This document shows positions 1-64,000 of a stretch of DNA of 64,000 bases, piece by piece. The stretch lies in the NCBI GenBank assembly GCA_947488655.1, contig CANKZZ010000006.1, positions 186,001 through 250,000 of the forward strand. The letters are read 5' to 3'. Made by a program: the position numbers and the translations under genes. The first letter of the stretch is position 1. Every line of letters starts with the position of its first letter. Source of the DNA: an uncultured Psychroserpens sp. (GTDB lineage: Bacteria; Bacteroidota; Bacteroidia; Flavobacteriales; Flavobacteriaceae). Under the pieces are notes generated by a model. That model had not been told where the DNA came from. It did not search any database and saw only the letters and a list, made by a program, of their open reading frames with translations.

Positions 1-1206
1 ATAGATATCAAAACGCTAAGAGGCGTTACAGGTGGTGTAACAACTATAGATCCAGGATATAAAAATACAGGCTCTTGTGAAAGTGCTATAACTTTTTTAG
101 ATGGAGAAAAAGGTATTTTAAGATATCGAGGATATTCTATAGAGGAATTAGCAGAAAAGGCAGATTTTCTTGAAGTAGCATATCTTTTAATTTTTGGTGA
201 ATTACCAAATACAACTCAATTAGAGAAATTTCATTCAGATATTAAAAAGCACTCTGTTGTTGATGATGATATTAAGAAAATATTAGACGCATTTCCAAAG
301 TCTGCACATCCAATGGGAGTTTTAGCATCTTTAACAAGTGCTTTAACCGCTTTTAATCCTACGTCTGTAAATGTAGATTCTGAAGAAGAAATGTATAACG
401 CAATTGTTAGAATTTTAGGTAAGTTTCCAATATTGGTAGCTTGGACAATGCGTAAAAAACATGGTATGCCATTAGATTATGGTAGCTCATCTTTAGGCTA
501 TGTAGAAAACATCTTGCAAATGATGTTTAAACGCCCAGATGAAGAGTATAAGCAAAATCCAATATTAGTAAATGCATTAGATAAATTATTAATTCTTCAT
601 GCAGATCATGAGCAAAACTGTTCTACATCTACTGTAAGAATTACAGGATCATCTCATGCAGGATTATTTGTATCATTATCTGCTGGAATATCTGCACTTT
701 GGGGACCATTACATGGTGGAGCAAACCAAGCTGTTTTAGAAATGTTAGAAGACATAAAGGAAGATGGAGGAGATACTAAAAAGTATATGGCTAAAGCTAA
801 AGATAAAAGTGATCCTTTTAGATTAATGGGCTTTGGACACCGTGTTTATAAAAACTTTGATCCTAGAGCAAAGATTATTAAAGTGGCTGCAGATGAAGTT
901 TTAGCAGACTTAGGTGTAGAAGATCCAATCTTAGATATAGCAAAAGGTTTAGCAAAAGAAGCATTAGAAGATCCTTATTTTGTAGACAGAAAATTATACC
1001 CTAACGTAGATTTTTACTCAGGTATAATTTATAGAGCAATGGGAATTCCTGTAGAAATGTTTACAGTAATGTTTGCATTAGGTCGTTTACCAGGTTGGAT
1101 TGCACAATGGAAAGAAATGCGCATGCGTAAAGAGCCAATTGGTCGTCCACGTCAATTATACATTGGTGAAACATACAGACCATTTAAAGAAATTAATAAA
1201 AGATAA
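1..1206 (+). CDS. gltA: Citrate synthase, 5' end outside the window
   Basis: This is type II citrate synthase, which condenses oxaloacetate with acetyl-CoA at the entry of the TCA cycle in the cytoplasm. The frame is open from base 1, so the start codon and roughly the first 25-30 residues lie upstream of the window. Visible hallmarks are LRYRGYSIEELA near the start, the catalytic histidine loop GPLHGGANQ, the substrate-binding stretch GFGHRVYKNFDPRA and the catalytic aspartate in NVDFYSGI. The protein ends in the usual RPRQLYIGE-type tail. An intrinsic terminator follows directly. The mdh gene of the same cycle is also in this window, at 56.2 kb. The identification is secure; only the N-terminus is missing. 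Confidence 0.97.
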   Translation: MDIKTLRGVTGGVTTIDPGYKNTGSCESAITFLDGEKGILRYRGYSIEELAEKADFLEVAYLLIFGELPNTTQLEKFHSDIKKHSVVDDDIKKILDAFPKSAHPMGVLASLTSALTAFNPTSVNVDSEEEMYNAIVRILGKFPILVAWTMRKKHGMPLDYGSSSLGYVENILQMMFKRPDEEYKQNPILVNALDKLLILHADHEQNCSTSTVRITGSSHAGLFVSLSAGISALWGPLHGGANQAVLEMLEDIKEDGGDTKKYMAKAKDKSDPFRLMGFGHRVYKNFDPRAKIIKVAADEVLADLGVEDPILDIAKGLAKEALEDPYFVDRKLYPNVDFYSGIIYRAMGIPVEMFTVMFALGRLPGWIAQWKEMRMRKEPIGRPRQLYIGETYRPFKEINKR

Positions 1207-1223
1207 ACTGTTTTAACAGTATT

Positions 1224-1259
1224 AAAAAAAGCTCCATCAATTATAATGGAGCTTTTTTT
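1224..1259 (+). terminator. Intrinsic terminator after gltA
   Basis: An A-tract and the arm GCTCCAT (1231-1237) pair with ATGGAGC (1246-1252) and a following T-tract. It sits 18 bases after the gltA stop codon and just before the next gene. Confidence 0.9.
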
Positions 1260-1271
1260 ATATTTGTAACT

Positions 1272-2186
1272 ATGATAAAACTCAATGTTAAAAATGAGAC
1301 TTCTCGATTAAGAGAAGTTGTTCTCGGTACAGCTATAAGTAATGGTCCTACACCCACAGAGGAGCAAGCTTACGACCCTAAATCTTTAGAGCATATCAAA
1401 GCAGGAACATATCCTGTAGAAGCAGATATGGTTAAAGAGATGCAAGCTGTAGCTCAGGTTTTTGAAAAATATAACGTCAAAGTATATAGACCACAAATTA
1501 TTGAAAACTGTAATCAAATTTTTAGTAGAGATATTGGTTTTGTTATTGATGATATTTTTATAAAAGCCAATATTTTACCTGATAGAGAAGAAGAGCTAGA
1601 GGCCATACAATACGTTATAGACCAAATGAACCCTAAAAAAGTTATGCGTCCACCAGAAGAGGTGCATATAGAGGGAGGAGACGTGTTATTATATAATAAT
1701 CATATTTTTATTGGCACGTATAGAGAACCAGACTATGCCAATTATATTGTTGCGCGCACAAATATGCAAGGCGTAGAGTATATAGCCAAACAGTTTCCGC
1801 ATAAAACAATTAAAAGTTTTAATCTGCGTAAATCTCAAGTTAATCCAAAAGATAATGCCTTACATCTCGATTGTTGCTTTCAACCCATTGGTACCAATAA
1901 AGCCATATTACACAAAGAAGGATTTCTAGAAGAAGAAGAGTATGAGTGGTTATTAAATTTCTTCGGAAAAGAGAATTGCTTTATCATATCTAAAGATGAA
2001 ATGTATAATATGAACAGTAACGTATTTTCAATTTCGGAAGATGTCATAATTTCAGAACAAAATTTTACACGATTAAATACTTGGTTAAGAGAACAGGGTT
2101 TTACGGTTGAAGAGGTGCCATATGCAGAAATAGCAAAACAAGAAGGCTTGTTACGTTGTAGTACATTGCCTTTGGTTAGAGATTAG
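1272..2186 (+). CDS. Arginine deiminase / dimethylarginine hydrolase-like guanidine hydrolase
   Basis: This is a 304-residue member of the pentein (guanidine-modifying) superfamily, a cytoplasmic enzyme that hydrolyses or transfers amidino groups of arginine-like substrates. The catalytic set is readable: EGGD at residues 134-137, a histidine in ALHLDC (H198), and a C-terminal cysteine in LLRCSTLPL (about C296). The length is close to dimethylarginine dimethylaminohydrolase and shorter than classical arginine deiminase, so the exact substrate cannot be assigned. It starts 12 bases after the gltA terminator and so needs its own promoter or read-through. A second pentein enzyme, ctlX, is at 18.1 kb; together they suggest arginine or citrulline metabolism, which is inference. 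Confidence 0.85.
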   Translation: MIKLNVKNETSRLREVVLGTAISNGPTPTEEQAYDPKSLEHIKAGTYPVEADMVKEMQAVAQVFEKYNVKVYRPQIIENCNQIFSRDIGFVIDDIFIKANILPDREEELEAIQYVIDQMNPKKVMRPPEEVHIEGGDVLLYNNHIFIGTYREPDYANYIVARTNMQGVEYIAKQFPHKTIKSFNLRKSQVNPKDNALHLDCCFQPIGTNKAILHKEGFLEEEEYEWLLNFFGKENCFIISKDEMYNMNSNVFSISEDVIISEQNFTRLNTWLREQGFTVEEVPYAEIAKQEGLLRCSTLPLVRD

Positions 2187-2227
2187 TTTTCGTGCTATGC
2201 TGAAAGGTTTAAAATAATTAAAAGTCG

Positions 2228-3307
2228 TTATTCTTTTACAAAACCATCTCTACGTTTCATATAATCTATAAAATCATCACCCAAGCCCTCTTTCTTTAAA
2301 TAGCTTATAGATACAGGAGTTTCTTTAGGTGTAAAATTTGGGTCTGCAATAACTTGCTTTGGGAAGTCATGATGTAAAATTGCCGAATGACCAATGGTTA
2401 CAAAATCTACTTTAGTCTCTAAAACCTTTTGAACATCTTGGGCAGAATTAATTTTTCCTGCAACTGTCCATTTAACATTTTTAAAATCTAATTCTTCAAA
2501 GTGGGAGAGAAGAGACTTATTTTGAAAGGCATCATCCTCAGGTGTTTTAAAAACATCCCAAAGTGAGATATCTAAAAAATCTATTTGATTAGTATCAATT
2601 AATTGTTGTGCAACGGTTTTTACTTCGTCTAATTGCATTCCAAAACGCTCTGGAGAGAGACGAACACCAATAAGAAATTGTGCTCCACAAGCCTTACGAA
2701 TTCCTTCTACAATTTCAAATATGAGTCGTGCTCTATTGTTTAAGTTTCCGCCATAATTATCTTTACGCTTATTAATGTCTGCACTTAGAAATTGTGTTAA
2801 AATATACCCATGTGCTCCATGAACTTCTACACCATCATAACCACTCTTTTGCGCTCTAATTGCTGCATCTATAAAGTCTTCACGTAATTTATGTACTTCC
2901 TCTAGCGTTAAGGCACGAGCGTTATGTTTCTCTACTTTTGAGGGAGAAACGGGTTGCTCACCAATAACATCTTCGGGTGAGCGCATACCTGCATGATGCA
3001 ATTGTATGACTGCCACACTTCCTTCTTTTTTAATACCATCCACTAACCGTTTATGACCTTCTATGTGTATATCTGAGAAAATTCCTAATTGACCTTTAAA
3101 TCCTTTTCCTATTTTTTGCACATGAGCAGCACAAGTCATAGTTAGGCCAAAACCACCCTTAGAGCGCATTGTTAACCAATTAAATTCATCATTAGATAAA
3201 GTGCCATCTTTATGACTTTGTGTATTAGTCATGGGTGCTAGCATAAAACGATTAGGCATTAGTGTACCACAAGCAAATACAAGTGGTGTTTTTATAGTTT
3301 TAGTCAT
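2228..3307 (-). CDS. NADH:flavin oxidoreductase, Old Yellow Enzyme family
   Basis: This is an FMN-dependent TIM-barrel oxidoreductase of the Old Yellow Enzyme/NemA group, which reduces activated alkenes with NAD(P)H in the cytoplasm. Family features are the N-terminal NRFMLAPMTNT strand, QLHHAGMRS, the active-site segment VHGAHGYILTQFLS followed by a DNYGG-type motif, IGVRLSPERFG, and a C-terminal VTIGHSAILHHDFP in the flavin phosphate region. A GTG codon 21 bases upstream could start a longer protein, but the ATG at 3307 gives the usual N-terminus (359 residues). The gene converges with the upstream hydrolase with no obvious terminator between them. The physiological substrate is unknown. 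Confidence 0.92.
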   Translation of the reverse strand: MTKTIKTPLVFACGTLMPNRFMLAPMTNTQSHKDGTLSNDEFNWLTMRSKGGFGLTMTCAAHVQKIGKGFKGQLGIFSDIHIEGHKRLVDGIKKEGSVAVIQLHHAGMRSPEDVIGEQPVSPSKVEKHNARALTLEEVHKLREDFIDAAIRAQKSGYDGVEVHGAHGYILTQFLSADINKRKDNYGGNLNNRARLIFEIVEGIRKACGAQFLIGVRLSPERFGMQLDEVKTVAQQLIDTNQIDFLDISLWDVFKTPEDDAFQNKSLLSHFEELDFKNVKWTVAGKINSAQDVQKVLETKVDFVTIGHSAILHHDFPKQVIADPNFTPKETPVSISYLKKEGLGDDFIDYMKRRDGFVKE

Positions 3308-3401
3308 ATAATTGAAATTGTTATGCACATTAGATTGTAATAATATGCTTAGCTTTATAAGTGAAATTTATTTTTTGTATTCGTTATAACAGTACAAATA
3401 A

Positions 3402-4418
3402 CTATGCTCTGCTTTTTAACCAAAGCATTAGAGCATCTAAATCATCAGAGTGAGAATACAACCACTGTTGAGAATTTTCGTTTACAGATTGCATAACATG
3501 ATAATAGTAGGTATCCATAAATTCGCTTTGTGCTAAATCATAAAATAAGGGCACATAAACTTCCCAATAGATGCCTTTGTGTTTGTTTTTTTTAAGCTCT
3601 CCCATTATAGTAAAAAAGGATTTAGTATTGGCAATAAATAATTCGTCTTCAGATTTTCCTTCGTTTTTTTCTAATGTTTTAGAAGCTTCTAGCATTGATA
3701 GCATCATTTCTGCAGGTCCAAAATCATCACTTTTATCTGGCATAGATAGCGTAATATTAATAGTATTTGGCTTACTTTCATCTTTACTAACATTAGCTCC
3801 CATAATTTCTTTTATTAAACCAGCTGCTTGTTTAGAGCGTCCTGTATCTGGTTCTAAAAATAAAAAGTAATGTAAATTTAAAAGCGTTTGTACATTTTTA
3901 CCATTATCATAATTGAGATAAGCTAATAATAAGTGACTACTAGAATGATTGTTTTGAACTTTTATACCTTGAGTTATTATTTTTTCGGCTTCATCAAAAT
4001 CTTTGAGTTTATAATAATTAAGTGCCAGATTGTAATATAGTAAACCATCATTAGTAAACTTTCTTATTCCTTTTTTAAAAAGCTTAATAGATTCTTTGGT
4101 TTTACCTAAATTATCTAAACAAGACCCTTTAGTAATATAGGCAGCTTTTACATGCTTATCATCGTTATTAATTACAACATCGCTATGAATAATTGCGTTT
4201 TTATAGTCTTTATTATAGAAATAACTAAGAGACATTTCATAATTAACTAATGATGATTTAGGGTCTAATTTTAGAGCCTCTTTATAGGTTTCTATGGCTC
4301 TATCGTAACTTCCTTCATCGTGTAGAGCAATACCTTTTTCTACAATACGATTGATGTCATTTTGTCCAAAACTAAGTTGAATACTTAAACTGACTAATAA
4401 AATATAGATGTATTTCAT
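3402..4418 (-). CDS. Secreted tetratricopeptide repeat protein
   Basis: This 338-residue protein has a cleavable signal peptide (hydrophobic run ending SFGQ at about residue 19), so it is probably periplasmic. About five TPR units cover residues 22-200 (for example EKGIALHDEGSYDRAIETYK and LYYNLALNYYKLKDFDEAE). TPR arrays usually mediate protein-protein contacts. The C-terminal 130 residues carry no repeat and end in a tryptophan-rich stretch (SQQWLYSHSDDLDALMLWLK), which I do not recognise. The gene appears to be alone in its transcript, with its own -7 element (4449-4456) and a perfect inverted repeat directly before the start codon. The partner and role are unknown. Confidence 0.8.
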   Translation of the reverse strand: MKYIYILLVSLSIQLSFGQNDINRIVEKGIALHDEGSYDRAIETYKEALKLDPKSSLVNYEMSLSYFYNKDYKNAIIHSDVVINNDDKHVKAAYITKGSCLDNLGKTKESIKLFKKGIRKFTNDGLLYYNLALNYYKLKDFDEAEKIITQGIKVQNNHSSSHLLLAYLNYDNGKNVQTLLNLHYFLFLEPDTGRSKQAAGLIKEIMGANVSKDESKPNTINITLSMPDKSDDFGPAEMMLSMLEASKTLEKNEGKSEDELFIANTKSFFTIMGELKKNKHKGIYWEVYVPLFYDLAQSEFMDTYYYHVMQSVNENSQQWLYSHSDDLDALMLWLKSRA

Positions 4419-4441
4419 AGTAATCTTTTTAGAAGATTACT
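4419..4441 (-). promoter_or_regulatory. Perfect 9-bp inverted repeat abutting the start codon of the TPR gene
   Basis: AGTAATCTT (4419-4427) and AAGATTACT (4433-4441) are separated by five bases. The repeat fills the whole predicted 5' leader between the -7 element and the ATG at 4418. It could be a leader hairpin or a repressor operator; there is no T-tract, so it is not a terminator. Confidence 0.6.
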
Positions 4442-4448
4442 AAATATA

Positions 4449-4456
4449 CAAATCTA
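4449..4456 (-). promoter_or_regulatory. -7 promoter element of the TPR gene
   Basis: On the minus strand this reads TAGATTTG, a full match to the Bacteroidota consensus TAnnTTTG. It lies about 30 bases before the start codon. No -33 TTG was assigned. Confidence 0.5.
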
Positions 4457-4488
4457 TTGTTTGAATTTTAAGTTTTAAAGAGTGCGAA

Positions 4489-4755
4489 TTATTTTCTGTA
4501 TAAAAAATAGTTGTTTACCAAATCTATATATATGCGTTTGGCTTCATCCTCTGACACGTTTTTAATTTGAAATAGTGCATTTGTTTTGAATGCATTTATA
4601 ATAGGCTTACGACTGCTTGGTCTTTCATAGTTGTTGCTCGCTTTCTTGTAATAAGCGTATAACCGAAGCAGCATATCTGCAGGAAAAGGTTCGGTATGTG
4701 CATTAATTCGCTCTACCGCTTCATTAAACTCTATGTCTAATTCTTTTGAAGTCAT
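4489..4755 (-). CDS. Acyl-CoA-binding protein
   Basis: This 88-residue protein has the length and pattern of the acyl-CoA-binding (ACBP) fold, a four-helix bundle that holds medium- and long-chain acyl-CoA in the cytoplasm. The family core LRLYAYYKKAS is at about residues 26-36, and the C-terminal helix SEDEAKRIYIDLVNNYF matches the usual eeA...Yi pattern. The central GKAKWDAW-type segment is only weakly kept (KPIINAFKTNALFQIKN). Its ATG overlaps the psd stop codon by one base (TAATG), so it is very probably translated after psd. Together with cdsA and psd it forms a phospholipid-linked group. Confidence 0.85.
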   Translation of the reverse strand: MTSKELDIEFNEAVERINAHTEPFPADMLLRLYAYYKKASNNYERPSSRKPIINAFKTNALFQIKNVSEDEAKRIYIDLVNNYFLYRK

Positions 4756-5405
4756 TATTTTGTGGCAATAACCGTTTCGCCTCCTCTAACTTTTTGGTTT
4801 AGTTCTACTTTAATATCTGCATCTAAAGGTAAAAATAAATCTACGCGAGATCCAAATTTGATAAATCCAGAATCTGTTCCCTGCACAGCAGTATCTTCTA
4901 CTTTGGCATAATTAACTATGCGTTTTGCTAGAGCACCAGCAATTTGACGATAAAGTACCTTTCCGAAGTTATCATTTTCTACAACTACAGTAGTTCGTTC
5001 GTTTTCTTCACTAGCTTTTGGATGCCAAGCCACAAGAAATTTTCCTGGATGATATTTTGAGTAGGTTACATTTCCGCCTATAGGATAACGCGTCACATGC
5101 ACGTTAATTGGAGACATAAATACAGATACTTGTATGCGCTTATCGTTAAAAACTTCTTTTTCGAAAACTTCTTCTATAACAACTACTTTACCGTCTACAG
5201 GTGAGACTGCAGTGTGATTTTCTAAAACTGTTAAACGCTTAGGGTTTCTAAAAAATTGTAGAATTAGCACTAACAAAAAGATCATACCTATCATGAGTGC
5301 TAATCTCAACCATGAAGTATCGACAAATCGATCTATGATGAGAATTGAGCCAATAACAATGACTAGCGTAATAAGAATTATTTTATAACCTTCTTTATGA
5401 AACAT
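4755..5405 (-). CDS. psd: Phosphatidylserine decarboxylase proenzyme, short form
   Basis: This enzyme converts phosphatidylserine to phosphatidylethanolamine at the inner membrane. It is 216 residues long, the short archaeal-type class. Residues 8-28 and 33-50 are hydrophobic membrane segments. Conserved motifs are the SPVDGKV strand, VFMSPINVHVTRYPIGG, and the self-cleavage site FIKFGSRVD, where cutting between G185 and S186 would create the pyruvoyl group. Its first 11 bases overlap the end of cdsA and its stop overlaps the ACBP start, so the genes are translationally linked. The upstream enzyme, phosphatidylserine synthase, was not seen in this window. Confidence 0.94.
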   Translation of the reverse strand: MFHKEGYKIILITLVIVIGSILIIDRFVDTSWLRLALMIGMIFLLVLILQFFRNPKRLTVLENHTAVSPVDGKVVVIEEVFEKEVFNDKRIQVSVFMSPINVHVTRYPIGGNVTYSKYHPGKFLVAWHPKASEENERTTVVVENDNFGKVLYRQIAGALAKRIVNYAKVEDTAVQGTDSGFIKFGSRVDLFLPLDADIKVELNQKVRGGETVIATK

Positions 5406-6216
5406 AAGTAATGAGTCTTAAATATAAAAATATAAATGGTGCTGCAAAGATAATACTATCTAAGCGATCTAGTAAACCTCCATGTCCTGGCATAATAACA
5501 CCACTGTCTTTAACCTTTGCTTGACGTTTAAATTTAGATTCTATTAAATCGCCAATAGTGCCAAATACACTAACAATTATACCTAGAAATAACCAGTGTG
5601 TAAAGGTAAGAGTTTCTGTAAAATACCAAATGAAATAACTGGCAATACATGCAAAAAAGAGTCCGCCAAGAAAACCTTCAACAGTTTTTTTAGGCGATAT
5701 ACTAGGAAACAGTTTTTGTTTACCAAAATTTTTGCCTACTAGATATGCAAAGGTATCATTTACCCAAACTAATATAAATGAGCCTAGTAGGAGTAACGGT
5801 GTAAATTGTTGATCTAAATTAGCTATACAAATTAAATATATAAAACCACTAGAGAGGTAAAAGGTAGTAATGATAAAGCGTTTAGAGCTAAATAGCGGTA
5901 TTGTTTTTTCTGAAAACAAATCTTTAATAAGTATGAGCTGTACAAAAACTGTAATAACTAATAGTATTTGTAAGGCTTCATTAAATCCTGTTGAGGATTC
6001 GGCTACGAGTTTCCAATAAGCAAAACCAAAATATAGTAATGAGAATATAATGTAAGGCCAAATGCTTTTTAATTGAATAAGCTTTTTAAACTCTGCCATG
6101 CAAATTATCCCGAAAAGAAAAAATAAAGCTACGAGTGCATGTTGCCAAAAAAGTGATCCAATAAGAAGACAAACGTATAACAATCCCGAAATACCTCTTG
6201 TAATAGTTTCTTTCAT
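5395..6216 (-). CDS. cdsA: Phosphatidate cytidylyltransferase (CDP-diacylglycerol synthase)
   Basis: This is an integral membrane enzyme that makes CDP-diacylglycerol from phosphatidic acid and CTP, the precursor of all phospholipids. It is 273 residues with about seven or eight membrane segments. The family signature is present as WVNDTFAYLVG (151-161), SPKKTVEG (174-181) and PGHGGLLDRLDS (243-254), which contain the metal- and CTP-binding acidic residues. The ATG follows the stop of the LUD gene with no spacer, and its 3' end overlaps psd by 11 bases. This is a four-gene unit feeding phosphatidylethanolamine synthesis. Confidence 0.95.
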   Translation of the reverse strand: MKETITRGISGLLYVCLLIGSLFWQHALVALFFLFGIICMAEFKKLIQLKSIWPYIIFSLLYFGFAYWKLVAESSTGFNEALQILLVITVFVQLILIKDLFSEKTIPLFSSKRFIITTFYLSSGFIYLICIANLDQQFTPLLLLGSFILVWVNDTFAYLVGKNFGKQKLFPSISPKKTVEGFLGGLFFACIASYFIWYFTETLTFTHWLFLGIIVSVFGTIGDLIESKFKRQAKVKDSGVIMPGHGGLLDRLDSIIFAAPFIFLYLRLITYVS

Positions 6217-6822
6217 TTATAAATCTTCTAGAAGCAATAAATATAAGTTTTTTGAGCTGCTTCCATAGGTAAGGAAGTCTTTATCTTCTATCGTTTTAAA
6301 ATGTTTGATAGTTGTAATATTTGTTGGGATTTTTTCTCTGTTTTTTCCTTTAATGCCTCTAAGACCTTCTCCTATATTTTGTACAAATTGGCTAGTTGTA
6401 GCATAGATAACAAAATTGTCTGGTAACTCTTTTAATTTCTTCTCTGCAATTTGGTTTGATGAAATAAGTAAAGAACCATCATCTGAGATAAGATACTCAC
6501 AGGTTGAAAAGAAAAATGAGCTTTCTGAAATTCTTTTAGTTTTTTGAAGATCAAAATCTTTGAATAAATCACCTAAACGTTCATCAAACATTAAAACTTT
6601 ATCGTTTTCCCAATTATTTTCTAATAAAATAGATTTTAATGAGTTTTGAATTTCTTGCATGTTCTCGCAATACAAAAACTTTCCACCATTTGCTTTGAAG
6701 TTTATGGTAAATTGTTCGTCAACAGGCAGCTTGATTTCAGGCATGTATTTGCCTCTCTCTTCGCTTTTTATGTTGTCCTCAGGTGTGCTTTTTAAACCGA
6801 AGATTTTACGAAATAGACTCAT
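6217..6822 (-). CDS. LUD-domain protein
   Basis: This 201-residue cytoplasmic protein carries a LUD (lactate utilisation, LutB/LutC-like) domain over about residues 60-200. Recognisable elements are the strand ISESSFFFSTCEYLISDDGSLLISS and the closing IATTSQ-like and YLLLLEDL strands. LUD domains are related to the NagB/RpiA/CoA-transferase fold, but the iron-sulfur and lactate-oxidation partners LutA and LutB are absent here. In Flavobacteriaceae this protein sits between ftsH and cdsA, which suggests a membrane or housekeeping role not described to my knowledge. It is the first gene of the LUD-cdsA-psd-ACBP unit, with its own promoter right after the ftsH terminator. Confidence 0.8.
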   Translation of the reverse strand: MSLFRKIFGLKSTPEDNIKSEERGKYMPEIKLPVDEQFTINFKANGGKFLYCENMQEIQNSLKSILLENNWENDKVLMFDERLGDLFKDFDLQKTKRISESSFFFSTCEYLISDDGSLLISSNQIAEKKLKELPDNFVIYATTSQFVQNIGEGLRGIKGKNREKIPTNITTIKHFKTIEDKDFLTYGSSSKNLYLLLLEDL

Positions 6823-6864
6823 GTATAGGGATAACTATTAACCTAATTGAATTAATGTGTGACT

Positions 6865-6872
6865 CAAATATA
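6865..6872 (-). promoter_or_regulatory. -7 promoter element of the LUD-cdsA-psd-ACBP operon
   Basis: On the minus strand this reads TATATTTG, a full TAnnTTTG match, about 43 bases before the LUD start codon. It touches the ftsH terminator hairpin, so termination and re-initiation are packed into 46 bases. Confidence 0.6.
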
Positions 6873-6910
6873 AAAAAACTTAAATTAATGTAAGTTAATT
6901 TAAGTTTTTT
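6873..6910 (-). terminator. Terminator of the rsfS-ftsH transcript, 16-bp perfect stem
   Basis: Positions 6873-6888 and 6895-6910 are perfectly complementary (16 bp, A6 on one end and T6 on the other) around a six-base loop. The hairpin lies 24 bases after the ftsH stop codon. The A/T-flanked symmetry would let it work on either strand. Confidence 0.85.
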
Positions 6911-6933
6911 ATATGAGTATTAGTGTAAGAAAA

Positions 6934-8901
6934 TTATTCTTCTACCTTATCAGATTTTTTAGATTCTAATAAACGCTCTTCAATTTGCTTTTGAAAAGGA
7001 CGTTCTCCAAAAATCTTTTCTAGATTATCTTTAAAGATTACTTCTTTTTCTAGAAGTACTTCAGCTAGTTCGGTAAGCTTATCTTTATTGTTTTCTAATA
7101 ACGCTATTGCACGTTGGTATTGTTTTTCTATGATATCTGAAATTTCTTTATCAATCAACTCTGCAGTTTGCTCACTATAAGGTTTAGTAAACCCGGTTTC
7201 TTGTCCAGAAGAATCATAATATGTAAGATTGCCTACTTTTTCACTCAGACCATAAATAGTAACCATAGCTCTAGCTTGCTTTGTAACTTTTTCTAAGTCA
7301 CTAAGTGCACCTGTAGAGATTTTGTTAAATATTACTTTCTCTGCAGCTCTACCACCTAATGCAGCACACATTTCGTCCAGCATTTGTTCTGGTCTAACTA
7401 TTAAGCGCTCTTCTGGTAAATACCATGCAGCACCTAATGATTGACCACGAGGCACAATGGTTACTTTTACTAAAGGCGCAGCATGTTCTAACATCCAACT
7501 TACAGTTGCGTGTCCAGCTTCATGATAAGCAATTGCTTTTTTCTCCTCTACAGTAACTATTTTATTTTTCTTCTCTAATCCTCCTACAATACGATCTACT
7601 GCATCTAAGAAATCTTGTTTGTCTACAGCCTTCTTACCGTTTCTAGCAGCAATTAATGCAGCTTCGTTACATACGTTTGCAATATCTGCTCCAGAGAAAC
7701 CTGGAGTTTGTTTAGCTAAGAAATCTACATCAAGTTTTTCGGCTTGTTTGATAGGTCTTAAATGAACTTCAAATATTTCTTTACGTTCTCTAACATCTGG
7801 AAGGTCAACAAATATTTGTCTGTCAAAACGTCCAGCACGCATTAAAGCCTTATCTAAAACATCTGCTCTGTTTGTTGCAGCAAGTACAATTACATTTGTA
7901 TTTGTACCAAAACCATCCATCTCTGTTAATAATTGGTTTAAGGTGTTTTCTCGCTCGTCATTAGATCCAGAGAAATTACTCTTACCACGTGCACGACCAA
8001 TAGCATCAATCTCATCAATAAAGATAATTGCTGGTGATTTTTCTTTGGCTTGTTTAAATAAATCTCTAACACGAGATGCTCCTACACCTACAAACATTTC
8101 TACAAAATCTGAACCAGATAATGAAAAGAAAGGTACTTTAGCTTCTCCTGCTACTGCTTTTGCTAATAAAGTTTTACCTGTACCTGGTTGACCTACCAAT
8201 AAGGCTCCTTTAGGTATTTTACCACCAAGAGATGTATATTTTTCTGGGTTTTTTAAGAAGTCTACAATTTCTTGTACTTCTTCTTTAGCGCCTTCTAAAC
8301 CTGCAACATCTTTAAACGAAGTTTTAACATCTGTTTTTTCGTCAAATAGTTTTGCTTTAGATTTTCCTATGTTGAAAATCTGTCCGCCAGCGCCACCGCC
8401 TCCACCACCAGACATACGTCTCATGATAAAAATCCAAACACCTATTATTAAAATGAACGGTAATAATGAAAACAGTAAATTTCCGAAGAGATTTTCTTCA
8501 GTCTTAAAATTTGGTGCAACATTAATATTATCGTACTCACTATTTACATTATCGATTTTTTCCTGAAATAATTTTAAGTCTCCAAACTCAAATGTATAAT
8601 TTGGTAAAGGTGTAACCTGTGGTAAGATACTAGTTGGTTTAGATGCCTTATGAATTTCTTTTTCTTGAGCTTCTTTTGTTAAGTATACTCGAGCTTCACG
8701 GTCGTTAATGATATCTAATTTATCAACATCGCCTTGAGCCATATAATCAAAAAATTCTGTCGGGTTAATTTTTTTACCTCCAGAATTACCCATTCCGCTA
8801 GAGAATAATTGAATTCCTAAAAAAACTGCGATTACTGTTCCGTAAATCCACCAAGTATTAAACTTTGGTTTTTTACTTAAATTTTTATTGTCTTTTGCCA
8901 T
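6934..8901 (-). CDS. ftsH: ATP-dependent zinc metalloprotease FtsH
   Basis: This is the membrane-anchored AAA+ protease that extracts and degrades misfolded membrane proteins and some soluble regulators. It has 655 residues. TM1 is at about 18-35, followed by a periplasmic domain to about 135. TM2 is at about 140-160 and leads into a six-glycine linker. The AAA module has Walker A GQPGTGKT (237-244), Walker B IFIDEID (293-299) and the second region of homology to R361. The zinc protease motif HEAGH is at 460-464. The C-terminus has the helical tail expected of the family. It is encoded after rsfS and probably shares its promoter; a strong terminator follows. Confidence 0.98.
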   Translation of the reverse strand: MAKDNKNLSKKPKFNTWWIYGTVIAVFLGIQLFSSGMGNSGGKKINPTEFFDYMAQGDVDKLDIINDREARVYLTKEAQEKEIHKASKPTSILPQVTPLPNYTFEFGDLKLFQEKIDNVNSEYDNINVAPNFKTEENLFGNLLFSLLPFILIIGVWIFIMRRMSGGGGGGAGGQIFNIGKSKAKLFDEKTDVKTSFKDVAGLEGAKEEVQEIVDFLKNPEKYTSLGGKIPKGALLVGQPGTGKTLLAKAVAGEAKVPFFSLSGSDFVEMFVGVGASRVRDLFKQAKEKSPAIIFIDEIDAIGRARGKSNFSGSNDERENTLNQLLTEMDGFGTNTNVIVLAATNRADVLDKALMRAGRFDRQIFVDLPDVRERKEIFEVHLRPIKQAEKLDVDFLAKQTPGFSGADIANVCNEAALIAARNGKKAVDKQDFLDAVDRIVGGLEKKNKIVTVEEKKAIAYHEAGHATVSWMLEHAAPLVKVTIVPRGQSLGAAWYLPEERLIVRPEQMLDEMCAALGGRAAEKVIFNKISTGALSDLEKVTKQARAMVTIYGLSEKVGNLTYYDSSGQETGFTKPYSEQTAELIDKEISDIIEKQYQRAIALLENNKDKLTELAEVLLEKEVIFKDNLEKIFGERPFQKQIEERLLESKKSDKVEE

Positions 8902-8934
8902 CTATATCGTACCGTACATACGGTTTTTTAATGT

Positions 8935-9306
8935 TTAATAACTTGTTTCTATTTGAGTAGTTTTTGCATCTCCCCAAAGACTCTCAATGTCATAGTATTC
9001 TCTAATATGTTTTTGAAATACATGTACAACAACATTAACATAATCCATTAAAACCCACTCTGCATTGTCACTTCCTTCTACATGCCAAGGGTTATCTTTA
9101 TGTTCTTTGCTTACCTTTTTTTGGACAGCATTTACAATAGCATTTACTTGTGTATTAGATGTACCTTCGCAGATTACGAAGTAATCACAAACTGTATTTT
9201 CAATTTCTCTAAGATCTAAAATGGTGATTTTTTTACCTTTTACATCTTCAATGCCAGCAATCACTGTACTTATGAGTTGATCTGGACTCGTATTTTTTTG
9301 CGTCAT
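8935..9306 (-). CDS. rsfS: Ribosomal silencing factor RsfS
   Basis: This 123-residue protein of the Iojap/RsfS family binds ribosomal protein uL14 and blocks subunit joining when nutrients are scarce. The family pattern is clear: DYFVICEGTSNTQVNAI at about 41-57, then PWHVEGSDNAEWVLMDYVNVVVHVF (73-97) and FYxLExLW as REYYDIESLWGDA near the end. It precedes ftsH by 33 bases, with a -7 element just upstream. birA is divergent on the other side. Confidence 0.95.
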   Translation of the reverse strand: MTQKNTSPDQLISTVIAGIEDVKGKKITILDLREIENTVCDYFVICEGTSNTQVNAIVNAVQKKVSKEHKDNPWHVEGSDNAEWVLMDYVNVVVHVFQKHIREYYDIESLWGDAKTTQIETSY

Positions 9307-9326
9307 TAAATTGATTTAATTTTGTG

Positions 9327-9334
9327 CAAAGTTA
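9327..9334 (-). promoter_or_regulatory. -7 promoter element of rsfS-ftsH
   Basis: On the minus strand this reads TAACTTTG, matching TAnnTTTG, 20 bases before the rsfS start codon. No -33 TTG was found at the usual distance. Confidence 0.5.
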
Positions 9335-9402
9335 TTATTTTTTTGCTTCTTATAAACGCTTATTCGTCATAAGAAAAATATAATTTTTTTTAGCACATTA
9401 CT

Positions 9403-10134
9403 ATGCATATAATCAAACTTAATGCCATCGACTCTACCAATACGTTTTTAAGACAATTGAGTAGTGAAAAACAATTAGAAGATTATACTGTTGTGGTTAC
9501 AAATTCTCAATTAAATGGTCGTGGACAAATGGGTACAACTTGGAGTTCGCAGCCAGGAAAAAACCTTATGGCTAGTGTGTTTATAGACGTTTCTTTTTTA
9601 AAAATTGATACTAGTTTTTGGATTAGTATGATAACATCTTTGGCTATTTCTAACACATTAAAGTCGCTGCAAATTAATAACGTAAAAGTGAAATGGCCTA
9701 ACGACATTTTGGCAGACCAAAAGAAAATTTCTGGAGTTTTAATAGAAAATGTAATTAAAAATAATAAGCTTCAAGGCACTATTATTGGTTTTGGCATTAA
9801 TATAAATCAAATTTATTTTGACAATTTACCTCAAGCTACTTCTATGCAATTGCTAACTGGTAAAGTGTATAGTATAGACGTTATTTTGAAAAAGGTAATT
9901 ACATATATGCAAATGTATATGCGTCAATTACAAAATGGTGACTTTGATAATCTAAAGTTGAGCTATGAAACCGAATTATTTAGAAAAGAAAAACCTTCTA
10001 CATTTGAACATGCAGAAGGTCATTTATTTTCTGGTTTTATAAAAGGTGTATCAAACTCAGGACATCTTCAAGTTTTAATAGAAGATGATATTCTTAAAGA
10101 ATTTGATTTAAAAGAAGTAAAACTTCTCTATTAA
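9403..10134 (+). CDS. birA: Biotin--[acetyl-CoA-carboxylase] ligase
   Basis: This enzyme activates biotin to biotinyl-AMP and attaches it to the carrier lysine of biotin-dependent carboxylases. It is 243 residues, a class I ligase without the N-terminal DNA-binding domain, so it should not act as the biotin-operon repressor. Visible motifs are DSTNTFLR near residue 10, the biotinyl-AMP loop GRGQMGTTW (about 40-48), VKWPNDI with the catalytic lysine (about 98-104), and KKISGVLIE. The C-terminal 50 residues form the small SH3-like domain. It diverges from rsfS and converges with the SRPBCC gene, sharing a 4-base stop-codon overlap. Confidence 0.95.
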   Translation: MHIIKLNAIDSTNTFLRQLSSEKQLEDYTVVVTNSQLNGRGQMGTTWSSQPGKNLMASVFIDVSFLKIDTSFWISMITSLAISNTLKSLQINNVKVKWPNDILADQKKISGVLIENVIKNNKLQGTIIGFGININQIYFDNLPQATSMQLLTGKVYSIDVILKKVITYMQMYMRQLQNGDFDNLKLSYETELFRKEKPSTFEHAEGHLFSGFIKGVSNSGHLQVLIEDDILKEFDLKEVKLLY

Positions 10135-10526
10135 ACCTGTGCAGGCATATTTGTTACTAAAGTTTCAATAAATTTATTGATAGGTCCTTTAATCATCATA
10201 GCCATCATGGCATTAAACTCTCCCTCAAACACTAATTTCACTTCACTCATGTTAACTGCAGGTTCTGTGATATTTGCTGTTAATGAGAAATCTAATTTTC
10301 CGCCAGCTGCTCCTAAAACAATTTTATGAGGTGCTACAGCTTCTTTCTTTTTTAGTACTATTTCTGGCATACCTTTAAGGGCAAACAAAAACTTATCTGT
10401 ATCTAGAACTTCAAATTTACTAATGTTCTCTGGCATTAACTTTTCGAAGTTTTCTACATTAGATAAAAAATCAAAAGTCTCTTGAGCCGATTTATTTATT
10501 GTTGTTTTTGGTGATTCTAATTTCAT
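10131..10526 (-). CDS. SRPBCC (START-like) family protein
   Basis: This 131-residue cytoplasmic protein has the SRPBCC/polyketide-cyclase fold pattern: an N-terminal strand and helix (INKSAQETFDFLSNVENFEKLMPENI), then alternating strands and a long C-terminal helix containing a MMAMMIKGPINKFIETL segment. Such proteins bind hydrophobic ligands in a deep cavity; the ligand here is unknown. The stop codon overlaps that of birA in the palindrome TTAA, both genes reading TAA. pyrE lies upstream on the same strand after about 120 bases, so co-transcription is possible but not shown. Confidence 0.8.
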   Translation of the reverse strand: MKLESPKTTINKSAQETFDFLSNVENFEKLMPENISKFEVLDTDKFLFALKGMPEIVLKKKEAVAPHKIVLGAAGGKLDFSLTANITEPAVNMSEVKLVFEGEFNAMMAMMIKGPINKFIETLVTNMPAQV

Positions 10527-10649
10527 GTGATAATATTTGTTGTTTATTTAAGGACAAATGCTATTCGCTCTAAATCCTTCACATTAATGATAAAGCTTTC
10601 AATATGCTCATTTCATTTATGTAATTAATATAAATTTAAAGAGCTATCA

Positions 10650-11294
10650 TCAAATAGCGTTCCATTCACTAGGGTTAGCATTCCAAAGTGCCAAAACTTC
10701 CAGTTCTTTATTTGTAATATATTTTGTGTCTAAAGCTTGGTCTAATAAGTTTTCGTAATTACTCAACGTGTGAAGATCAACGTTTGCAGCTTCAAAATTA
10801 TTTTTTGCGACTTCAAAACCATAAGAAAAGATGGCAATCATTCCTTTTACATTAACGTTGGCTTCTTTAAGTGCTTTTACAGCGTTAAGGCTACTTTTAC
10901 CAGTGCTAATCAAATCTTCTACGACAACAACATTTTGACCGGATTCTATAAAACCTTCAATTTGGTTTTGTCTACCGTGAGATTTTGCTTCTGGTCTTAC
11001 ATAGATAAAAGGGAGCCCAAGATACTCAGCAACTAAAATACCAATTCCAATTGCTCCAGTTGCAACGCCTGCAATTACATCTACTTTACCATAGTGAGAT
11101 TCTATATGCTTTGCCATAGTTTCTCTTATGTAATTTCTAATTGGAGGAAAAGAGAGTACAATTCTATTGTCACAATAAATTGGTGATTTCCAGCCTGATG
11201 CCCAAGTGAAAGGGTCGTTAGGTTGAAGTTTTATAGCATTTATTTGCAATAAAACTTCGGCAGTTTGTTTAGCGGTTTCTTTGTCAAAAATCAT
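10650..11294 (-). CDS. pyrE: Orotate phosphoribosyltransferase
   Basis: This enzyme converts orotate and PRPP to orotidine monophosphate in de novo pyrimidine synthesis. It is 214 residues. It has FTWASGWKSPIYCDNR (28-43), the IAGVATGAIGIG strand, VRPEAKSHGRQNQIEG covering the flexible loop, and the PRPP-binding motif VVVVEDLISTGKSS (122-135). No other pyr gene is near. It diverges from the Nudix hydrolase gene across about 120 bases. Confidence 0.96.
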   Translation of the reverse strand: MIFDKETAKQTAEVLLQINAIKLQPNDPFTWASGWKSPIYCDNRIVLSFPPIRNYIRETMAKHIESHYGKVDVIAGVATGAIGIGILVAEYLGLPFIYVRPEAKSHGRQNQIEGFIESGQNVVVVEDLISTGKSSLNAVKALKEANVNVKGMIAIFSYGFEVAKNNFEAANVDLHTLSNYENLLDQALDTKYITNKELEVLALWNANPSEWNAI

Positions 11295-11417
11295 GCTGTA
11301 AAACTACGCTTTTTTTGATAAAAATTATTTTAGATTTTAAAATAAATTAATTTAAAAAATAGCTGTCATCTCCATAAAAATGATATTTTTACTTTTTAAA
11401 TTCCTACATATCTAACC

Positions 11418-11999
11418 ATGCATTACATATTTGTAAATGATAAACCAATTGTCTTAACAACTAAAGTTGAACAGGAAGACGGTTTTAAAAATTATCTACT
11501 TTCCGAAGTAAATATTGGTAAAGTCATTAAAAAACTTAATTCTACTAATTTAAAAGAAGTTAGACTTATTGGTAAAAAAGAAGATAAACTCATTAAAAAG
11601 TTTTTAAAATTATTACCAAATGTTGTAGCTGGAGGTGGTAAGGTATTTAACGCAAAAGGCGAAATACTTTTTATTTACCGCAACGATAAATGGGATTTGC
11701 CAAAAGGTAAGGCCGAAAAAAAGGAGACTATTGAAGAAACTTCGATTAGGGAAGTAGAGGAGGAGACAGGCGTTAGGGATTTAGAAATTGTAAAGCCATT
11801 ACATACAACTTATCATATTTTTAAGCGTAATGGAAAGCACAAAATCAAAGTAACATATTGGTTTGAAATGAAAACCACGTTTGAAGGCAAACTATACCCT
11901 CAAGAAAATGAAGGCATCACAAAAGTTGAGTGGCTCTCGCCAGAAGAGAGTCAAAAAGCCTTAGAGAATAGTTATGCTAATATTAAAATCTTAGTTTAA
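11418..11999 (+). CDS. Nudix hydrolase
   Basis: This is a 193-residue Nudix-fold hydrolase that would cleave a nucleoside diphosphate linked to another group, using Mg2+ or Mn2+. The Nudix box begins at about residue 96 as GKAEKKETIEETSIREVEEE and continues TGV, matching GX5EX7REUXEEXGU. About 65 N-terminal residues precede the catalytic domain and form a conserved-looking alpha/beta extension of unknown role. WDLPKGK before the box resembles proteins acting on diadenosine polyphosphates or ADP-ribose, but substrate cannot be fixed. It faces pyrE head to head and converges with the amidoligase operon. Confidence 0.92.
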   Translation: MHYIFVNDKPIVLTTKVEQEDGFKNYLLSEVNIGKVIKKLNSTNLKEVRLIGKKEDKLIKKFLKLLPNVVAGGGKVFNAKGEILFIYRNDKWDLPKGKAEKKETIEETSIREVEEETGVRDLEIVKPLHTTYHIFKRNGKHKIKVTYWFEMKTTFEGKLYPQENEGITKVEWLSPEESQKALENSYANIKILV

Positions 12000-12015
12000 G
12001 TATCTTACCTTTAAA

Positions 12016-12699
12016 TTAATAAATTACATTTTTTAATGCAACCAACAAAGTGTCTTTAATATGTTGGCTCATTTGATTTGAATTTGAATATTTTTGATTT
12101 ATTTCAATCTCAATACCTAAATAATGTTGTTTAAATTTTTGTCGCAAATACGTCGTAAAACCATCTGCTTTTCCTAAGTATGGATAATTATATCTCACAT
12201 TTATATTAGGAGTTATAGTTTTTAATTGAGCTTTAAATTCTGCTGAAAATTCTTTCTCCAAAATATGACTAGAATCATATAACAAACCTATATCACAATT
12301 TCGCTCAACACCATTTAAAGTTGGTGTGAAAGAGTGTATAGAAAGATGCAACACAGTGTCTTTTTTAGAGATATAACTTGAAATTTTAGACTCAATCTCA
12401 TTGCGATAGGGAACATAGATTGTTGATATAATAGATTCTTTTTCTTTTGAACTTAATGCTCTACTATATTCTGAAAATAGCTGTTTATGATGCAGCGAAC
12501 GATTTAATTCAATAAGTAAACGACTTGTTGTGCTAGATTTTGAATAGACCGAAAGTGGTTTTAAATATTCAAAAACATCTAGAGCACCCAAATCAAAACC
12601 TCTGTGTGTTTCTAGTACATGTTTATGTGCTTTGAATGCCTTTTTGTATTGTGACGGAATTTCATTTCCGCCATGCTCACAAGTGATAATTAGTTTCAA
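12016..12699 (-). CDS. N-formylglutamate amidohydrolase-like protein (amidoligase operon)
   Basis: This 227-residue protein belongs to the N-formylglutamate amidohydrolase family, zinc-type deformylases or deacylases. The N-terminal metal-binding motif CEHGGNEIP and the second histidine region VLHLSIHSFTP (about 118-128) are present, and a conserved glutamate-rich GIEIEINQKY stretch lies near the end. The start is TTG at 12699, overlapping the TGA stop of the GCS2 gene (TTGA); no ATG allows the conserved LIITCEHGG start to be kept. This coupling makes it the third gene of the RimK-like/GCS2/FGase operon. Histidine-degradation genes, the classical context of this family, are absent, so a formylglutamate substrate is unlikely. 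Confidence 0.85.
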   Translation of the reverse strand: MKLIITCEHGGNEIPSQYKKAFKAHKHVLETHRGFDLGALDVFEYLKPLSVYSKSSTTSRLLIELNRSLHHKQLFSEYSRALSSKEKESIISTIYVPYRNEIESKISSYISKKDTVLHLSIHSFTPTLNGVERNCDIGLLYDSSHILEKEFSAEFKAQLKTITPNINVRYNYPYLGKADGFTTYLRQKFKQHYLGIEIEINQKYSNSNQMSQHIKDTLLVALKNVIY

Positions 12700-13922
12700 T
12701 CTTTAAATAACTGATTGGTTTCTAAACATCCAGCAAGTTTTGAGTATACTGCTTTAATGTTATCTTCGGAAATATCTTCACCAAGAGCCTTTAGAATTCT
12801 AGAAGACAAGGTGCCATTATTAAGAATAAATTCTATGGTCTTTTGATTTTCCGAAGAAATATTTGTTTTAACACAGTCATACAAATGTTTCCAAACGTCT
12901 TGCATAGATGCTTTTTCTATTATTCCGAAAAGCGATAAATAATCCACATTATGAACTAATGCATGTTCTCCATGTTTAATTCCGTCATTTAAAATGTCAA
13001 ATAGTTCTTCCTTTTTCCAGGCTTTTTGATTCTTTAAAGTGCAAAACTCTTTGTTTACTAATGCTTTTAAAACTTCAATAATTAAGATGCAAATAGCAAT
13101 ATCTGCTTTTGGACATTCTTGAACATCCACAAGACGAATTTCTATAGCATTCCTGTCAAAACGAGCAATAGCACCTCTAGAGTTTAAAAAATGATGATCT
13201 AAAATGTTCTTAGTATCATGAGGTTTGATTGCCTTTTTTATAGGCTCGAAAATAGTTGCATAATAATCGACCTTGCTAAAAACAGCTTCTGGTATCACTA
13301 AACCAGTCATCTCTGGGACTTCCTTTTGATTGGTTTTGTAATACTCTAAGCGAGAGTCTAAAAATCCTGTGGTTTTGCCTTCTAAAATTGGTGAACTCGC
13401 ACACAATCCAGGAATTAATGGTAACATAATTCTAATGGCTGCGTGGAGTTTTCCAAACTCTATGTCGTCATAAAAAGGTAAGTTAATATGAGTGCTTTGT
13501 ACATTGCTCCAACCATGACCTTTACAGTTGAAAATTCTATTATAGAGCTCATAAACCTCACTATAACTGTGTTTCCATAACTGAGTATCTTTTAATGGAT
13601 TCATTAAAGGATGTGACGCAGTTGGTAACAATTGAGTGTCAATTTGCTTTAGTAGTGTATTGATTTCAAGGATGTTTTTATGAAATGTGTCAGCAAGGGT
13701 TTCTAAATCTGCTGTTGGACCATTCGTTTTTAATTCAACCACATGCGCAACTAATTCATTACTCCAAGCAATCTTACCATTGTCAATATCTGATGTGAGT
13801 GTTCCATTTTTTAATGTCAATAATTGATCTACAACAGGTGCCACTTTAAAGTTAGAATTATTAACAAGCATATATTCTAACTCAATGCCAAAAACTTCAA
13901 AAAGGTGATAATTTTTACCCAT
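12696..13922 (-). CDS. GCS2-family carboxylate-amine ligase (amidoligase operon)
   Basis: This 408-residue protein is of the glutamate-cysteine ligase family 2 (GCS2), glutamine-synthetase-fold enzymes that join a glutamate-type carboxylate to an amine using ATP. The FGIELEYMLV opening is the diagnostic metal-binding strand; further motifs are STHINLPFYDD and the core RGAIARFDRNAIEIRLVDVQECPKAD split over about 245-270. It starts two bases after the stop of the RimK-like gene and overlaps the FGase gene by four. Ordinary glutathione synthesis is unlikely, because no glutathione synthetase is present and the ATP-grasp partner is of the RimK type. I infer formation of a gamma-glutamyl or peptide-like amide of unknown structure. 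Confidence 0.85.
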   Translation of the reverse strand: MGKNYHLFEVFGIELEYMLVNNSNFKVAPVVDQLLTLKNGTLTSDIDNGKIAWSNELVAHVVELKTNGPTADLETLADTFHKNILEINTLLKQIDTQLLPTASHPLMNPLKDTQLWKHSYSEVYELYNRIFNCKGHGWSNVQSTHINLPFYDDIEFGKLHAAIRIMLPLIPGLCASSPILEGKTTGFLDSRLEYYKTNQKEVPEMTGLVIPEAVFSKVDYYATIFEPIKKAIKPHDTKNILDHHFLNSRGAIARFDRNAIEIRLVDVQECPKADIAICILIIEVLKALVNKEFCTLKNQKAWKKEELFDILNDGIKHGEHALVHNVDYLSLFGIIEKASMQDVWKHLYDCVKTNISSENQKTIEFILNNGTLSSRILKALGEDISEDNIKAVYSKLAGCLETNQLFKD

Positions 13923-13924
13923 GA

Positions 13925-15370
13925 TTATTCTAATCTAGATTTTAATGCTGATAATATTGTAGTGTAAACCTTGTCGCCATAGTAGGCATCCTCGACACCA
14001 AAATCTATATTTGGGTTGTCGTTAATTTCAATGACCATAGGTTGACCGTTTATAATTTTAATATCGATACCCAATAAACCTTTACCTATTAATTTTGCAC
14101 TTTTTACAGCCATATCCAGTACGACTTTTGGCACGTCTTCAAGAGGCAAACAGTCTGCATCACCATCTTGGTCATTCTTTTTCTTGGCTTTCCAATTATA
14201 AATTTGCCAATGGCCTTTTGCCATATAATACTTGCAGGCAAAAAAAGGTTGATCGTCAATAATACCAATTCTCCAATCATAATCTGACGGACAAAATTCT
14301 TGTGCTATGATGAGGTCAGATTCTTTAAGCATTTCAGTAACTAACTGGTCGTATTCGTCTTCTGTTTTAGCTTTTTTTACACCAAATGAAAATGTAGAAT
14401 CCGGAGCCTTTAAAACACACGGTAAACCAACTTCTTTAAGGACATCCTGTTTATTATCTTTATGGATGATGACTGTTTTTGGTGTTGCAATATTGGCATT
14501 GTTTAATGCTTCTGCCATAAATACTTTATTGCAACATTTTAATATGGCATCAGGATAATCCACAATGGCAATACCTTCTTGTTGGGCTTTACGAGCAAAA
14601 GCATAGGTTTCGTTATTTACCTCTGTACTTTGACGAATAAACAATGCATCATAAGATGATAAACGTGATAAATCTTTAGGTTCAATGATTTCTGCATAAA
14701 TATTCATTTTCTCAGCGATTTCTAAGAATTTCTTCAACCCTTTAGGATTGCTAGGAGGTGCAGGATCTTTAGGATTTACCAAAATTGCTAAATCAAAATC
14801 ATAGTTTACAAGTTTTGGTGTATCATAGCGCTTCTTGCCAAAATACTGATTTGCAAAAATTTGAACGGTCTCAAAATGTTCTTGAGGGATTTCAGATTCT
14901 GAAATGGCTTTAATACTTTGTACAGTCCACTTTAAATTATGAGAAAATTTTACTCTTAAAAATGGCATTTGAAAATGTTTGTAAAACAAACTGCTTAACT
15001 CCTTATATTTTTGAGCTACATTTTGACCAAAATAAATGCTTAATGTAAACTCACGAGATTTTATGTTTTTTAAACTTTGCTGGATGACATCATCAAATTC
15101 ATCTGATACAATACGAACTAATTTTAAAGCTTGTAGATCTACAATGTTTTTGACGGTTGGGATTGGTAAATGTTCTCTAGCTTCTGCTAAAAGTGAAACA
15201 TAATAACCTTTAGATTGGTAAGAGTAATCTTTACAAAGATTAAATATTCTAGCTTTCTTTAGTTGCGAAAACTTAGGGTTTGTAAGATACTCTTGCGAGG
15301 AAATTACAGTAATATTCTCAATCAAAAAATTCCATTTTTCAGGCTGATTGACAACGATATATTTATTCAT
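13925..15370 (-). CDS. RimK-like ATP-grasp ligase (amidoligase operon)
   Basis: This 481-residue protein has a C-terminal ATP-grasp domain of the RimK/glutathione synthetase type (about 270-480) that would activate a carboxylate as acyl phosphate and ligate it to an amine. ATP-grasp residues are in VLKAPDSTFSFGV, IIAQEFCPSDYDWRIG and the metal site GIDIKII...MVIEINDNPNID. The first ~190 residues form an additional domain not found in short RimK proteins, followed by a pre-ATP-grasp segment with a DALFIRQSTEVNNETYAFARK stretch broken at residue 250. It heads the three-gene operon, with a good promoter 32 bases upstream. The substrates are not known to me. Confidence 0.88.
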   Translation of the reverse strand: MNKYIVVNQPEKWNFLIENITVISSQEYLTNPKFSQLKKARIFNLCKDYSYQSKGYYVSLLAEAREHLPIPTVKNIVDLQALKLVRIVSDEFDDVIQQSLKNIKSREFTLSIYFGQNVAQKYKELSSLFYKHFQMPFLRVKFSHNLKWTVQSIKAISESEIPQEHFETVQIFANQYFGKKRYDTPKLVNYDFDLAILVNPKDPAPPSNPKGLKKFLEIAEKMNIYAEIIEPKDLSRLSSYDALFIRQSTEVNNETYAFARKAQQEGIAIVDYPDAILKCCNKVFMAEALNNANIATPKTVIIHKDNKQDVLKEVGLPCVLKAPDSTFSFGVKKAKTEDEYDQLVTEMLKESDLIIAQEFCPSDYDWRIGIIDDQPFFACKYYMAKGHWQIYNWKAKKKNDQDGDADCLPLEDVPKVVLDMAVKSAKLIGKGLLGIDIKIINGQPMVIEINDNPNIDFGVEDAYYGDKVYTTILSALKSRLE

Positions 15371-15762
15371 GTATGACGCTTAAAAGCGATATAATTTTAA
15401 GCAAATTTATACAATTTTAGTATTGCTTTTACAAAAGGTCGAAAATAAATTCAAATAACTTAATTGGTTAACTTTAAGAATGTTACTGTTCGTTAAGTTT
15501 AATCAAAAACAGTTCGATAGTAATTATGCTATGCTATTTTATGTCATTAAGCTAGATGAAAAATAACTAAGAGATTTGAGTTAGAAGTCTATCCATAATA
15601 AGTACATCAATACATGGTTTTTTTTCAAAAATCCTAATTGATTTTCTGGTAAAACAAGTTAGGCATTTCTACTCATAAATAGGAGCACACAAATTGTCTA
15701 CTATCATCATAAATCAGGTAATAGATTTGAAAAAGAATATATTAGAAAATGACTATAATAAT
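15371..15762 (-). other. Intergenic region between the M14 peptidase and the RimK-like gene
   Basis: These 392 bases hold the operon promoter at their low-coordinate end (15402-15434). I found no credible reading frame, terminator or RNA gene in the rest. Its length suggests that the M14 peptidase gene and the amidoligase operon are separate transcripts. Confidence 0.5.
15402..15434 (-). promoter_or_regulatory. Promoter of the amidoligase operon
   Basis: On the minus strand the -7 element TAAATTTG occupies 15409-15402 and a TTG at 15434-15432 lies 22 bases upstream, within the usual Bacteroidota -33/-7 spacing. The predicted leader is about 25 bases. Confidence 0.6.
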
Positions 15763-17529
15763 TTACTTTATAGAGTATATTGGATATTGTAAATGTGCTT
15801 TTTCATAATTTTCACTTTGTTTGTGTAACCAATCTAATTGTGCATACCAATTATTAGCAAAGTCTTCATCAAAGGTCTTTTTTAAGTTATAATCTATTTG
15901 CAATTTAGGGTTAGCTTTTAACAATTGTTGGGCTTTATCTTCCCATATATATGGAGAAAAACCTTCCTTTTGCTGTAAAATAGTATCAAAAAAATTCCAG
16001 CTAAAAAATGAATCTGGAGCTTGTGGCTCTAAAGTTTCTATTACGTATCTAAACCCATTTTGGTTGGTGTTAATTAAATAATCACCTTTAAAGAATGTTA
16101 CTTTTTCTTCGGAAACATCTAACGCTACATTATAATGAGAATAATGACCTTCGTAAGGCTGTTTTCTAGTCTCGTAATTTTTAATTTTATACGATTTTAC
16201 TGTTAAAATTGTATCCCTTTCAAAACGTGACATTTCAATATTATTCAGTTTTAATAGTTCTATTATATTCCACCAACCTTGCGGAATAATGTATGCTTCA
16301 GGGATCTCAATATCTAAGATTGAAGTCATATAATTTTTATAGTCTACAGGTTTTGTGAACGGTTTATTGGTGTCATATTTTAATCGTTTAGCACCTGTAA
16401 AATTACTTTCAATCATGGTGCCTTCAAACCCTTTAAAATTTAAAGTTGTAGTTTTTGTGGTATCAATCGTCCATTGTATAGGATACACTTTTTTGTTTAT
16501 AAAATTGGATACAGCATCTTTTCTTAAAGCAGAAATAGTTTCGCCTTCATCCTCTGTAATTTCTATCATACTTTTCATAAGCTCATAAGTACCTTCTACA
16601 CGTTGTTTGTAAGGTTTTAACATATGTGTTTCTACCATCATGCCTAATGTGTTCCATAACGTTGTGTAACCGGTTGAATATCGAGGAGAATCCATAAACT
16701 GACTAAAACCTTCATCTGGCGTTCTATTAAATACATTAACATAAGGTGTAATATCCCAAGCTTTTTGTACAAGTTTTTCTTCCAGTTGAGGCATCATTTT
16801 AGTGTGGAGAAAATCACCAAGGTCGCCACCTAATTTATTATGCTGTGTAAATAAATGGGTTAGAGTATATTGATAATCTGCTCCATTACTTACATGATTA
16901 TCAATAAAAACATCTGGTTGTATTAAATGAAAAATCTGAGCAAATGTTCTAGCGTTTTTTGTGTCACTTTTTATAAAATCTCTATTCAAATCAAAATTAC
17001 GAGCATTACCTCTAAAGCCATACGATTCTGGACCGTTTTGATTCGTTCTAGTTGTAGAATTTCGGTTTAAACTACCACCAACATTATAAATTGGTATGGT
17101 GACTAAAACTGTAGATTTTGGCATATCAATGTTGCCTTCAACAATATCACGAAAGAGCATCATTGTAGCATCTGTGCCATCAGATTCTCCAGGATGTATA
17201 CCATTATTAATTAATAGCACACGCTTTGATTTTCTAATTTCAGAATAATTAAAAACAGCATCTGCACTAAGGGTAACTATGTGCAAAGGTTTACCAGAAT
17301 CTGTCTCACCGATACTATCAATTTTTACTTCGGAAAATGTTTGAGCCAAGCTCTCGTAAAAAGCAATGGTTTCATCATAAGTTGCTGTCTCTAGACCATT
17401 CGATTTTTCAAATTTTGTAATGAAATCATACGAGATTTTGTCTGTTTTAGAACTACATGACCAAATAGTAAATATGAAGACTAAAATGAAGAAATGAATT
17501 ATAATCTGGTTTTTAGATAGATATCGCAT
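15763..17529 (-). CDS. M14-family metallocarboxypeptidase lipoprotein
   Basis: This 588-residue exported zinc peptidase has a lipobox-like signal (FIFTIWSCSS, cysteine at about 25), so it should be anchored on the periplasmic side of a membrane. The M14 domain spans about residues 40-330: zinc ligands HPGES (about 113-117) match HxxE, NFDLNRDF holds the substrate-binding arginine, and a later histidine lies in FIDNHVSNGADY. A glutamate in GMMVETHML is the probable catalytic base. The C-terminal ~250 residues are not recognised. It lies upstream of the amidoligase operon on the same strand but 392 bases away. A link to processing the operon's product is speculation. Confidence 0.88.
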   Translation of the reverse strand: MRYLSKNQIIIHFFILVFIFTIWSCSSKTDKISYDFITKFEKSNGLETATYDETIAFYESLAQTFSEVKIDSIGETDSGKPLHIVTLSADAVFNYSEIRKSKRVLLINNGIHPGESDGTDATMMLFRDIVEGNIDMPKSTVLVTIPIYNVGGSLNRNSTTRTNQNGPESYGFRGNARNFDLNRDFIKSDTKNARTFAQIFHLIQPDVFIDNHVSNGADYQYTLTHLFTQHNKLGGDLGDFLHTKMMPQLEEKLVQKAWDITPYVNVFNRTPDEGFSQFMDSPRYSTGYTTLWNTLGMMVETHMLKPYKQRVEGTYELMKSMIEITEDEGETISALRKDAVSNFINKKVYPIQWTIDTTKTTTLNFKGFEGTMIESNFTGAKRLKYDTNKPFTKPVDYKNYMTSILDIEIPEAYIIPQGWWNIIELLKLNNIEMSRFERDTILTVKSYKIKNYETRKQPYEGHYSHYNVALDVSEEKVTFFKGDYLINTNQNGFRYVIETLEPQAPDSFFSWNFFDTILQQKEGFSPYIWEDKAQQLLKANPKLQIDYNLKKTFDEDFANNWYAQLDWLHKQSENYEKAHLQYPIYSIK

Positions 17530-17624
17530 ATTGTTGATATGTTGTTAATTTCTTTATGGGTAAGGCTTAGTATGAGTTCAAAGTTAAGCTAAATTTGATT
17601 TATCCCTCTAAATTAATAGCTATT

Positions 17625-18011
17625 ATGAAAGTATTTATTTTACCTTTTGGAAAAATTAATCTTATTAATTCCCGAATTGCCGAAGTCATCATTAACGATG
17701 GTATAACCTTAGATAAATTAGAAGTTCAAACATATCATAAAATTTTAAAATCTCACTTAGACGCTCCATTTTCAGTATTAATAAATAAAGAAAATGGATA
17801 CTCGTATACATTTGATGCTCAATTAGAAATGGGTAAATTAAAAGAGATTGTAAGTAGAGCTGTTGTTGTATATAATCAAAGTGCAGAAATGGCAACTAAA
17901 ATTATTATGAATCTCAATGAAGATAATAAGTGGAATATCAAACTTTTTAAAGAAAGACAAGCAGCCTTAGACTGGTTACTTGTAGAAGCTAATAATAGAA
18001 AAGCAATGTAA
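17625..18011 (+). CDS. Hypothetical protein, possible STAS/SpoIIAA-like fold
   Basis: This 128-residue cytoplasmic protein is taken from the ATG at 17625; a TTG 30 bases upstream would only add an unlikely N-terminus. The alternation of strands and helices (MKVFILPFGKINLINSRIAE, then VLINKENGYSYTFDA, then AVVVYNQSAEMATKIIM) resembles the small SpoIIAA/STAS-like proteins common in Flavobacteriaceae, but no diagnostic motif is present. It is divergent from the M14 peptidase and 48 bases upstream of ctlX on the same strand, so the two may be co-transcribed. The function is unknown. Confidence 0.6.
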   Translation: MKVFILPFGKINLINSRIAEVIINDGITLDKLEVQTYHKILKSHLDAPFSVLINKENGYSYTFDAQLEMGKLKEIVSRAVVVYNQSAEMATKIIMNLNEDNKWNIKLFKERQAALDWLLVEANNRKAM

Positions 18012-18059
18012 TTTCTTTGTTAATTTTACCTAATTTAGCGCCTCTTTAAATATAGAACA

Positions 18060-18992
18060 ATGTCACAAACTACAAATACTATTTTAATGATTCGTCCTGT
18101 GAGTTTTAGGATGAATGAGCAAACTGCTGTTAATAATTATTTTCAAGAAGATTTGAGTATTAAAAATGCTGAGATTAACGCAAAAGCTCAAAATGAGTTT
18201 GATGATTTTGTTGAAAAATTACGAGCAGTAGGTGTTAATGTTATTGTTGAGCAGGATGATAAACTCATGGATACTCCAGATTCTATTTTTCCTAACAATT
18301 GGGTTAGTTTTCATGAAAATGGTGATGTTGGTTTATACCCTATGTTTGCCGAAAATCGTAGAAAAGAAAGACGCGACGAGGTTTTTATACGTTTAGAAAA
18401 CGAAGGGTTTAAAATTAACAATATAATAGATTACACTAGTGCCGAAGACGAAGAGTTGTTTTTAGAAGGTACAGGAAGTTTACTATTAGATCGTATAAAC
18501 GCTAAAGCTTATTGTGCATTATCTCCAAGAGCAGATGAAGATTTATTTATAGAATTTTGTGAAGATTTTGAATATACTCCAATTGTATTTACTGCAAACC
18601 AAAATGTAGATGGTAAACGATTAGCGATTTATCATACCAACGTGATGATGTGCTTAGCAGAGCAATTCTCTGTTATATGTCTAGATTCTATAGATGATAA
18701 AAAGGATAGAAAAAATGTAGTTAAAAATCTAAAGCAAGATGGTAAGGTAATTATAGAAATAAGTGAAAGCCAAATGCACCAATTTGCTGGTAATATGTTA
18801 CAAGTTAAAGGCGCAAATGATCAACGTTATTTAGTAATGAGTAAAGCAGCTCATGACAGTTTAACACCAAAACAAATTGCAGATATTGAGAAGTTTTGTC
18901 CTATATTATCAAGTTCTTTAGATACTATAGAAACATGTGGAGGAGGTAGTGCGCGCTGCATGATGGCAGAGGTGTTTTTGCCAAAGGCCTAA
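18060..18992 (+). CDS. ctlX: Citrulline utilisation hydrolase CtlX-type
   Basis: This 310-residue pentein-family enzyme is of the CtlX type, named for citrulline use in Francisella. The opening ILMIRPVSFRMNEQTAVNN and PDSIFPNNWVSFH are characteristic of this subgroup. Catalytic elements are EGTGSLLLDR (about 140-149), a histidine in AIYHTNVMM (about 195) and the cysteine of GGGSARCMMAEVF near the C-terminus. The enzyme is expected to hydrolyse citrulline or a close relative to ornithine. It differs clearly from the other pentein protein at 1.3 kb. Its stop shares four bases (CTAA) with the convergent CpeT-like gene. Confidence 0.88.
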   Translation: MSQTTNTILMIRPVSFRMNEQTAVNNYFQEDLSIKNAEINAKAQNEFDDFVEKLRAVGVNVIVEQDDKLMDTPDSIFPNNWVSFHENGDVGLYPMFAENRRKERRDEVFIRLENEGFKINNIIDYTSAEDEELFLEGTGSLLLDRINAKAYCALSPRADEDLFIEFCEDFEYTPIVFTANQNVDGKRLAIYHTNVMMCLAEQFSVICLDSIDDKKDRKNVVKNLKQDGKVIIEISESQMHQFAGNMLQVKGANDQRYLVMSKAAHDSLTPKQIADIEKFCPILSSSLDTIETCGGGSARCMMAEVFLPKA

Positions 18993-19621
18993 TCAATTTT
19001 ATTAAAAATATAACCACCTTTTTCTGCACCCCAAATATGCTCATCTCTATCGTCAAAACCTCTATCCCAAGAGATAATTTTGTCTTCCATTATTTCAACT
19101 TCGCTAGTTGCATATGATGCTCCATAAAGTGAACTTTTACACGTTTTGTCTCCAGTCTTGCCTTTAAAAAAATTAGGTGAAATTCGTTTTAAAATAACTT
19201 CACAGCCCTCTTTTTTACTTACATCGCTCATACTAAGTGTATCAAAATCTTTAGGAGATTTCCATTTGCCAACCCATAGCGAGTCGTTTTTGATAGTATA
19301 AATTGCAGAGCTATACAAACTATCATTAAGTTGCGTAACTTCATAAATACGCTGCCTATAGGGTTTATCTTGCTTTGTATTTAGTGCTTGCTCTACATAT
19401 AAAAAGTTTCCTTTATCTGGCCAGATAGGATACATATGTAATGAAATATTAAAATAAGTAGAGTCTACTTGCGATTGTATTTCAGAATCAAAAGAACCTT
19501 GCATTATCGAGAAAAGTTCTGGCAAATGGTTTGTGATTTCTTTTTCTTCGGAAATTTTAGCCTCTTTATTTTTACAGCTAAAAACAGAAATTAAGAGACA
19601 TAAAATAATAAATCGTTGCAT
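18989..19621 (-). CDS. CpcT/CpeT-like lipoprotein
   Basis: The ATG at 19621 gives a 210-residue protein opening with a lipoprotein signal (MQRFIILCLLISVFSCKN), a better start than the upstream in-frame codon. The mature part matches the CpcT/CpeT family: MQGSFDSEIQSQVD, LYVEQALNTKQDKPYRQRIY, CEVILKRISPNFFKG and a C-terminal WDRGFDDRDEHIWGAEKGGYIF. In cyanobacteria these proteins attach bilins to phycobiliproteins. Nothing photosynthetic is present here, and the protein is membrane-anchored outside the cytoplasm, so the fold has probably been put to another ligand-binding use. The actual ligand is unknown. Confidence 0.85.
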   Translation of the reverse strand: MQRFIILCLLISVFSCKNKEAKISEEKEITNHLPELFSIMQGSFDSEIQSQVDSTYFNISLHMYPIWPDKGNFLYVEQALNTKQDKPYRQRIYEVTQLNDSLYSSAIYTIKNDSLWVGKWKSPKDFDTLSMSDVSKKEGCEVILKRISPNFFKGKTGDKTCKSSLYGASYATSEVEIMEDKIISWDRGFDDRDEHIWGAEKGGYIFNKID

Positions 19622-19674
19622 TATGATTGGTTTAGAAAGTGAAGATACCAAAAATAATTATACGGAAATAAAGA

Positions 19675-21729
19675 TTAGTTTTTAGGCTCAATTTTTGGTA
19701 GCTCTACATAAAATTTGGTGCCAATACCAGGTGTGCTTTCTACCCAAATTCTACCGTTGTTAAGTTCTACTAATTCCTTACAAATTGTTAATCCCAATCC
19801 AGTACCTTTTTCGTTACTCGTACCTCTGGTAGAGAACGTTCCGCTTTGAAACAGCTTGTCTATATTTTCTCTAGAAATACCAACGCCTGTATCTTCTACG
19901 CAAATTAAGCTTTTACCATCATGATCTGAGTTAGAAACTGTAATAGAATCTCCAACGCGAGTAAATTTAACAGCATTAGTTATTAAGTTTTGAATTACGA
20001 TTTCTATCATACTTTTATCAGCATAAATAAAATCTCTTCTAGACTCATCAATAAGTATAATACGTTTTTGCTCAACTTTTTGTTCAACTAAACTTATTTT
20101 GTTTTTAAATACATCTTGTATGTTAAAAAGTTCTGCCTTAGGTTCTAAATTTTGCATTTGAGATTTAGACCAGTTTAAGAGATTATATAACAATTGAGAA
20201 GCACTATCTGCATTTTCACTTAATTCTGGTACGAGATCATAAAACTCTTCTCGTGTTATACTATCTTCTTTTAGTAAATCAATAAATCCTTTAATAGAAG
20301 AGATAGAGTCTTTTAAATCATGTGATACAATTGAGAATAATCTATCTTTTACATGATTAACTTCTTCTAAATGTTTAGTTTGTTCAGCAAATTTTTTATT
20401 CTGTAATACAATTTCAGCATTTTTGTCGCGTAGTTCTCTATTAAACTTTAGAGTGTTTTTACGCTTTAAGTAGATTAATAAAAGTATAGTAGATACTATT
20501 AAAAATGCAGCACCTAAAATATAAGAAATAGCCTTAAGTTTTTTTAAATAGATGGTCTCTTTTTCTTCCTGCTCCTGCAAGGCTAGAGTATTAAAATCAT
20601 CAAGTTCATCAATTGGCTCAACCTCAATAGGTTTTGTGATAATTGGTGCAATAGGTTGATTTTCTTTATCTAATTCGCTCTTAAGGTTAAAATACTTTCC
20701 TTGCCAGAAAAATGCATTTTGAAATTTACCATTAATTGAATCTAACTCTTTATGTAATTTATAATTTTTAAGCAATTCTTGCTTATTATCTATTTTGTTA
20801 GCAATAGTGTAAGCTTCATTGACTTGTAATGCAGCAGTTTTTAAATTGCCTTGTTGAATATTTAATTCTCCAACAGCATTTAATGCTCTTAATACACCAT
20901 CATCATTTTTAATTCTTCGATTAAATTTTAAGCCTTCAACTAAATATTCAGCAGCCTTATCATAATCTTTAAAACGTAAATATTCTGCACCTATACGAGG
21001 TAAAATTTCACCTTTGAGTGTTTGATCGGTTTCAGGATTTAGTAATTGAAGGACTCTTTCATAAAATTCAATAGCCTTTCTATGTTCTTTTCTTTCAGAA
21101 TATAAGGTTGCTATATTGCGAGTAGATGTTTTAATACCAATACTGTCTTTTAATTGTTCTCTAACAGCGAGTGCTTTGATATTAAACTCTAAAGATTTGT
21201 CAACTTGGTTTGTATTATAATAAGCTTCAGCAAGATTGTTGTAAGCAGAGCTTAACTCATCCTTTAAATTTCTAGATTCAAAAGTTTGTATTGCAGATAA
21301 TGAATTTTGTAACCCAACACCATAATTGCCACGTTTTATTTCAATTAAACCAATACTGTTATTAACCTTTGCAATTCCTAAAGTATCACCCAGCTGACTG
21401 TAATATCTACGTGATCTATTATAGCCATCAATAGCATTATAATAATCATCATTGTGAGCGTATATTAATGCTTTGTAATAGTTAACATCTGCAATACCTT
21501 TTGTATGGTTGAGAAACTTAGATAAGCGTTCTGTATTATCTATATAGGTAAGCGCTTTTTTATAACTTTTAGCATCGTAGAGTGCTTTAACCAATAGTAA
21601 AGAAGTCTCTACTTTAGTAGAATCTTGTTTTTGGTAAGCTAATTCCACAGTAAGACTATCGATTTCATTTGTTTGTGAAAAACAAAAAATCGACGTACAT
21701 AAAACAGCTAAAGTTATTAACTGCTTCAT
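19675..21729 (-). CDS. TPR sensor histidine kinase
   Basis: This is a 684-residue sensor kinase. A signal peptide (to about residue 19, CFSQ) is followed by six or seven TPR units in the periplasm (about 50-340), one membrane helix at about 398-420 (ISYILGAAFLIVSTILLLIYL), a coiled coil, and the kinase core. The phosphorylated histidine is in RLFSIVSHDLKDS (about 470); the ATPase has the N box LITNAVKFT, G1 VEDTGVGIS and G2 GTGLGLTICKEL. The DL after the histidine in place of the usual E-L is a common Bacteroidota variant. No response regulator is adjacent, so its partner is elsewhere. The stimulus is unknown. Confidence 0.92.
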   Translation of the reverse strand: MKQLITLAVLCTSIFCFSQTNEIDSLTVELAYQKQDSTKVETSLLLVKALYDAKSYKKALTYIDNTERLSKFLNHTKGIADVNYYKALIYAHNDDYYNAIDGYNRSRRYYSQLGDTLGIAKVNNSIGLIEIKRGNYGVGLQNSLSAIQTFESRNLKDELSSAYNNLAEAYYNTNQVDKSLEFNIKALAVREQLKDSIGIKTSTRNIATLYSERKEHRKAIEFYERVLQLLNPETDQTLKGEILPRIGAEYLRFKDYDKAAEYLVEGLKFNRRIKNDDGVLRALNAVGELNIQQGNLKTAALQVNEAYTIANKIDNKQELLKNYKLHKELDSINGKFQNAFFWQGKYFNLKSELDKENQPIAPIITKPIEVEPIDELDDFNTLALQEQEEKETIYLKKLKAISYILGAAFLIVSTILLLIYLKRKNTLKFNRELRDKNAEIVLQNKKFAEQTKHLEEVNHVKDRLFSIVSHDLKDSISSIKGFIDLLKEDSITREEFYDLVPELSENADSASQLLYNLLNWSKSQMQNLEPKAELFNIQDVFKNKISLVEQKVEQKRIILIDESRRDFIYADKSMIEIVIQNLITNAVKFTRVGDSITVSNSDHDGKSLICVEDTGVGISRENIDKLFQSGTFSTRGTSNEKGTGLGLTICKELVELNNGRIWVESTPGIGTKFYVELPKIEPKN

Positions 21730-22071
21730 TGTTTAATTAGGGTATCAATAATTGCAATATTATTTGTACACAAAACATCCTTAGTAAGTGGATAGTTATA
21801 GTGCTGAAATAATAATGTCAATCTCAATAAAGATTGAATATTAAGTTTCATCAACGTTTGGGACTTTGATTAATAGCAACTCAAAAATGTACAAAATGCT
21901 TATTAAAGCCTAATTTTTAGGTTTTAATACCTATAAATTAGTTAAAGTGAATCTTCAAAAAAATAAAAACATCGACGAATAGATAAACGGTAAAAAACAT
22001 AGAAAAAATACACTTTTATCGTTAAAATACATTCAAAAAACTAAACGTGTTAGTAAATCGTTAATAAACAG
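21730..22071 (-). other. Intergenic region between the histidine kinase and GH53 genes
   Basis: These 342 very AT-rich bases should contain the kinase promoter. I found no full TAnnTTTG match in the expected orientation near the kinase start, no terminator for the GH53 gene side and no credible small reading frame. Confidence 0.4.
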
Positions 22072-23190
22072 TTAATTATCGTCAAAAATATCTAATGCAG
22101 GTAAAGCGATATGATTAAAATCAAATAAGCACTGATTCTCCCAAGCACTACCTCCAGAAACACTCGTATTGTTGTTAGTAAATGCCACCCAATCTGGTGC
22201 CCAATAACAAAAACCAATCCCACGATTATTAGGGATGTTTTTTAAGGTAGTGACCAACCATTCTAGATATGCTTTTTGGCCCTCAGGTGTTGGAGAAAAC
22301 TCAGGTATAATTTGACTTAAATCACCTATGTAATTAGATTGATTGTCGTCCCATTGTAAAGTAAAAGGATAAGCGACTTCGACCAATATAATATCTTTAT
22401 TAAAAGTTGTCGCCAACGTATTTAACTTTGTAGAAACTACATCTAAATCTTTAGTTTGAAATTGAGGGTAATAACTTAAACCTATTATATCATACTCAAT
22501 ATCAAAAGGTTGTAACTTGTTAAAAAAGAAAATAGAATTTTCTACGCTAGAATGATGTAACATTATTTTAACTTCATCATTGATGTCTACTTCTTTGATA
22601 GCCCTTATAGCTTCATTTACCAATGCAGCATAATTTCCCCAATTATCAGAGAATTCATTCCAAACTTTTCCGTAATTCCATAAAAAACCACTATCGGTTT
22701 CATTTCCAATTTGGATAATTTTAGGTAGTGTGTTTTGATTTTTTAATTGTGTAACCACATCTTTTGTATACTCATATAAAGCAACTCTAATTTCGCTTTC
22801 AGTCATGTTTTGCCAAGCAACAGGAGGTGTTTGAGTAGCAGGATCTGCCCAGAAGTCACTATAATGAAAATCTAAAAGAAAATTAGCACCAGATTGTTTA
22901 ATTCGTGTAGCATAAGCTTTCACATCATTTAGAGTGTTCTCTCCATTTTGTGAGGTGTGCCACAATTTGAGTCTTACCAAATTGGTTCCTTTAGCAGTAA
23001 CAAAATTTAACAAGTCTATTGTGGCACCATTGGCATCTTTATAAATGACGTTATGGTCTTCGAGTTCGGTTTGAAAAGATAAATCCATTCCCTTATAAAA
23101 AGGTGGAGTTGAGCTTATTTCATTGACATCATCATTAGAATTACAAGAAATGGTAATTAAAGTAAGAATTAAAATTAGGAGTTGTTTCAT
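22072..23190 (-). CDS. GH53 endo-beta-1,4-galactanase lipoprotein
   Basis: This 372-residue glycoside hydrolase of family 53 hydrolyses beta-1,4-galactan in arabinogalactan type I. The ATG at 23190 begins a lipoprotein signal (MKQLLILILTLITISCNS), preferred over the TTG six bases upstream. Family motifs are FYKGMDLS, LVRLKLWH, FLLDFHYSDFWADP, the acid/base glutamate in IQIGNETDSGFLW, the nucleophile glutamate in ILVEVAYPF, and GFCYWAPDWV. It should sit on the cell surface or in the periplasm. No SusC/SusD pair or other glycan gene is adjacent, so it is not in a recognisable polysaccharide utilisation locus here. Confidence 0.94.
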   Translation of the reverse strand: MKQLLILILTLITISCNSNDDVNEISSTPPFYKGMDLSFQTELEDHNVIYKDANGATIDLLNFVTAKGTNLVRLKLWHTSQNGENTLNDVKAYATRIKQSGANFLLDFHYSDFWADPATQTPPVAWQNMTESEIRVALYEYTKDVVTQLKNQNTLPKIIQIGNETDSGFLWNYGKVWNEFSDNWGNYAALVNEAIRAIKEVDINDEVKIMLHHSSVENSIFFFNKLQPFDIEYDIIGLSYYPQFQTKDLDVVSTKLNTLATTFNKDIILVEVAYPFTLQWDDNQSNYIGDLSQIIPEFSPTPEGQKAYLEWLVTTLKNIPNNRGIGFCYWAPDWVAFTNNNTSVSGGSAWENQCLFDFNHIALPALDIFDDN

Positions 23191-23314
23191 GGCCAAATTT
23201 AAATATAATATATTAAGATAATAAATATAATATTTACCTAAAGTTAGTAATGATTTCGCTACTAAAAATAAGCAATAAACCCACTGTTATATCTTTAAAA
23301 TTTAATAAAAAGTA

Positions 23315-23322
23315 TATCTTTG
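23315..23322 (+). promoter_or_regulatory. -7 promoter element of argS
   Basis: TATCTTTG matches TAnnTTTG, 22 bases before the argS start codon. No TTG was found at the -33 distance. Confidence 0.5.
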
Positions 23323-23344
23323 CAATCTTAAAATCCATAGCAAA

Positions 23345-25129
23345 ATGAATCTTCAAGAGACACTCTCACTTAACGTAAAACAGGCTATTAAAACTGTTTT
23401 TAAGGCAGAATTAGAATCGGTAGAATTTCAAGCAACACGAAAGGAGTTTGCAGGAGATATTACTGTAGTTGTGTTTCCAATGTTGAGAGTTGTAAAGGGA
23501 AATCCAGTTCAAATTGGAGAAAATATAGGTCAGTATTTGGTTGAACACGTTGACGAAGTTAAAGCATTTAACGTTGTCAAAGGATTTTTAAATATTGAGA
23601 TTAATGACGCTTATTATATCAACTTTTTTAATAACATAAAAGATAATTCGCAATATGGATTTGCAGCTCCAAATTCAAAAGGAAAAGCTGTGATGGTTGA
23701 GTATTCTTCACCAAACACCAACAAGCCTTTGCATTTAGGCCATATTAGAAATGTGATTTTAGGCTATAGTGTTGCAGAAATTTTAAAAGCTTCGGGTAAA
23801 AAAGTTTACAAGACCCAAATCATTAACGATAGAGGTATACATATTTGTAAAAGTATGTTGGCCTGGAAACGCTTCGGAAATGAAGAAACTCCACAATCGT
23901 CAGGTTTAAAAGGCGATAAGCTAGTTGGTAACTATTACGTGAAATTTGATAAAGAATATAAAGCTGAAATACAACAGCTCGTTTCCGAAGGACAAACCGA
24001 AGAGGACGCTAAGAAGAATGCACCAATTCTATTAGAAGCTCAAGATATGTTGCTCAAATGGGAAGCAGGAGATAAAGATACTGTATCTCTTTGGCAAACA
24101 ATGAATAGTTGGGTTTACGAAGGTTTTGATGCAACATATAAAAGTATAGGTGTTGATTTTGATAAATTATACTATGAAAGTCAAACCTATTTGTTAGGAA
24201 AAGAATTTGTTGCCGAAGGATTAAAATCTGGAGTATTTTTCAAAAAAGATGATGGTTCTGTTTGGTGTGATCTCACTGAGGATGGGCTAGATGAGAAAAT
24301 TGTATTGCGTAGCGATGGTACAGCAGTGTATATGACGCAAGATATTGGTACAGCAATTCAGCGTGTTAAAGATTTTCCAGATGTTGGAGGTATGGTTTAC
24401 ACAGTTGGTAATGAACAAGAGTATCATTTTCAAGTATTATTCTTAATCATTAAAAAACTCGGTTTTGATTGGGCAGATAATTTATACCATTTAAGTTATG
24501 GTATGGTAGATTTACCTTCAGGAAAAATGAAGAGTAGAGAAGGTACTGTAGTAGATGCCGATGATTTGGTAGATGAAATGGCACAAACTGCTGGAGAAAT
24601 TTCTGAAGAATTAGGTAAGCTTGAAGGCTATTCTTCCGAAGAAAAACAAGATTTATATAAAACGATTGGTTTAGGTGCTTTAAAATATTTCATCTTAAAA
24701 GTAGATCCTAGAAAACGTATTTTATTTGATCCAAAAGAGTCTATAGATTTTCAAGGAAATACGGGTCCGTTTATACAATACACTTACGCTAGAATACAAT
24801 CTATTTTGCGTAAGTCTAATGTAGACACCTCTATCAGTATAAGCGCTAATAAGTTAACCTTACATATTAAAGAACGAGAACTCTTAAAACAATTAGAGCT
24901 ATTTACAGAAGTAATCGCAAATGCAGCAGATAATTATAGTCCTGCGCTAATTGCAAATTACACTTATGACTTAGTTAAGGAGTTTAACTCATTTTACCAA
25001 AATGTTTCAATTTTAGGAGCAGATACCGAGAATGAAAAAATATTCAGAGTACAATTAGCACAATCTGTATCTAATGTTATTAAAAATGCTTTTGGTTTAC
25101 TAGGTATAAATGTGCCAGAGCGTATGTAA
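23345..25129 (+). CDS. argS: Arginyl-tRNA synthetase
   Basis: This class I synthetase charges tRNA-Arg. It has 594 residues with the N-terminal Add1 domain (residues 1-110), the HIGH-type signature HLGHIRN after SSPNTNKPL (about 118-133), and the catalytic Rossmann fold with TVGNEQEYHFQVLF. The KMSKS-equivalent GKMKSREG is at about 394-401, and the helical anticodon-binding domain, rich in aromatic residues, runs from about 480 to the end. The final GINVPERM is the conserved C-terminus. It is transcribed alone, divergent from GH53. Confidence 0.97.
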   Translation: MNLQETLSLNVKQAIKTVFKAELESVEFQATRKEFAGDITVVVFPMLRVVKGNPVQIGENIGQYLVEHVDEVKAFNVVKGFLNIEINDAYYINFFNNIKDNSQYGFAAPNSKGKAVMVEYSSPNTNKPLHLGHIRNVILGYSVAEILKASGKKVYKTQIINDRGIHICKSMLAWKRFGNEETPQSSGLKGDKLVGNYYVKFDKEYKAEIQQLVSEGQTEEDAKKNAPILLEAQDMLLKWEAGDKDTVSLWQTMNSWVYEGFDATYKSIGVDFDKLYYESQTYLLGKEFVAEGLKSGVFFKKDDGSVWCDLTEDGLDEKIVLRSDGTAVYMTQDIGTAIQRVKDFPDVGGMVYTVGNEQEYHFQVLFLIIKKLGFDWADNLYHLSYGMVDLPSGKMKSREGTVVDADDLVDEMAQTAGEISEELGKLEGYSSEEKQDLYKTIGLGALKYFILKVDPRKRILFDPKESIDFQGNTGPFIQYTYARIQSILRKSNVDTSISISANKLTLHIKERELLKQLELFTEVIANAADNYSPALIANYTYDLVKEFNSFYQNVSILGADTENEKIFRVQLAQSVSNVIKNAFGLLGINVPERM

Positions 25130-25326
25130 TTTAGTTGTACCATAAATTTCTATATTAATTTTTATCTCTTATTTACATTTTTAATTTTTGGGACTTAATC
25201 AAATGTGTCAAATCTTAAATAAATGTTAAATATACGCAATTACAAAACCGTCCTATTTGTTTTCTCGTAGGTGTTTGTGTCTTTCCTCAAGAGACAGTAT
25301 TAACCTTTAACCAAACACTTTTAAAT

Positions 25327-28300
25327 ATGAAAAACAAAATTACTCTCGTTATTGCATTCGCAATAACTTTACTTGTTTCATCTAACTCATTCTCACAAGT
25401 CGTGACGAGTGGTGCAGATGATGGAACTGACGGAACGTTGCGAAACGAAATCGCAGACACTGCTCCAGGAGGTACAATTACCTTCTTACCAGCAGTAACT
25501 ACAGTTACTTTAAATAGCGAATTAACAATTAGCAATGACCTTACTATAGAAGGTGCACCTGTAACAACAGTTACAATTGATGCTAATTTTAATGGTAGAG
25601 CATTTAACATTACTGGAGGAAATGTCATTTTAAATAATTTAACGTTAACAAACGGTGTAGCTCCAGATGGAGGTGCAATTTATATGACAGGTGCTAATGT
25701 AACTATTAATGATTGTATAATTACAAACAATGTTGCCAACGCTACAGGTTCTCCAGCAGGTTCTGGTGGAGGAATTTTTAACGATGTAGGTGGTATTCTT
25801 GTTGTTAATGATACTGAAATATCTTCTAACACAGCAAATAGAGCAGGTGGAGGAATAGAAGATAAAACAGCAGGAGGTGCAACGGTTACAACAACACTTA
25901 ATAACGTATCGTTTTTAAATAATAATGCAGGTGTCTCACCAGCAGTAGCAGCACCAGGAAATGGTGGTGCACTTCATGTTTCAAGTAATGGTTCTGTTAC
26001 TATAAACGGTGGTTCTGCATCAGGAAATATTGCAGCACAAGAAGGTGGAGCTTTATGGAATGGTTTTGGAACTATGATTGTTGATGGTATGACCATTGAT
26101 GGTAATGATGCTCAAGGTGATGCAGCCGATAATGGAGGTGGAGGAATCTTCAATAATGGAGGTACGCTTATAATTCAAGGTCAAGCATTGGTTAACGGAA
26201 ATGTCGCTTCGGGAGCCTCAGGTTCTGGAGGAGGTATTTTCTCAACAGACGGATCTGTTACTATTCAAGATATTGGTACAGAAGTAAATCAAAACCAAGC
26301 AAATAGAGCAGGTGGAGGTATTGAAATTATAGATGGATTACTTACTACAATTGACATTAGTATAAATTCTAATAACGCTGGTGTAGCACCAGCCTCAGCA
26401 GCTCCAGGAAATGGAGGTGCTTTACACATTTCTGGTATTGCCACTATAGTCATTAATGGAGGTAATATTGATGGTAATTTAGCTGCTTCAGAAGGAGGAG
26501 GGGTTTGGAATCAATTAGGAAGTACAATGACCTTAAATAATCCAAATATGAACTTCAACATTGCAAGTGGAAATGACGCTGATAATGGAGGTGGAGCAAT
26601 ATTTAATAATGGAGGAGACCTCACAGTTACTAATACTGTTATAAACGAAAATCAAGCAAATGGAACTTTAGGTTCTGGAGGAGGTATATTTAATAATTCA
26701 CCAGGAACAATAAATATAGATGGTTGTACCTTAGTTGGTAATACAGCAAATAGAGCAGGTGGAGGAATTGAAATAAATTCTGCCTCAGGAGAAACTTATA
26801 TTTTTACAAACGTAACTTTAACAGGTAATGTAGCAAATGGGCCAGCACCAGGAAATGGTGGTGGACTACACATTTCTGGAGCAGGAAACGTAATTTATAA
26901 TCAAGGATCTGTAACAAATAACGTTGCCTTTGAAGGTGGCGGATTATGGAACAGTGTTGGTTCTATGACAATTAATGGTACAACAATCACAGGAAACACA
27001 GCCAATGGCGATGCAACTGGTGGAGGTGGACTCTTTAATAATGGTGGAACTTTAATTGTTAATGCAGCAACTACCTTAACGGGTAATATAGCAAATGCAG
27101 GTAGCGTTGGTGGACGTGGAGGAGCAATCTTTAATAACATAGGCGGAAACTTAGACTTAGCTTCAGGATTAACTATTTCTGGAAATTACGCAAGTAGAGC
27201 AGGTGGAGCAATTGAAGATAACTCAGGTAACACATTAATTTTAACAGGTGTAAGCTTATTTGGCAATTCAGCAGGTGTAGATATAGGGTTAGGTAATACA
27301 ATAACTCCAAATCCAGGTAATGGAGGAGGTGTTCACTTATCAGGTACAACTAACGCAACTATTTCAGGTTTTGGACAAATTTCAAATAACCTAGCAGCTC
27401 AAGAAGGTGGAGGTCTTTGGAATAATCAAGGCACAATGGATGTGAGTTCTACAATTATGGATGGTAACATTGCTTCAGGTAATGATGCTACAGACGGTGG
27501 AGGAGCAATCTTTAACAATGGAGGAACTTTAATCGTAGGTAATGCAACCGCAATGTCAAACAATATAGCAGATGGAACTTCTGGTTCTGGAGGTGCAATA
27601 TTTAGTACTGATGGTGCTGTAACGGTATCAGACGCTGTTATCGCTTTTAACAGAGCAAATAGAGCAGGTGGAGCAATCGAAATTATAGATGGATCTCTTA
27701 ATATCTTCGGAAATTTTAATATTAGTGAAAATAATGCAGGTGTAGCACCAGCTACCGCTGCACCAGGAAATGGAGGCGCATTACATATTAGTGGAAATGC
27801 ATCAGCAACGATAACTGGAGGCACAATGAATGATAATGTTGCTGCACGTGAAGGTGGAGCACTTTGGAATAGTGTTGGAACAATGACTGTTGATGGAACT
27901 ACAATTGATGGCAACGATGCACAAGGTGCAGGTGGCGACGATGGTGGTGGAGGAATCTTCAATAATGGAGGATCACTTATCGTATTACCAGGAACAACAA
28001 TAACAAATAATACAGCCTCTGGAACTTTAGGTTCTGGTGGTGGAATCTTTACGTTAACTCCAGGGACATTAAATGTAGACGGATTAACAATTGAAAATAA
28101 TACAGCAAATAGAGCAGGTGGAGGAATTGAAATAAATTCGGCATCTGGAGAAACGTATACGTTTAATAACGTAACATTAAATGCTAATACAGTAAATGGA
28201 CCTGCACCAGGAAACGGTGGTGGATTACATATTTCTGGAGCAGGAGATGTAGTTTATAATGGAGGTTCTGTAACAAATAATATTGCCTTTGAAGGTGGTG

Positions 28301-31300
28301 GATTATGGAACAGTGTTGGTTCAATGACAATTAACGGTACAACAATCACAAATAACACTGCCAATGGCGATGTTACAGGTGGTGGTGGACTTTTTAATAA
28401 TGGAGGTGTGCTTAATGTGGATTCTGCAACAGTATTAACAGGAAACATAGCAAGTGCTGCTACTCCTGGAGGTCGTGGAGGCGCAATCTTTAACAATACT
28501 GGAGGAAGTTTAAATCTTGCGACAGGACTAATGATTTCTGGAAATTACGCAAGTAGAGCAGGTGGTGCTATAGAAGATAACTCTGGTGGTACATTAACAT
28601 TAGATGGTGTTACGTTAACAGCAAACGCTGCAGGTGTAGATATTGGTTTAGGTAATACAGTTACTCCAAATCCAGGAAATGGTGGAGCAATTCACTTATC
28701 TGGTACTACAAATGCTAACATTAATAACAGTACGATAACATTAAATTTAGCAGCCTCAGAAGGAGGTGGATTATGGAATAATTTAGGAACCATGACCGTT
28801 GATAATACATTAGTAGAAGCAAATGATGCTCAAGGAGCAGATGCAGATACTGGTGGTGGAGGTATTTACAATAATGGAGGAACTTTAGTGGTCCAAAATT
28901 CTACCTCAGTAATTAATAATTTAGCTTCTGGAGCTTCAGGCTCAGGAGGAGGAATTCTTTCTACCGACGGAAATGTAACTGTTAATACCTCATGGGTGGC
29001 TTACAATACATCTAATCGTGCAGGTGGAGGAATCGAACTTATAGAAGGAGATTTAAATCTGGTAAATACTACATTAGATTTCAACGAAACAGGATCAGCT
29101 CCAGGAAATGGAGGTGGTTTACATATCACAGGTTCGGCAAATGCAGTAATTTTAGGAGGTACAGTAAATAGTAATGTTGCGACTCTTGAAGGTGGTGGAT
29201 TATGGAATGGGTCTGGTACAATGACTGTTAGCGGAACCACTATAGATAACAACGATGCTCAAGGTCCAGCTGCAGATGATGGTGGTGCTGGTATTTTTAA
29301 TAATGGAGGAACTTTAAATGTTCAAAATGGAACAACAATTACTAACAACATTGCGTCTGGAGCTTCAGGTTCTGGAGGAGGAATTTTCTCTACAGATGGT
29401 GTTGTAACTATTGATGCTTCAGAAATATCGACTAACACGTCTAATCGTGCTGGTGGTGGAATCGAAATTATAGAAGGAACTTTAAATATTACAAATTCAA
29501 ATATAGACTTTAATGCAACAGGTTCGGCTCCAGGAAATGGAGGTGGATTACATATTACAGGTGCTGCAAATTCTAATATTACCGGAGGAACATTTAACGA
29601 CAATACTGCAACCAGAGAAGGTGGTGGATTATGGAATGGTTCTGGAACAATGACAATTGACGGAACTATAATTAATGCAAATACAGCTAGTGGTCCAGCA
29701 GCAGATGATGGAGGAGCAGGTATATTTAATAATGGTGGTACATTAATCGTTCAAAACGGATCTTTAATTACTAATAATATTGCAGACGGATCAGCAGGTT
29801 CAGGTGGCGGAATTCAGAATGTTTCTGGAGGAAGTGTAACCGTATCTAATTCTACAATTACAGGAAATACATCTAACAGAGCTGGAGGTGGAATTGAAGA
29901 TAATTCTACTGCAGCTATTGGTACATTAACATTAACAAATGTAACATTAGATAATAATTCAACCAGTTCTGCACCAGGAAATGGTGGTGGTTTACATATC
30001 ACAGGACCAGGTAACATAACAATTACAGGAGGAACAACAAATGGAAACACTGCTGCTAATGAAGGTGGTGGTTTATGGAATGGTTCTGGTATTATGACAC
30101 TTATCGATCATACGGTTGATGGTAACACAGCGTCAGGTAATGATGCAACTGTTCCAGGAGCAGCTGGTGGTGGTGGTATTTTTAATGAAGGTGGTACACT
30201 TGATATTTCAGGGTCAACTTCAATTACAAATAATATTGCAGATGGTGCACAATCAACAGGTGGTGGTATATTAAATGCTGCAGGTACGCTTACAGCAAAT
30301 GGTACTTCAATAATGAATAACACTTCAAACAGAGCAGGTGGAGGAATTGAAACTAATGGAGGTGGAGCAGTATCGCTTACAAATGTTGTTTTAAATTCTA
30401 ATGAAACTGGTGTTGTTACTGGAGCTGGAGCACCTGGAAACGGTGGAGGTTTACACGTGAGTGGAAACAGTGACGTTACAATAAACGGTGGTACTGTAGA
30501 GAATAATATTGCTGCGTTAGAAGGTGGCGGATTATGGAACGGTTTAGGTTTAATGACTGTAGATGCTGTTAATATAGAAAACAATACTGCCAATGGAGAT
30601 GCTGCTGATGATGGTGGTGGTGGAATCTTTAATAATGGAGGTTCGGTAACTGTACAAAACGGAACAGTAATTACAAGTAATCTTGCAGCAGGAGCAGCAG
30701 GTTCTGGTGGTGGAATTCAAAACGTCGCTGGAGGTATAATTACAGTTTCTAATGCATCTGTGAGTGGTAACCAAGCCAACAGAGCAGGTGGTGGAATTGA
30801 AGATAATTCTACTCTAGCTAGTGGTACGATAATATTAACAAACGCTAATTTAGATAATAACTCAGCAGGTGCTGCACCAGGAAATGGTGGAGGACTTCAC
30901 ATTACGGGACCAGGAAATGCAATCATCTCTGGAGGTACAGTTAATGGAAATATTGCTGCATCTGAAGGTGGAGGTTTATGGAATGGTTCAGGAACTATGA
31001 CAGTTGATGGCGCTACAGTAGATAACAATACTGCAAATGGTGATGCTGCTGATAATGGTGGTGGAGGTATCTTCAATAATGGAGGTATATTAATTGTTCA
31101 AAATGGATCAGTTATTAGTAATAACGATACTGGAGGAGCTGCTGGTTCAGGTGGTGGAATTCAAAATGTAGATGGAGGATCTGTTTCAGTGAACGATTCG
31201 TCAATCACAGGAAATGTTTCTAATAGAGCTGGTGGTGGTATAGAAGATAACTCAACAAATGGAGTAGGAACTATAACACTGGTAAATGTAATATTAGATA

Positions 31301-32703
31301 ATAATTCAACAGGTTCTGCGCCAGGAAATGGTGGAGGATTACATATCACAGGTCCAGGTAATTCTACAATTACAGGAGGTACCGTAAACGGTAATATTGC
31401 CACAAGAGAAGGTGGAGGATTATGGAATGGTTCTGGAGTTATGACTTTAGATGCTGTTACAATTGATTCTAACTTAGCTCAAGGTGATGCTGCAGATGAT
31501 GGTGGAGCTGGTGTATTTAATAATGGAGGAACTTTAAATGTAACTAACGGTACAGTGATTTCTAATAATACTGCAACTGGAGCTTCAGCATCTGGTGGAG
31601 GTTTATTGAGTACTGCTGGTGACGTAACAGTTACAAACTCTACTTTTAACGGAAACTCAGCAAATAGAGCTGGTGGAGCAATAGAACTTATTGACGGAAC
31701 ATTAACTTTTATGAATTCTACAATGAGTGGCAATGATGTTAATGGTGGAGCAGGAACTCCAGCGCCAGGAAATGGTGGTGGTTTTCATGTTACTGGTACT
31801 TCAGGAACCGTTACAATATCTACAAGTACAATAACTGGTAATGCAGCTGCAAATGAAGGTGGTGGATTATGGAATCAAAACGGTACTGTAATGAATGTAT
31901 CTACGTCTACTATAGATAATAATACTGCAGGCGAAGGTGGTGGAATTTATAATAATACAGGTTCTATAACTACAGTTATGACAAGTACAATTTCTGGTAA
32001 TTCAGCATCAATTTCTGGTGGAGGAATTACTAATGATGGTGCAAGTTTAGATTTAAATGCTGTAACAGTTGCACAAAATACTTCTGCTTTAGGTGGAGGA
32101 ATTGATGCTGTTAATAACGTGACATTAAAAAACACTATTGTTGCTTTAAATACAGCTGCTACTGGTACTGATGTGTCAGGTACATTAACTTCTAACGATT
32201 ATAATTTAATTGGAAACGATGATTTGGGAGTTTTTACAACACAAGCAAATGATTTAGAGGGTGTTGATCCAGTTGTTGGTCCGTTGCAAAATAATGGAGG
32301 TACAACGTTAACACATCAATTATTAAATGGTTCTCCTGCTTTTGATGCAGGTGATTCGGCAGATACATTTGCAGATCAAATTGGGCAAGCTGTTTTTGGA
32401 GCTTCTAGAGATATTGGAGCTTATGAATCTCAAATAACTTTATCTGTTGATGATTTTAATTTATCGACTGAATTAACAGTATATCCTAACCCAACAAAGG
32501 GAATATTTAATATTGAGATAGGAAACACAATAGCTAGTGATGTTAATTTGAAAGTTATTTCTATAACTGGTAGAATTGTTAAAGAAACTACATTGTCTTC
32601 TGGTTTAAATACAATTGATATTAATGGTATGGCATCAGGTCTTTATATCTTGAACTTAACTTCAGGAAATAATTCTGTAACTCATAAATTAATCTTAGAA
32701 TAG
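25327..32703 (+). CDS. Giant T9SS-exported beta-helix repeat protein
   Basis: This is a 2,458-residue surface or secreted protein. Residues 1-24 form a signal peptide (ending SNSFSQ), followed by a GTLRNEI-type entry segment. From about residue 110 to 2260 it is a glycine- and asparagine-rich right-handed beta-helix of the Chlamydia Pmp/choice-of-anchor type. Recurring turns are GGGIFNNGGTL, NRAGGGIE, APGNGGGLHI and EGGGLWN. Fourteen super-repeats of about 149 residues are visible. The C-terminal ~85 residues are a type A T9SS sorting domain (LTVYPNPTKGIFNIEI to a GLYILNL strand and KLILE), directing export across the outer membrane. Adhesion or surface binding is a reasonable guess; no catalytic domain is visible. 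A terminator follows. Confidence 0.93.
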   Translation: MKNKITLVIAFAITLLVSSNSFSQVVTSGADDGTDGTLRNEIADTAPGGTITFLPAVTTVTLNSELTISNDLTIEGAPVTTVTIDANFNGRAFNITGGNVILNNLTLTNGVAPDGGAIYMTGANVTINDCIITNNVANATGSPAGSGGGIFNDVGGILVVNDTEISSNTANRAGGGIEDKTAGGATVTTTLNNVSFLNNNAGVSPAVAAPGNGGALHVSSNGSVTINGGSASGNIAAQEGGALWNGFGTMIVDGMTIDGNDAQGDAADNGGGGIFNNGGTLIIQGQALVNGNVASGASGSGGGIFSTDGSVTIQDIGTEVNQNQANRAGGGIEIIDGLLTTIDISINSNNAGVAPASAAPGNGGALHISGIATIVINGGNIDGNLAASEGGGVWNQLGSTMTLNNPNMNFNIASGNDADNGGGAIFNNGGDLTVTNTVINENQANGTLGSGGGIFNNSPGTINIDGCTLVGNTANRAGGGIEINSASGETYIFTNVTLTGNVANGPAPGNGGGLHISGAGNVIYNQGSVTNNVAFEGGGLWNSVGSMTINGTTITGNTANGDATGGGGLFNNGGTLIVNAATTLTGNIANAGSVGGRGGAIFNNIGGNLDLASGLTISGNYASRAGGAIEDNSGNTLILTGVSLFGNSAGVDIGLGNTITPNPGNGGGVHLSGTTNATISGFGQISNNLAAQEGGGLWNNQGTMDVSSTIMDGNIASGNDATDGGGAIFNNGGTLIVGNATAMSNNIADGTSGSGGAIFSTDGAVTVSDAVIAFNRANRAGGAIEIIDGSLNIFGNFNISENNAGVAPATAAPGNGGALHISGNASATITGGTMNDNVAAREGGALWNSVGTMTVDGTTIDGNDAQGAGGDDGGGGIFNNGGSLIVLPGTTITNNTASGTLGSGGGIFTLTPGTLNVDGLTIENNTANRAGGGIEINSASGETYTFNNVTLNANTVNGPAPGNGGGLHISGAGDVVYNGGSVTNNIAFEGGGLWNSVGSMTINGTTITNNTANGDVTGGGGLFNNGGVLNVDSATVLTGNIASAATPGGRGGAIFNNTGGSLNLATGLMISGNYASRAGGAIEDNSGGTLTLDGVTLTANAAGVDIGLGNTVTPNPGNGGAIHLSGTTNANINNSTITLNLAASEGGGLWNNLGTMTVDNTLVEANDAQGADADTGGGGIYNNGGTLVVQNSTSVINNLASGASGSGGGILSTDGNVTVNTSWVAYNTSNRAGGGIELIEGDLNLVNTTLDFNETGSAPGNGGGLHITGSANAVILGGTVNSNVATLEGGGLWNGSGTMTVSGTTIDNNDAQGPAADDGGAGIFNNGGTLNVQNGTTITNNIASGASGSGGGIFSTDGVVTIDASEISTNTSNRAGGGIEIIEGTLNITNSNIDFNATGSAPGNGGGLHITGAANSNITGGTFNDNTATREGGGLWNGSGTMTIDGTIINANTASGPAADDGGAGIFNNGGTLIVQNGSLITNNIADGSAGSGGGIQNVSGGSVTVSNSTITGNTSNRAGGGIEDNSTAAIGTLTLTNVTLDNNSTSSAPGNGGGLHITGPGNITITGGTTNGNTAANEGGGLWNGSGIMTLIDHTVDGNTASGNDATVPGAAGGGGIFNEGGTLDISGSTSITNNIADGAQSTGGGILNAAGTLTANGTSIMNNTSNRAGGGIETNGGGAVSLTNVVLNSNETGVVTGAGAPGNGGGLHVSGNSDVTINGGTVENNIAALEGGGLWNGLGLMTVDAVNIENNTANGDAADDGGGGIFNNGGSVTVQNGTVITSNLAAGAAGSGGGIQNVAGGIITVSNASVSGNQANRAGGGIEDNSTLASGTIILTNANLDNNSAGAAPGNGGGLHITGPGNAIISGGTVNGNIAASEGGGLWNGSGTMTVDGATVDNNTANGDAADNGGGGIFNNGGILIVQNGSVISNNDTGGAAGSGGGIQNVDGGSVSVNDSSITGNVSNRAGGGIEDNSTNGVGTITLVNVILDNNSTGSAPGNGGGLHITGPGNSTITGGTVNGNIATREGGGLWNGSGVMTLDAVTIDSNLAQGDAADDGGAGVFNNGGTLNVTNGTVISNNTATGASASGGGLLSTAGDVTVTNSTFNGNSANRAGGAIELIDGTLTFMNSTMSGNDVNGGAGTPAPGNGGGFHVTGTSGTVTISTSTITGNAAANEGGGLWNQNGTVMNVSTSTIDNNTAGEGGGIYNNTGSITTVMTSTISGNSASISGGGITNDGASLDLNAVTVAQNTSALGGGIDAVNNVTLKNTIVALNTAATGTDVSGTLTSNDYNLIGNDDLGVFTTQANDLEGVDPVVGPLQNNGGTTLTHQLLNGSPAFDAGDSADTFADQIGQAVFGASRDIGAYESQITLSVDDFNLSTELTVYPNPTKGIFNIEIGNTIASDVNLKVISITGRIVKETTLSSGLNTIDINGMASGLYILNLTSGNNSVTHKLILE
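25658..32109 (+). repeat. Fourteen tandem ~448-bp super-repeats inside the giant protein gene
   Basis: I anchored units on the glycine-following codon of the RAGG motif: 25843, 26308, 26755, 27199, 27664, 28114, 28558, 29020, 29449, 29881, 30334, 30784, 31228 and 31669. Spacings range from 429 to 465 bases (143-155 residues), average 448. Units 2-4 and 5-7 correspond one to one at 1,356-1,359 bases, so three units were duplicated as a block. Units 8-9 and units 10, 12 and 13 form further look-alike groups. Outer boundaries are approximate. Confidence 0.88.
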
Positions 32704-32731
32704 TGAGTTAGTCCTAACTAATTCTATTTAT

Positions 32732-32757
32732 AAAAAGCCACCGAAAGGTGGCTTTTT
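32732..32757 (+). terminator. Intrinsic terminator after the giant protein gene
   Basis: AAAAAGCCACC and GGTGGCTTTTT pair perfectly around a GAAA tetraloop (11-bp stem), 28 bases after the stop codon. Confidence 0.95.
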
Positions 32758-32829
32758 CTATATTAGAAAACTTTATTTGCAATTTGCACGTATATAGAAT
32801 TAGACATTAAAATTTAAACCCCAATTTTT

Positions 32830-33420
32830 ATGAAAACAAAATTTTTAACATTCGTACTTTTTTTAAGTTGTTTAGCCTTTAGTTACGCTCAGGATGAGGA
32901 TAAACAAAAATCTAATGCAGGAATTAAAGGAGGATACAATTTAGCAGCAGTAACATTTGATGGAGAGGATGAAACTGGTCAAAGACATAGTTTCCATATT
33001 GGTATTTATGGAGAATCATTTATAAGTGATAATTTTTCTATCCAGCCTGAACTAATATATTCTCAACAAGGTTATGAAATAAGCAATAGTAGCGGGACAT
33101 TTACTCAAAAATTAAATTACATTAATTTGCCTATCATGCTTAAAGTTTATCCTAGTAATAACTTTTTCTTAGAAGCAGGTCCACAAGTGGGTTATGCAAT
33201 TTCTCATAAAGAAGAGTTTGATAGTAATTTTAACTTATTTGATACCTCTCAAGAGTTTGATCCTAATAGTTTTGATTATGGTGTGAATTTTGGCGCTGGC
33301 TTTAAAACTAATAATGGTGTAAGTTTAGGTGTGAGATATCATTTAGGATTAGGAGATATTTATGATGAAGGAAATCCTAAAAATAGAGTATGGCATTTCT
33401 CTATAGGTTTTGATCTATAA
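32830..33420 (+). CDS. Outer-membrane beta-barrel protein, PorT-like
   Basis: This 196-residue protein has a signal peptide (about 1-20, FSYAQD) and amphipathic strands of an eight-stranded outer-membrane barrel. Typical pieces are AGIKGGYNLAAVTFDG, the FSIQPELIYSQQGYEI strand, INLPIMLKVYPS and FFLEAGPQVGYAIS, and it ends in a final phenylalanine-rich strand (WHFSIGFDL). These are the hallmarks of the PorT family/outer membrane protein beta-barrel domain common in Bacteroidota. It lies between two terminators and is probably monocistronic. No specific function can be assigned. Confidence 0.85.
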   Translation: MKTKFLTFVLFLSCLAFSYAQDEDKQKSNAGIKGGYNLAAVTFDGEDETGQRHSFHIGIYGESFISDNFSIQPELIYSQQGYEISNSSGTFTQKLNYINLPIMLKVYPSNNFFLEAGPQVGYAISHKEEFDSNFNLFDTSQEFDPNSFDYGVNFGAGFKTNNGVSLGVRYHLGLGDIYDEGNPKNRVWHFSIGFDL

Positions 33421-33441
33421 CTCCCAAAAAAATATAGCACT

Positions 33442-33475
33442 AAAAAGGCTCAAGATTATTTCTTGAGCTTTTTTT
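33442..33475 (+). terminator. Intrinsic terminator after the barrel protein gene
   Basis: GCTCAAGA (33448-33455) pairs with TCTTGAGC (33461-33468), followed by seven T and preceded by an A-tract. Confidence 0.9.
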
Positions 33476-33520
33476 GTAAGTATCATAAAACCTAATGGGA
33501 TGAGATAACGTAGATTGAAT

Positions 33521-34483
33521 ATGATAAAGACAATAATTAGCACAATTATATTAGGAATTCTAAGTTTGAGTTTAAATGCTCAAAAAATAGATAATTTAAT
33601 ATCATTTAGAACTATTGATAATGACACGTACTTTAGATTTAATTATGATAATGATTATTTTGCTGCCAGTGATGAAAATTATACTCAAGGCTATAGCCTA
33701 GAATTTGTTTCTCCTTTTTTTAGTAAAAATCCTATTAATCATATACTTATTAAACCTAACGATTATAGTTTAAGGTATGGGATAATGGTTGAGCATATTG
33801 GGTATACTCCAAATAATTATGATTTGCCAGAGATACAATATGGAGATAGACCATTTGCTGCAGCAATAATGTTAAAAAGTAGTATAATAGCATTAAACAC
33901 AAATAAGAAAACAAGGTTACATTCTTCTTTAAATTTAGGTCTCATTGGTCCTGGCGCTTTTGGCGAAGAAATGCAAGTAGAAATTCATAAAGCTACGGGT
34001 AATAAAACTCCTAGAGGTTGGCGTCATCAAATTAAAAACGATGTCGTTTTAAACTATAATTTTGGAATAGAAAAGCAGGCTTTACAAATGGCTAATTTTT
34101 TAGCTCTACAAGTAGAATCTAATGTTAATGTTGGGACTTTATTTACAAACCTTTCGGTTGGATCGAGTGTAGTAGTAGGTAGGTTTAACAATGTCTTTTC
34201 TTCCGAAGAAAAAAATAAAAATTTTCAACTCTATACGTATGCACAACCTATTGTTAAACTTGTAGGTTATGATGCAACCTTACAAGGCGGATTAATTAAT
34301 AGGAAGAGTCCTTATACCATTGCATCAAATGATGTTAACCGATTAACATTTCAGTTTAACTATGGTATTGTTTTGCAAACAAAAACACTATATTTTGAAT
34401 ATACTCGCTCTAGTTTAACAAAAGAGTTTGACTCTGGAGATAGTGCAAAATGGGGAGGGATTCGTATTGGTTTTACGTTTTAA
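33521..34483 (+). CDS. LpxR-like lipid A deacylase family protein
   Basis: The ATG at 33521 begins a signal peptide (to SLNAQ, about residue 21) and a 320-residue outer-membrane barrel of the LpxR (DUF2219) family. Matching elements are the N-terminal strand FRFNYDNDYFAASDENYTQGYSLEF, YGDRPFAAAIML, and GLIGPGAFGEEMQVEIHK, in which the glutamine and histidine correspond to the segment carrying the active-site residues of LpxR. The barrel closes with GGIRIGFTF. LpxR removes the 3'-acyloxyacyl group of lipid A in an outer-leaflet, calcium-dependent reaction; whether this relative has that activity is inferred. It ends in a 4-base TTAA stop overlap with the convergent gene. Confidence 0.85.
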   Translation: MIKTIISTIILGILSLSLNAQKIDNLISFRTIDNDTYFRFNYDNDYFAASDENYTQGYSLEFVSPFFSKNPINHILIKPNDYSLRYGIMVEHIGYTPNNYDLPEIQYGDRPFAAAIMLKSSIIALNTNKKTRLHSSLNLGLIGPGAFGEEMQVEIHKATGNKTPRGWRHQIKNDVVLNYNFGIEKQALQMANFLALQVESNVNVGTLFTNLSVGSSVVVGRFNNVFSSEEKNKNFQLYTYAQPIVKLVGYDATLQGGLINRKSPYTIASNDVNRLTFQFNYGIVLQTKTLYFEYTRSSLTKEFDSGDSAKWGGIRIGFTF

Positions 34484-35025
34484 AATTGCCCTTTACGAGT
34501 AATAGCTTGCTGTATATGTGCTAAATGATGATTGCTATGCCAAGCGTAAGTACCAATGGTTTCATCAATACGAAAACGTTTACCATGCTCAGGATGTATA
34601 AATTCTCTTGAGAGTTCTTCTTCGGAAATATGCCTTAATAATTGACCTAATTTAGCATGAAGCCCTTTTAGTAAACACAAACTATGCTCAATGTTATCAT
34701 CATTACTATCTATGAGTGTAGCCCATCGATCTTCGTAATATGGTCTAATGGTTGGGGAATTTTCGGTGAGCGCTAATTTAAATCTTATAATACTGTTAAT
34801 ATGGCTATCAGCACAATGATGAACAACTTGTTTGATGCTCCAGCCTTTTGGTCTGTATTGCCAATTTAATTGTTCTATAGATAGGTTTTTTGTCGCTTTT
34901 TCAATTTCCGAAGGGAAACGTTCTATAGTTGTAATCCAAGTGTTTATTATTTCCAAAGATATAATACTCGGTTTTTGAAATTCTCCAATTGGGAAACGTA
35001 ATTTATATAATTCTTCTGTAGTCAT
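34480..35025 (-). CDS. YfiT/DinB-family metal-dependent transferase
   Basis: This 181-residue protein is of the DinB/YfiT four-helix superfamily, probably the YfiT (bacillithiol S-transferase-like) group. The opening LRFPIGEFQKP and the RPKGWSIKQVVHHCADSH segment (about 56-74) are characteristic, as is AWHSNHHLAHIQQ at the end. The histidines of the last two motifs form the metal site. It starts 10 bases after the TonB-receptor gene on the same strand and may be the last gene of that operon. No bacillithiol synthesis gene is in the window, so the thiol cofactor is unproven. Confidence 0.85.
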   Translation of the reverse strand: MTTEELYKLRFPIGEFQKPSIISLEIINTWITTIERFPSEIEKATKNLSIEQLNWQYRPKGWSIKQVVHHCADSHINSIIRFKLALTENSPTIRPYYEDRWATLIDSNDDNIEHSLCLLKGLHAKLGQLLRHISEEELSREFIHPEHGKRFRIDETIGTYAWHSNHHLAHIQQAITRKGQF

Positions 35026-35035
35026 AATTGTTGCT

Positions 35036-37351
35036 CTAAAATCGCACTCTAAAACTAATATTTGGCGTGATGCCTAATGATAAGTTATTTACTGTAATGA
35101 TATCTCCTTGATCGTTTTTTAGATAGTAAGTGTTAATTACATTTTTTCTATCAAAGAGATTCCAAATGGAAGCTCCAATGGATGCATCTAATTGATTAGA
35201 AAATTTTAATTGATAGGTTGTAGATATATCTGTTCTAAAATAATCGCTTATTTTAGTACTGTTAGGAGTTGCGAAATTTATTGCTGATGACGATTGGTCT
35301 TCTGTTGATAAAGGGATAGTTTGTGGTCTGCCAGAATGCCAATTAAAACCGAAAGCTACTTTTAAATTATTAAAGTCGTATGTGCTTGCAAAAGTTAGAG
35401 CATGACGTACATCTATATTGTTAGGAAAAGGGTTGCCATTATTTAAATTATCAAAAATATAGTCGTTTTTACTATATGAGTAACTTAACCAAGTGCTAAA
35501 ATAATCAAACTGTTTATTGATTAAGAAGTCGATACCTTTAACCTGAAATTTACCAATTTCTTCTGCAAATTGAAATTGATTTTGAAATCCTTGACTTTGG
35601 GATGTTATACCTTCTACATCTTTTATAAATGCCTCTAAGCTAATTAGTAATTTGTTTTTATTATAATGTATTCCTGCAGCAGCTTGCACACTCTTTATTA
35701 TTGGTATATTATCGTTATTAGATAAAATCCAACGTCGTTTTTCTATGCCAAGAAAATCATTTTGTAAATCTATTACTTGAGACGTGGTTTGACTTTTTAA
35801 TTCAGCTAGAAATTCTAATCTAAAATCATTATTTAATTTATGACTAACAGATAGTCTAGGCTCAGTAAAAAACTCAGAAAACTTCTCAATAAAATTAGTT
35901 CTTAACCCAATTCTAGCATAGGTGTTTTTATTTGCTGAGGTAAACTCTGCCTCACCATAAATAGAATGTGTTCGTACCACCTCTTTTATAAATTGCTCTG
36001 TGTCTGGATTGTCTGTGTCTTCGGCATTGCTTATAATAACTTCGCTAAATTGATAACCACCATGTAATTTTAAATTATCATCTATGTGATTGGTTGCGTT
36101 AATTTTTAATCCTAAATCATTAACTCTGTTATCTTGGTTAATACGTTGGTCATTGGCGACGTTATAATTTGTTGCTTTTAAATCGTAATTGGTGTAATAA
36201 AATTGCGCTGTAGTGGTAATTTTACTATTCCAGTATTTTAGGTATTCAAAACCTGTAGCAAAATTGCTTTGTTCTAATTCATTTAGCAATGCTGTGTTTA
36301 TATCATCATTAGCTTTTTGGTCATAGGTCAACTTATTATTTATAGTTAAAAAATTAAATCTAAATTGATCTTGGTCTGTTATGTCATATAGAAATTTTGT
36401 TGCTATGTCATAAAAGTAAAAGCGCTCGTTATTAGATATGACTTCGGAATTTCCTTGTTGCGGATTTACAAAATCACTATCCTGAAACACACGTTGCAAA
36501 TATTGATCGTAGGTTGGAGTAAAAATAAAGTCGGTTACAGATCGTCTTACCGAAACTTGAATTTCTGCTTTTTCATCTAATGGTACTTTTGCAAAACCAT
36601 CTGTATGAATAAGATTAAAACCTGCTCCTGCCTTAAACTCCTGATCTAAATTATTAGATAATTGCATATCTATAACACTAGAAACACCATCACCAAATTT
36701 AACACTCGTACCGTTTTTAGATATATTAACTTCTTTGGTTAAATAAGGATTAAATGCAGAGACTAATCCAAAAAAGTGTCCAGATTGATACATCTTTATA
36801 CCATCCCATAAGATTAGATTTTGGTCATGTGTGCCACCTCTAATGTTAATGTTTGAGATACGTTCATCTACACTAATTATTCCTGGTAAGAATTGGATAC
36901 TTTGTAATATATCTGGCTCTAAAAGACCAGGTAATATCCCAAAATCTTGGGTTTTGATATTAATTTTTCCATCACTTTTTTTAGAAATTCCTTTAGTTAA
37001 ATAGTTGGTCACTATTACCTCTTCAAGCTTTTGTGTAATAAAGTTGCTAAATGGATTAGATCGTTTAGATATAATGACACTTGTATCATTAATGAGTATA
37101 AAATCTAAATTTGTTTGATTTTTTAAATACTCTAACGTGTCTTCTAGTGATAAAGTTTCCGCAGGAAATATTACAGTTTTATTTTCTACAGTTTGGTCTA
37201 AATAGGTGAAATTAATATTAAATCGCGCTTCTAGTATTGAGAGTACTTTGGTGAGCGCAAGTTCGTTTTTTGAATTTGATTGAGCAAAACTGCTGTGCAA
37301 ACTCAAAAATAATAAAATTATAAAAAGATAGATTACACCTTTTTTATTCAC
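35036..37351 (-). CDS. TonB-dependent receptor with STN signalling domain
   Basis: This is a 771-residue outer-membrane receptor. After a signal peptide (to SSFAQS, about 25) come a secretin/TonB N-terminal (STN) domain over about 35-105, the plug (about 115-230, with NINIRGGTHDQNLILWDGI), and a 22-strand-type barrel ending in aromatic ISFRVRF. The STN domain is the part that signals ligand binding to a FecR-type anti-sigma factor. It starts with GTG at 37351, overlapping the end of fecR by eight bases; no in-frame ATG would keep the signal peptide. No SusD partner is present. The ligand is unknown; an iron complex or a small oligomer are the usual options. Confidence 0.9.
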   Translation of the reverse strand: MNKKGVIYLFIILLFLSLHSSFAQSNSKNELALTKVLSILEARFNINFTYLDQTVENKTVIFPAETLSLEDTLEYLKNQTNLDFILINDTSVIISKRSNPFSNFITQKLEEVIVTNYLTKGISKKSDGKINIKTQDFGILPGLLEPDILQSIQFLPGIISVDERISNINIRGGTHDQNLILWDGIKMYQSGHFFGLVSAFNPYLTKEVNISKNGTSVKFGDGVSSVIDMQLSNNLDQEFKAGAGFNLIHTDGFAKVPLDEKAEIQVSVRRSVTDFIFTPTYDQYLQRVFQDSDFVNPQQGNSEVISNNERFYFYDIATKFLYDITDQDQFRFNFLTINNKLTYDQKANDDINTALLNELEQSNFATGFEYLKYWNSKITTTAQFYYTNYDLKATNYNVANDQRINQDNRVNDLGLKINATNHIDDNLKLHGGYQFSEVIISNAEDTDNPDTEQFIKEVVRTHSIYGEAEFTSANKNTYARIGLRTNFIEKFSEFFTEPRLSVSHKLNNDFRLEFLAELKSQTTSQVIDLQNDFLGIEKRRWILSNNDNIPIIKSVQAAAGIHYNKNKLLISLEAFIKDVEGITSQSQGFQNQFQFAEEIGKFQVKGIDFLINKQFDYFSTWLSYSYSKNDYIFDNLNNGNPFPNNIDVRHALTFASTYDFNNLKVAFGFNWHSGRPQTIPLSTEDQSSSAINFATPNSTKISDYFRTDISTTYQLKFSNQLDASIGASIWNLFDRKNVINTYYLKNDQGDIITVNNLSLGITPNISFRVRF

Positions 37352-38240
37352 GTTCTAGTTTAATGATATTATCCGTTTTACTATACTTTAATTGCAAAGG
37401 TAAAGTAATAGATTTTAAGGCAAATTCAATATCATTATGTATAAAACTTCCAGTGAAATTTTGAGTACCATCGATGTTTTTAAGCTCAATATTTACATCG
37501 TATTGTCTTTCAAACTCAGCGATAACCTCACGATAAGGTATGCTTTTAAAAGTACTTTTATGGTCTAACCATGATGGGTGTTTTAAATTTTCTTTTTCGG
37601 TAGCAATATATTTCCCATCAATAATTAAAAAAGTGTCTCCTGGAAGGAGAGTTATATTTTTTTCTTCGGAATTTACTCCAACTTTTCCTTCATAGCATAT
37701 TACTTCAAAAAAGTTAGTTCGTTGCTTAACATTAAATTGAGTACCCAGAACTGTAACTGTTCCCATACTGGTTTCTACATCAAATTGTTTTCCTTTTGCA
37801 ACTTTAAAAAAAGCTTCTCCTTCTAACGATATCTTACGACTATCATCCCAATTAGATTTATTAAATGTTAGTGATGACATCGCATTTAATTCTACTTGCG
37901 ACGCATCTGGTAAAGCAAGAGATTTATGTTGTGATGCAAGCGTGTTTGATGTTGTGTCTAGAGTTGTTGTATAGAAGTAAATACCAAAACAGATTACTAA
38001 AATTGCTGCAATTTTAGACAACGTTGATAACAACTTTATTGGTTTCTTTTTTGTTGAATTTATGGTTGTCCATATGTGTTCTAAAGCATTGTCATCATTA
38101 AATGAGTTTGCTTTAAAACCACCAATTTCGGCATCTAATTTGATTAAATCATTATAATCATCAAGTTGCTTAAAAGCTTCAAGCTCTTGGTCATTTAGGT
38201 CATGATCTAACCACTTTTGTATGAGGTTTTCTTTTTTCAT
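37344..38240 (-). CDS. FecR-family anti-sigma factor
   Basis: This 298-residue transmembrane regulator has an N-terminal cytoplasmic part (about 1-70) that binds the sigma factor, one membrane helix at about 74-90 (IAAILVICFGIYFY), and a periplasmic FecR domain. The FecR core is seen as LPDASQVELNAMSSLTF, ISLEGEAFFKVAKG and MGTVTVLGTQFNVKQ, and a DUF4974-type C-terminal domain ends in LQLKYSKTDNIIKLERE. It passes the receptor signal to the ECF sigma factor encoded 91 bases upstream, and its 3' end overlaps the receptor gene. Confidence 0.94.
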   Translation of the reverse strand: MKKENLIQKWLDHDLNDQELEAFKQLDDYNDLIKLDAEIGGFKANSFNDDNALEHIWTTINSTKKKPIKLLSTLSKIAAILVICFGIYFYTTTLDTTSNTLASQHKSLALPDASQVELNAMSSLTFNKSNWDDSRKISLEGEAFFKVAKGKQFDVETSMGTVTVLGTQFNVKQRTNFFEVICYEGKVGVNSEEKNITLLPGDTFLIIDGKYIATEKENLKHPSWLDHKSTFKSIPYREVIAEFERQYDVNIELKNIDGTQNFTGSFIHNDIEFALKSITLPLQLKYSKTDNIIKLERE

Positions 38241-38331
38241 TGGGTACTATTCAGCCATATAACAAACTACTAATAAAAAATCCTACCCTAACATGAATAT
38301 TAGTTGTAAATAATTTTATAGTAAGGTAGTT

Positions 38332-38847
38332 TTAAAGTTCTTCAATATCTTTTCTTAACTTTTTTAGAGCACCATAAATTCGTTTTTCTACTGCTTTTGT
38401 AGAAATATCTAATAATGCAGCAATTTCTTTAAACCGTTTACCTTCAACTCTATTCATTAAAAAAGCAACACGTTGTGCCTCTGTTAATCCTGCAATAGCT
38501 TTTTCTAGTTTTGCTCTGTACTGTTTTTCTTGAAGTAGAAACTCTGGATTTATATTCGTGCTATTTTTTGTTAATATTTTGCGATGCTTTAATACAACTT
38601 TTTGATGTGCAAATTCATTGAGCATTAAATTATTAGCAGTTGTAAATAAAAAACTTTTTGCCTTGTCTTGTGGGATTTTAGCACAATTTTCCCACAATTT
38701 TACAAACGCTTCTTGCATTTTGTCTTGTGGATTTAACTGACTTCCAAACTTATAGTACAAAAAATCATGTAAATCTTTAGAGTATTTTCTAAAGATAGAT
38801 GAGAATAGATTCTCTTCGCAAATATGGTCTTTAAGCGGTTTAGACAT
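38332..38847 (-). CDS. ECF RNA polymerase sigma factor (FecI-like)
   Basis: This 171-residue extracytoplasmic-function sigma factor is of the Bacteroidota sigma-70 family found with FecR and TonB receptors. Region 2 is at about 15-80 (SKDLHDFLYYKFGSQLNPQDKMQEAFVKLWEN, split at residue 35 or so) and region 4 is at about 110-165 (LTEAQRVAFLMNRVEGKRFKEIA, then the helix-turn-helix ISTKAVEKRIYGALKKLR). It should direct transcription of its own receptor operon when the ligand is sensed. It is divergent from ffh. Confidence 0.95.
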   Translation of the reverse strand: MSKPLKDHICEENLFSSIFRKYSKDLHDFLYYKFGSQLNPQDKMQEAFVKLWENCAKIPQDKAKSFLFTTANNLMLNEFAHQKVVLKHRKILTKNSTNINPEFLLQEKQYRAKLEKAIAGLTEAQRVAFLMNRVEGKRFKEIAALLDISTKAVEKRIYGALKKLRKDIEEL

Positions 38848-38986
38848 ATTGTTTTGGTTGAGGCTAAGTTATAAAATTTAATGAAGTAGATAATAATAGG
38901 TAGGTATTTTATGTGTTTAATTGTTCTATTTAAAATATAAGTTATCGTTTGATTACTTAACAGTTAGTTTTAGTTTTTAGTTGGTT

Positions 38987-39020
38987 AAAAAAGGATTGTT
39001 GGTCATAGCAATCCTTTTTT
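38987..39020 (+). terminator. Strong bidirectional terminator in the divergent ECF sigma / ffh gap
   Basis: AAAAAAGGATTG (38987-38998) pairs with CAATCCTTTTTT (39009-39020), 12 bp plus two weaker inner pairs. No annotated gene ends here: the flanking genes point away from it. It may end an unrecognised short transcript or attenuate read-through into ffh. Confidence 0.75.
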
Positions 39021-39064
39021 GTGTTTAATTTTGATTTGCACTTCATAAATACATCACAAATCGC

Positions 39065-39072
39065 TAAATTTG
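39065..39072 (+). promoter_or_regulatory. -7 promoter element of ffh
   Basis: TAAATTTG matches TAnnTTTG and lies 23 bases before the ffh start codon. A TTTG at 39035-39038 is 26 bases upstream, slightly too far for a normal -33 element. Confidence 0.5.
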
Positions 39073-39095
39073 TGCCTTTAAAATTCTACAAGAAT

Positions 39096-40424
39096 ATGTT
39101 TAATAATTTAAGTGAAAAGTTAGATAAAGCGTTACACGTACTAAAAGGTCATGGTAGCATTACAGAAGTAAACGTTGCAGAAACCTTAAAAGAAGTTCGT
39201 AGAGCACTTTTAGATGCCGATGTTAACTTTAAAATAGCCAAAGAATTTACCAATAGAGTAAAGGAAAAAGCTTTAGGACAAGATGTTTTAACAAGTTTAC
39301 AGCCAGGTCAATTAATGGTAAAACTTGTAAAAGATGAGTTGACAGAGTTAATGGGTGGAGATGCCGAAGGTATAAATCTATCTGGTAACCCAACCGTTAT
39401 TTTAATGTCTGGTTTACAAGGTTCTGGTAAAACAACCTTCTCAGGTAAATTAGCAAATTATTTAAGAAACAAAAAAACAAAAAAACCTTTATTAGTAGCC
39501 TGTGATGTTTATCGTCCTGCTGCAATTGATCAATTACATGTTGTTGGAGAGCAATTAAAGATTGACGTTTACAGTGATAAGGGTAATAATGATCCTGTAG
39601 CCATTGCTCAGGCTGGTATAGCTCATGCCAAACAAAATGGACATAACGTAGTTATTATTGATACTGCTGGTCGTCTTGCTGTTGATGAAGCTATGATGGA
39701 TGAAATCTCTAACATACACAAAGCAATCCAACCACAAGAGACATTGTTTGTTGTAGATTCTATGACAGGACAAGATGCTGTAAATACTGCTAAGGCATTT
39801 AATGATATATTAAATTTTGACGGTGTTATCTTAACTAAATTAGATGGTGATACTCGAGGAGGAGCAGCAATCTCTATTAAATCTGTTGTAAATAAACCAA
39901 TTAAATTTATTGGTACAGGTGAAAAGATGGAAGCAATTGATGTCTTCTATCCATCACGTATGGCAGACCGTATTTTAGGGATGGGTGATGTTGTGTCTTT
40001 AGTAGAAAGAGCACAAGAGCAATATGATGAGGAAGAAGCTCGTAAAATTCAAAAGAAAATTGCTAAAAATCAATTTGGTTTTGATGATTTCTTGAAGCAA
40101 ATACAGCAAATCAAGAAAATGGGTAACATGAAAGATCTTATTGGTATGATTCCTGGCGCAGGAAAAATGATGAAAGATGTAGATATTGATGACGACGCAT
40201 TTAAAGGAATTGAAGCTATCATTCACTCAATGACACCAGAAGAACGTTCTACTCCAGCAATTATAAATGCAAGTAGAAAGAAAAGAATTGGTAAAGGGTC
40301 AGGAACATCTGTACAAGAAGTAAACCAGCTCCTAAAACAATTTAATCAAATGAGCAAAATGATGAAAATGATGCAAGGTGGTAAAGGAAAAGCCATGATG
40401 CAAGCAATGAAAGGCGCAAGATAA
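39096..40424 (+). CDS. ffh: Signal recognition particle protein Ffh
   Basis: This SRP54-type GTPase targets membrane proteins to the Sec translocon with 4.5S RNA and FtsY. The ATG at 39096 begins the conserved MFNNLSEKLDKAL helix of the N domain (442 residues); a GTG 75 bases upstream would add a non-conserved tail. G-domain motifs are GLQGSGKTTFSGKL, DVYRPAAIDQL, IDTAGR, TKLDGDTRGGAA and FIGTGEK. The methionine-rich M domain at the C-terminus (MSKMMKMMQGGKGKAMMQAM) binds signal sequences and RNA. The stop codon is inside an intrinsic terminator. Confidence 0.97.
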   Translation: MFNNLSEKLDKALHVLKGHGSITEVNVAETLKEVRRALLDADVNFKIAKEFTNRVKEKALGQDVLTSLQPGQLMVKLVKDELTELMGGDAEGINLSGNPTVILMSGLQGSGKTTFSGKLANYLRNKKTKKPLLVACDVYRPAAIDQLHVVGEQLKIDVYSDKGNNDPVAIAQAGIAHAKQNGHNVVIIDTAGRLAVDEAMMDEISNIHKAIQPQETLFVVDSMTGQDAVNTAKAFNDILNFDGVILTKLDGDTRGGAAISIKSVVNKPIKFIGTGEKMEAIDVFYPSRMADRILGMGDVVSLVERAQEQYDEEEARKIQKKIAKNQFGFDDFLKQIQQIKKMGNMKDLIGMIPGAGKMMKDVDIDDDAFKGIEAIIHSMTPEERSTPAIINASRKKRIGKGSGTSVQEVNQLLKQFNQMSKMMKMMQGGKGKAMMQAMKGAR

Positions 40425-40444
40425 TATCTTACGCTTTTTTTTTT
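40414..40444 (+). terminator. Terminator overlapping the ffh stop codon
   Basis: GCGcAAGAT (40414-40422) pairs with ATCTTaCGC (40426-40434) with one mismatch, followed by ten T. The ffh TAA (40422-40424) lies in the arm and loop. Confidence 0.8.
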
Positions 40445-40487
40445 GATATAGAACAACATAACACAACACAACACATTCCTATTAAAA

Positions 40488-41363
40488 ATGACAATTCTAG
40501 ACGGTAAAAAAGTAAGCAACGACATTAAAAACGAAATTAAGCAACAGGTTGATAAAATGAAGGCTAAAAACGAGAAAGTACCTCATTTGGCTGCAGTTAT
40601 TGTTGGTAATGATGGAGCAAGTTTAACCTATGTTGGTAGTAAAGTTCGTGCTTGTGAACGTGTAGGATTTGAGTCTACTATGGTGAGGCTTTCTAATACA
40701 ACTAGCGAAATAGAGTTGTTAGACAAAATTGAAGAGCTAAATCAAAATGATGATATAGACGGGTTTATCATCCAATTACCGCTTCCACCGCAAATTAATA
40801 CCCAAAAAGTATTGATGGCAGTAGATCCAAGTAAGGATGTAGATGGGTTTCATCCCGAAAACTTCGGAAAAATGGCTTTAGATATGAGTACATTTATTCC
40901 TGCAACTCCATTTGGTATTTTAGAGCTTTTAGATCGTTATGGTGTTGAAACAAAAGGTAAACATACAGTCGTTATTGGTAGGAGTCATATAGTTGGACGT
41001 CCTATGAGCATATTAATGGGACGTAAAGGTTTTCCAGGAAACTCAACTGTTACTTTAACACATAGTCACACAAAAAATATAACACAAATTACTTCTCAAG
41101 CAGATATAATTATTTCGGCTTTAGGTGTTCCAAATTTTTTAAAGGCAGAGATGGTTAAAGATGACGCTGTCATTATAGACGTTGGTATAACGAGAGTCCC
41201 TGATGATTCTACACCAAAAGGCTATAGAATTACAGGAGATGTAGATTTTGATAATGTAAGTAAAAAAGCGAGTTACATAACTCCAGTGCCAGGTGGAGTA
41301 GGACCAATGACGATTGCAATGCTTCTTAAGAATACCTTATTAGCGAGAGAGCAGCGCATGTAA
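40488..41363 (+). CDS. folD: Bifunctional methylene-THF dehydrogenase / cyclohydrolase FolD
   Basis: This enzyme interconverts 5,10-methylene-, methenyl- and 10-formyl-tetrahydrofolate with NADP+. It is 291 residues. Motifs are PHLAAVIVGNDGAS, the catalytic YVGSK lysine (about 44-48), GFIIQLPLPPQIN, DVDGFHPENFG, the dinucleotide-binding VIGRSHIVGRPM and the end signature TPVPGGVGPMTIAMLL. It follows the ffh terminator by 43 bases and is probably transcribed separately. Confidence 0.97.
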   Translation: MTILDGKKVSNDIKNEIKQQVDKMKAKNEKVPHLAAVIVGNDGASLTYVGSKVRACERVGFESTMVRLSNTTSEIELLDKIEELNQNDDIDGFIIQLPLPPQINTQKVLMAVDPSKDVDGFHPENFGKMALDMSTFIPATPFGILELLDRYGVETKGKHTVVIGRSHIVGRPMSILMGRKGFPGNSTVTLTHSHTKNITQITSQADIIISALGVPNFLKAEMVKDDAVIIDVGITRVPDDSTPKGYRITGDVDFDNVSKKASYITPVPGGVGPMTIAMLLKNTLLAREQRM

Positions 41364-41415
41364 CTTAAATCTCTAGAGTAAATTAAATGCATCTTTTATT
41401 ATTTTATATTGCAGT

Positions 41416-42138
41416 ATGATTTTGATAATTACTACTGCAATAGATCGTGTGTTAATATTAAGTTTAGAACATCTATTACCTATTGGCTTAGCATTTTGTT
41501 TTGCAGTAGCTTTAATTATGTATGCTAAGCGTATTTCTTCGGAAAATCAGCAACGTATCATACATTATCTCGCCATTTTTATTTCGGTTACGGTAATTAC
41601 ATTTCATGTTTATAGAATGTTTTCTACACCCTATAATATTAGAACAGATTTACCACTTTATTTATGTAGTCTCTTAGCAATATTAATTCCGTTTTATACA
41701 TATTATAAGAAGTATTGGATGTTCGAAATTTTAGTATTTTGGATTATTGCAGGAACTTTACAAGGTGTAATCACACCAGATATTGCAGATGGATTTCCTA
41801 GTTTGGATTACTTTAGATATTGGATTGTACACTTAGGTTTGCTAACTGTAATGTTCTATAGTGTTTTTGTGTTTGAGCTAAAACCTAAATTGAAAAGTGT
41901 GTTTAAATCATTTCTGGCTCTACAAGTTTATGTACTATTGATGGTTGCAATTAATAATCTTCTAGATGCAAATTATTTTTATTTGAATAGAAAACCAGCA
42001 TCTGCTTCGGTATTAGATTATTTTGGAGATTGGCCTTATTATATTATTGTGGCTCAGTTGATTATAATTCCGTTATTTCTCTTAATTTATTTGCCTTTTT
42101 ATATTTCCGAAGTAAATAAAAAATCACTTAGCAAATAA
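41416..42138 (+). CDS. TIGR02206-type integral membrane protein
   Basis: This 240-residue protein has about seven membrane helices (around 13-32, 44-62, 80-96, 102-122, 137-157, 167-184 and 210-232). [14 protein letters not shown] and [12 protein letters not shown] match the TIGR02206/YwaF family of unknown function. The charged and polar residues inside helices could line a transport path, but no activity is known to me. It follows folD by 52 bases and overlaps the convergent VOC gene by 15 bases. Confidence 0.8.
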
Positions 42139-42546
42139 TTGATTGAGATCTTTAAAAGCTTTAAACTCAAGAGCGTTTCCTGCAGGATCTAAAAAGAACA
42201 TAGTAGCTTGTTCTCCTACGAGACCTTCAAAACGTATGTAGGGTTCTATTATGAAATTTACTTTACTAGCTATAGATTTTGAAAATTCTTGAAATGTGTC
42301 CCATGGAAGTACAACTCCATAATGCGGTACAGGAACAGATTTGCCATCTACAGGGTTGGTGACGAGGTCTTCATTAGATTTTTCTTTATAATGAATTACT
42401 AATTGATGACCAAAGAAATTAAAATCTACCCAATGCTCACTACTACGACCTTCTTCGCATTTTAAAATATCTCTATAAAAAGTTCTGCATTGTTCTAAAT
42501 TATGAACAGGAATTGCAATATGAAAAGGAGAAAGTGCAGTACTCAT
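42124..42546 (-). CDS. VOC (glyoxalase/bleomycin resistance) family protein
   Basis: This 140-residue protein has the paired beta-alpha-beta-beta-beta modules of the vicinal oxygen chelate fold. [22 protein letters not shown] at the start carries the first metal-ligand histidine, and [15 protein letters not shown] at about 118-132 carries the conserved C-terminal glutamate. Members are metal-dependent lyases, dioxygenases or binding proteins; this one cannot be narrowed down. It starts three bases after the stop of the small membrane protein gene, so the two form an operon. Confidence 0.88.
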
Positions 42547-42549
42547 AGC

Positions 42550-42738
42550 TTAATTTGATGGTTTGCCATCTTTTCTATTTTTAAGCATAGAAACTCCTGC
42601 TAAAAAGAAGATGCCTCCAAGAATAGTCATTGCCCATGGGTTTAGATTCACAATTGTATTTCCAAAAAGTCCAAGAACACCAAAAACGAGTCCTATCATA
42701 CCACCAAAGGTTAAAACTAAAGCTAAAATTTTAATCAT
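42550..42738 (-). CDS. Small two-helix membrane protein
   Basis: This 62-residue protein has two hydrophobic segments at about 3-26 and 34-50 and a short basic tail (MLKNRKDGKPSN), so it is a small inner-membrane protein. I do not recognise a family. It is translated just before the VOC protein with a three-base spacer and is likely co-regulated with it. The tight spacing and the clean hydrophobic pattern support it as a real gene. Confidence 0.65.
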   Translation of the reverse strand: MIKILALVLTFGGMIGLVFGVLGLFGNTIVNLNPWAMTILGGIFFLAGVSMLKNRKDGKPSN

Positions 42739-42796
42739 AATAATTGTAAAATTGATTAGAGGGCTAAATTATGAAAAAATAAAGGGTTTTAGAAAA

Positions 42797-43367
42797 TTAT
42801 TTGAGGTCAGGTCTTACACATTCAATTTTCCAAAAAGCATATGTTGTAGTTTCTGTTTTATCTACCCATTCACCAATCCATTTATAACCTTTATCATTTA
42901 TATCATAAAATGTTAATCTAGAGAAACCATCTGTTCCGTTAGGTGCTTTTTGGTCTTTATATAAAACGATGTTTCCGTTTTTGGATGTATTGCCTTCCCA
43001 AGTTGAGAGCGTTGAGGTAGGTGAGGCAGATGCGTAATAATGTACATACCATTTGCTACTGTCTGCATTAAATTGTCTTATACTACCAGAATGATTGCCA
43101 TCTGTTTTTAGGGTTTCCATCTTGTACAGCCATTCCGTTCATGATGTATTTCCATTTCCAGGTCATATCTATTGGTTTTGCCCAAGTACCATCTTGTTTT
43201 CTTGATGTAGATTTACATTGACATAAACCAATTAAAGCCTGATAATCTTTTGTTTGCTTAGGTGCTAAAGGATTTACATTTCCGAAGGGAAAAGATTTAG
43301 AAGTGTCGTAATCATATTGAGAAAAACCAAAAACCGAAAATAAAAGCAGAAAAACTAAAAGTCGCAT
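42797..43367 (-). pseudogene. Secreted protein gene disrupted by a one-base frameshift
   Basis: Two overlapping frames together make one protein. The first part (from the ATG at 43367) has a signal peptide (MRLLVFLLLFSVFGFSQ) and runs to WKWKYIMNGMAVQD. After that the correct continuation, ETLKTDGNHSGSIRQF, is in the next frame and runs to the end at 42797 (WKIECVRPDLK). Removing one of the two C residues at 43117-43118 (GG on the coding strand) restores a single 189-residue frame. The encoded protein resembles small secreted flavobacterial proteins of unknown function with repeated WY-containing strands. It is either a recent pseudogene or a base-call error. Confidence 0.85.
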
Positions 43368-43448
43368 AGGAGTTGTTTTGTTTAAAGTTAACAACGCGAT
43401 TTAAAGTTCTAATTAGGTTTATGAATTAATTAACAGCATGATAGTGTA

Positions 43449-44198
43449 CTATTTATTCTTGTTTGCTTGATATGTTTTAGTTGAAGAGGCTAACAAATTA
43501 TTTAATTCTTTAAACTCTTCTTTGGTGAGCTCTCTGTATTCTCCAACTGGCATATCTAATTCAATATTCATAATTCGGATACGTTTTAGAGTTTCAACCT
43601 CGTATGTTAAATACTCACACATACGACGTATTTGCCTATTTAAACCCTGAGTTAAGACAATGCTAAAGGTTTGAGAATTTATGCGCTTAACTTCGCATTT
43701 TTTGGTGGTTTTTTCTAATTCTTCTAAATAAATACCTCCAGACATACGTTGGATAAACGTTTGTGAAATTGGTTTATCTACGGTAACAATATATTCTTTT
43801 TCGTGATTATTGCTTGCTCTTAGTATTTTGTTTACAATATCTCCATCATCTGTTAAAAGAATTAAACCTTCACTGGGTTTGTCTAATCTACCAATAGGAA
43901 AAATTCGTTTAGGATAATTAATAAAATCAATGATATTATCTTTTTCAACGCGAGTATCTGTTGTACAAACAATCCCTACAGGTTTGTTAAAGGCTAAATA
44001 GACAAACTCTTGTTTGGTGTTTTCAATGCGCTTTCCATCTACATGAACTATATCAGTTGGCGCTATTTTTGTACCCATTTCTGGCACAACGCCATTTATA
44101 GTAACACGACCTGCATCAATAAGTTTATCTGCTTCTCTACGTGAGCAATAACCTACTTCGCTTAAAAATTTGTTGATTCTTTTTAAATTATCTGACAT
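43449..44198 (-). CDS. rluF: 23S rRNA pseudouridine synthase, RluF-type
   Basis: This 249-residue RsuA/RluB/E/F-family pseudouridine synthase has an N-terminal S4 RNA-binding domain (RINKFLSEVGYCSRREADKLIDAG, split at about residue 25) and a catalytic domain. The catalytic motif is IGRLDKPSEGLILLT (about 97-111), where D101 attacks the uridine. GLNRQIRRMCEYLTYEVETLKRIRIMNI resembles RluF, which modifies U2604 of 23S rRNA. The lysine-rich tail (TKTYQANKNK) is an extension. It is followed downstream by the frameshifted gene. Confidence 0.9.
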   Translation of the reverse strand: MSDNLKRINKFLSEVGYCSRREADKLIDAGRVTINGVVPEMGTKIAPTDIVHVDGKRIENTKQEFVYLAFNKPVGIVCTTDTRVEKDNIIDFINYPKRIFPIGRLDKPSEGLILLTDDGDIVNKILRASNNHEKEYIVTVDKPISQTFIQRMSGGIYLEELEKTTKKCEVKRINSQTFSIVLTQGLNRQIRRMCEYLTYEVETLKRIRIMNIELDMPVGEYRELTKEEFKELNNLLASSTKTYQANKNK

Positions 44199-44263
44199 GC
44201 AGCAAAATTACAAAACTAAGTTGTTAAGTCATTTAAATTTTTTAGCAAAAGCTAAAGACGTAA

Positions 44264-45091
44264 TTACTGTTGTATAAAATCTATAATATGATTATGAACT
44301 TCATCATTTCTTAATCCATGACCATAACCCTCGGTAGTAATGAGTTTAGAATTTTTATAGAAATTTTTAAAATCTTCGGCATCGTTATAAGGGATAATTT
44401 TATCTTTCTTATCATGTATTAATAAACCATTTACTGTGGTTTTTTCTAAAAAGCGTGCAGCATTAAAATAATCTGGTTTCTCATTAAAACGTTCAAAAAC
44501 AAGAGTATTCATGGTATTAGATACTCTAGAATTATAATTCATCATAGCTACATATCTACCAAAAACACCTACAAAATTTGAGGGTGCACCAAGTAGCACT
44601 AATTTGTTTACAGTGGGTAATTGGTATTTTTTCTGAAAAAAAGCAGTTGCCATTCCTCCAACCGAATGTCCTACAATAATATTAGCTTTAAATTTTTTTG
44701 CTACAATATGAATGCATTCTGAATATAATACTGCGTTAAAAAGGCGTCCGCTAGAATTACCATGAGCAGGAGCATCTAATGCCACAACATTATAATCTAA
44801 AGCTTTAAGTTTAGTAATAAGTTGTTTCCATCTTACTGTATTACTTTCCCAACCATGAGCTAATAACACGGTTTCTCTCTTACCCAACCATCTATAAGTC
44901 ATGATATTGATACCTTCGTAATCTATGTCTTCTAGAAAAGCGGTTTGTAGAAAATCTTTATCTGTTTCTCTTAATTTTATTCGTCTAGGTTTAGAAAAGA
45001 GGTTTAATGCCATTTTTCCTGCCAAACGAGGAGAGATATAACTTATTAGATTTATAAATGAACCTATAGTTTTTATTATAATATTTTTCAT
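44264..45091 (-). CDS. Alpha/beta hydrolase
   Basis: This 275-residue hydrolase of the alpha/beta fold has the nucleophile elbow GHSVGGM (serine about 139), a preceding LLAHGWESNTVRW oxyanion region, an acid in IHDKKDKIIPY, and the catalytic histidine in GYGHGLRND near the end. The first 30 residues are basic and amphipathic, not a clear signal peptide. Its ATG directly follows the stop of the cupin gene (no spacer), so the pair is co-translated. The substrate is unknown; esters or acyl chains are plausible. Confidence 0.9.
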   Translation of the reverse strand: MKNIIIKTIGSFINLISYISPRLAGKMALNLFSKPRRIKLRETDKDFLQTAFLEDIDYEGINIMTYRWLGKRETVLLAHGWESNTVRWKQLITKLKALDYNVVALDAPAHGNSSGRLFNAVLYSECIHIVAKKFKANIIVGHSVGGMATAFFQKKYQLPTVNKLVLLGAPSNFVGVFGRYVAMMNYNSRVSNTMNTLVFERFNEKPDYFNAARFLEKTTVNGLLIHDKKDKIIPYNDAEDFKNFYKNSKLITTEGYGHGLRNDEVHNHIIDFIQQ

Positions 45092-45454
45092 TTACTCTTC
45101 TCTGTTTACCAAATTCATAGAAAAGGCAGGAGTGCAAATTGCAATATATTCACAAGCAATAGTGAATGGGTTTGAATATTGAACTCGTGTGTTTTTTTCA
45201 ATTTTAATAGATTGTCCTGCTTCTAAAACAACAGTTTCATCTTCTATTATAAATTGCTTTTTACCTTTTATAATATAGGTGTATTCATCAAACGCAGGCG
45301 TTTGAAAAGGTTCGCTCCAGCCAGCTGGTGCAATCATATGTGCGATGCTAAGTTGTGAGTTGCCATCTGTTGCATTGCCAAAATGCTCTTCTATGACTTT
45401 ACCATCTGTTGTAGGAACTACAAATGGTGCGTCTTGGATTTTATACTTTTTCAT
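45092..45454 (-). CDS. Cupin-domain protein
   Basis: This 120-residue single-domain cupin has the two conserved motifs in the regions SEPFQTPAFDEYTYIIKGK (about 47-65) and EAGQSIKIEKNTRVQYSN (about 78-95). The usual HxH metal ligands of motif 1 are not kept, so a bound metal is doubtful. It abuts the alpha/beta hydrolase gene with no spacer. Small cupins of this kind may be isomerases, dioxygenases or ligand sensors; no choice can be made. Confidence 0.85.
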   Translation of the reverse strand: MKKYKIQDAPFVVPTTDGKVIEEHFGNATDGNSQLSIAHMIAPAGWSEPFQTPAFDEYTYIIKGKKQFIIEDETVVLEAGQSIKIEKNTRVQYSNPFTIACEYIAICTPAFSMNLVNREE

Positions 45455-45542
45455 TTAAATAGTGTATGATCCCTAAACTGGTTATTAATTTAAAATTTAT
45501 GACTTAATAGCTATATGAAGTCAATGGTTTAATTTGGTGACC

Positions 45543-46514
45543 TTATTTAAGAGGTTTCTTTTTAATGGTACCTCCTCTAAGGTCTTTAACTACATTCATT
45601 ATGATGAAAGCTTTTTTGTCTATTTTATCAATTTCAGTATTAAGCTTTGGTAATTCTAGTCGTGTTATAATGATATAAATTACAGATTTGTCATAATGTG
45701 AATTCTCATTTCTATAACCACCTTTTGCTGGGTAAATTGTACAAGCACGTTCTAATTTTTCGGTTAGAACTTTTCTTATATCATCATGAAAATCTGAAAT
45801 TATGGTAACACCAATATATTCTTCTACACCATCTACAACAAAATCAACTGTTTTTGCAGCTGCCAAATAAGTGAGTATGGCATACATGGCAACTTCTATG
45901 GATAGCACATAAGCACCAAATGAAAAGATGATAATGTTTATTAATAATAATACATCACCTATTGAAATTCCTAATTTTCTACTTAAAAAAATTGCAAGAA
46001 CCTCTGTACCATCAATAACACTACCTCCTCTAATCGCCAAACCAATACCTAAACCTAAAAAGAAGCCACCAAAAATTGCTATTAGTAATTTATCTTCTGT
46101 AATTACGGGATAATCAACAAAATGAACTACTAATGCTAAACAGGTAATTGCAATAATACTTTTTAAAGCAAATTTTTTGCCTATAGTTTTTGTAGCTAGC
46201 AATATAAAAGGCAAATTGACTACGATTAACAATATACCAAGTGAAATTGAGGTAATATTTTGTATTAATAATGAAATACCAGTTGCTCCTCCATCAATAA
46301 AATGATTAGGTAACAAGAAACCTTTTAAACCAAATCCTGCAGCAAATACACCTACAGCAATAAAGAGATACTCTTTAATAGCATGTATAAGTTCTACATG
46401 TAGACTTTTAACAATAGGGTTTATTTGGGTTTTGGTTATAGGAGTAGTAGACGACTTATTCTGAAGTCGTTTTTGAGCTATATTTACCAGTATTTTTGAA
46501 ATAAATGGATTCAT
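45543..46514 (-). CDS. YitT-family membrane protein
   Basis: This 323-residue inner-membrane protein has five or six helices from about 50 to 220 (KEYLFIAVGVFAAGFGLKGF, then IDGGATGISLLI, GLGIGLAIRGGSVIDGTEVLA) and a C-terminal DUF2179 soluble domain (GVTIISDFHDDIRKVL to LPKLNTEIDKID). The pattern is that of the YitT/DUF161 family, widespread and of unknown transport function. The 45-residue basic N-terminal extension is longer than usual. It is downstream of a lipoprotein gene on the same strand with a 35-base gap. Confidence 0.92.
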   Translation of the reverse strand: MNPFISKILVNIAQKRLQNKSSTTPITKTQINPIVKSLHVELIHAIKEYLFIAVGVFAAGFGLKGFLLPNHFIDGGATGISLLIQNITSISLGILLIVVNLPFILLATKTIGKKFALKSIIAITCLALVVHFVDYPVITEDKLLIAIFGGFFLGLGIGLAIRGGSVIDGTEVLAIFLSRKLGISIGDVLLLINIIIFSFGAYVLSIEVAMYAILTYLAAAKTVDFVVDGVEEYIGVTIISDFHDDIRKVLTEKLERACTIYPAKGGYRNENSHYDKSVIYIIITRLELPKLNTEIDKIDKKAFIIMNVVKDLRGGTIKKKPLK

Positions 46515-46549
46515 AGTTTTTTACTGGTCTTATAATCTTCTTTTTAAGA

Positions 46550-47107
46550 TTACCAATGTATTATAAAATACTTCACCTTTGCGTCATCTGGTATTTGAAC
46601 AGGCTCAATATTGAGAGTCATATCAAATCTTAAATTAGCTGGTAATTCTTTTTTATCTATAGTAAACGACGCATTAATTTCATTAACCGAAATTACTACT
46701 GAGTTTATAAGATTATTTATACTAGAAATTTTATACGCATCCTTAATCTCTTTAAATGTACTTAACGTAGAGATCTGCTTTTTGGTTTTATATTTTTCAC
46801 TTATAATTTGAATACTTTCAATCACAGAAGTAGAATCGAGTACCTGCTGAGGTGTAAGACTTAAAAGTTTTTTTCCTTCGGAAGAATAGACCTCAATGTC
46901 GTTGTTTTGACCCGTAAATTCGTCTCCTTTAATTGAGCCCATTACTATAGAATCTTGAGCAAAGACTAATTTTAAATCTTTAACTTGTGTAGAATCTGTT
47001 AAGAGGCCAATACTTTGTTTATTTATTAAAAAAGGGTTTTGTTCTTTTTCAGTAGTGCAATTTAAAAGCATCACTGCTAAAGCAATAACAATTAATAAGT
47101 TTTTCAT
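46550..47107 (-). CDS. Hypothetical lipoprotein
   Basis: This 185-residue protein has a clear lipoprotein signal (MKNLLIVIALAVMLLNCTTE, cysteine 17). The mature part is beta-rich with a DSTQVKDLKLVFAQDSIV segment and a C-terminal sheet ending in KVKYFIIHW. I do not recognise a family. Its location 35 bases upstream of YitT and 35 downstream of the HerA-like gene suggests a loose same-strand cluster. Function is unknown. Confidence 0.7.
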   Translation of the reverse strand: MKNLLIVIALAVMLLNCTTEKEQNPFLINKQSIGLLTDSTQVKDLKLVFAQDSIVMGSIKGDEFTGQNNDIEVYSSEGKKLLSLTPQQVLDSTSVIESIQIISEKYKTKKQISTLSTFKEIKDAYKISSINNLINSVVISVNEINASFTIDKKELPANLRFDMTLNIEPVQIPDDAKVKYFIIHW

Positions 47108-47142
47108 ATTAATTCTAAAAAATGTGTAAAATGATTTATGTA

Positions 47143-48681
47143 TTATTTAAGCATTTTGGTTAAAATACCAAGAACGCTTCTAATAACCGTTGGGCTTGTC
47201 AAAACTTTAACTATTGGGTTTTGACGCGTACTTCTACTTCGAGACCTAGAGGCACGTTGTTTGCTTTCGGCTTTTTCGAGTTTTTCTTTCTCTAAGCGTG
47301 CTTTTTCCTTAGCTTCTTCGGCCTCAGCAATTTCAATTTTTTTATTGAGCATCTCATAAGCACTTTCTCTATCAATCTCCTCATTATATTTTTTTGCGAG
47401 TTTTGATTTTGCAAGCAATCCGCCTAACTCTCCATCTGTTAATATATCCATCCTACTCATAGGTGCTCTCATCATTGTAGCAGCCAGAGGTGTAGGTTTA
47501 CCTTTTTCATCTAAAGCAGATACTAAAGCTTCTCCAATACCCAATGAGGTAAGCACATCTGCAGTATCATAAAAGTTAGTGTCAGGATAATTTTGAGCAG
47601 TTAATTTAATAGCTTTTCTATCTTTTGCAGTAAAAGCTCTTAAAGCATGTTGTACTTTTAAACCCAATTGGCCTAAAACTGCTTCTGGTACGTCTGTTGG
47701 GTTTTGAGTTACAAAATATAAACCAACACCTTTACTTCTAATTAACTTTACAATACTCTCTATTTGACTTAGTAATGCTTTAGACGCTTCGTTAAAAATT
47801 AAATGAGCTTCATCAATAAACATAATAAGTTCTGGTCTACCACTATCTCCTTGTTCAGGAAAAGTAGAGTAGATTTCGGCTAAAAGACTCAACATAAACG
47901 TAGAAAACAGTTTTGGTTTATCTTGTATATCTGTTAAACGTATAATGTTAATGTAGCCTTTACCGCTATCATCTACACGAAGTAAATCATCAACTTCAAA
48001 AGAGGTTTCTCCAAAAAACAGCTCACCACCTTGTTGCTCTATTTCTACTACTTTTCTTAGAATGGCACCAGTAGATGCTGTAGAAATTCTACCATAAGCT
48101 TCTGTAAACTCTTCTTTACCTTCTTGAGTTGCGTATTGGAGTATTTTTTTAAAATCCTTTAAATCTAGCAATGGTAGTTTATTATCATCACAGTATTTAA
48201 AAATTACAGCAACAACGCCAGATTGGGTTTCGGTTAAATCTAATATTCTAGACAATAAAACGGGTCCAAACTCACTCACCGTTGCACGTAATCTAACACC
48301 ATCTTGCTCAGACAATGTCATAATTTCAACAGGAAATGCTTTGGCATCAAACGGTAATCCTATTTTTTCATGACGTTCATCAATTTTAGGGTGACCAGGA
48401 CTTGGTTGCGCCAAACCGCTAAGATCTCCCTTAATATCCATTAGTAAAACTGGAATACCTTTTTCGCTTAAATTCTCAGCTAAGACTTGTAACGTCTTTG
48501 TTTTTCCAGTACCAGTTGCGCCAGCAATTAAGCCATGTCTATTCATGGTTTTTAATGGCACATTTACAAAAGCGTTAGTTAAGGTTTCTCCATCTAACAT
48601 TGCAGATCCTAAAGTGATATATTCACCTTTACTTTTATTTCCGTCTGTGATTTCTTTTAAAAAATCGTCCGTTCTACTCAT
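47143..48681 (-). CDS. HerA-like ATPase (DUF853 family)
   Basis: This 512-residue FtsK/HerA-superfamily ATPase is of the DUF853 type. The Walker A motif GATGTGKTKT is at about 53-62 and Walker B is LIMFIDEAHLIF (about 289-300), with QNPTDVPEAVLGQLGLKVQHALRAF as the sensor and arginine-finger region. The C-terminus has a charged coiled-coil stretch rich in E and K (about 430-470) and a basic RSRSRSTR segment. HerA proteins pump or move DNA with NurA; no NurA is adjacent. The role of the DUF853 branch is not established. Confidence 0.92.
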   Translation of the reverse strand: MSRTDDFLKEITDGNKSKGEYITLGSAMLDGETLTNAFVNVPLKTMNRHGLIAGATGTGKTKTLQVLAENLSEKGIPVLLMDIKGDLSGLAQPSPGHPKIDERHEKIGLPFDAKAFPVEIMTLSEQDGVRLRATVSEFGPVLLSRILDLTETQSGVVAVIFKYCDDNKLPLLDLKDFKKILQYATQEGKEEFTEAYGRISTASTGAILRKVVEIEQQGGELFFGETSFEVDDLLRVDDSGKGYINIIRLTDIQDKPKLFSTFMLSLLAEIYSTFPEQGDSGRPELIMFIDEAHLIFNEASKALLSQIESIVKLIRSKGVGLYFVTQNPTDVPEAVLGQLGLKVQHALRAFTAKDRKAIKLTAQNYPDTNFYDTADVLTSLGIGEALVSALDEKGKPTPLAATMMRAPMSRMDILTDGELGGLLAKSKLAKKYNEEIDRESAYEMLNKKIEIAEAEEAKEKARLEKEKLEKAESKQRASRSRSRSTRQNPIVKVLTSPTVIRSVLGILTKMLK

Positions 48682-48738
48682 GTGTTCAAAATTTGCATAA
48701 AAATAGTGTAATTTTAGTCAAGTATAAAATGAACTAAA

Positions 48739-49185
48739 ATGAAAAATTTACTATTAATTATTACTTTAAGCTTTTGTTTTCAAAACATATCATGTGTAAA
48801 AAGTTCTTCGGAAATCGTCTTTCATAAATCTCACGAAGCCAAAAAAGCGCAAGCACCTTTTAGCGATGCAGTTGAAGCTAATGGATTTTTATTTTTAGCA
48901 GGACAAGTTGGTATGAATCATAAAACAAGAACGCTAGTTGAAGGCGGAATAACTGCAGAAACAAAACAATGTTTAGAAAATATTAAAGCTGTTTTAGAGT
49001 ACCATAATGTTGGCTTAGATCAGGTAGTAAAGTGCACTGTGATTTTAAAAGATATAAATGATTTTGAAGCTTTTAATGAAGTTTATAAAAGCTATTTTCC
49101 GAAGAAACCTGCAAGAACAACATTTGCAGCCTCTGGATTAGCTGTTGGTTCTCGTATAGAAATTGATGTAATCGCTGTAAAGTAG
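48739..49185 (+). CDS. Exported RidA-family protein
   Basis: This 148-residue protein is of the RidA/YjgF/UK114 family, which in the cytoplasm hydrolyses reactive enamine and imine intermediates. Unusually it starts with a lipoprotein-like signal (LLLIITLSFCFQNISCVKS), so it should lie outside the cytoplasm. The RidA core is complete: AQAPFSDAVEANGFLFLAG, the catalytic arginine in KKPARTTFAASGL (about 125) and the closing IEIDVIAVK with its glutamate. Whether it is a deaminase at that location is an open question. It is divergent from the HerA-like gene. Confidence 0.88.
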   Translation: MKNLLLIITLSFCFQNISCVKSSSEIVFHKSHEAKKAQAPFSDAVEANGFLFLAGQVGMNHKTRTLVEGGITAETKQCLENIKAVLEYHNVGLDQVVKCTVILKDINDFEAFNEVYKSYFPKKPARTTFAASGLAVGSRIEIDVIAVK

Positions 49186-49254
49186 TTTAACCAAAATAAA
49201 TGAGAAAAAAGTAAGGTAGGTATATTCTGGTAAGTGAAAATTGAATTGATTGTA

Positions 49255-49284
49255 TTGAAAACTGCTAACTAATCAATACATTTG
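49255..49284 (+). promoter_or_regulatory. Promoter of queE, implying a leaderless transcript
   Basis: TTG (49255-49257), 19 bases, then TACATTTG (49277-49284): both Bacteroidota elements at good spacing. The ATG at 49291 is only seven bases after the -7 element, so the transcript should start at or within a few bases of the start codon. Confidence 0.65.
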
Positions 49285-49290
49285 CAGGCT

Positions 49291-49923
49291 ATGACGAGAA
49301 CAGAACGACAAGAGCTTATTGATAAAGGTTTGCTTTTACCTTTAATGGAAGAATTTTACACCATTCAAGGAGAAGGGTATCATAAAGGTACAGCTGCCTA
49401 TTTTGTTAGAATTGGTGGTTGTGACGTAGGTTGCCATTGGTGTGATGTTAAGGAAAGCTGGTTAGCAGAATTGCATCCTCCAACCGATACACAGAAGATT
49501 GTAGATAATGCAGTACAGTATAGTAATACAATTGTGGTTACAGGTGGAGAGCCTCTAATGTGGGATATGAATCCTTTAACTACACAACTAAAAGCTAAAG
49601 GTGTACAAACACATATAGAAACTTCTGGCGCATATGAGTTATCTGGTATTTGGGATTGGATTTGTCTCTCTCCAAAGAAATTAAAGTTGCCTACAGAGAA
49701 AGTATACCAAAAAGCAAACGAGCTTAAATGTATTATTTATAATAAGGACGATTTTAAGTTTGCCGAAGAACAAGCAGCTAAGGTAAATAAAGATTGTATT
49801 TTATATTTACAACCAGAGTGGAGTAAGCGAGATAAGGTTGTACCTCAAATTGTAGATTATGTAATGGCAAACCCAAAATGGAAGGTGTCTTTACAAACAC
49901 ATAAATATTTAAATATTCCTTAG
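49291..49923 (+). CDS. queE: 7-carboxy-7-deazaguanine synthase
   Basis: This radical SAM enzyme makes 7-carboxy-7-deazaguanine in the queuosine pathway. It is 210 residues from the ATG at 49291; a TTG nine bases upstream falls inside the promoter element. The opening LPLMEEFYTIQGEGYHKG and the compact cluster motif CDVGCHWCD (CxxxCxxC, about residues 48-56) are diagnostic, followed by TGGEPLMWDM and IETSGAYEL. The short QueE form lacks extra domains. No other que gene is adjacent, which is common. A shared terminator follows. Confidence 0.95.
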   Translation: MTRTERQELIDKGLLLPLMEEFYTIQGEGYHKGTAAYFVRIGGCDVGCHWCDVKESWLAELHPPTDTQKIVDNAVQYSNTIVVTGGEPLMWDMNPLTTQLKAKGVQTHIETSGAYELSGIWDWICLSPKKLKLPTEKVYQKANELKCIIYNKDDFKFAEEQAAKVNKDCILYLQPEWSKRDKVVPQIVDYVMANPKWKVSLQTHKYLNIP

Positions 49924-49943
49924 AAAAGAACTAAGAGTCAAAT

Positions 49944-49980
49944 AAAAAAAGTCCCAACTTATACAAGTTAGGACTTTTTT
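49944..49980 (+). terminator. Bidirectional terminator between queE and the DUF2911 gene
   Basis: AGTCC/GGACT and AACTT/AAGTT arms (49950-49960 and 49965-49975) with one mismatch and flanking A7 and T6-7 tracts serve both convergent genes. Confidence 0.85.
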
Positions 49981-50002
49981 ATTTTTTACTACAAAAGCGT
50001 AT

Positions 50003-50548
50003 TTATTTTGTAAATGGTACAGCAACTCTAACCGTGTCCCATCCTAAATTCATGTGAACACCATCTTTAGATTCTGTAAACGCAATACTAAATGCTTCTA
50101 ATGATTCTTTTCCTTCTGTAACTGGTACAGTGATTCTAGCAACATCATTTTCTTGTTTATAGAAATAACTTCCCCAAACATTTAAATCTTTACTTACAAT
50201 TGCAGTCCATTCTTTTTCTCCAGGAATAACATAAAATGTGTAAGTGCCAGGTTCAATTTTAGTATCACCTAAAGCCATAGTCGTATATAATGTTAATTCA
50301 GCAGCTTCATTAGCTCCAGTTCTCCATACTTCGCCATTTGGCGCTAATTTTTCTAATGTACGACCCTTAAGTTGAGGTCTGCTGTAAATTACCTTTATTA
50401 ATTTGTTGGCTTCCTTATAATTAGAAGGATAAGCTGCGCCATCCATTGGACTTTTGTCTATTGGCGCAAAGTCTTGAGCGTTCATGTTTAAAGAAATAAG
50501 CATAATAAATGCCATTGCTACTGTTGAAATAATTGATTTTGTTTTCAT
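50003..50548 (-). CDS. DUF2911 exported protein
   Basis: This 181-residue protein has a signal peptide (about 1-24, LNMNAQD) and one DUF2911 domain. Family elements are IKVIYSRPQLKGR (about 52-64), the NGEVWRTGANEAAELTL stretch, PGTYTFYVIPGEKEWT and GWDTVRVAVPF at the end. Proteins of this family are periplasmic or secreted, of unknown function, and abundant in Bacteroidota. It is divergent from asnB across 271 bases. Confidence 0.9.
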   Translation of the reverse strand: MKTKSIISTVAMAFIMLISLNMNAQDFAPIDKSPMDGAAYPSNYKEANKLIKVIYSRPQLKGRTLEKLAPNGEVWRTGANEAAELTLYTTMALGDTKIEPGTYTFYVIPGEKEWTAIVSKDLNVWGSYFYKQENDVARITVPVTEGKESLEAFSIAFTESKDGVHMNLGWDTVRVAVPFTK

Positions 50549-50819
50549 TTTAGTTTTGAAATTTTAGTGATTAGCATAAAGATAAACCACACTGGTTTAA
50601 TTTTAATGTTTAAAGTCGTAAACTGATGTTAAAGTTTACAATCTTACGGTTGTATTTTAGTTTTAACTACAAAATAGTTTCATTTATGTTAAATAATTTA
50701 AATTTTAGTTTAAATATGTAATTAATAACACTGTTTGTGTTTTATAAATGTAATACTAGTCTCATATTTGTCCTATCAATTTGAATAAAAATAAAAATTA
50801 TAAAATAAAGAATAAAGAT

Positions 50820-52490
50820 ATGTGCGGAATTGTATGTGCGTTTGACCTAAAACAAAAATCAGAAGATTTAAGACCTCAAATTCTTGAGATGGCAAAAACT
50901 ATTCGTCATAGAGGACCAGACTGGAGCGGAATATATAGTGATGATAAAGCAATTTTGGCTCATGAGCGTTTGGCAATTGTAGATCCAGCTTCTGGGAAAC
51001 AACCATTATTTAGTCCAGATAATAAACTCATACTTGCTGCTAACGGAGAAATTTATAACCATCGCGAATTAAGAAAACAATTCCCAGATTATAAATTTCA
51101 AACCGAAAGCGACTGCGAAGTTATTTTAGCGCTATACCAAGAAAAGGGAGCAGAATTTGTGGATGAAATGAACGGAATTTTTGGTTTCGCTATTTATGAT
51201 GCTGAAAAAGATGAATATTTCGTTGCCCGAGATCATATGGGAATTATTCCTTTATATATTGGCTGGGATCAAAATGGAACTTTTTATGTTGCTTCAGAGT
51301 TAAAAGCACTAGAAGGTGTTTGCACTAAGATAGAATTATTTCCTCCAGGTCATTATATGTCTAGTAAAGATGGAGAGTTCGTAAAATGGTACAATAGAGA
51401 TTGGAGTGAGTATGATGCGGTTAAAGACAACGAGACTAGTATTGCAGAAGTTAAAGAAGCTCTAGAAGCAGCAGTACATAGACAGTTGATGAGTGATGTG
51501 CCTTATGGAGTTTTACTTTCGGGTGGTTTAGATAGTTCGGTGACCTCTGCAATAGCAAAAAAATATGCACAAAAACGTATAGAATCTGATGATCAATCAG
51601 ATGCTTGGTATCCACAATTACATAGTTTTTCGGTAGGATTAGAAGGTTCACCAGATTTAGCTGCAGCACAAAAGGTTGCAGATCATATTGGGACAGTTCA
51701 CCATGAAATAAAATTTACAATTCAAGAAGGATTAGATGCGATTAAAGATGTTATATACAACATTGAAACGTATGATATCACTACCATTAGATCATCAACA
51801 CCAATGTATCTAATGGCAAGAGTAATTAAATCTATGGGTATAAAAATGGTGTTATCTGGCGAAGGAGCCGATGAGATTTTTGGAGGTTATTTATACTTTC
51901 ATAAAGCGCCAAATGCAAGAGAGTTTCATGAAGAAACGGTTCGTAAATTAGATAAATTACATATGTACGATTGTTTAAGAGCGAACAAAAGTTTAGCTGC
52001 TTGGGGAATTGAAGGTAGAGTACCATTTTTGGATAAAGAATTTATGGATGTTGCTATGCGTATCAACCCACAAGACAAGATGATTAATGGAGAACGTATG
52101 GAGAAGTGGGTCATTAGAAAAGCCTTTGAAGATATGTTACCAGAAAGTGTTGCTTGGAGACAAAAAGAACAATTTAGTGATGGCGTAGGTTACAGTTGGA
52201 TTGATACTTTAAAAGAAATAGTAAATAAAGAAGTAACCGATGAACAAATGGAAAATGCAAAGTTTCGTTTTCCAATACAAACACCTCAAAATAAAGAAGA
52301 ATTTTATTACCGTTCTATTTTTGAGGGACACTTTCCTAGCGATGCAGCAGCAAAAAGTGTACCTCAAGAAGCAAGTGTTGCTTGCAGCACAGCAACAGCT
52401 TTAGAGTGGGATGAAGCTTTCAAAAATATGAATGAGCCCTCAGGTAGAGCGATTTCTAACGTGCATGATAAGGCTTATGCGAAAGCGTAA
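50820..52490 (+). CDS. asnB: Asparagine synthase B (glutamine-hydrolysing)
   Basis: This enzyme makes asparagine from aspartate, glutamine and ATP. The ATG at 50820 is chosen because mature AsnB needs the catalytic cysteine at position 2 (MCGIV); upstream starts would bury it. It is 556 residues. The N-terminal amidotransferase domain shows RHRGPDWSG and NGEIYNH, and the synthetase domain has the PP-loop LLSGGLDSS (about 233-241) and LSGEGADEIFGGY. A CATATTTG sequence at 50763-50770 may be the -7 element (one mismatch). A terminator follows. Confidence 0.96.
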   Translation: MCGIVCAFDLKQKSEDLRPQILEMAKTIRHRGPDWSGIYSDDKAILAHERLAIVDPASGKQPLFSPDNKLILAANGEIYNHRELRKQFPDYKFQTESDCEVILALYQEKGAEFVDEMNGIFGFAIYDAEKDEYFVARDHMGIIPLYIGWDQNGTFYVASELKALEGVCTKIELFPPGHYMSSKDGEFVKWYNRDWSEYDAVKDNETSIAEVKEALEAAVHRQLMSDVPYGVLLSGGLDSSVTSAIAKKYAQKRIESDDQSDAWYPQLHSFSVGLEGSPDLAAAQKVADHIGTVHHEIKFTIQEGLDAIKDVIYNIETYDITTIRSSTPMYLMARVIKSMGIKMVLSGEGADEIFGGYLYFHKAPNAREFHEETVRKLDKLHMYDCLRANKSLAAWGIEGRVPFLDKEFMDVAMRINPQDKMINGERMEKWVIRKAFEDMLPESVAWRQKEQFSDGVGYSWIDTLKEIVNKEVTDEQMENAKFRFPIQTPQNKEEFYYRSIFEGHFPSDAAAKSVPQEASVACSTATALEWDEAFKNMNEPSGRAISNVHDKAYAKA

Positions 52491-52517
52491 ATAATCTTAT
52501 ATGTTGATTAATAGCAG

Positions 52518-52546
52518 AAAAGACCAATGGTAACATTGGTCTTTTT
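52518..52546 (+). terminator. Intrinsic terminator after asnB
   Basis: AAAAGACCAATG (52518-52529) and CATTGGTCTTTT (52534-52545) pair perfectly around GTAA. Confidence 0.95.
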
Positions 52547-52818
52547 ATTTGTGTAAATTGAAACATTCAGCTTTCAAAAAAAAGAGTATGACATAATAAA
52601 TATCGCTTTTTTAAGGGCATTTTATGATTTATGGACGTGTTAAAATAACGACTTAGACGAATGTTGTTATTTTAGCTCATTTCCGAAGATGTTAAAAATG
52701 ATTAAAATTTAATTTAAGGTGCTTTTTAGGCGATTTAAGAGCGTTTTAAGTAATTAACAAATGTTAATAATTATTGAAGTCTATCGATGAAAAGCTTTTA
52801 AAAAGCCTCGGTTTTTCG

Positions 52819-52826
52819 TATATTTG
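52819..52826 (+). promoter_or_regulatory. -7 promoter element of gyrB
   Basis: TATATTTG matches TAnnTTTG; the predicted start of transcription near 52832 leaves a leader of about 96 bases before the gyrB ATG. Confidence 0.6.
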
Positions 52827-52836
52827 TTTGTACACC

Positions 52837-52861
52837 AAAGGATGCAACGCGCATCTTTTTT
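52837..52861 (+). promoter_or_regulatory. Terminator-like hairpin in the gyrB leader
   Basis: GATGC (52841-52845) and GCATC (52851-52855) form a five-pair core, extended by one G-U pair and A/T pairs, around AACGC and followed by a T-tract. Its place at the very start of the predicted transcript suggests attenuation or a stability element. Confidence 0.5.
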
Positions 52862-52904
52862 TGTGTAGTAAAGTATTAACTTTTTGTAATACAACGAGAA
52901 CTAG

Positions 52905-54878
<1,974 letters not shown>

Positions 54879-54940
54879 ACATTAAATAATATTCTTAGTG
54901 CTAAAATTTATAATAAGCATATAAGATAAAGAACCAAAGT

Positions 54941-54976
54941 AAAAGCAACTACGTATTTATATGTAGTTGCTTTTTT
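54941..54976 (+). terminator. Intrinsic terminator after gyrB
   Basis: AAAAGCAACTAC (54941-54952) pairs with GTAGTTGCTTTT (54963-54974), ten-base loop. Confidence 0.9.
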
Positions 54977-55051
54977 CATATCAAAGTGATAAAGTTAACT
55001 CGTTTAAATGCAATTTTAAACGGTAAAATACGTTTATCTGATATCTTTTAT

Positions 55052-55059
55052 TAATTTTG
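55052..55059 (+). promoter_or_regulatory. -7 promoter element of the DUF6588-type gene
   Basis: TAATTTTG matches TAnnTTTG, 24 bases before the ATG. No TTG was seen at -33. Confidence 0.5.
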
Positions 55060-55083
55060 AAATCCATTTAACCTATAATATTT

Positions 55084-56097
55084 ATGAAAAAATTAATTAT
55101 AACATGTTTTATTTTTTTAGCGTCACTTCCAATAGTGGCTCAAGAAAATGTTAATGATTTACTAGCAGCTGGTATTGCAGATGCACAAAGATTTACTAAA
55201 GATTATATTGCTCCTGCATCAGAAGGATTAGCCTACGGAATAAATAACGGTTGGTTTAATAATGCTAAAGCGCCTAACAAATTTAGTTTTGAGTTGTCTA
55301 TAATTGGTAATGTTGGCTTTATTAAAGATGAAAAGAAATCATTTCAAATGAACGCTGCCGATTATGAAAATATAAGATTTGAAGATGGTAGTGCATCAAA
55401 AATGGTGGCAACAGCATTAGGAGATAATGATCCAGATGTAAGGGTTATTATCACTTATGATGATCCTATCTTTGGTAGCCAAGAAACCACTTTAATTTTA
55501 CCAACAGGTATTGGGTCAGAAGGAGTAGATTTAATACCAACAGGGTTTTTACAAGCTAGTTTTTCTCCATTTAAAGGCACGCAAATAAAGGGTAGATTTA
55601 TACCAAAGGTAGAAACCGAAGATACTAAATTAGGGCTCTATGGTATAGGGTTGCAACAAGAATTTACGAGCTGGCTACCAGCAGATAAGGTGTTGCCAAT
55701 TGCAGTATCTGGATTAGTAGCTTATACACATCTAGATGGTAGTTATGATTTTACAGACTCTGAGTTTGTTGATGGCGAAAACCAACGTGTTGAGACAGAT
55801 GTTAATACCGTTTTATTACAACTTATTGTTGGTACAAAACTTAAGATTATTAATTTTTATGGAGCGGTAGGTTATATTACAGGTAATTCTACAACAGACT
55901 TGTTAGGAACCTATAGAGTTACAGATGGGTTTTTGTTTTCCGAAGAAATTAATGATCCATTTTCGGTAGAAAATGATATTTCTGGTATGAGAGGAACTGT
56001 AGGTGCAAATTTGCAACTCGGTTTCTTTAGTTTAAATGCAGATTATACCATTGCCGAATTTGATAGTGCTACGGTTGGTATTAACTTTTCGTTTTAA
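55084..56097 (+). CDS. Outer-membrane barrel protein, DUF6588-type
   Basis: This 337-residue protein has a signal peptide (to LPIVAQ, about residue 19) and a long array of amphipathic strands typical of an outer-membrane barrel (KFSFELSIIGNVGFI, GLYGIGLQQEFTSWLP, LQLIVGTKLKIINFYGAVGY, and the terminal strand TVGINFSF). The N-terminal AAGIADAQRFTKDYIAPASEGLAYG segment and the order gyrB - this gene - mdh fit the flavobacterial DUF6588 family. No function is known. It lies between its own promoter and terminator. Confidence 0.78.
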   Translation: MKKLIITCFIFLASLPIVAQENVNDLLAAGIADAQRFTKDYIAPASEGLAYGINNGWFNNAKAPNKFSFELSIIGNVGFIKDEKKSFQMNAADYENIRFEDGSASKMVATALGDNDPDVRVIITYDDPIFGSQETTLILPTGIGSEGVDLIPTGFLQASFSPFKGTQIKGRFIPKVETEDTKLGLYGIGLQQEFTSWLPADKVLPIAVSGLVAYTHLDGSYDFTDSEFVDGENQRVETDVNTVLLQLIVGTKLKIINFYGAVGYITGNSTTDLLGTYRVTDGFLFSEEINDPFSVENDISGMRGTVGANLQLGFFSLNADYTIAEFDSATVGINFSF

Positions 56098-56124
56098 AGA
56101 CTTTAAATAATCATAAATTATTCT

Positions 56125-56155
56125 AAAAGCGTAAGATAAAATCTTACGCTTTTTT
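56125..56155 (+). terminator. Intrinsic terminator after the DUF6588-type gene
   Basis: A 13-bp perfect stem (56125-56137 with 56141-56153) around AAA; its core arms GCGTAAGAT/ATCTTACGC nearly equal those of the ffh terminator. Confidence 0.95.
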
Positions 56156-56176
56156 CATTAGCACTGTTAAAATTTG

Positions 56177-56184
56177 TAATTTTG
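56177..56184 (+). promoter_or_regulatory. -7 promoter element of mdh
   Basis: TAATTTTG matches TAnnTTTG, 39 bases before the mdh start codon. Confidence 0.55.
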
Positions 56185-56223
56185 CAGTCTTAATTAACAA
56201 CACAAATTTAAATATAATTAAAA

Positions 56224-57150
56224 ATGAAAGTAACAGTAGTTGGAGCAGGAGCAGTTGGAGCAAGTTGTGCAGAGTATATTGCAATTAAAGACTTTGCTAG
56301 TGAGGTTGTAATCTTAGACATTAAAGAAGGTTTTGCAGAGGGTAAGGCTATGGATTTAATGCAAACAGCATCATTAAATAATTTTGACACCAAAATAACA
56401 GGTAGTACTAGTGATTATGCTAAAACAGCAGGATCAGATGTGTGTGTCATTACTTCTGGGATTCCTAGAAAACCAGGTATGACTCGAGAAGAGTTAATTG
56501 GTATTAATGCAGGAATTGTAAAAATGGTATCTGCTAGTTTAATAGAGCACTCTCCAAATACAATAATTATAGTTGTGTCTAATCCTATGGATACAATGAC
56601 ATATTTAGTTCATAAAACAACAGGTTTACCAAAAAATAAAATTATTGGTATGGGTGGAGCATTAGACTCTGCACGTTTTAAATATAGATTAGCAGAAGCT
56701 TTAGAAGCACCTATTAGTGATGTTGACGGTATGGTAATTGGTGGTCATAGCGATAAGGGTATGGTGCCATTAATTGGTAAAGCTGCAAGAAACAGTGTAA
56801 AAGTATCTGAGTTTTTATCAGAAGAGCGTATGGACCAAGTTGTTCAAGATACTAAAGTAGGAGGAGCAACACTTACTGGTTTATTAGGTACATCGGCTTG
56901 GTACGCACCAGGTGCAGCAGTATCTGCAATGGTACAAGCAATTGCATGTGATACAAAGAAGATTTTCCCATGTTCTGCCTTATTAGAGGGAGAATTTGGC
57001 TTAAATGATTTATCAATTGGTGTGCCTTGTGTATTAGGTGCTAACGGAATTGAAAAAATTGTTGAAATTAGCTTAACAGATGCTGAAAAGACAAAATTAT
57101 CAGAATCTGCTGAAGGTGTTAAAGCAACAAACGGTTTATTAGAATTATAA
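56224..57150 (+). CDS. mdh: Malate dehydrogenase
   Basis: This enzyme oxidises malate to oxaloacetate with NAD+ in the TCA cycle. It is 308 residues of the LDH-like MDH type. The NAD-binding GAGAVGASC (7-15), ITSGIPRKPGMTREEL with the substrate arginines, VVSNPMDTMTYLV and the catalytic histidine in IGGHSDKGMVPL (about 174-185) are all present. Substrate specificity for malate rather than lactate is supported by the R-K-P-G-M-T-R loop. A terminator that overlaps the next promoter follows. Confidence 0.96.
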   Translation: MKVTVVGAGAVGASCAEYIAIKDFASEVVILDIKEGFAEGKAMDLMQTASLNNFDTKITGSTSDYAKTAGSDVCVITSGIPRKPGMTREELIGINAGIVKMVSASLIEHSPNTIIIVVSNPMDTMTYLVHKTTGLPKNKIIGMGGALDSARFKYRLAEALEAPISDVDGMVIGGHSDKGMVPLIGKAARNSVKVSEFLSEERMDQVVQDTKVGGATLTGLLGTSAWYAPGAAVSAMVQAIACDTKKIFPCSALLEGEFGLNDLSIGVPCVLGANGIEKIVEISLTDAEKTKLSESAEGVKATNGLLEL

Positions 57151-57167
57151 ACGTTCACTTTTTTAAA

Positions 57168-57175
57168 TATATTTG
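57168..57175 (+). promoter_or_regulatory. -7 promoter element of the SecD-like lipoprotein gene
   Basis: TATATTTG matches TAnnTTTG. It sits one base before the mdh terminator stem, so a transcript starting near 57182 would begin inside the hairpin arm and escape its own terminator. Confidence 0.5.
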
Positions 57176-57176
57176 A

Positions 57177-57204
57177 GGCTATCATATTAATGGTAGCCTT
57201 TTTT
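57177..57204 (+). terminator. Intrinsic terminator after mdh
   Basis: GGCTATCAT (57177-57185) pairs with ATGGTAGCC (57190-57198), nine pairs with one G-U, followed by six T. Confidence 0.88.
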
Positions 57205-57218
57205 AATTCTTGTCACTT

Positions 57219-58133
57219 ATGAAATACATCTACATCTTAATTTCTCTATTGTTTTTTTCCTGCGGAAATGTAACACCAAAACACAAATTCTCTATTATTT
57301 ATGAATTTGAAAATCTAAAAAAACTATCTGCTAATGATAAGCAAGGCGTCATTGAAGTATTAAATAAGAGACTTGATCAATTTGCTTCAACATACACAGT
57401 AACCTTAAATAATAAACAGCAAATTCTAGTTAATTTAAGTTCAGATTTTAATTTAGGAAGAGTAAATGCAATTATTACAAATACAGGAAAGTTAGACTTT
57501 TGGCCAGTTATAAAAGCACAAGAAATTGGTGATTTTTTGATAAAAGCTAATAACTTTTATAAAAAAGACGATAATACTAAAAACCCGCTAATAGATTTAA
57601 TACAAGCCAATGCTTATAGTTATGCAGGTTTATTTTCTGTAGCAAGTAAAGATACGCTTACAATAAGACGATTATTAGAAAATAAAGAGGTTAAGCAGAT
57701 GTTACCTATGTCTATACGACAATCTAAATTTTTATTTGGCCTACCAGAAGAGGATGGTTTTTTACCATTATATTTAGTTAAAACTACAACCAATAATGTG
57801 GCTTTAGTAAACGAAACTCATATTACAGATGCTCGTCAAACCTACTCTAGTACAAATCGTCCAACTGTTTCTATGAGTATGAATAAAAAAGGAGCAGATC
57901 GTTGGGAGCGCATGACAGAACAAGCATACCTGCAACAATCACAAATAGCAATAACATTAGATGATATTGTTTACTCTGCACCAACAGTTTCCTCTGGTGC
58001 TATTAAGGGAGGAAAGACAGAAATCACAGGTGGTTTTAATTTAGAACAAGCTCAAGAATTAGCGTTAATTTTTGGGTCAAAAAATAGAATACCTAAACTG
58101 AAGTTCGTTGATTATTCTCCTATAACCGATTAA
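57219..58133 (+). CDS. SecD P1-domain lipoprotein without membrane helices
   Basis: The ATG at 57219 begins a lipoprotein signal (MKYIYILISLLFFSCGN) and gives 304 residues; an upstream TTG is less likely. The mature protein is a stand-alone copy of the large periplasmic (P1) domain of SecD. The base subdomain has VIEVLNKRLDQFAS, like VLRKRIDQFG of SecDF. The head has ITDARQTYSSTNRPTVSM and LDDIVYSAPTVSSGAI, about half identical to residues 380-470 of the SecDF protein encoded 0.9 kb downstream. It stops just where SecDF enters its second helix. It should be a periplasmic, lipid-anchored protein near the Sec translocon; the role is inferred and undescribed to my knowledge. Confidence 0.85.
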   Translation: MKYIYILISLLFFSCGNVTPKHKFSIIYEFENLKKLSANDKQGVIEVLNKRLDQFASTYTVTLNNKQQILVNLSSDFNLGRVNAIITNTGKLDFWPVIKAQEIGDFLIKANNFYKKDDNTKNPLIDLIQANAYSYAGLFSVASKDTLTIRRLLENKEVKQMLPMSIRQSKFLFGLPEEDGFLPLYLVKTTTNNVALVNETHITDARQTYSSTNRPTVSMSMNKKGADRWERMTEQAYLQQSQIAITLDDIVYSAPTVSSGAIKGGKTEITGGFNLEQAQELALIFGSKNRIPKLKFVDYSPITD

Positions 58134-58172
58134 CTGTAGAACTAGGTTCTTTATTTTTTATATATTTGGCGC

Positions 58173-58787
58173 ATGAAGTCGAGATGGTACATTAGTATTC
58201 TCATTATAGGTCTAACCTTTTTAGGTAGCATAGCTAGCACACAGCAAGTTACAGCGCCTAATCAGGAAATTGTACTTCAGTTTACTTCCCAAAAAGTTTC
58301 TAAAGATATTGCACAAGATGCAATTAATAATATTACACAGCAGTTAGAAATCGCTGGTGTAAATGATGTTGAGGTTAAAACACTCAAAAATGGTCAATTA
58401 AAAATTTCTTACTTCAGTAATACAGATGTAAGTAGTATTAAGGAGTTATTATCTAGCGCGTGTGATTTAAATTTAGGTTATGCTTCTAATGCAGTTGACC
58501 ATAATGCACCACCTTCCGAAGAAAAAAATATTAGTTATAATGTTGATGTCTATGAGATCCAGCAAGGCGAAACACTTTTTGAACTTGAAGGAAATTTAGC
58601 TTTAGAAACAAAGGCAGACAATGATAGGATTCTAAATCCTAATGTGTTTGCATCTCATCAAAGTGTAAAGATTGAGTTTAAAGAGTGTATTGACAAGGTT
58701 GCTTATGATTTAAGTGCTACGATATCAATTGCTATAGATAATAATTCTTACAAAATCCCAGAGGTTCGAGCAGGACCTACTACTTAG
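58173..58787 (+). CDS. Hypothetical exported protein, possibly SecD P1-base-like
   Basis: This 204-residue protein has an N-terminal hydrophobic signal or anchor (ISILIIGLTFLGSIAS, about 7-22). Residues 30-100 (EIVLQFTSQKVSKDIAQDA to VEVKTLKNGQLKISYFSN) have the strand-helix-strand pattern of the SecD P1 base: a helix with regularly spaced hydrophobics ending in a G-V-x-x-V turn, then two strands. Similarity is weak and by eye only. It lies 39 bases after the SecD-like lipoprotein gene and 205 before secDF, all on one strand. TATATTTG at 58161-58168 is only four bases from the ATG, so its own promoter is uncertain. Function is unknown. Confidence 0.65.
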   Translation: MKSRWYISILIIGLTFLGSIASTQQVTAPNQEIVLQFTSQKVSKDIAQDAINNITQQLEIAGVNDVEVKTLKNGQLKISYFSNTDVSSIKELLSSACDLNLGYASNAVDHNAPPSEEKNISYNVDVYEIQQGETLFELEGNLALETKADNDRILNPNVFASHQSVKIEFKECIDKVAYDLSATISIAIDNNSYKIPEVRAGPTT

Positions 58788-58916
58788 GGATTTACTAGTG
58801 TAGTATAATTACACAATTCTTAATCCCCATTTTATTAGATATGCCTATTTAAAAAAGTATATCTATTCTAAGTATAGCTTTATTGCTGTATAACAACACA
58901 TAAATTTTAAAAACAA

Positions 58917-58946
58917 TTGTCAAATCGAGTGTAAATTTTATATTTG
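58917..58946 (+). promoter_or_regulatory. Promoter of secDF
   Basis: TTG (58917-58919), 19 bases, then TATATTTG (58939-58946): the same spacing as the queE promoter. The leader is about 40 bases and contains a short imperfect inverted repeat near 58950-58965. Confidence 0.7.
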
Positions 58947-58992
58947 CGCTTCCGGAAAATTTCGGGTAACATTTGACTTAAATAATTAAATA

Positions 58993-61974
58993 ATGCAAAA
59001 CAAAGGACTAGTAAAGCTTTTTGCAGTGCTATTTGGATTGGTAAGTATTTACCAATTATCATTTACCTTCAAAAACAACCAAATTGACAATGCTGCAAAA
59101 ACGTATGCAGAAAGTAAATACCAAGAACCAGATGCTATTAATGAAGCTGAAATAAAATACATTGATTCTTTATCTAATGTAGAAGCTTTTAACATGGGTA
59201 TTGCAAGTTTCACAGGTAAAGAAGTGAAAGAAAAGGCAATGAATCTTGGTCTTGACCTTAAAGGAGGATTAAATGTAATTCTTCAAATATCTGTAAAAGA
59301 TATCTTAGTAGGTTTATCTAACAAGAGTAAAGATCCTGCTTTTAACAAGGCGTTATTGGATGCTGAAGAAATTCAAAAAGATGCTCAAGAATCTTATCTA
59401 GAGTCATTTTTTGATGCTTGGGATAATGTAAAAGGTGACCAAAAATTAGCTTCACCAGATATTTTTGCTAATAAAGATATGGATGGTGTTATTGACATTA
59501 ATATGTCTGATGCTGAGGTTAAAAGTAAATTAGAAGAAAAAGTAGACGAGTCTATCGTTTCAGCTTTTGAGGTATTACGTAAACGTATTGACCAGTTTGG
59601 TGTAACATCACCAAATATTCAACGTTTAGGAAACTCAGGTCGTGTATTAGTAGAATTACCAGGTGTTAAGGATGTAAAACGTGCTACCCAATTAATTACT
59701 ACAACTGCTCAATTACAATTTTGGGATGTAGATGGTCCACAATCATTAGGAAACTTTTTTGCTTTAACAAATGAAACTCTTAAAGCAAAATTAGGTTTAA
59801 ATGAAAAGGTAGAAGCTGCAGAAGCTCAAGATACTACCGATACAGATAGTACAGTTGATGATTTATTAGGTGATACTTCTACAGATTCTACTGCAACAAG
59901 TCAAGTAAATCCAATATTTGATTTATTAGGTCCTCCAAGATCTGGCGGAATGTTAGGTTTAAAATTAGAAGATAAAGAGTTGTTTCAATCTTATTTAGAA
60001 ATGGATGAGGTTAGAGCAAATATTCCAGCTGATGCTCGTTATACAAAATTTGCTTTTGGATTACCAACTGTAGATCCAGAGACAGGAATCGAGTATGTAG
60101 ATTTATATACGTTAAAAGGTAATAGAGACAATGAGCCAGAATTGAGTGGAGGTGTTGTAACAGATGCTCGTCAATCGTATACGCAATCAAACAAACCGTC
60201 TGTATCAATGCAGATGAATGCTAAAGGATCTAAAGTTTGGGAAGAAATGACAGGTAGAGCAAATGCTCAAGGAACTCAAATTGCAATTGTTTTAGATGAT
60301 ATAGTATACTCTGCACCAACAGCTTCTAGTGGAGCTATTTCTGGTGGTAACACAGAAATCTCTGGAAACTTTACAGTTAAAGAGGCTGAAGATTTAGCAA
60401 ACGTACTTAGAGCTGGTAAATTACCTGCAAGAGCAGAAATAATCCAAGCAGATCAAGTAGGACCATCTTTAGGTAAAGAAGCTATTGATAGTGGTTCTAA
60501 GTCATTTTTAATCGCCTTAGCTTTAGTATTACTTTGGATGGTTATGTACTATGGTAAAGCAGGTATCTTTGCTGATATTGCTTTGTTATTAAACATCTTA
60601 CTAATCTTTGGAGTATTATCAGGATTAGGCGCTGTTTTAACATTACCTGGTTTAGCTGGTATTGTATTAACTATTGGTATGTCGGTAGATGCCAACGTAC
60701 TTATATTTGAGAGGATACGGGAAGAATTAGGAAAAGGAAAGTCTCAAAAAGAAGCTGTAAAAGATGGTTTTGCCAATGCATTATCTTCAATTTTAGATGC
60801 CAATATCACAACAGGTTTAACTGCCTTAATATTATTTGTATTTGGTACAGGACCAATTAAAGGTTTTGCAACAACGTTATTAATAGGTATTGTAACATCA
60901 TTATTTACAGCAATCTTTATTACACGTTTACTTGTAGATTGGTATGTAAACAATGGTAAAAAACTAGATTTCTCTACGTCTATTACTAAAAACTTGTTTC
61001 AGAATTTTAATATCAACTTCATTAGCAAACGTAAGGTTGCCTATATCATTTCAGGAATTTTAATCTTAGTTAGTTTAGGATCTTTATTTACTAATAAATT
61101 AGATCAAGGTATTGATTTTGTAGGAGGACGAACTTACCAGATTCGATTTACAGATGCAGTAAGCTCAGAAAAAGTTGCCGAAGATTTGACAGCAGTTTTT
61201 AATAGTGTTGAAGTAAAAACTATTGGTAGTCCTAACCAGTTAAAAATTTCTACAAAATATAAAGTAGATGAAAACTCGGTAGAAATTGATGAAGAAGTTA
61301 AAACAATGTTGTTTGAAGGCTTAAAGTCTTACTTACCAGCAGATAAAACATTTAAAGATTTCTCTGAAGGTAAAGAAGATGTTGGTATTGTACTATCTAG
61401 TAAAGTAAGTCCAACAATTGCAGATGATATTAAAAGAGAATCTCTTTTTGCAGTCTTAGGGTCGTTATTAGTTGTGTTTTTATATATCTTATTCCGTTTT
61501 AAGAAATGGCAATTCTCTATTGGTGCAGTAGCAGCAGTATTTCATGATGTTATTATAGTATTGGGTATCTTCTCATTATTATACAAGTTTATGCCTTTTA
61601 GTATGGAAATTGACCAAGCATTTATAGCAGCAATTTTAACAGTAATTGGTTACTCATTAAATGATACCGTTGTAGTATTTGATAGAATTAGAGAAGAATT
61701 ACTAGAGCGTGGTGGCTTTAAAGGAGGTAAAAACATTAACTCTGCAATTAATAGTACACTAAGTAGAACGTTAAATACATCTTTAACAACATTGGTAGTA
61801 TTATTAGCAATGTTCATTTTTGGTGCAGAGTCTCTTAGAGGATTATTATTTGCATTAATAGTTGGTGTAGTAGTTGGTACATACTCATCTGTATTTATTG
61901 CAACACCTTTAATGTATGACACTTTAAAGAATAAAGGTATAGCTCCTCCAAAACAAGAAGAAGATAACAAATAG
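58993..61974 (+). CDS. secDF: Fused protein translocase subunit SecDF
   Basis: This 993-residue fusion of SecD and SecF uses the proton gradient to pull exported proteins through the Sec channel. TM1 is at about 8-25; the periplasmic P1 domain extends to about 490, with an acidic insertion rich in D, T and S at about 275-310. It continues with AVEVLRKRIDQFG-like and VTDARQSYTQSNKPSVSM motifs and LDDIVYSAPTAS. SecD helices 2-6 follow with GMSVDANVLIFERIREEL. The SecF half repeats this as GYSLNDTVVVFDRIREEL and ends with a basic, charged tail. Conserved aspartates in those motifs conduct protons. The terminator after it is strong. Confidence 0.97.
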   Translation: MQNKGLVKLFAVLFGLVSIYQLSFTFKNNQIDNAAKTYAESKYQEPDAINEAEIKYIDSLSNVEAFNMGIASFTGKEVKEKAMNLGLDLKGGLNVILQISVKDILVGLSNKSKDPAFNKALLDAEEIQKDAQESYLESFFDAWDNVKGDQKLASPDIFANKDMDGVIDINMSDAEVKSKLEEKVDESIVSAFEVLRKRIDQFGVTSPNIQRLGNSGRVLVELPGVKDVKRATQLITTTAQLQFWDVDGPQSLGNFFALTNETLKAKLGLNEKVEAAEAQDTTDTDSTVDDLLGDTSTDSTATSQVNPIFDLLGPPRSGGMLGLKLEDKELFQSYLEMDEVRANIPADARYTKFAFGLPTVDPETGIEYVDLYTLKGNRDNEPELSGGVVTDARQSYTQSNKPSVSMQMNAKGSKVWEEMTGRANAQGTQIAIVLDDIVYSAPTASSGAISGGNTEISGNFTVKEAEDLANVLRAGKLPARAEIIQADQVGPSLGKEAIDSGSKSFLIALALVLLWMVMYYGKAGIFADIALLLNILLIFGVLSGLGAVLTLPGLAGIVLTIGMSVDANVLIFERIREELGKGKSQKEAVKDGFANALSSILDANITTGLTALILFVFGTGPIKGFATTLLIGIVTSLFTAIFITRLLVDWYVNNGKKLDFSTSITKNLFQNFNINFISKRKVAYIISGILILVSLGSLFTNKLDQGIDFVGGRTYQIRFTDAVSSEKVAEDLTAVFNSVEVKTIGSPNQLKISTKYKVDENSVEIDEEVKTMLFEGLKSYLPADKTFKDFSEGKEDVGIVLSSKVSPTIADDIKRESLFAVLGSLLVVFLYILFRFKKWQFSIGAVAAVFHDVIIVLGIFSLLYKFMPFSMEIDQAFIAAILTVIGYSLNDTVVVFDRIREELLERGGFKGGKNINSAINSTLSRTLNTSLTTLVVLLAMFIFGAESLRGLLFALIVGVVVGTYSSVFIATPLMYDTLKNKGIAPPKQEEDNK

Positions 61975-61994
61975 TATTCTTAAATATTTAATTT

Positions 61995-62029
61995 AAAAAA
62001 GCCATTTCTATAGAAATGGCTTTTTTTTT
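61995..62029 (+). terminator. Intrinsic terminator after secDF
   Basis: A 20-base perfect palindrome (62001-62020: GCCATTTCTA and its complement) flanked by A6 and T9. Confidence 0.95.
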
Positions 62030-62160
62030 ATCACAAACGTATACTCATACAAACCCTTTTATAAACTTATAAGAAAGACTAGTTAAAAGTTTTAATCTTT
62101 ATGTATATTTTCTAAACTGTAACAATTAAGTTGTTTTTTGCTCTTACTATATAAATACGT

Positions 62161-62682
62161 ATGCTTAAAAATATCTTTGTAATACTCATAACTTTTTTGT
62201 GTTTATATACGCATGCACAAAGCGGAGAAGTGAGTAATCCCATAAAATATAAAAACACCTTTAAAGACGTTGTGTTTTCTCCAGGTATTATAGTACAGCA
62301 CGAGACATTTTTAGATTTTAATTTAGCTTTTGGAGAAGTGACTGTGATTAACGGTAAAATACCTCTTATTGGTTTTGATGGTTTTAGAGTAGGAGTAGAG
62401 ACTAATTTAAGGGATGGTCATAACCATACTATTGCACCAAAAATAGGCTACGAATTATCTGCAACAGTGTTTTCAATACGTTTATCTGCAGTTAATTATT
62501 TTCAAAATGGTAATTCTTAATTTAGACTACTACCAGAATTTGGTTTTAGCTACAACGGTTGGGTAAACCTCACTTACGGTTATGGTATACCATTTAATAA
62601 TGGTAATCTTAACAATGTTAGTTACCATAGAGTAGCTTTAAGCTTTAATATAGATAAACGCTTAATACAAGCTCGTTATTAG
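62161..62682 (+). pseudogene. Membrane-barrel protein gene interrupted by an in-frame TAA
   Basis: The reading frame opens with a signal peptide (MLKNIFVILITFLCLYTHAQ) and strand-rich sequence (FDGFRVGVETNLRDGH, IAPKIGYELSATVFSIRLSAV), and reaches TAA at 62518-62520 after 119 residues. The same frame continues without another stop for 53 codons (FRLLPEFGFSYNGWVNLTYG to RLIQARY) to TAG at 62680-62682, in the same barrel style. The full protein would be about 173 residues. Its end overlaps the convergent DUF192 gene by four bases, as at three other gene pairs here, which supports 62682 as the true end. Either a nonsense mutation or a base-call error. Confidence 0.8.
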
Positions 62683-63185
62683 TTTATGACTTTAAATGTA
62701 ATGGTATCACCTTTTTCTAAAGACCACGCATCACTCAAGCCAGCATTCACTTCTAGAACATATTTAGCAGGAGCTTCAGATGGTAAAGACATTTCATTCA
62801 TTGGTTGCGCATTTTTTTGAATGCTCACTACAGACCTGTCTTCAGCAATAAAAATTATATCTAAAGCAATTTCTGTGTTTTTCATGTAAAAGGATCTAAA
62901 ATCTGTATCTGGAAAAACAAATAACATCCCTTGATTGTTTTGCATGCTTTGACGATACATTAAACCAGTTTGAGTAGAGTATTCATCATCAGCAATTTCA
63001 ATATCTATAGTTGCTAATATAGAGTCTGTAATTGCTTTTTTAAGTGTTAACTCTCCTTCTTTTGTGAATTTTACTTCAACTTTTTTTACTTCGGAAGTTT
63101 TACGTGTTTCTTTACATGACGAGAGTTGCAAGGCAACGATTCCGAAGCATAAAAACCATAATACCTTATTTGCTAAGTGTTTCAT
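62679..63185 (-). CDS. DUF192 lipoprotein
   Basis: This 168-residue protein has a lipoprotein signal (LQLSSCKET, cysteine 24) and a DUF192 domain. Family features are IEIADDEYSTQTGLMYRQSM (about 81-100), GMLFVFPDTDFRSFYMKNTEIALDIIFI (about 106-133, written here in pieces: GMLFVFPD, FYMKNTEIALDI), and YVLEVNAGLSDAWSLEKGD. The family is of unknown function; the fold is a small beta barrel. It is 3 bases downstream of lgt and very likely co-transcribed with it. Lgt would lipidate this protein itself. Confidence 0.9.
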   Translation of the reverse strand: MKHLANKVLWFLCFGIVALQLSSCKETRKTSEVKKVEVKFTKEGELTLKKAITDSILATIDIEIADDEYSTQTGLMYRQSMQNNQGMLFVFPDTDFRSFYMKNTEIALDIIFIAEDRSVVSIQKNAQPMNEMSLPSEAPAKYVLEVNAGLSDAWSLEKGDTITFKVIN

Positions 63186-63188
63186 TAA

Positions 63189-64000
63189 TTAACTTAATTT
63201 GGTCTTAGGCTTGTAAATAAACATAAAATAAAGTCCTATTAATACAAACGGAATACTTAATAGTTGCCCTGTATTTAGACCAAGGAGTACAAAGTATTCA
63301 TCGCCTTGAGGCTCTTTTACAAACTCTACAAAAAATCTTACTGTCCATAATAACACCAAAAATAAACCAAATAAGAAACCTTCTTGCTCACTCTTTTTAG
63401 TTTTCCAATAGAAGTACCAAAGCGCTAAGAATACAAAAATATAACTTCCAGCTTCATAAAGTTGAGCAGGATGTCTGGCAACTTGCTCAGACAAGGGTAG
63501 TTGTTTAAAGGTTACACCAAAATCGCTATTGGTTGGTTTACCTATTATTTCAGAATTTATAAAGTTACCTAATCTTACAAATACTGCTCCAGAGGCAACA
63601 GGTATGACCACACGGTCTAGAATCCATAAAACGGTTTTCTTTAATACTTTTTTATTGTATAAATACATTGAGATAATCATAGCAATTGCTGCACCATGAC
63701 TTGCTAATCCTTGAAAGCCTGTAAACTCAAATCCGCCTTTAAATTTAAATGGTAAGAAAATGCTGAAAAAGTCTTCGGTAATAAGTTCTGGTTGGTAAAA
63801 AATTACATGACCTAAACGTGCACCTAGCATAATCCCAACAACTGCGTAAATAAATAAAGAATCTAAGGACTCATTACTTTGGTTTTCATGTTTATAAATA
63901 CGTTTCATGATTTGTAAACCAAGTAAAAACGCAATTATCCACATCACACTATAATAATGCAACGTAAAAAAACCTAAATCTAATCCTTTAGAAGGATCCC
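63189..64000 (-). CDS. lgt: Prolipoprotein diacylglyceryl transferase, start outside the window
   Basis: This inner-membrane enzyme transfers diacylglycerol to the lipobox cysteine of prolipoproteins. The frame is open to base 64000: reading inward from the edge gives DPSKGLDLGFFTLHYYSVMW, the conserved Lgt N-terminus, so an internal TTG at 63962 is not the start. Conserved features are YSVMWIIAFLLG, ARLGHVIFYQPEL, GLASHGAAIA with the essential histidine, and the signature VRLGNFINSEIIGKPT with R and N, then RHPAQLYEAGSY. About seven helices are visible. Only the first few residues are missing. It precedes the DUF192 lipoprotein gene. Confidence 0.95.
   Translation of the reverse strand, partial: DPSKGLDLGFFTLHYYSVMWIIAFLLGLQIMKRIYKHENQSNESLDSLFIYAVVGIMLGARLGHVIFYQPELITEDFFSIFLPFKFKGGFEFTGFQGLASHGAAIAMIISMYLYNKKVLKKTVLWILDRVVIPVASGAVFVRLGNFINSEIIGKPTNSDFGVTFKQLPLSEQVARHPAQLYEAGSYIFVFLALWYFYWKTKKSEQEGFLFGLFLVLLWTVRFFVEFVKEPQGDEYFVLLGLNTGQLLSIPFVLIGLYFMFIYKPKTKLS

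Follow-up and report, generated by a model that had tools for sequence, protein, structure and literature searches.

The octamer TTCCGAAG is enriched genome-wide in a Psychroserpens genome and is a candidate self-recognition signal for DNA uptake in part of the Flavobacteriaceae

Results

The 64-kb window (the whole stretch of DNA that was analyzed) contains 30 exact copies of the word TTCCGAAG, where 0.9 are expected, and the highest count in 100 dinucleotide shuffles of the window was 4. The exact count returned all 30 positions given in the initial annotation and the same balance of orientation, with 15 copies on each strand. The copies are:

1961..1968, minus strand, motif copy, exact match
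4961..4968, plus strand, motif copy, exact match
8481..8488, plus strand, motif copy, exact match
11501..11508, plus strand, motif copy, exact match
12764..12771, minus strand, motif copy, exact match
12849..12856, plus strand, motif copy, exact match
16107..16114, minus strand, motif copy, exact match
17328..17335, minus strand, motif copy, exact match
19546..19553, minus strand, motif copy, exact match
23872..23879, minus strand, motif copy, exact match
23983..23990, plus strand, motif copy, exact match
24634..24641, plus strand, motif copy, exact match
27705..27712, minus strand, motif copy, exact match
34201..34208, plus strand, motif copy, exact match
34620..34627, minus strand, motif copy, exact match
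34906..34913, plus strand, motif copy, exact match
36442..36449, minus strand, motif copy, exact match
37664..37671, minus strand, motif copy, exact match
40862..40869, minus strand, motif copy, exact match
41537..41544, minus strand, motif copy, exact match
42105..42112, plus strand, motif copy, exact match
43280..43287, plus strand, motif copy, exact match
46876..46883, minus strand, motif copy, exact match
48806..48813, minus strand, motif copy, exact match
49097..49104, plus strand, motif copy, exact match
52681..52688, plus strand, motif copy, exact match; the sole window copy that no ORF of at least 100 codons covers
55938..55945, plus strand, motif copy, exact match
58514..58521, plus strand, motif copy, exact match
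63089..63096, minus strand, motif copy, exact match
63140..63147, plus strand, motif copy, exact match

The readings that had been described were likewise recovered: Ser-Glu 20 times (16 sense copies with TCC and 4 on the other strand), Phe-Gly eight times and Phe-Pro-Lys once, with a single intergenic copy (1/30). The only other TTCCGAA cores in the window are the two already pointed out, at 2033 and 12923, and a T precedes 22 of the 30 copies, as had been estimated.

Across the genome TTCCGAAG occurs 1,194 times, a mean of one copy every 3.0 kb, compared with 119 times for the reversed word. Detailed statistics were obtained from a 464 kb sample of this genome, which holds 178 copies and consists of ∼421 kb of ORFs and 42.7 kb outside ORFs. 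When the ORFs were shuffled among synonymous codons, 153 copies were observed versus 6.1 expected, and TTCCGAAG was the most enriched 8-mer after this correction. The initial annotation had named confinement to the window and a codon-corrected ratio near 1 as outcomes that would speak against it; the enrichment is found throughout the genome and persists after codon correction. The word is enriched in five of the six registers, and its density is higher outside ORFs (25 copies in 42.7 kb) than within them (153 in 421 kb), with convergent gaps being the densest (8 in 5.4 kb). The retention of T and G around the TCC form of Ser-Glu also holds in the larger sample, where 58 of 60 in-frame TCC-GAA pairs carry both bases; these 58 copies account for about one-fifth of the 265 TCC codons.

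Within the ORFs of the sample, 75 copies are sense and 78 antisense, so there is no preference for gene orientation. Of the 112 copies located in blocks of positive mean GC skew, 57 are on the plus strand, as are 31 of the 66 in the one block of negative mean skew. Because no replication polarity is seen, a polar recombination or segregation site (Chi, KOPS), one of the kinds that had been proposed, is disfavoured. The proposed check for even spacing showed that the copies are spaced more evenly than chance, with a pooled CV of 0.815 compared to 0.97 for random placement and 13 of 2,000 simulations as low. Besides the preceding T, a one-sided A-tract follows the core on its 3' side; this tract is also present, more weakly, in other motif-rich genomes. 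Frequent inverted pairs acting as terminators, a trait of DUS and USS, were not found: among the 178 copies, 10 neighbouring pairs are closer than 120 bases and 6 of these are inverted.

Variants altered at the ends of the word are depleted, with 0 observed versus 7.7 expected for [ACG]TCCGAAG and 10 versus 21.4 for TTCCGAA[ACT]. Words that arise from the core by a transition show no enrichment (TTTCGAAG, 8 versus 12.4; TTCTGAAG, 31 versus 36.4; TTCCAAAG, 20 versus 23.7). Decaying uptake sites might enrich such products, and the lack of an excess is a point against an uptake function. In the same sample TTCCG[CGT]AG variants retain the flank signature. TGCCGAAG and TACCGAAG are over-represented without having this signature, and were therefore excluded from the site count.

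Enrichment of TTCCGAAG is patchy and, among the genomes sampled, confined to the Flavobacteriaceae, where the word is common in some related genera and not in others. Genomes G012 and G279 carry 2,187 and 2,678 copies (∼0.7 per kb), and two genomes of one genus, g73, differ with 417 and 1,251 copies. Aequorivita lipolytica, Salinimicrobium profundisediminis and Christiangramia portivictoriae are examples of marine, non-pathogenic strains that are rich in the motif. In genus g118 a dialect, ATCCGCAG, is present in 777 and 435 copies in two genomes, in which TTCCGAAG falls below its control (135 versus 284 and 115 versus 320); the core common to both words is TCCG.AG. Searches for further dialects found none in samples of six motif-poor genomes with barrel type A (see below; G068, G009, G053, G157, G087 and G171), and none that was convincing in 80 named loci of 5–22 kb, which are small samples. 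The candidate TTCCGCCA in G068 was a codon effect of glycine runs.

Comparison at orthologous sites, which the initial annotation had suggested, showed that congeners keep the density but few of the positions. Sites of the Psychroserpens genome were conserved in position in 2/15 (G045), 3/9 (G267) and 0/3 (G168) cases, and in the reverse direction in 2/6 and 3/7, small numbers that show no clear excess over the 15–18% of background 8-mers.

The genome encodes ComEC, and a gene for a DUF5689 protein adjoins a gene for an outer-membrane barrel. The domain make-up of the pair, a barrel with a carboxypeptidase-regulatory domain and a DUF5689+DUF5017 protein, matches that of two adjacent Riemerella genes, both of them essential for natural transformation (PMC8459023). 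All 44 genomes analyzed for ComEC and DUF5689 have both, whether they are rich in the motif or poor in it; the machinery alone is therefore no predictor of the motif, and the presence of either gene was rejected as its switch. Barrels were typed by hand in 311 of 397 rows; the 86 rows left out had no or weak matches and include the motif-rich genomes G202, G293 and G302. Most motif-rich genomes have the same barrel type, A: as raw genome counts that ignore kinship, 27 of 103 genomes with barrel type A are motif-rich versus 0 of 137 with type B; the other 76 type-A genomes are not motif-rich. Part of the barrel and DUF5689 both reject the species split (AU p 0.004 and 0.0001, for a group named after earlier trees had been seen), whereas the gene adjacent upstream of the pair follows it. 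Across 26 genomes the motif label changes 2 times on the species tree, 3 times on the barrel tree and 4 times on the DUF5689 tree, and thus barrel and DUF5689 fit the motif distribution no better than ancestry does. A T2SSE-type ATPase above the Pfam cut-off, by which the type IV pilus of DUS and USS systems was judged in 13 genomes, is absent in 12 of them, including the Psychroserpens genome, and present in G313; this trait is thus not generally shared.

Downstream of the receptor pair, an OmpA/PD40 gene lies within ∼9 kb in 9 of 12 motif-rich and 0 of 8 motif-poor 20-kb neighbourhoods, accompanied by a PorP/SprF gene; the Psychroserpens genome also has a T9SS-sorted surface protein there. 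Shorter loci reach the edge of the OmpA/PD40 gene in G027, G039 and G198 (rich) and in G042 (poor). PorP/SprF and OmpA/PD40 are common paralogous T9SS families for which we see no reason to assume a link with uptake, and the pattern may reflect shared synteny.

Discussion

The enrichment of TTCCGAAG in five of six registers and on both strands, the codon-shuffle control, the flanking A-tract, the patchy taxonomy and the related dialect support a DNA-level signal, as the initial annotation had supposed. Codon or codon-pair preference would fit with Ser-Glu being the commonest reading (16 of 30 copies sense), but it was ruled out by the codon shuffle, the registers and the density outside ORFs, and is given next to no credence.

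Several known systems resemble the one described here. Like TTCCGAAG, the DUS of Neisseriaceae, read with ComP, are short asymmetric words in hundreds to thousands of copies, in both orientations, genic and intergenic, with dialects that have a common core. They differ in belonging to another phylum and in having an unrelated word; here, the genome has no T2SSE-type pilus ATPase above the cut-off, the candidate receptor is the DUF5689 protein/barrel pair and close inverted pairs are few. The USS of Pasteurellaceae resemble TTCCGAAG in having a core of 8–9 bases with an A/T tract following on one side, and the density in the richest genomes is comparable; however, the USS word is unrelated and has two phased tracts instead of one A-tract, and the differences in ATPase and candidate receptor apply as well. 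To our knowledge, the uptake signals described so far operate with type IV pili, and the pilin receptors are ComP and, as proposed, ComN. HIP1 of cyanobacteria is likewise a highly iterated octamer of unsettled function, but it is palindromic, whereas TTCCGAAG is no palindrome and carries an A-tract on one side. Natural transformation of Riemerella anatipestifer and R. columbina is a further parallel: the DUF5689+DUF5017 gene and the barrel gene beside it correspond to the pair required for transformation (PMC8459023), and R. columbina prefers its own DNA (PMC7965970). The k-mers shown in PMC7965970 are, however, A-rich, with their function left open there, and contain no word like TTCCGAAG.

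By analogy with DUS and USS, TTCCGAAG with its preceding T and following A-tract is probably the signal by which a DNA uptake (natural transformation) system recognises self DNA in some of the Flavobacteriaceae; of the kinds initially suggested, an uptake-like sequence fits best with the enrichment, the absence of polarity, the dialect and the A-tract. A surface receptor, for which we infer the DUF5689 protein, its barrel partner or both to be the likeliest candidates, would bind word-bearing DNA and hand it on to ComEC, and word-bearing fragments would enter and recombine more often. Because such fragments would be favoured, copies would accumulate genome-wide by molecular drive, as for DUS and USS. 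We infer that uptake is the step at which the word is read, and that it is maintained by this drive rather than by selection at each site. The system would apparently work without a type IV pilus. In our judgement it is about as likely as not that the word belongs to a third family of self-DNA uptake signals, one that evolved independently in Bacteroidota, has dialects, is recognised by the DUF5689/barrel pair at the surface and functions without a type IV pilus.

A Chi-like or other DNA-binding role is less likely than an uptake signal. A recombination or repair signal read by AddAB/RecBCD or similar, and kept for protection of the cell's own DNA, would equally be a short, asymmetric, over-represented and lineage-specific word in coding and intergenic DNA, and Chi words do differ between lineages. 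However, Chi and KOPS follow the direction of replication, which the copies do not (57 of 112 on the plus strand in positive-skew blocks), and neither a 3' A-tract nor even spacing is known to us as a feature of Chi, which makes this role unlikely. Even spacing, the A-tract and the genome-wide spread would also suit a word bound by a protein of the nucleoid or of chromosome organisation. Motifs that serve segregation are polar or regional, though, and the patchiness between and within genera (as in g73) would be odd for a housekeeping role, so that such a protein is quite doubtful.

The depletion of end variants, as expected from a process that "completes" the word, and the lack of enriched core transition products would agree with the site of a methyltransferase or other modification enzyme, or with a product of biased repair, origins that have been considered for HIP1. 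Against this, restriction sites are usually avoided while TTCCGAAG is enriched, HIP1 is a palindrome, and an A-tract outside the core would be left unexplained; this origin is considered improbable.

If TTCCGAAG is an uptake signal, it would be the third independent case, beside Haemophilus and Neisseria, and self-DNA words would be seen to evolve repeatedly, here in another phylum and apparently with another outer-membrane machine. It would also suggest a candidate receptor for flavobacterial transformation, a system about which little is known, and provide a practical handle for genetics in marine Flavobacteria, namely the word placed on donor DNA. Exchange of receptor genes between lineages would then redraw the partners with which these bacteria trade DNA.

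DNA-level nature of TTCCGAAG

The initial annotation had claimed 30 copies of the 8-base word TTCCGAAG in the window; all 30 were recovered at the same positions, 15 on each strand, compared with a mean of 0.91 and a maximum of 4 in 100 dinucleotide shuffles of the window. The enrichment extends beyond the window, as in the own genome (3.6 Mb, 20 contigs) 580 + 614 copies were counted versus 57 + 62 of the reversed word used as control. The longest motif-free part of the window (27713-34200) takes in the 3' part of one ORF of 2,458 residues (25327-32703, + strand).

Codon use was weighed as the source of the enrichment in a 464-kb sample of the own genome, consisting of the window and 20 further stretches, with ORFs of at least 100 codons. 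This sample contained 178 copies, 153 of them inside ORFs, where 6.1 are expected after synonymous-codon shuffling, and TTCCGAAG was the most extreme 8-mer after this shuffle. The copies were distributed over sense (75), antisense (78) and non-ORF positions (25), with enrichment in five of six registers. The T before and the G after in-frame TCC-GAA, reported earlier for the window, were kept in 58 of 60 cases. The end variants [ACG]TCCGAAG (0 observed versus 7.7) and TTCCGAA[ACT] (10 versus 21.4) were depleted. It is concluded that TTCCGAAG is a real, genome-wide, DNA-level word, with a dialect.

T was found at -1 in 128 of the 178 copies and A at each of +8 to +13 in 95-143 of them. A weaker A-tract was present in nine other motif-rich genomes (motif-rich meaning a count of three or more times control): in 201 pooled copies, the frequency of A was 0.42-0.57 at +8 to +11. 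The flank signature is retained by TTCCGCAG, TTCCGTAG and TTCCGGAG, which may be weak sites. The density was 0.59 per kb outside ORFs versus 0.36 inside, and convergent gaps, with 8 copies in 5.4 kb, had 1.5 per kb; by hand count, 7 of the 25 copies outside ORFs read ACATTTCCGAAG. Copies were spaced more evenly than at random, their orientation had no relation to GC skew, and no clear positional conservation was observed at orthologous sites between congeners.

Distribution of TTCCGAAG among genomes

In a survey of 397 genomes of the family, 34 carried the word three or more times as often as the control (counted by hand from the table), two of which (G259 and G372) reach this ratio only through a scarce control word. 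The 2 Mb of G372 contain just 5 copies of the control word GAAGCCTT, a scarcity that resembles avoidance. The highest counts were 2,678 (G279), 2,187 (G012), 2,099 (G063) and 1,976 (G243), and outside the family at most 424 copies (G415) were found in a phylum-wide draw of 247 genomes. Three genomes of genus g11 (G010, G242, G394) have 5-10 copies in ~3 Mb, far under control, and possibly avoid the word. By one conserved protein, the closest named relatives of the own genome are Flavobacteriaceae, including Algibacter, Bizionia and Olleya.

Copies of TTCCGAAG versus control in ten named genomes
Salinimicrobium profundisediminis: 1,340 vs 321
Aequorivita vladivostokensis: 1,075 vs 255
Aequorivita lipolytica: 914 vs 191
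Christiangramia portivictoriae: 913 vs 179
Patiriisocius marinus: 499 vs 95
Christiangramia lutea: 314 vs 210
Bizionia echini: 123 vs 184, no enrichment
Olleya sediminilitoris: 50 vs 139, no enrichment
Algibacter MAG: 54 vs 137, no enrichment
Dokdonia MAG: 25 vs 147, no enrichment

Other words were also noticed. In a Dokdonia MAG and in Nonlabens (loci L075, L077, L050) the palindrome TTTCGCGAAA, inside GCTTTCGCGAAAGC, is strongly enriched and resembles HIP1; TTCGCGAA occurs 16 times, both strands together, in 22 kb from Dokdonia. In G168 (L148-L150), GGAACAGC, CCTGTGAT and AGTCCGGT were each found in 20-30 bins of 60 kb versus ~1-2 expected, and probably stem from a long repetitive gene.

A dialect in G118

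In G118, TTCCGAAG is scarce (135 versus 284 for the control), and ATCCGCAG occurred 31 times in 120 kb versus 3.8 under a second-order model; ATCCGGAG, CTCCGCAG and the palindrome CTCCGGAG were also raised. TCCG.AG is common to TTCCGAAG and ATCCGCAG, and the ATCCGCAG sites are A-rich at +9 to +11. Inside ORFs 30 copies were found versus 2.8 under the codon null, in four registers. Whole-genome counts were 777 in G118 (0.25 per kb) and 435 in its congener G313 (0.13 per kb), followed in the family by G297 (250), G289 (204) and G094 (202), with genomes of 4.6-5.0 Mb. Since the reversed ATCCGCAG control is rare (32 and 57 in G118 and G313, and scarce in other genomes too) and ratios of at least 10 also arise at low counts (G007, 197 versus 17; G131, 106 versus 7), the case for a dialect rests on density and the codon null. 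Six other motif-poor genomes with the type-A barrel (described below) showed no dialect in 51-127 kb of ORFs sampled in each.

The candidate receptor pair

Eight genes that Riemerella anatipestifer requires for transformation were identified in a transposon screen (PMC8459023); they include two neighbours, one for a DUF5689/DUF5017 protein and one for a barrel protein that has a carboxypeptidase-regulatory domain. By domain matches, the corresponding pair in the own genome is:

C1:465064-466491, DUF5689 protein
C1:466551-469421, outer-membrane barrel protein

The DUF5017 match of this pair is slightly below cut-off. By eye, the DUF5689 protein starts with a lipoprotein-like signal, and it scores 200.8 of 475 bits, below cut-off, against the NCBIfam M949_1556 lipoprotein family. 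DUF5689 and ComEC were found in 44/44 genomes, the DUF5689 and barrel genes lay together in 20/20 neighbourhoods, and a barrel homologue above 300 bits was present in 42/44 loci (exceptions G164 and G064). A T2SSE-type ATPase exceeded the Pfam cut-off in one of 13 genomes (G313).

Two tandem DUF5689 matches were observed in the DUF5689 protein of G114, G284 and G076. Downstream of the DUF5689 gene of the own genome (L183:256-8441) lie PorP/SprF and OmpA/PD40 genes and one for a T9SS-sorted surface protein of 1,750 residues; the OmpA/PD40 gene stands beside the receptor pair in 9/12 motif-rich versus 0/8 motif-poor neighbourhoods.

Barrel types and the motif

From residue ~131 onward the barrel splits into types A and B. 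Typing with one 196-residue probe per type against the 397 genomes gave 311 rows, assigned by hand, of which 27/103 type-A, 0/137 type-B and 3/71 unclear genomes were motif-rich (by genus, 17/67 versus 0/91 for A and B). The Fisher p of 1e-11 for type A versus B is naive, as ancestry is ignored. At two times control, one type-B genome (G335) becomes rich, and the median word/control ratio was 1.1 for type A and 0.56 for type B.

In 26 genomes, the gene adjoining upstream fits the species split, with which residues 1-130 of the barrel protein also accord, but the split is rejected with an AU p of 0.004 for the barrel part and 0.0001 for the DUF5689 protein, which suggests that lineages have exchanged the barrel and DUF5689 genes. 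The own genus is equally close in housekeeping identity to eight type-B (92.3%) and three type-A motif-poor relatives (90.8%), and its barrel is closer to type A (70.9% to these three relatives and 59.9% to the motif-rich clade, versus 55.9% to the type-B set). However, the species tree accounts for the motif label with 2 changes, whereas the barrel tree takes 3 and the DUF5689 tree 4, and this weighs against the two candidate receptors. Type A looks permissive, not sufficient, for the motif.

A probable uptake function

Neisseriaceae and Pasteurellaceae have been called the sole families known for this kind of DNA selection (PMC12616744), and DUS dialects have been described (PMC3630211). R. 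columbina is reported to prefer its own DNA (PMC7965970). Besides the k-mer counts in PMC7965970, no enriched uptake word of Bacteroidota was found in the open-access papers searched. The letters of TTCCGAAG appear in 1,097 papers, and the 20 of these that were listed treat unrelated topics; the one that also mentions genomes, motifs and flavobacteria concerns a Bacteroides protease. We infer, as somewhat more likely than not, that TTCCGAAG has an uptake function.
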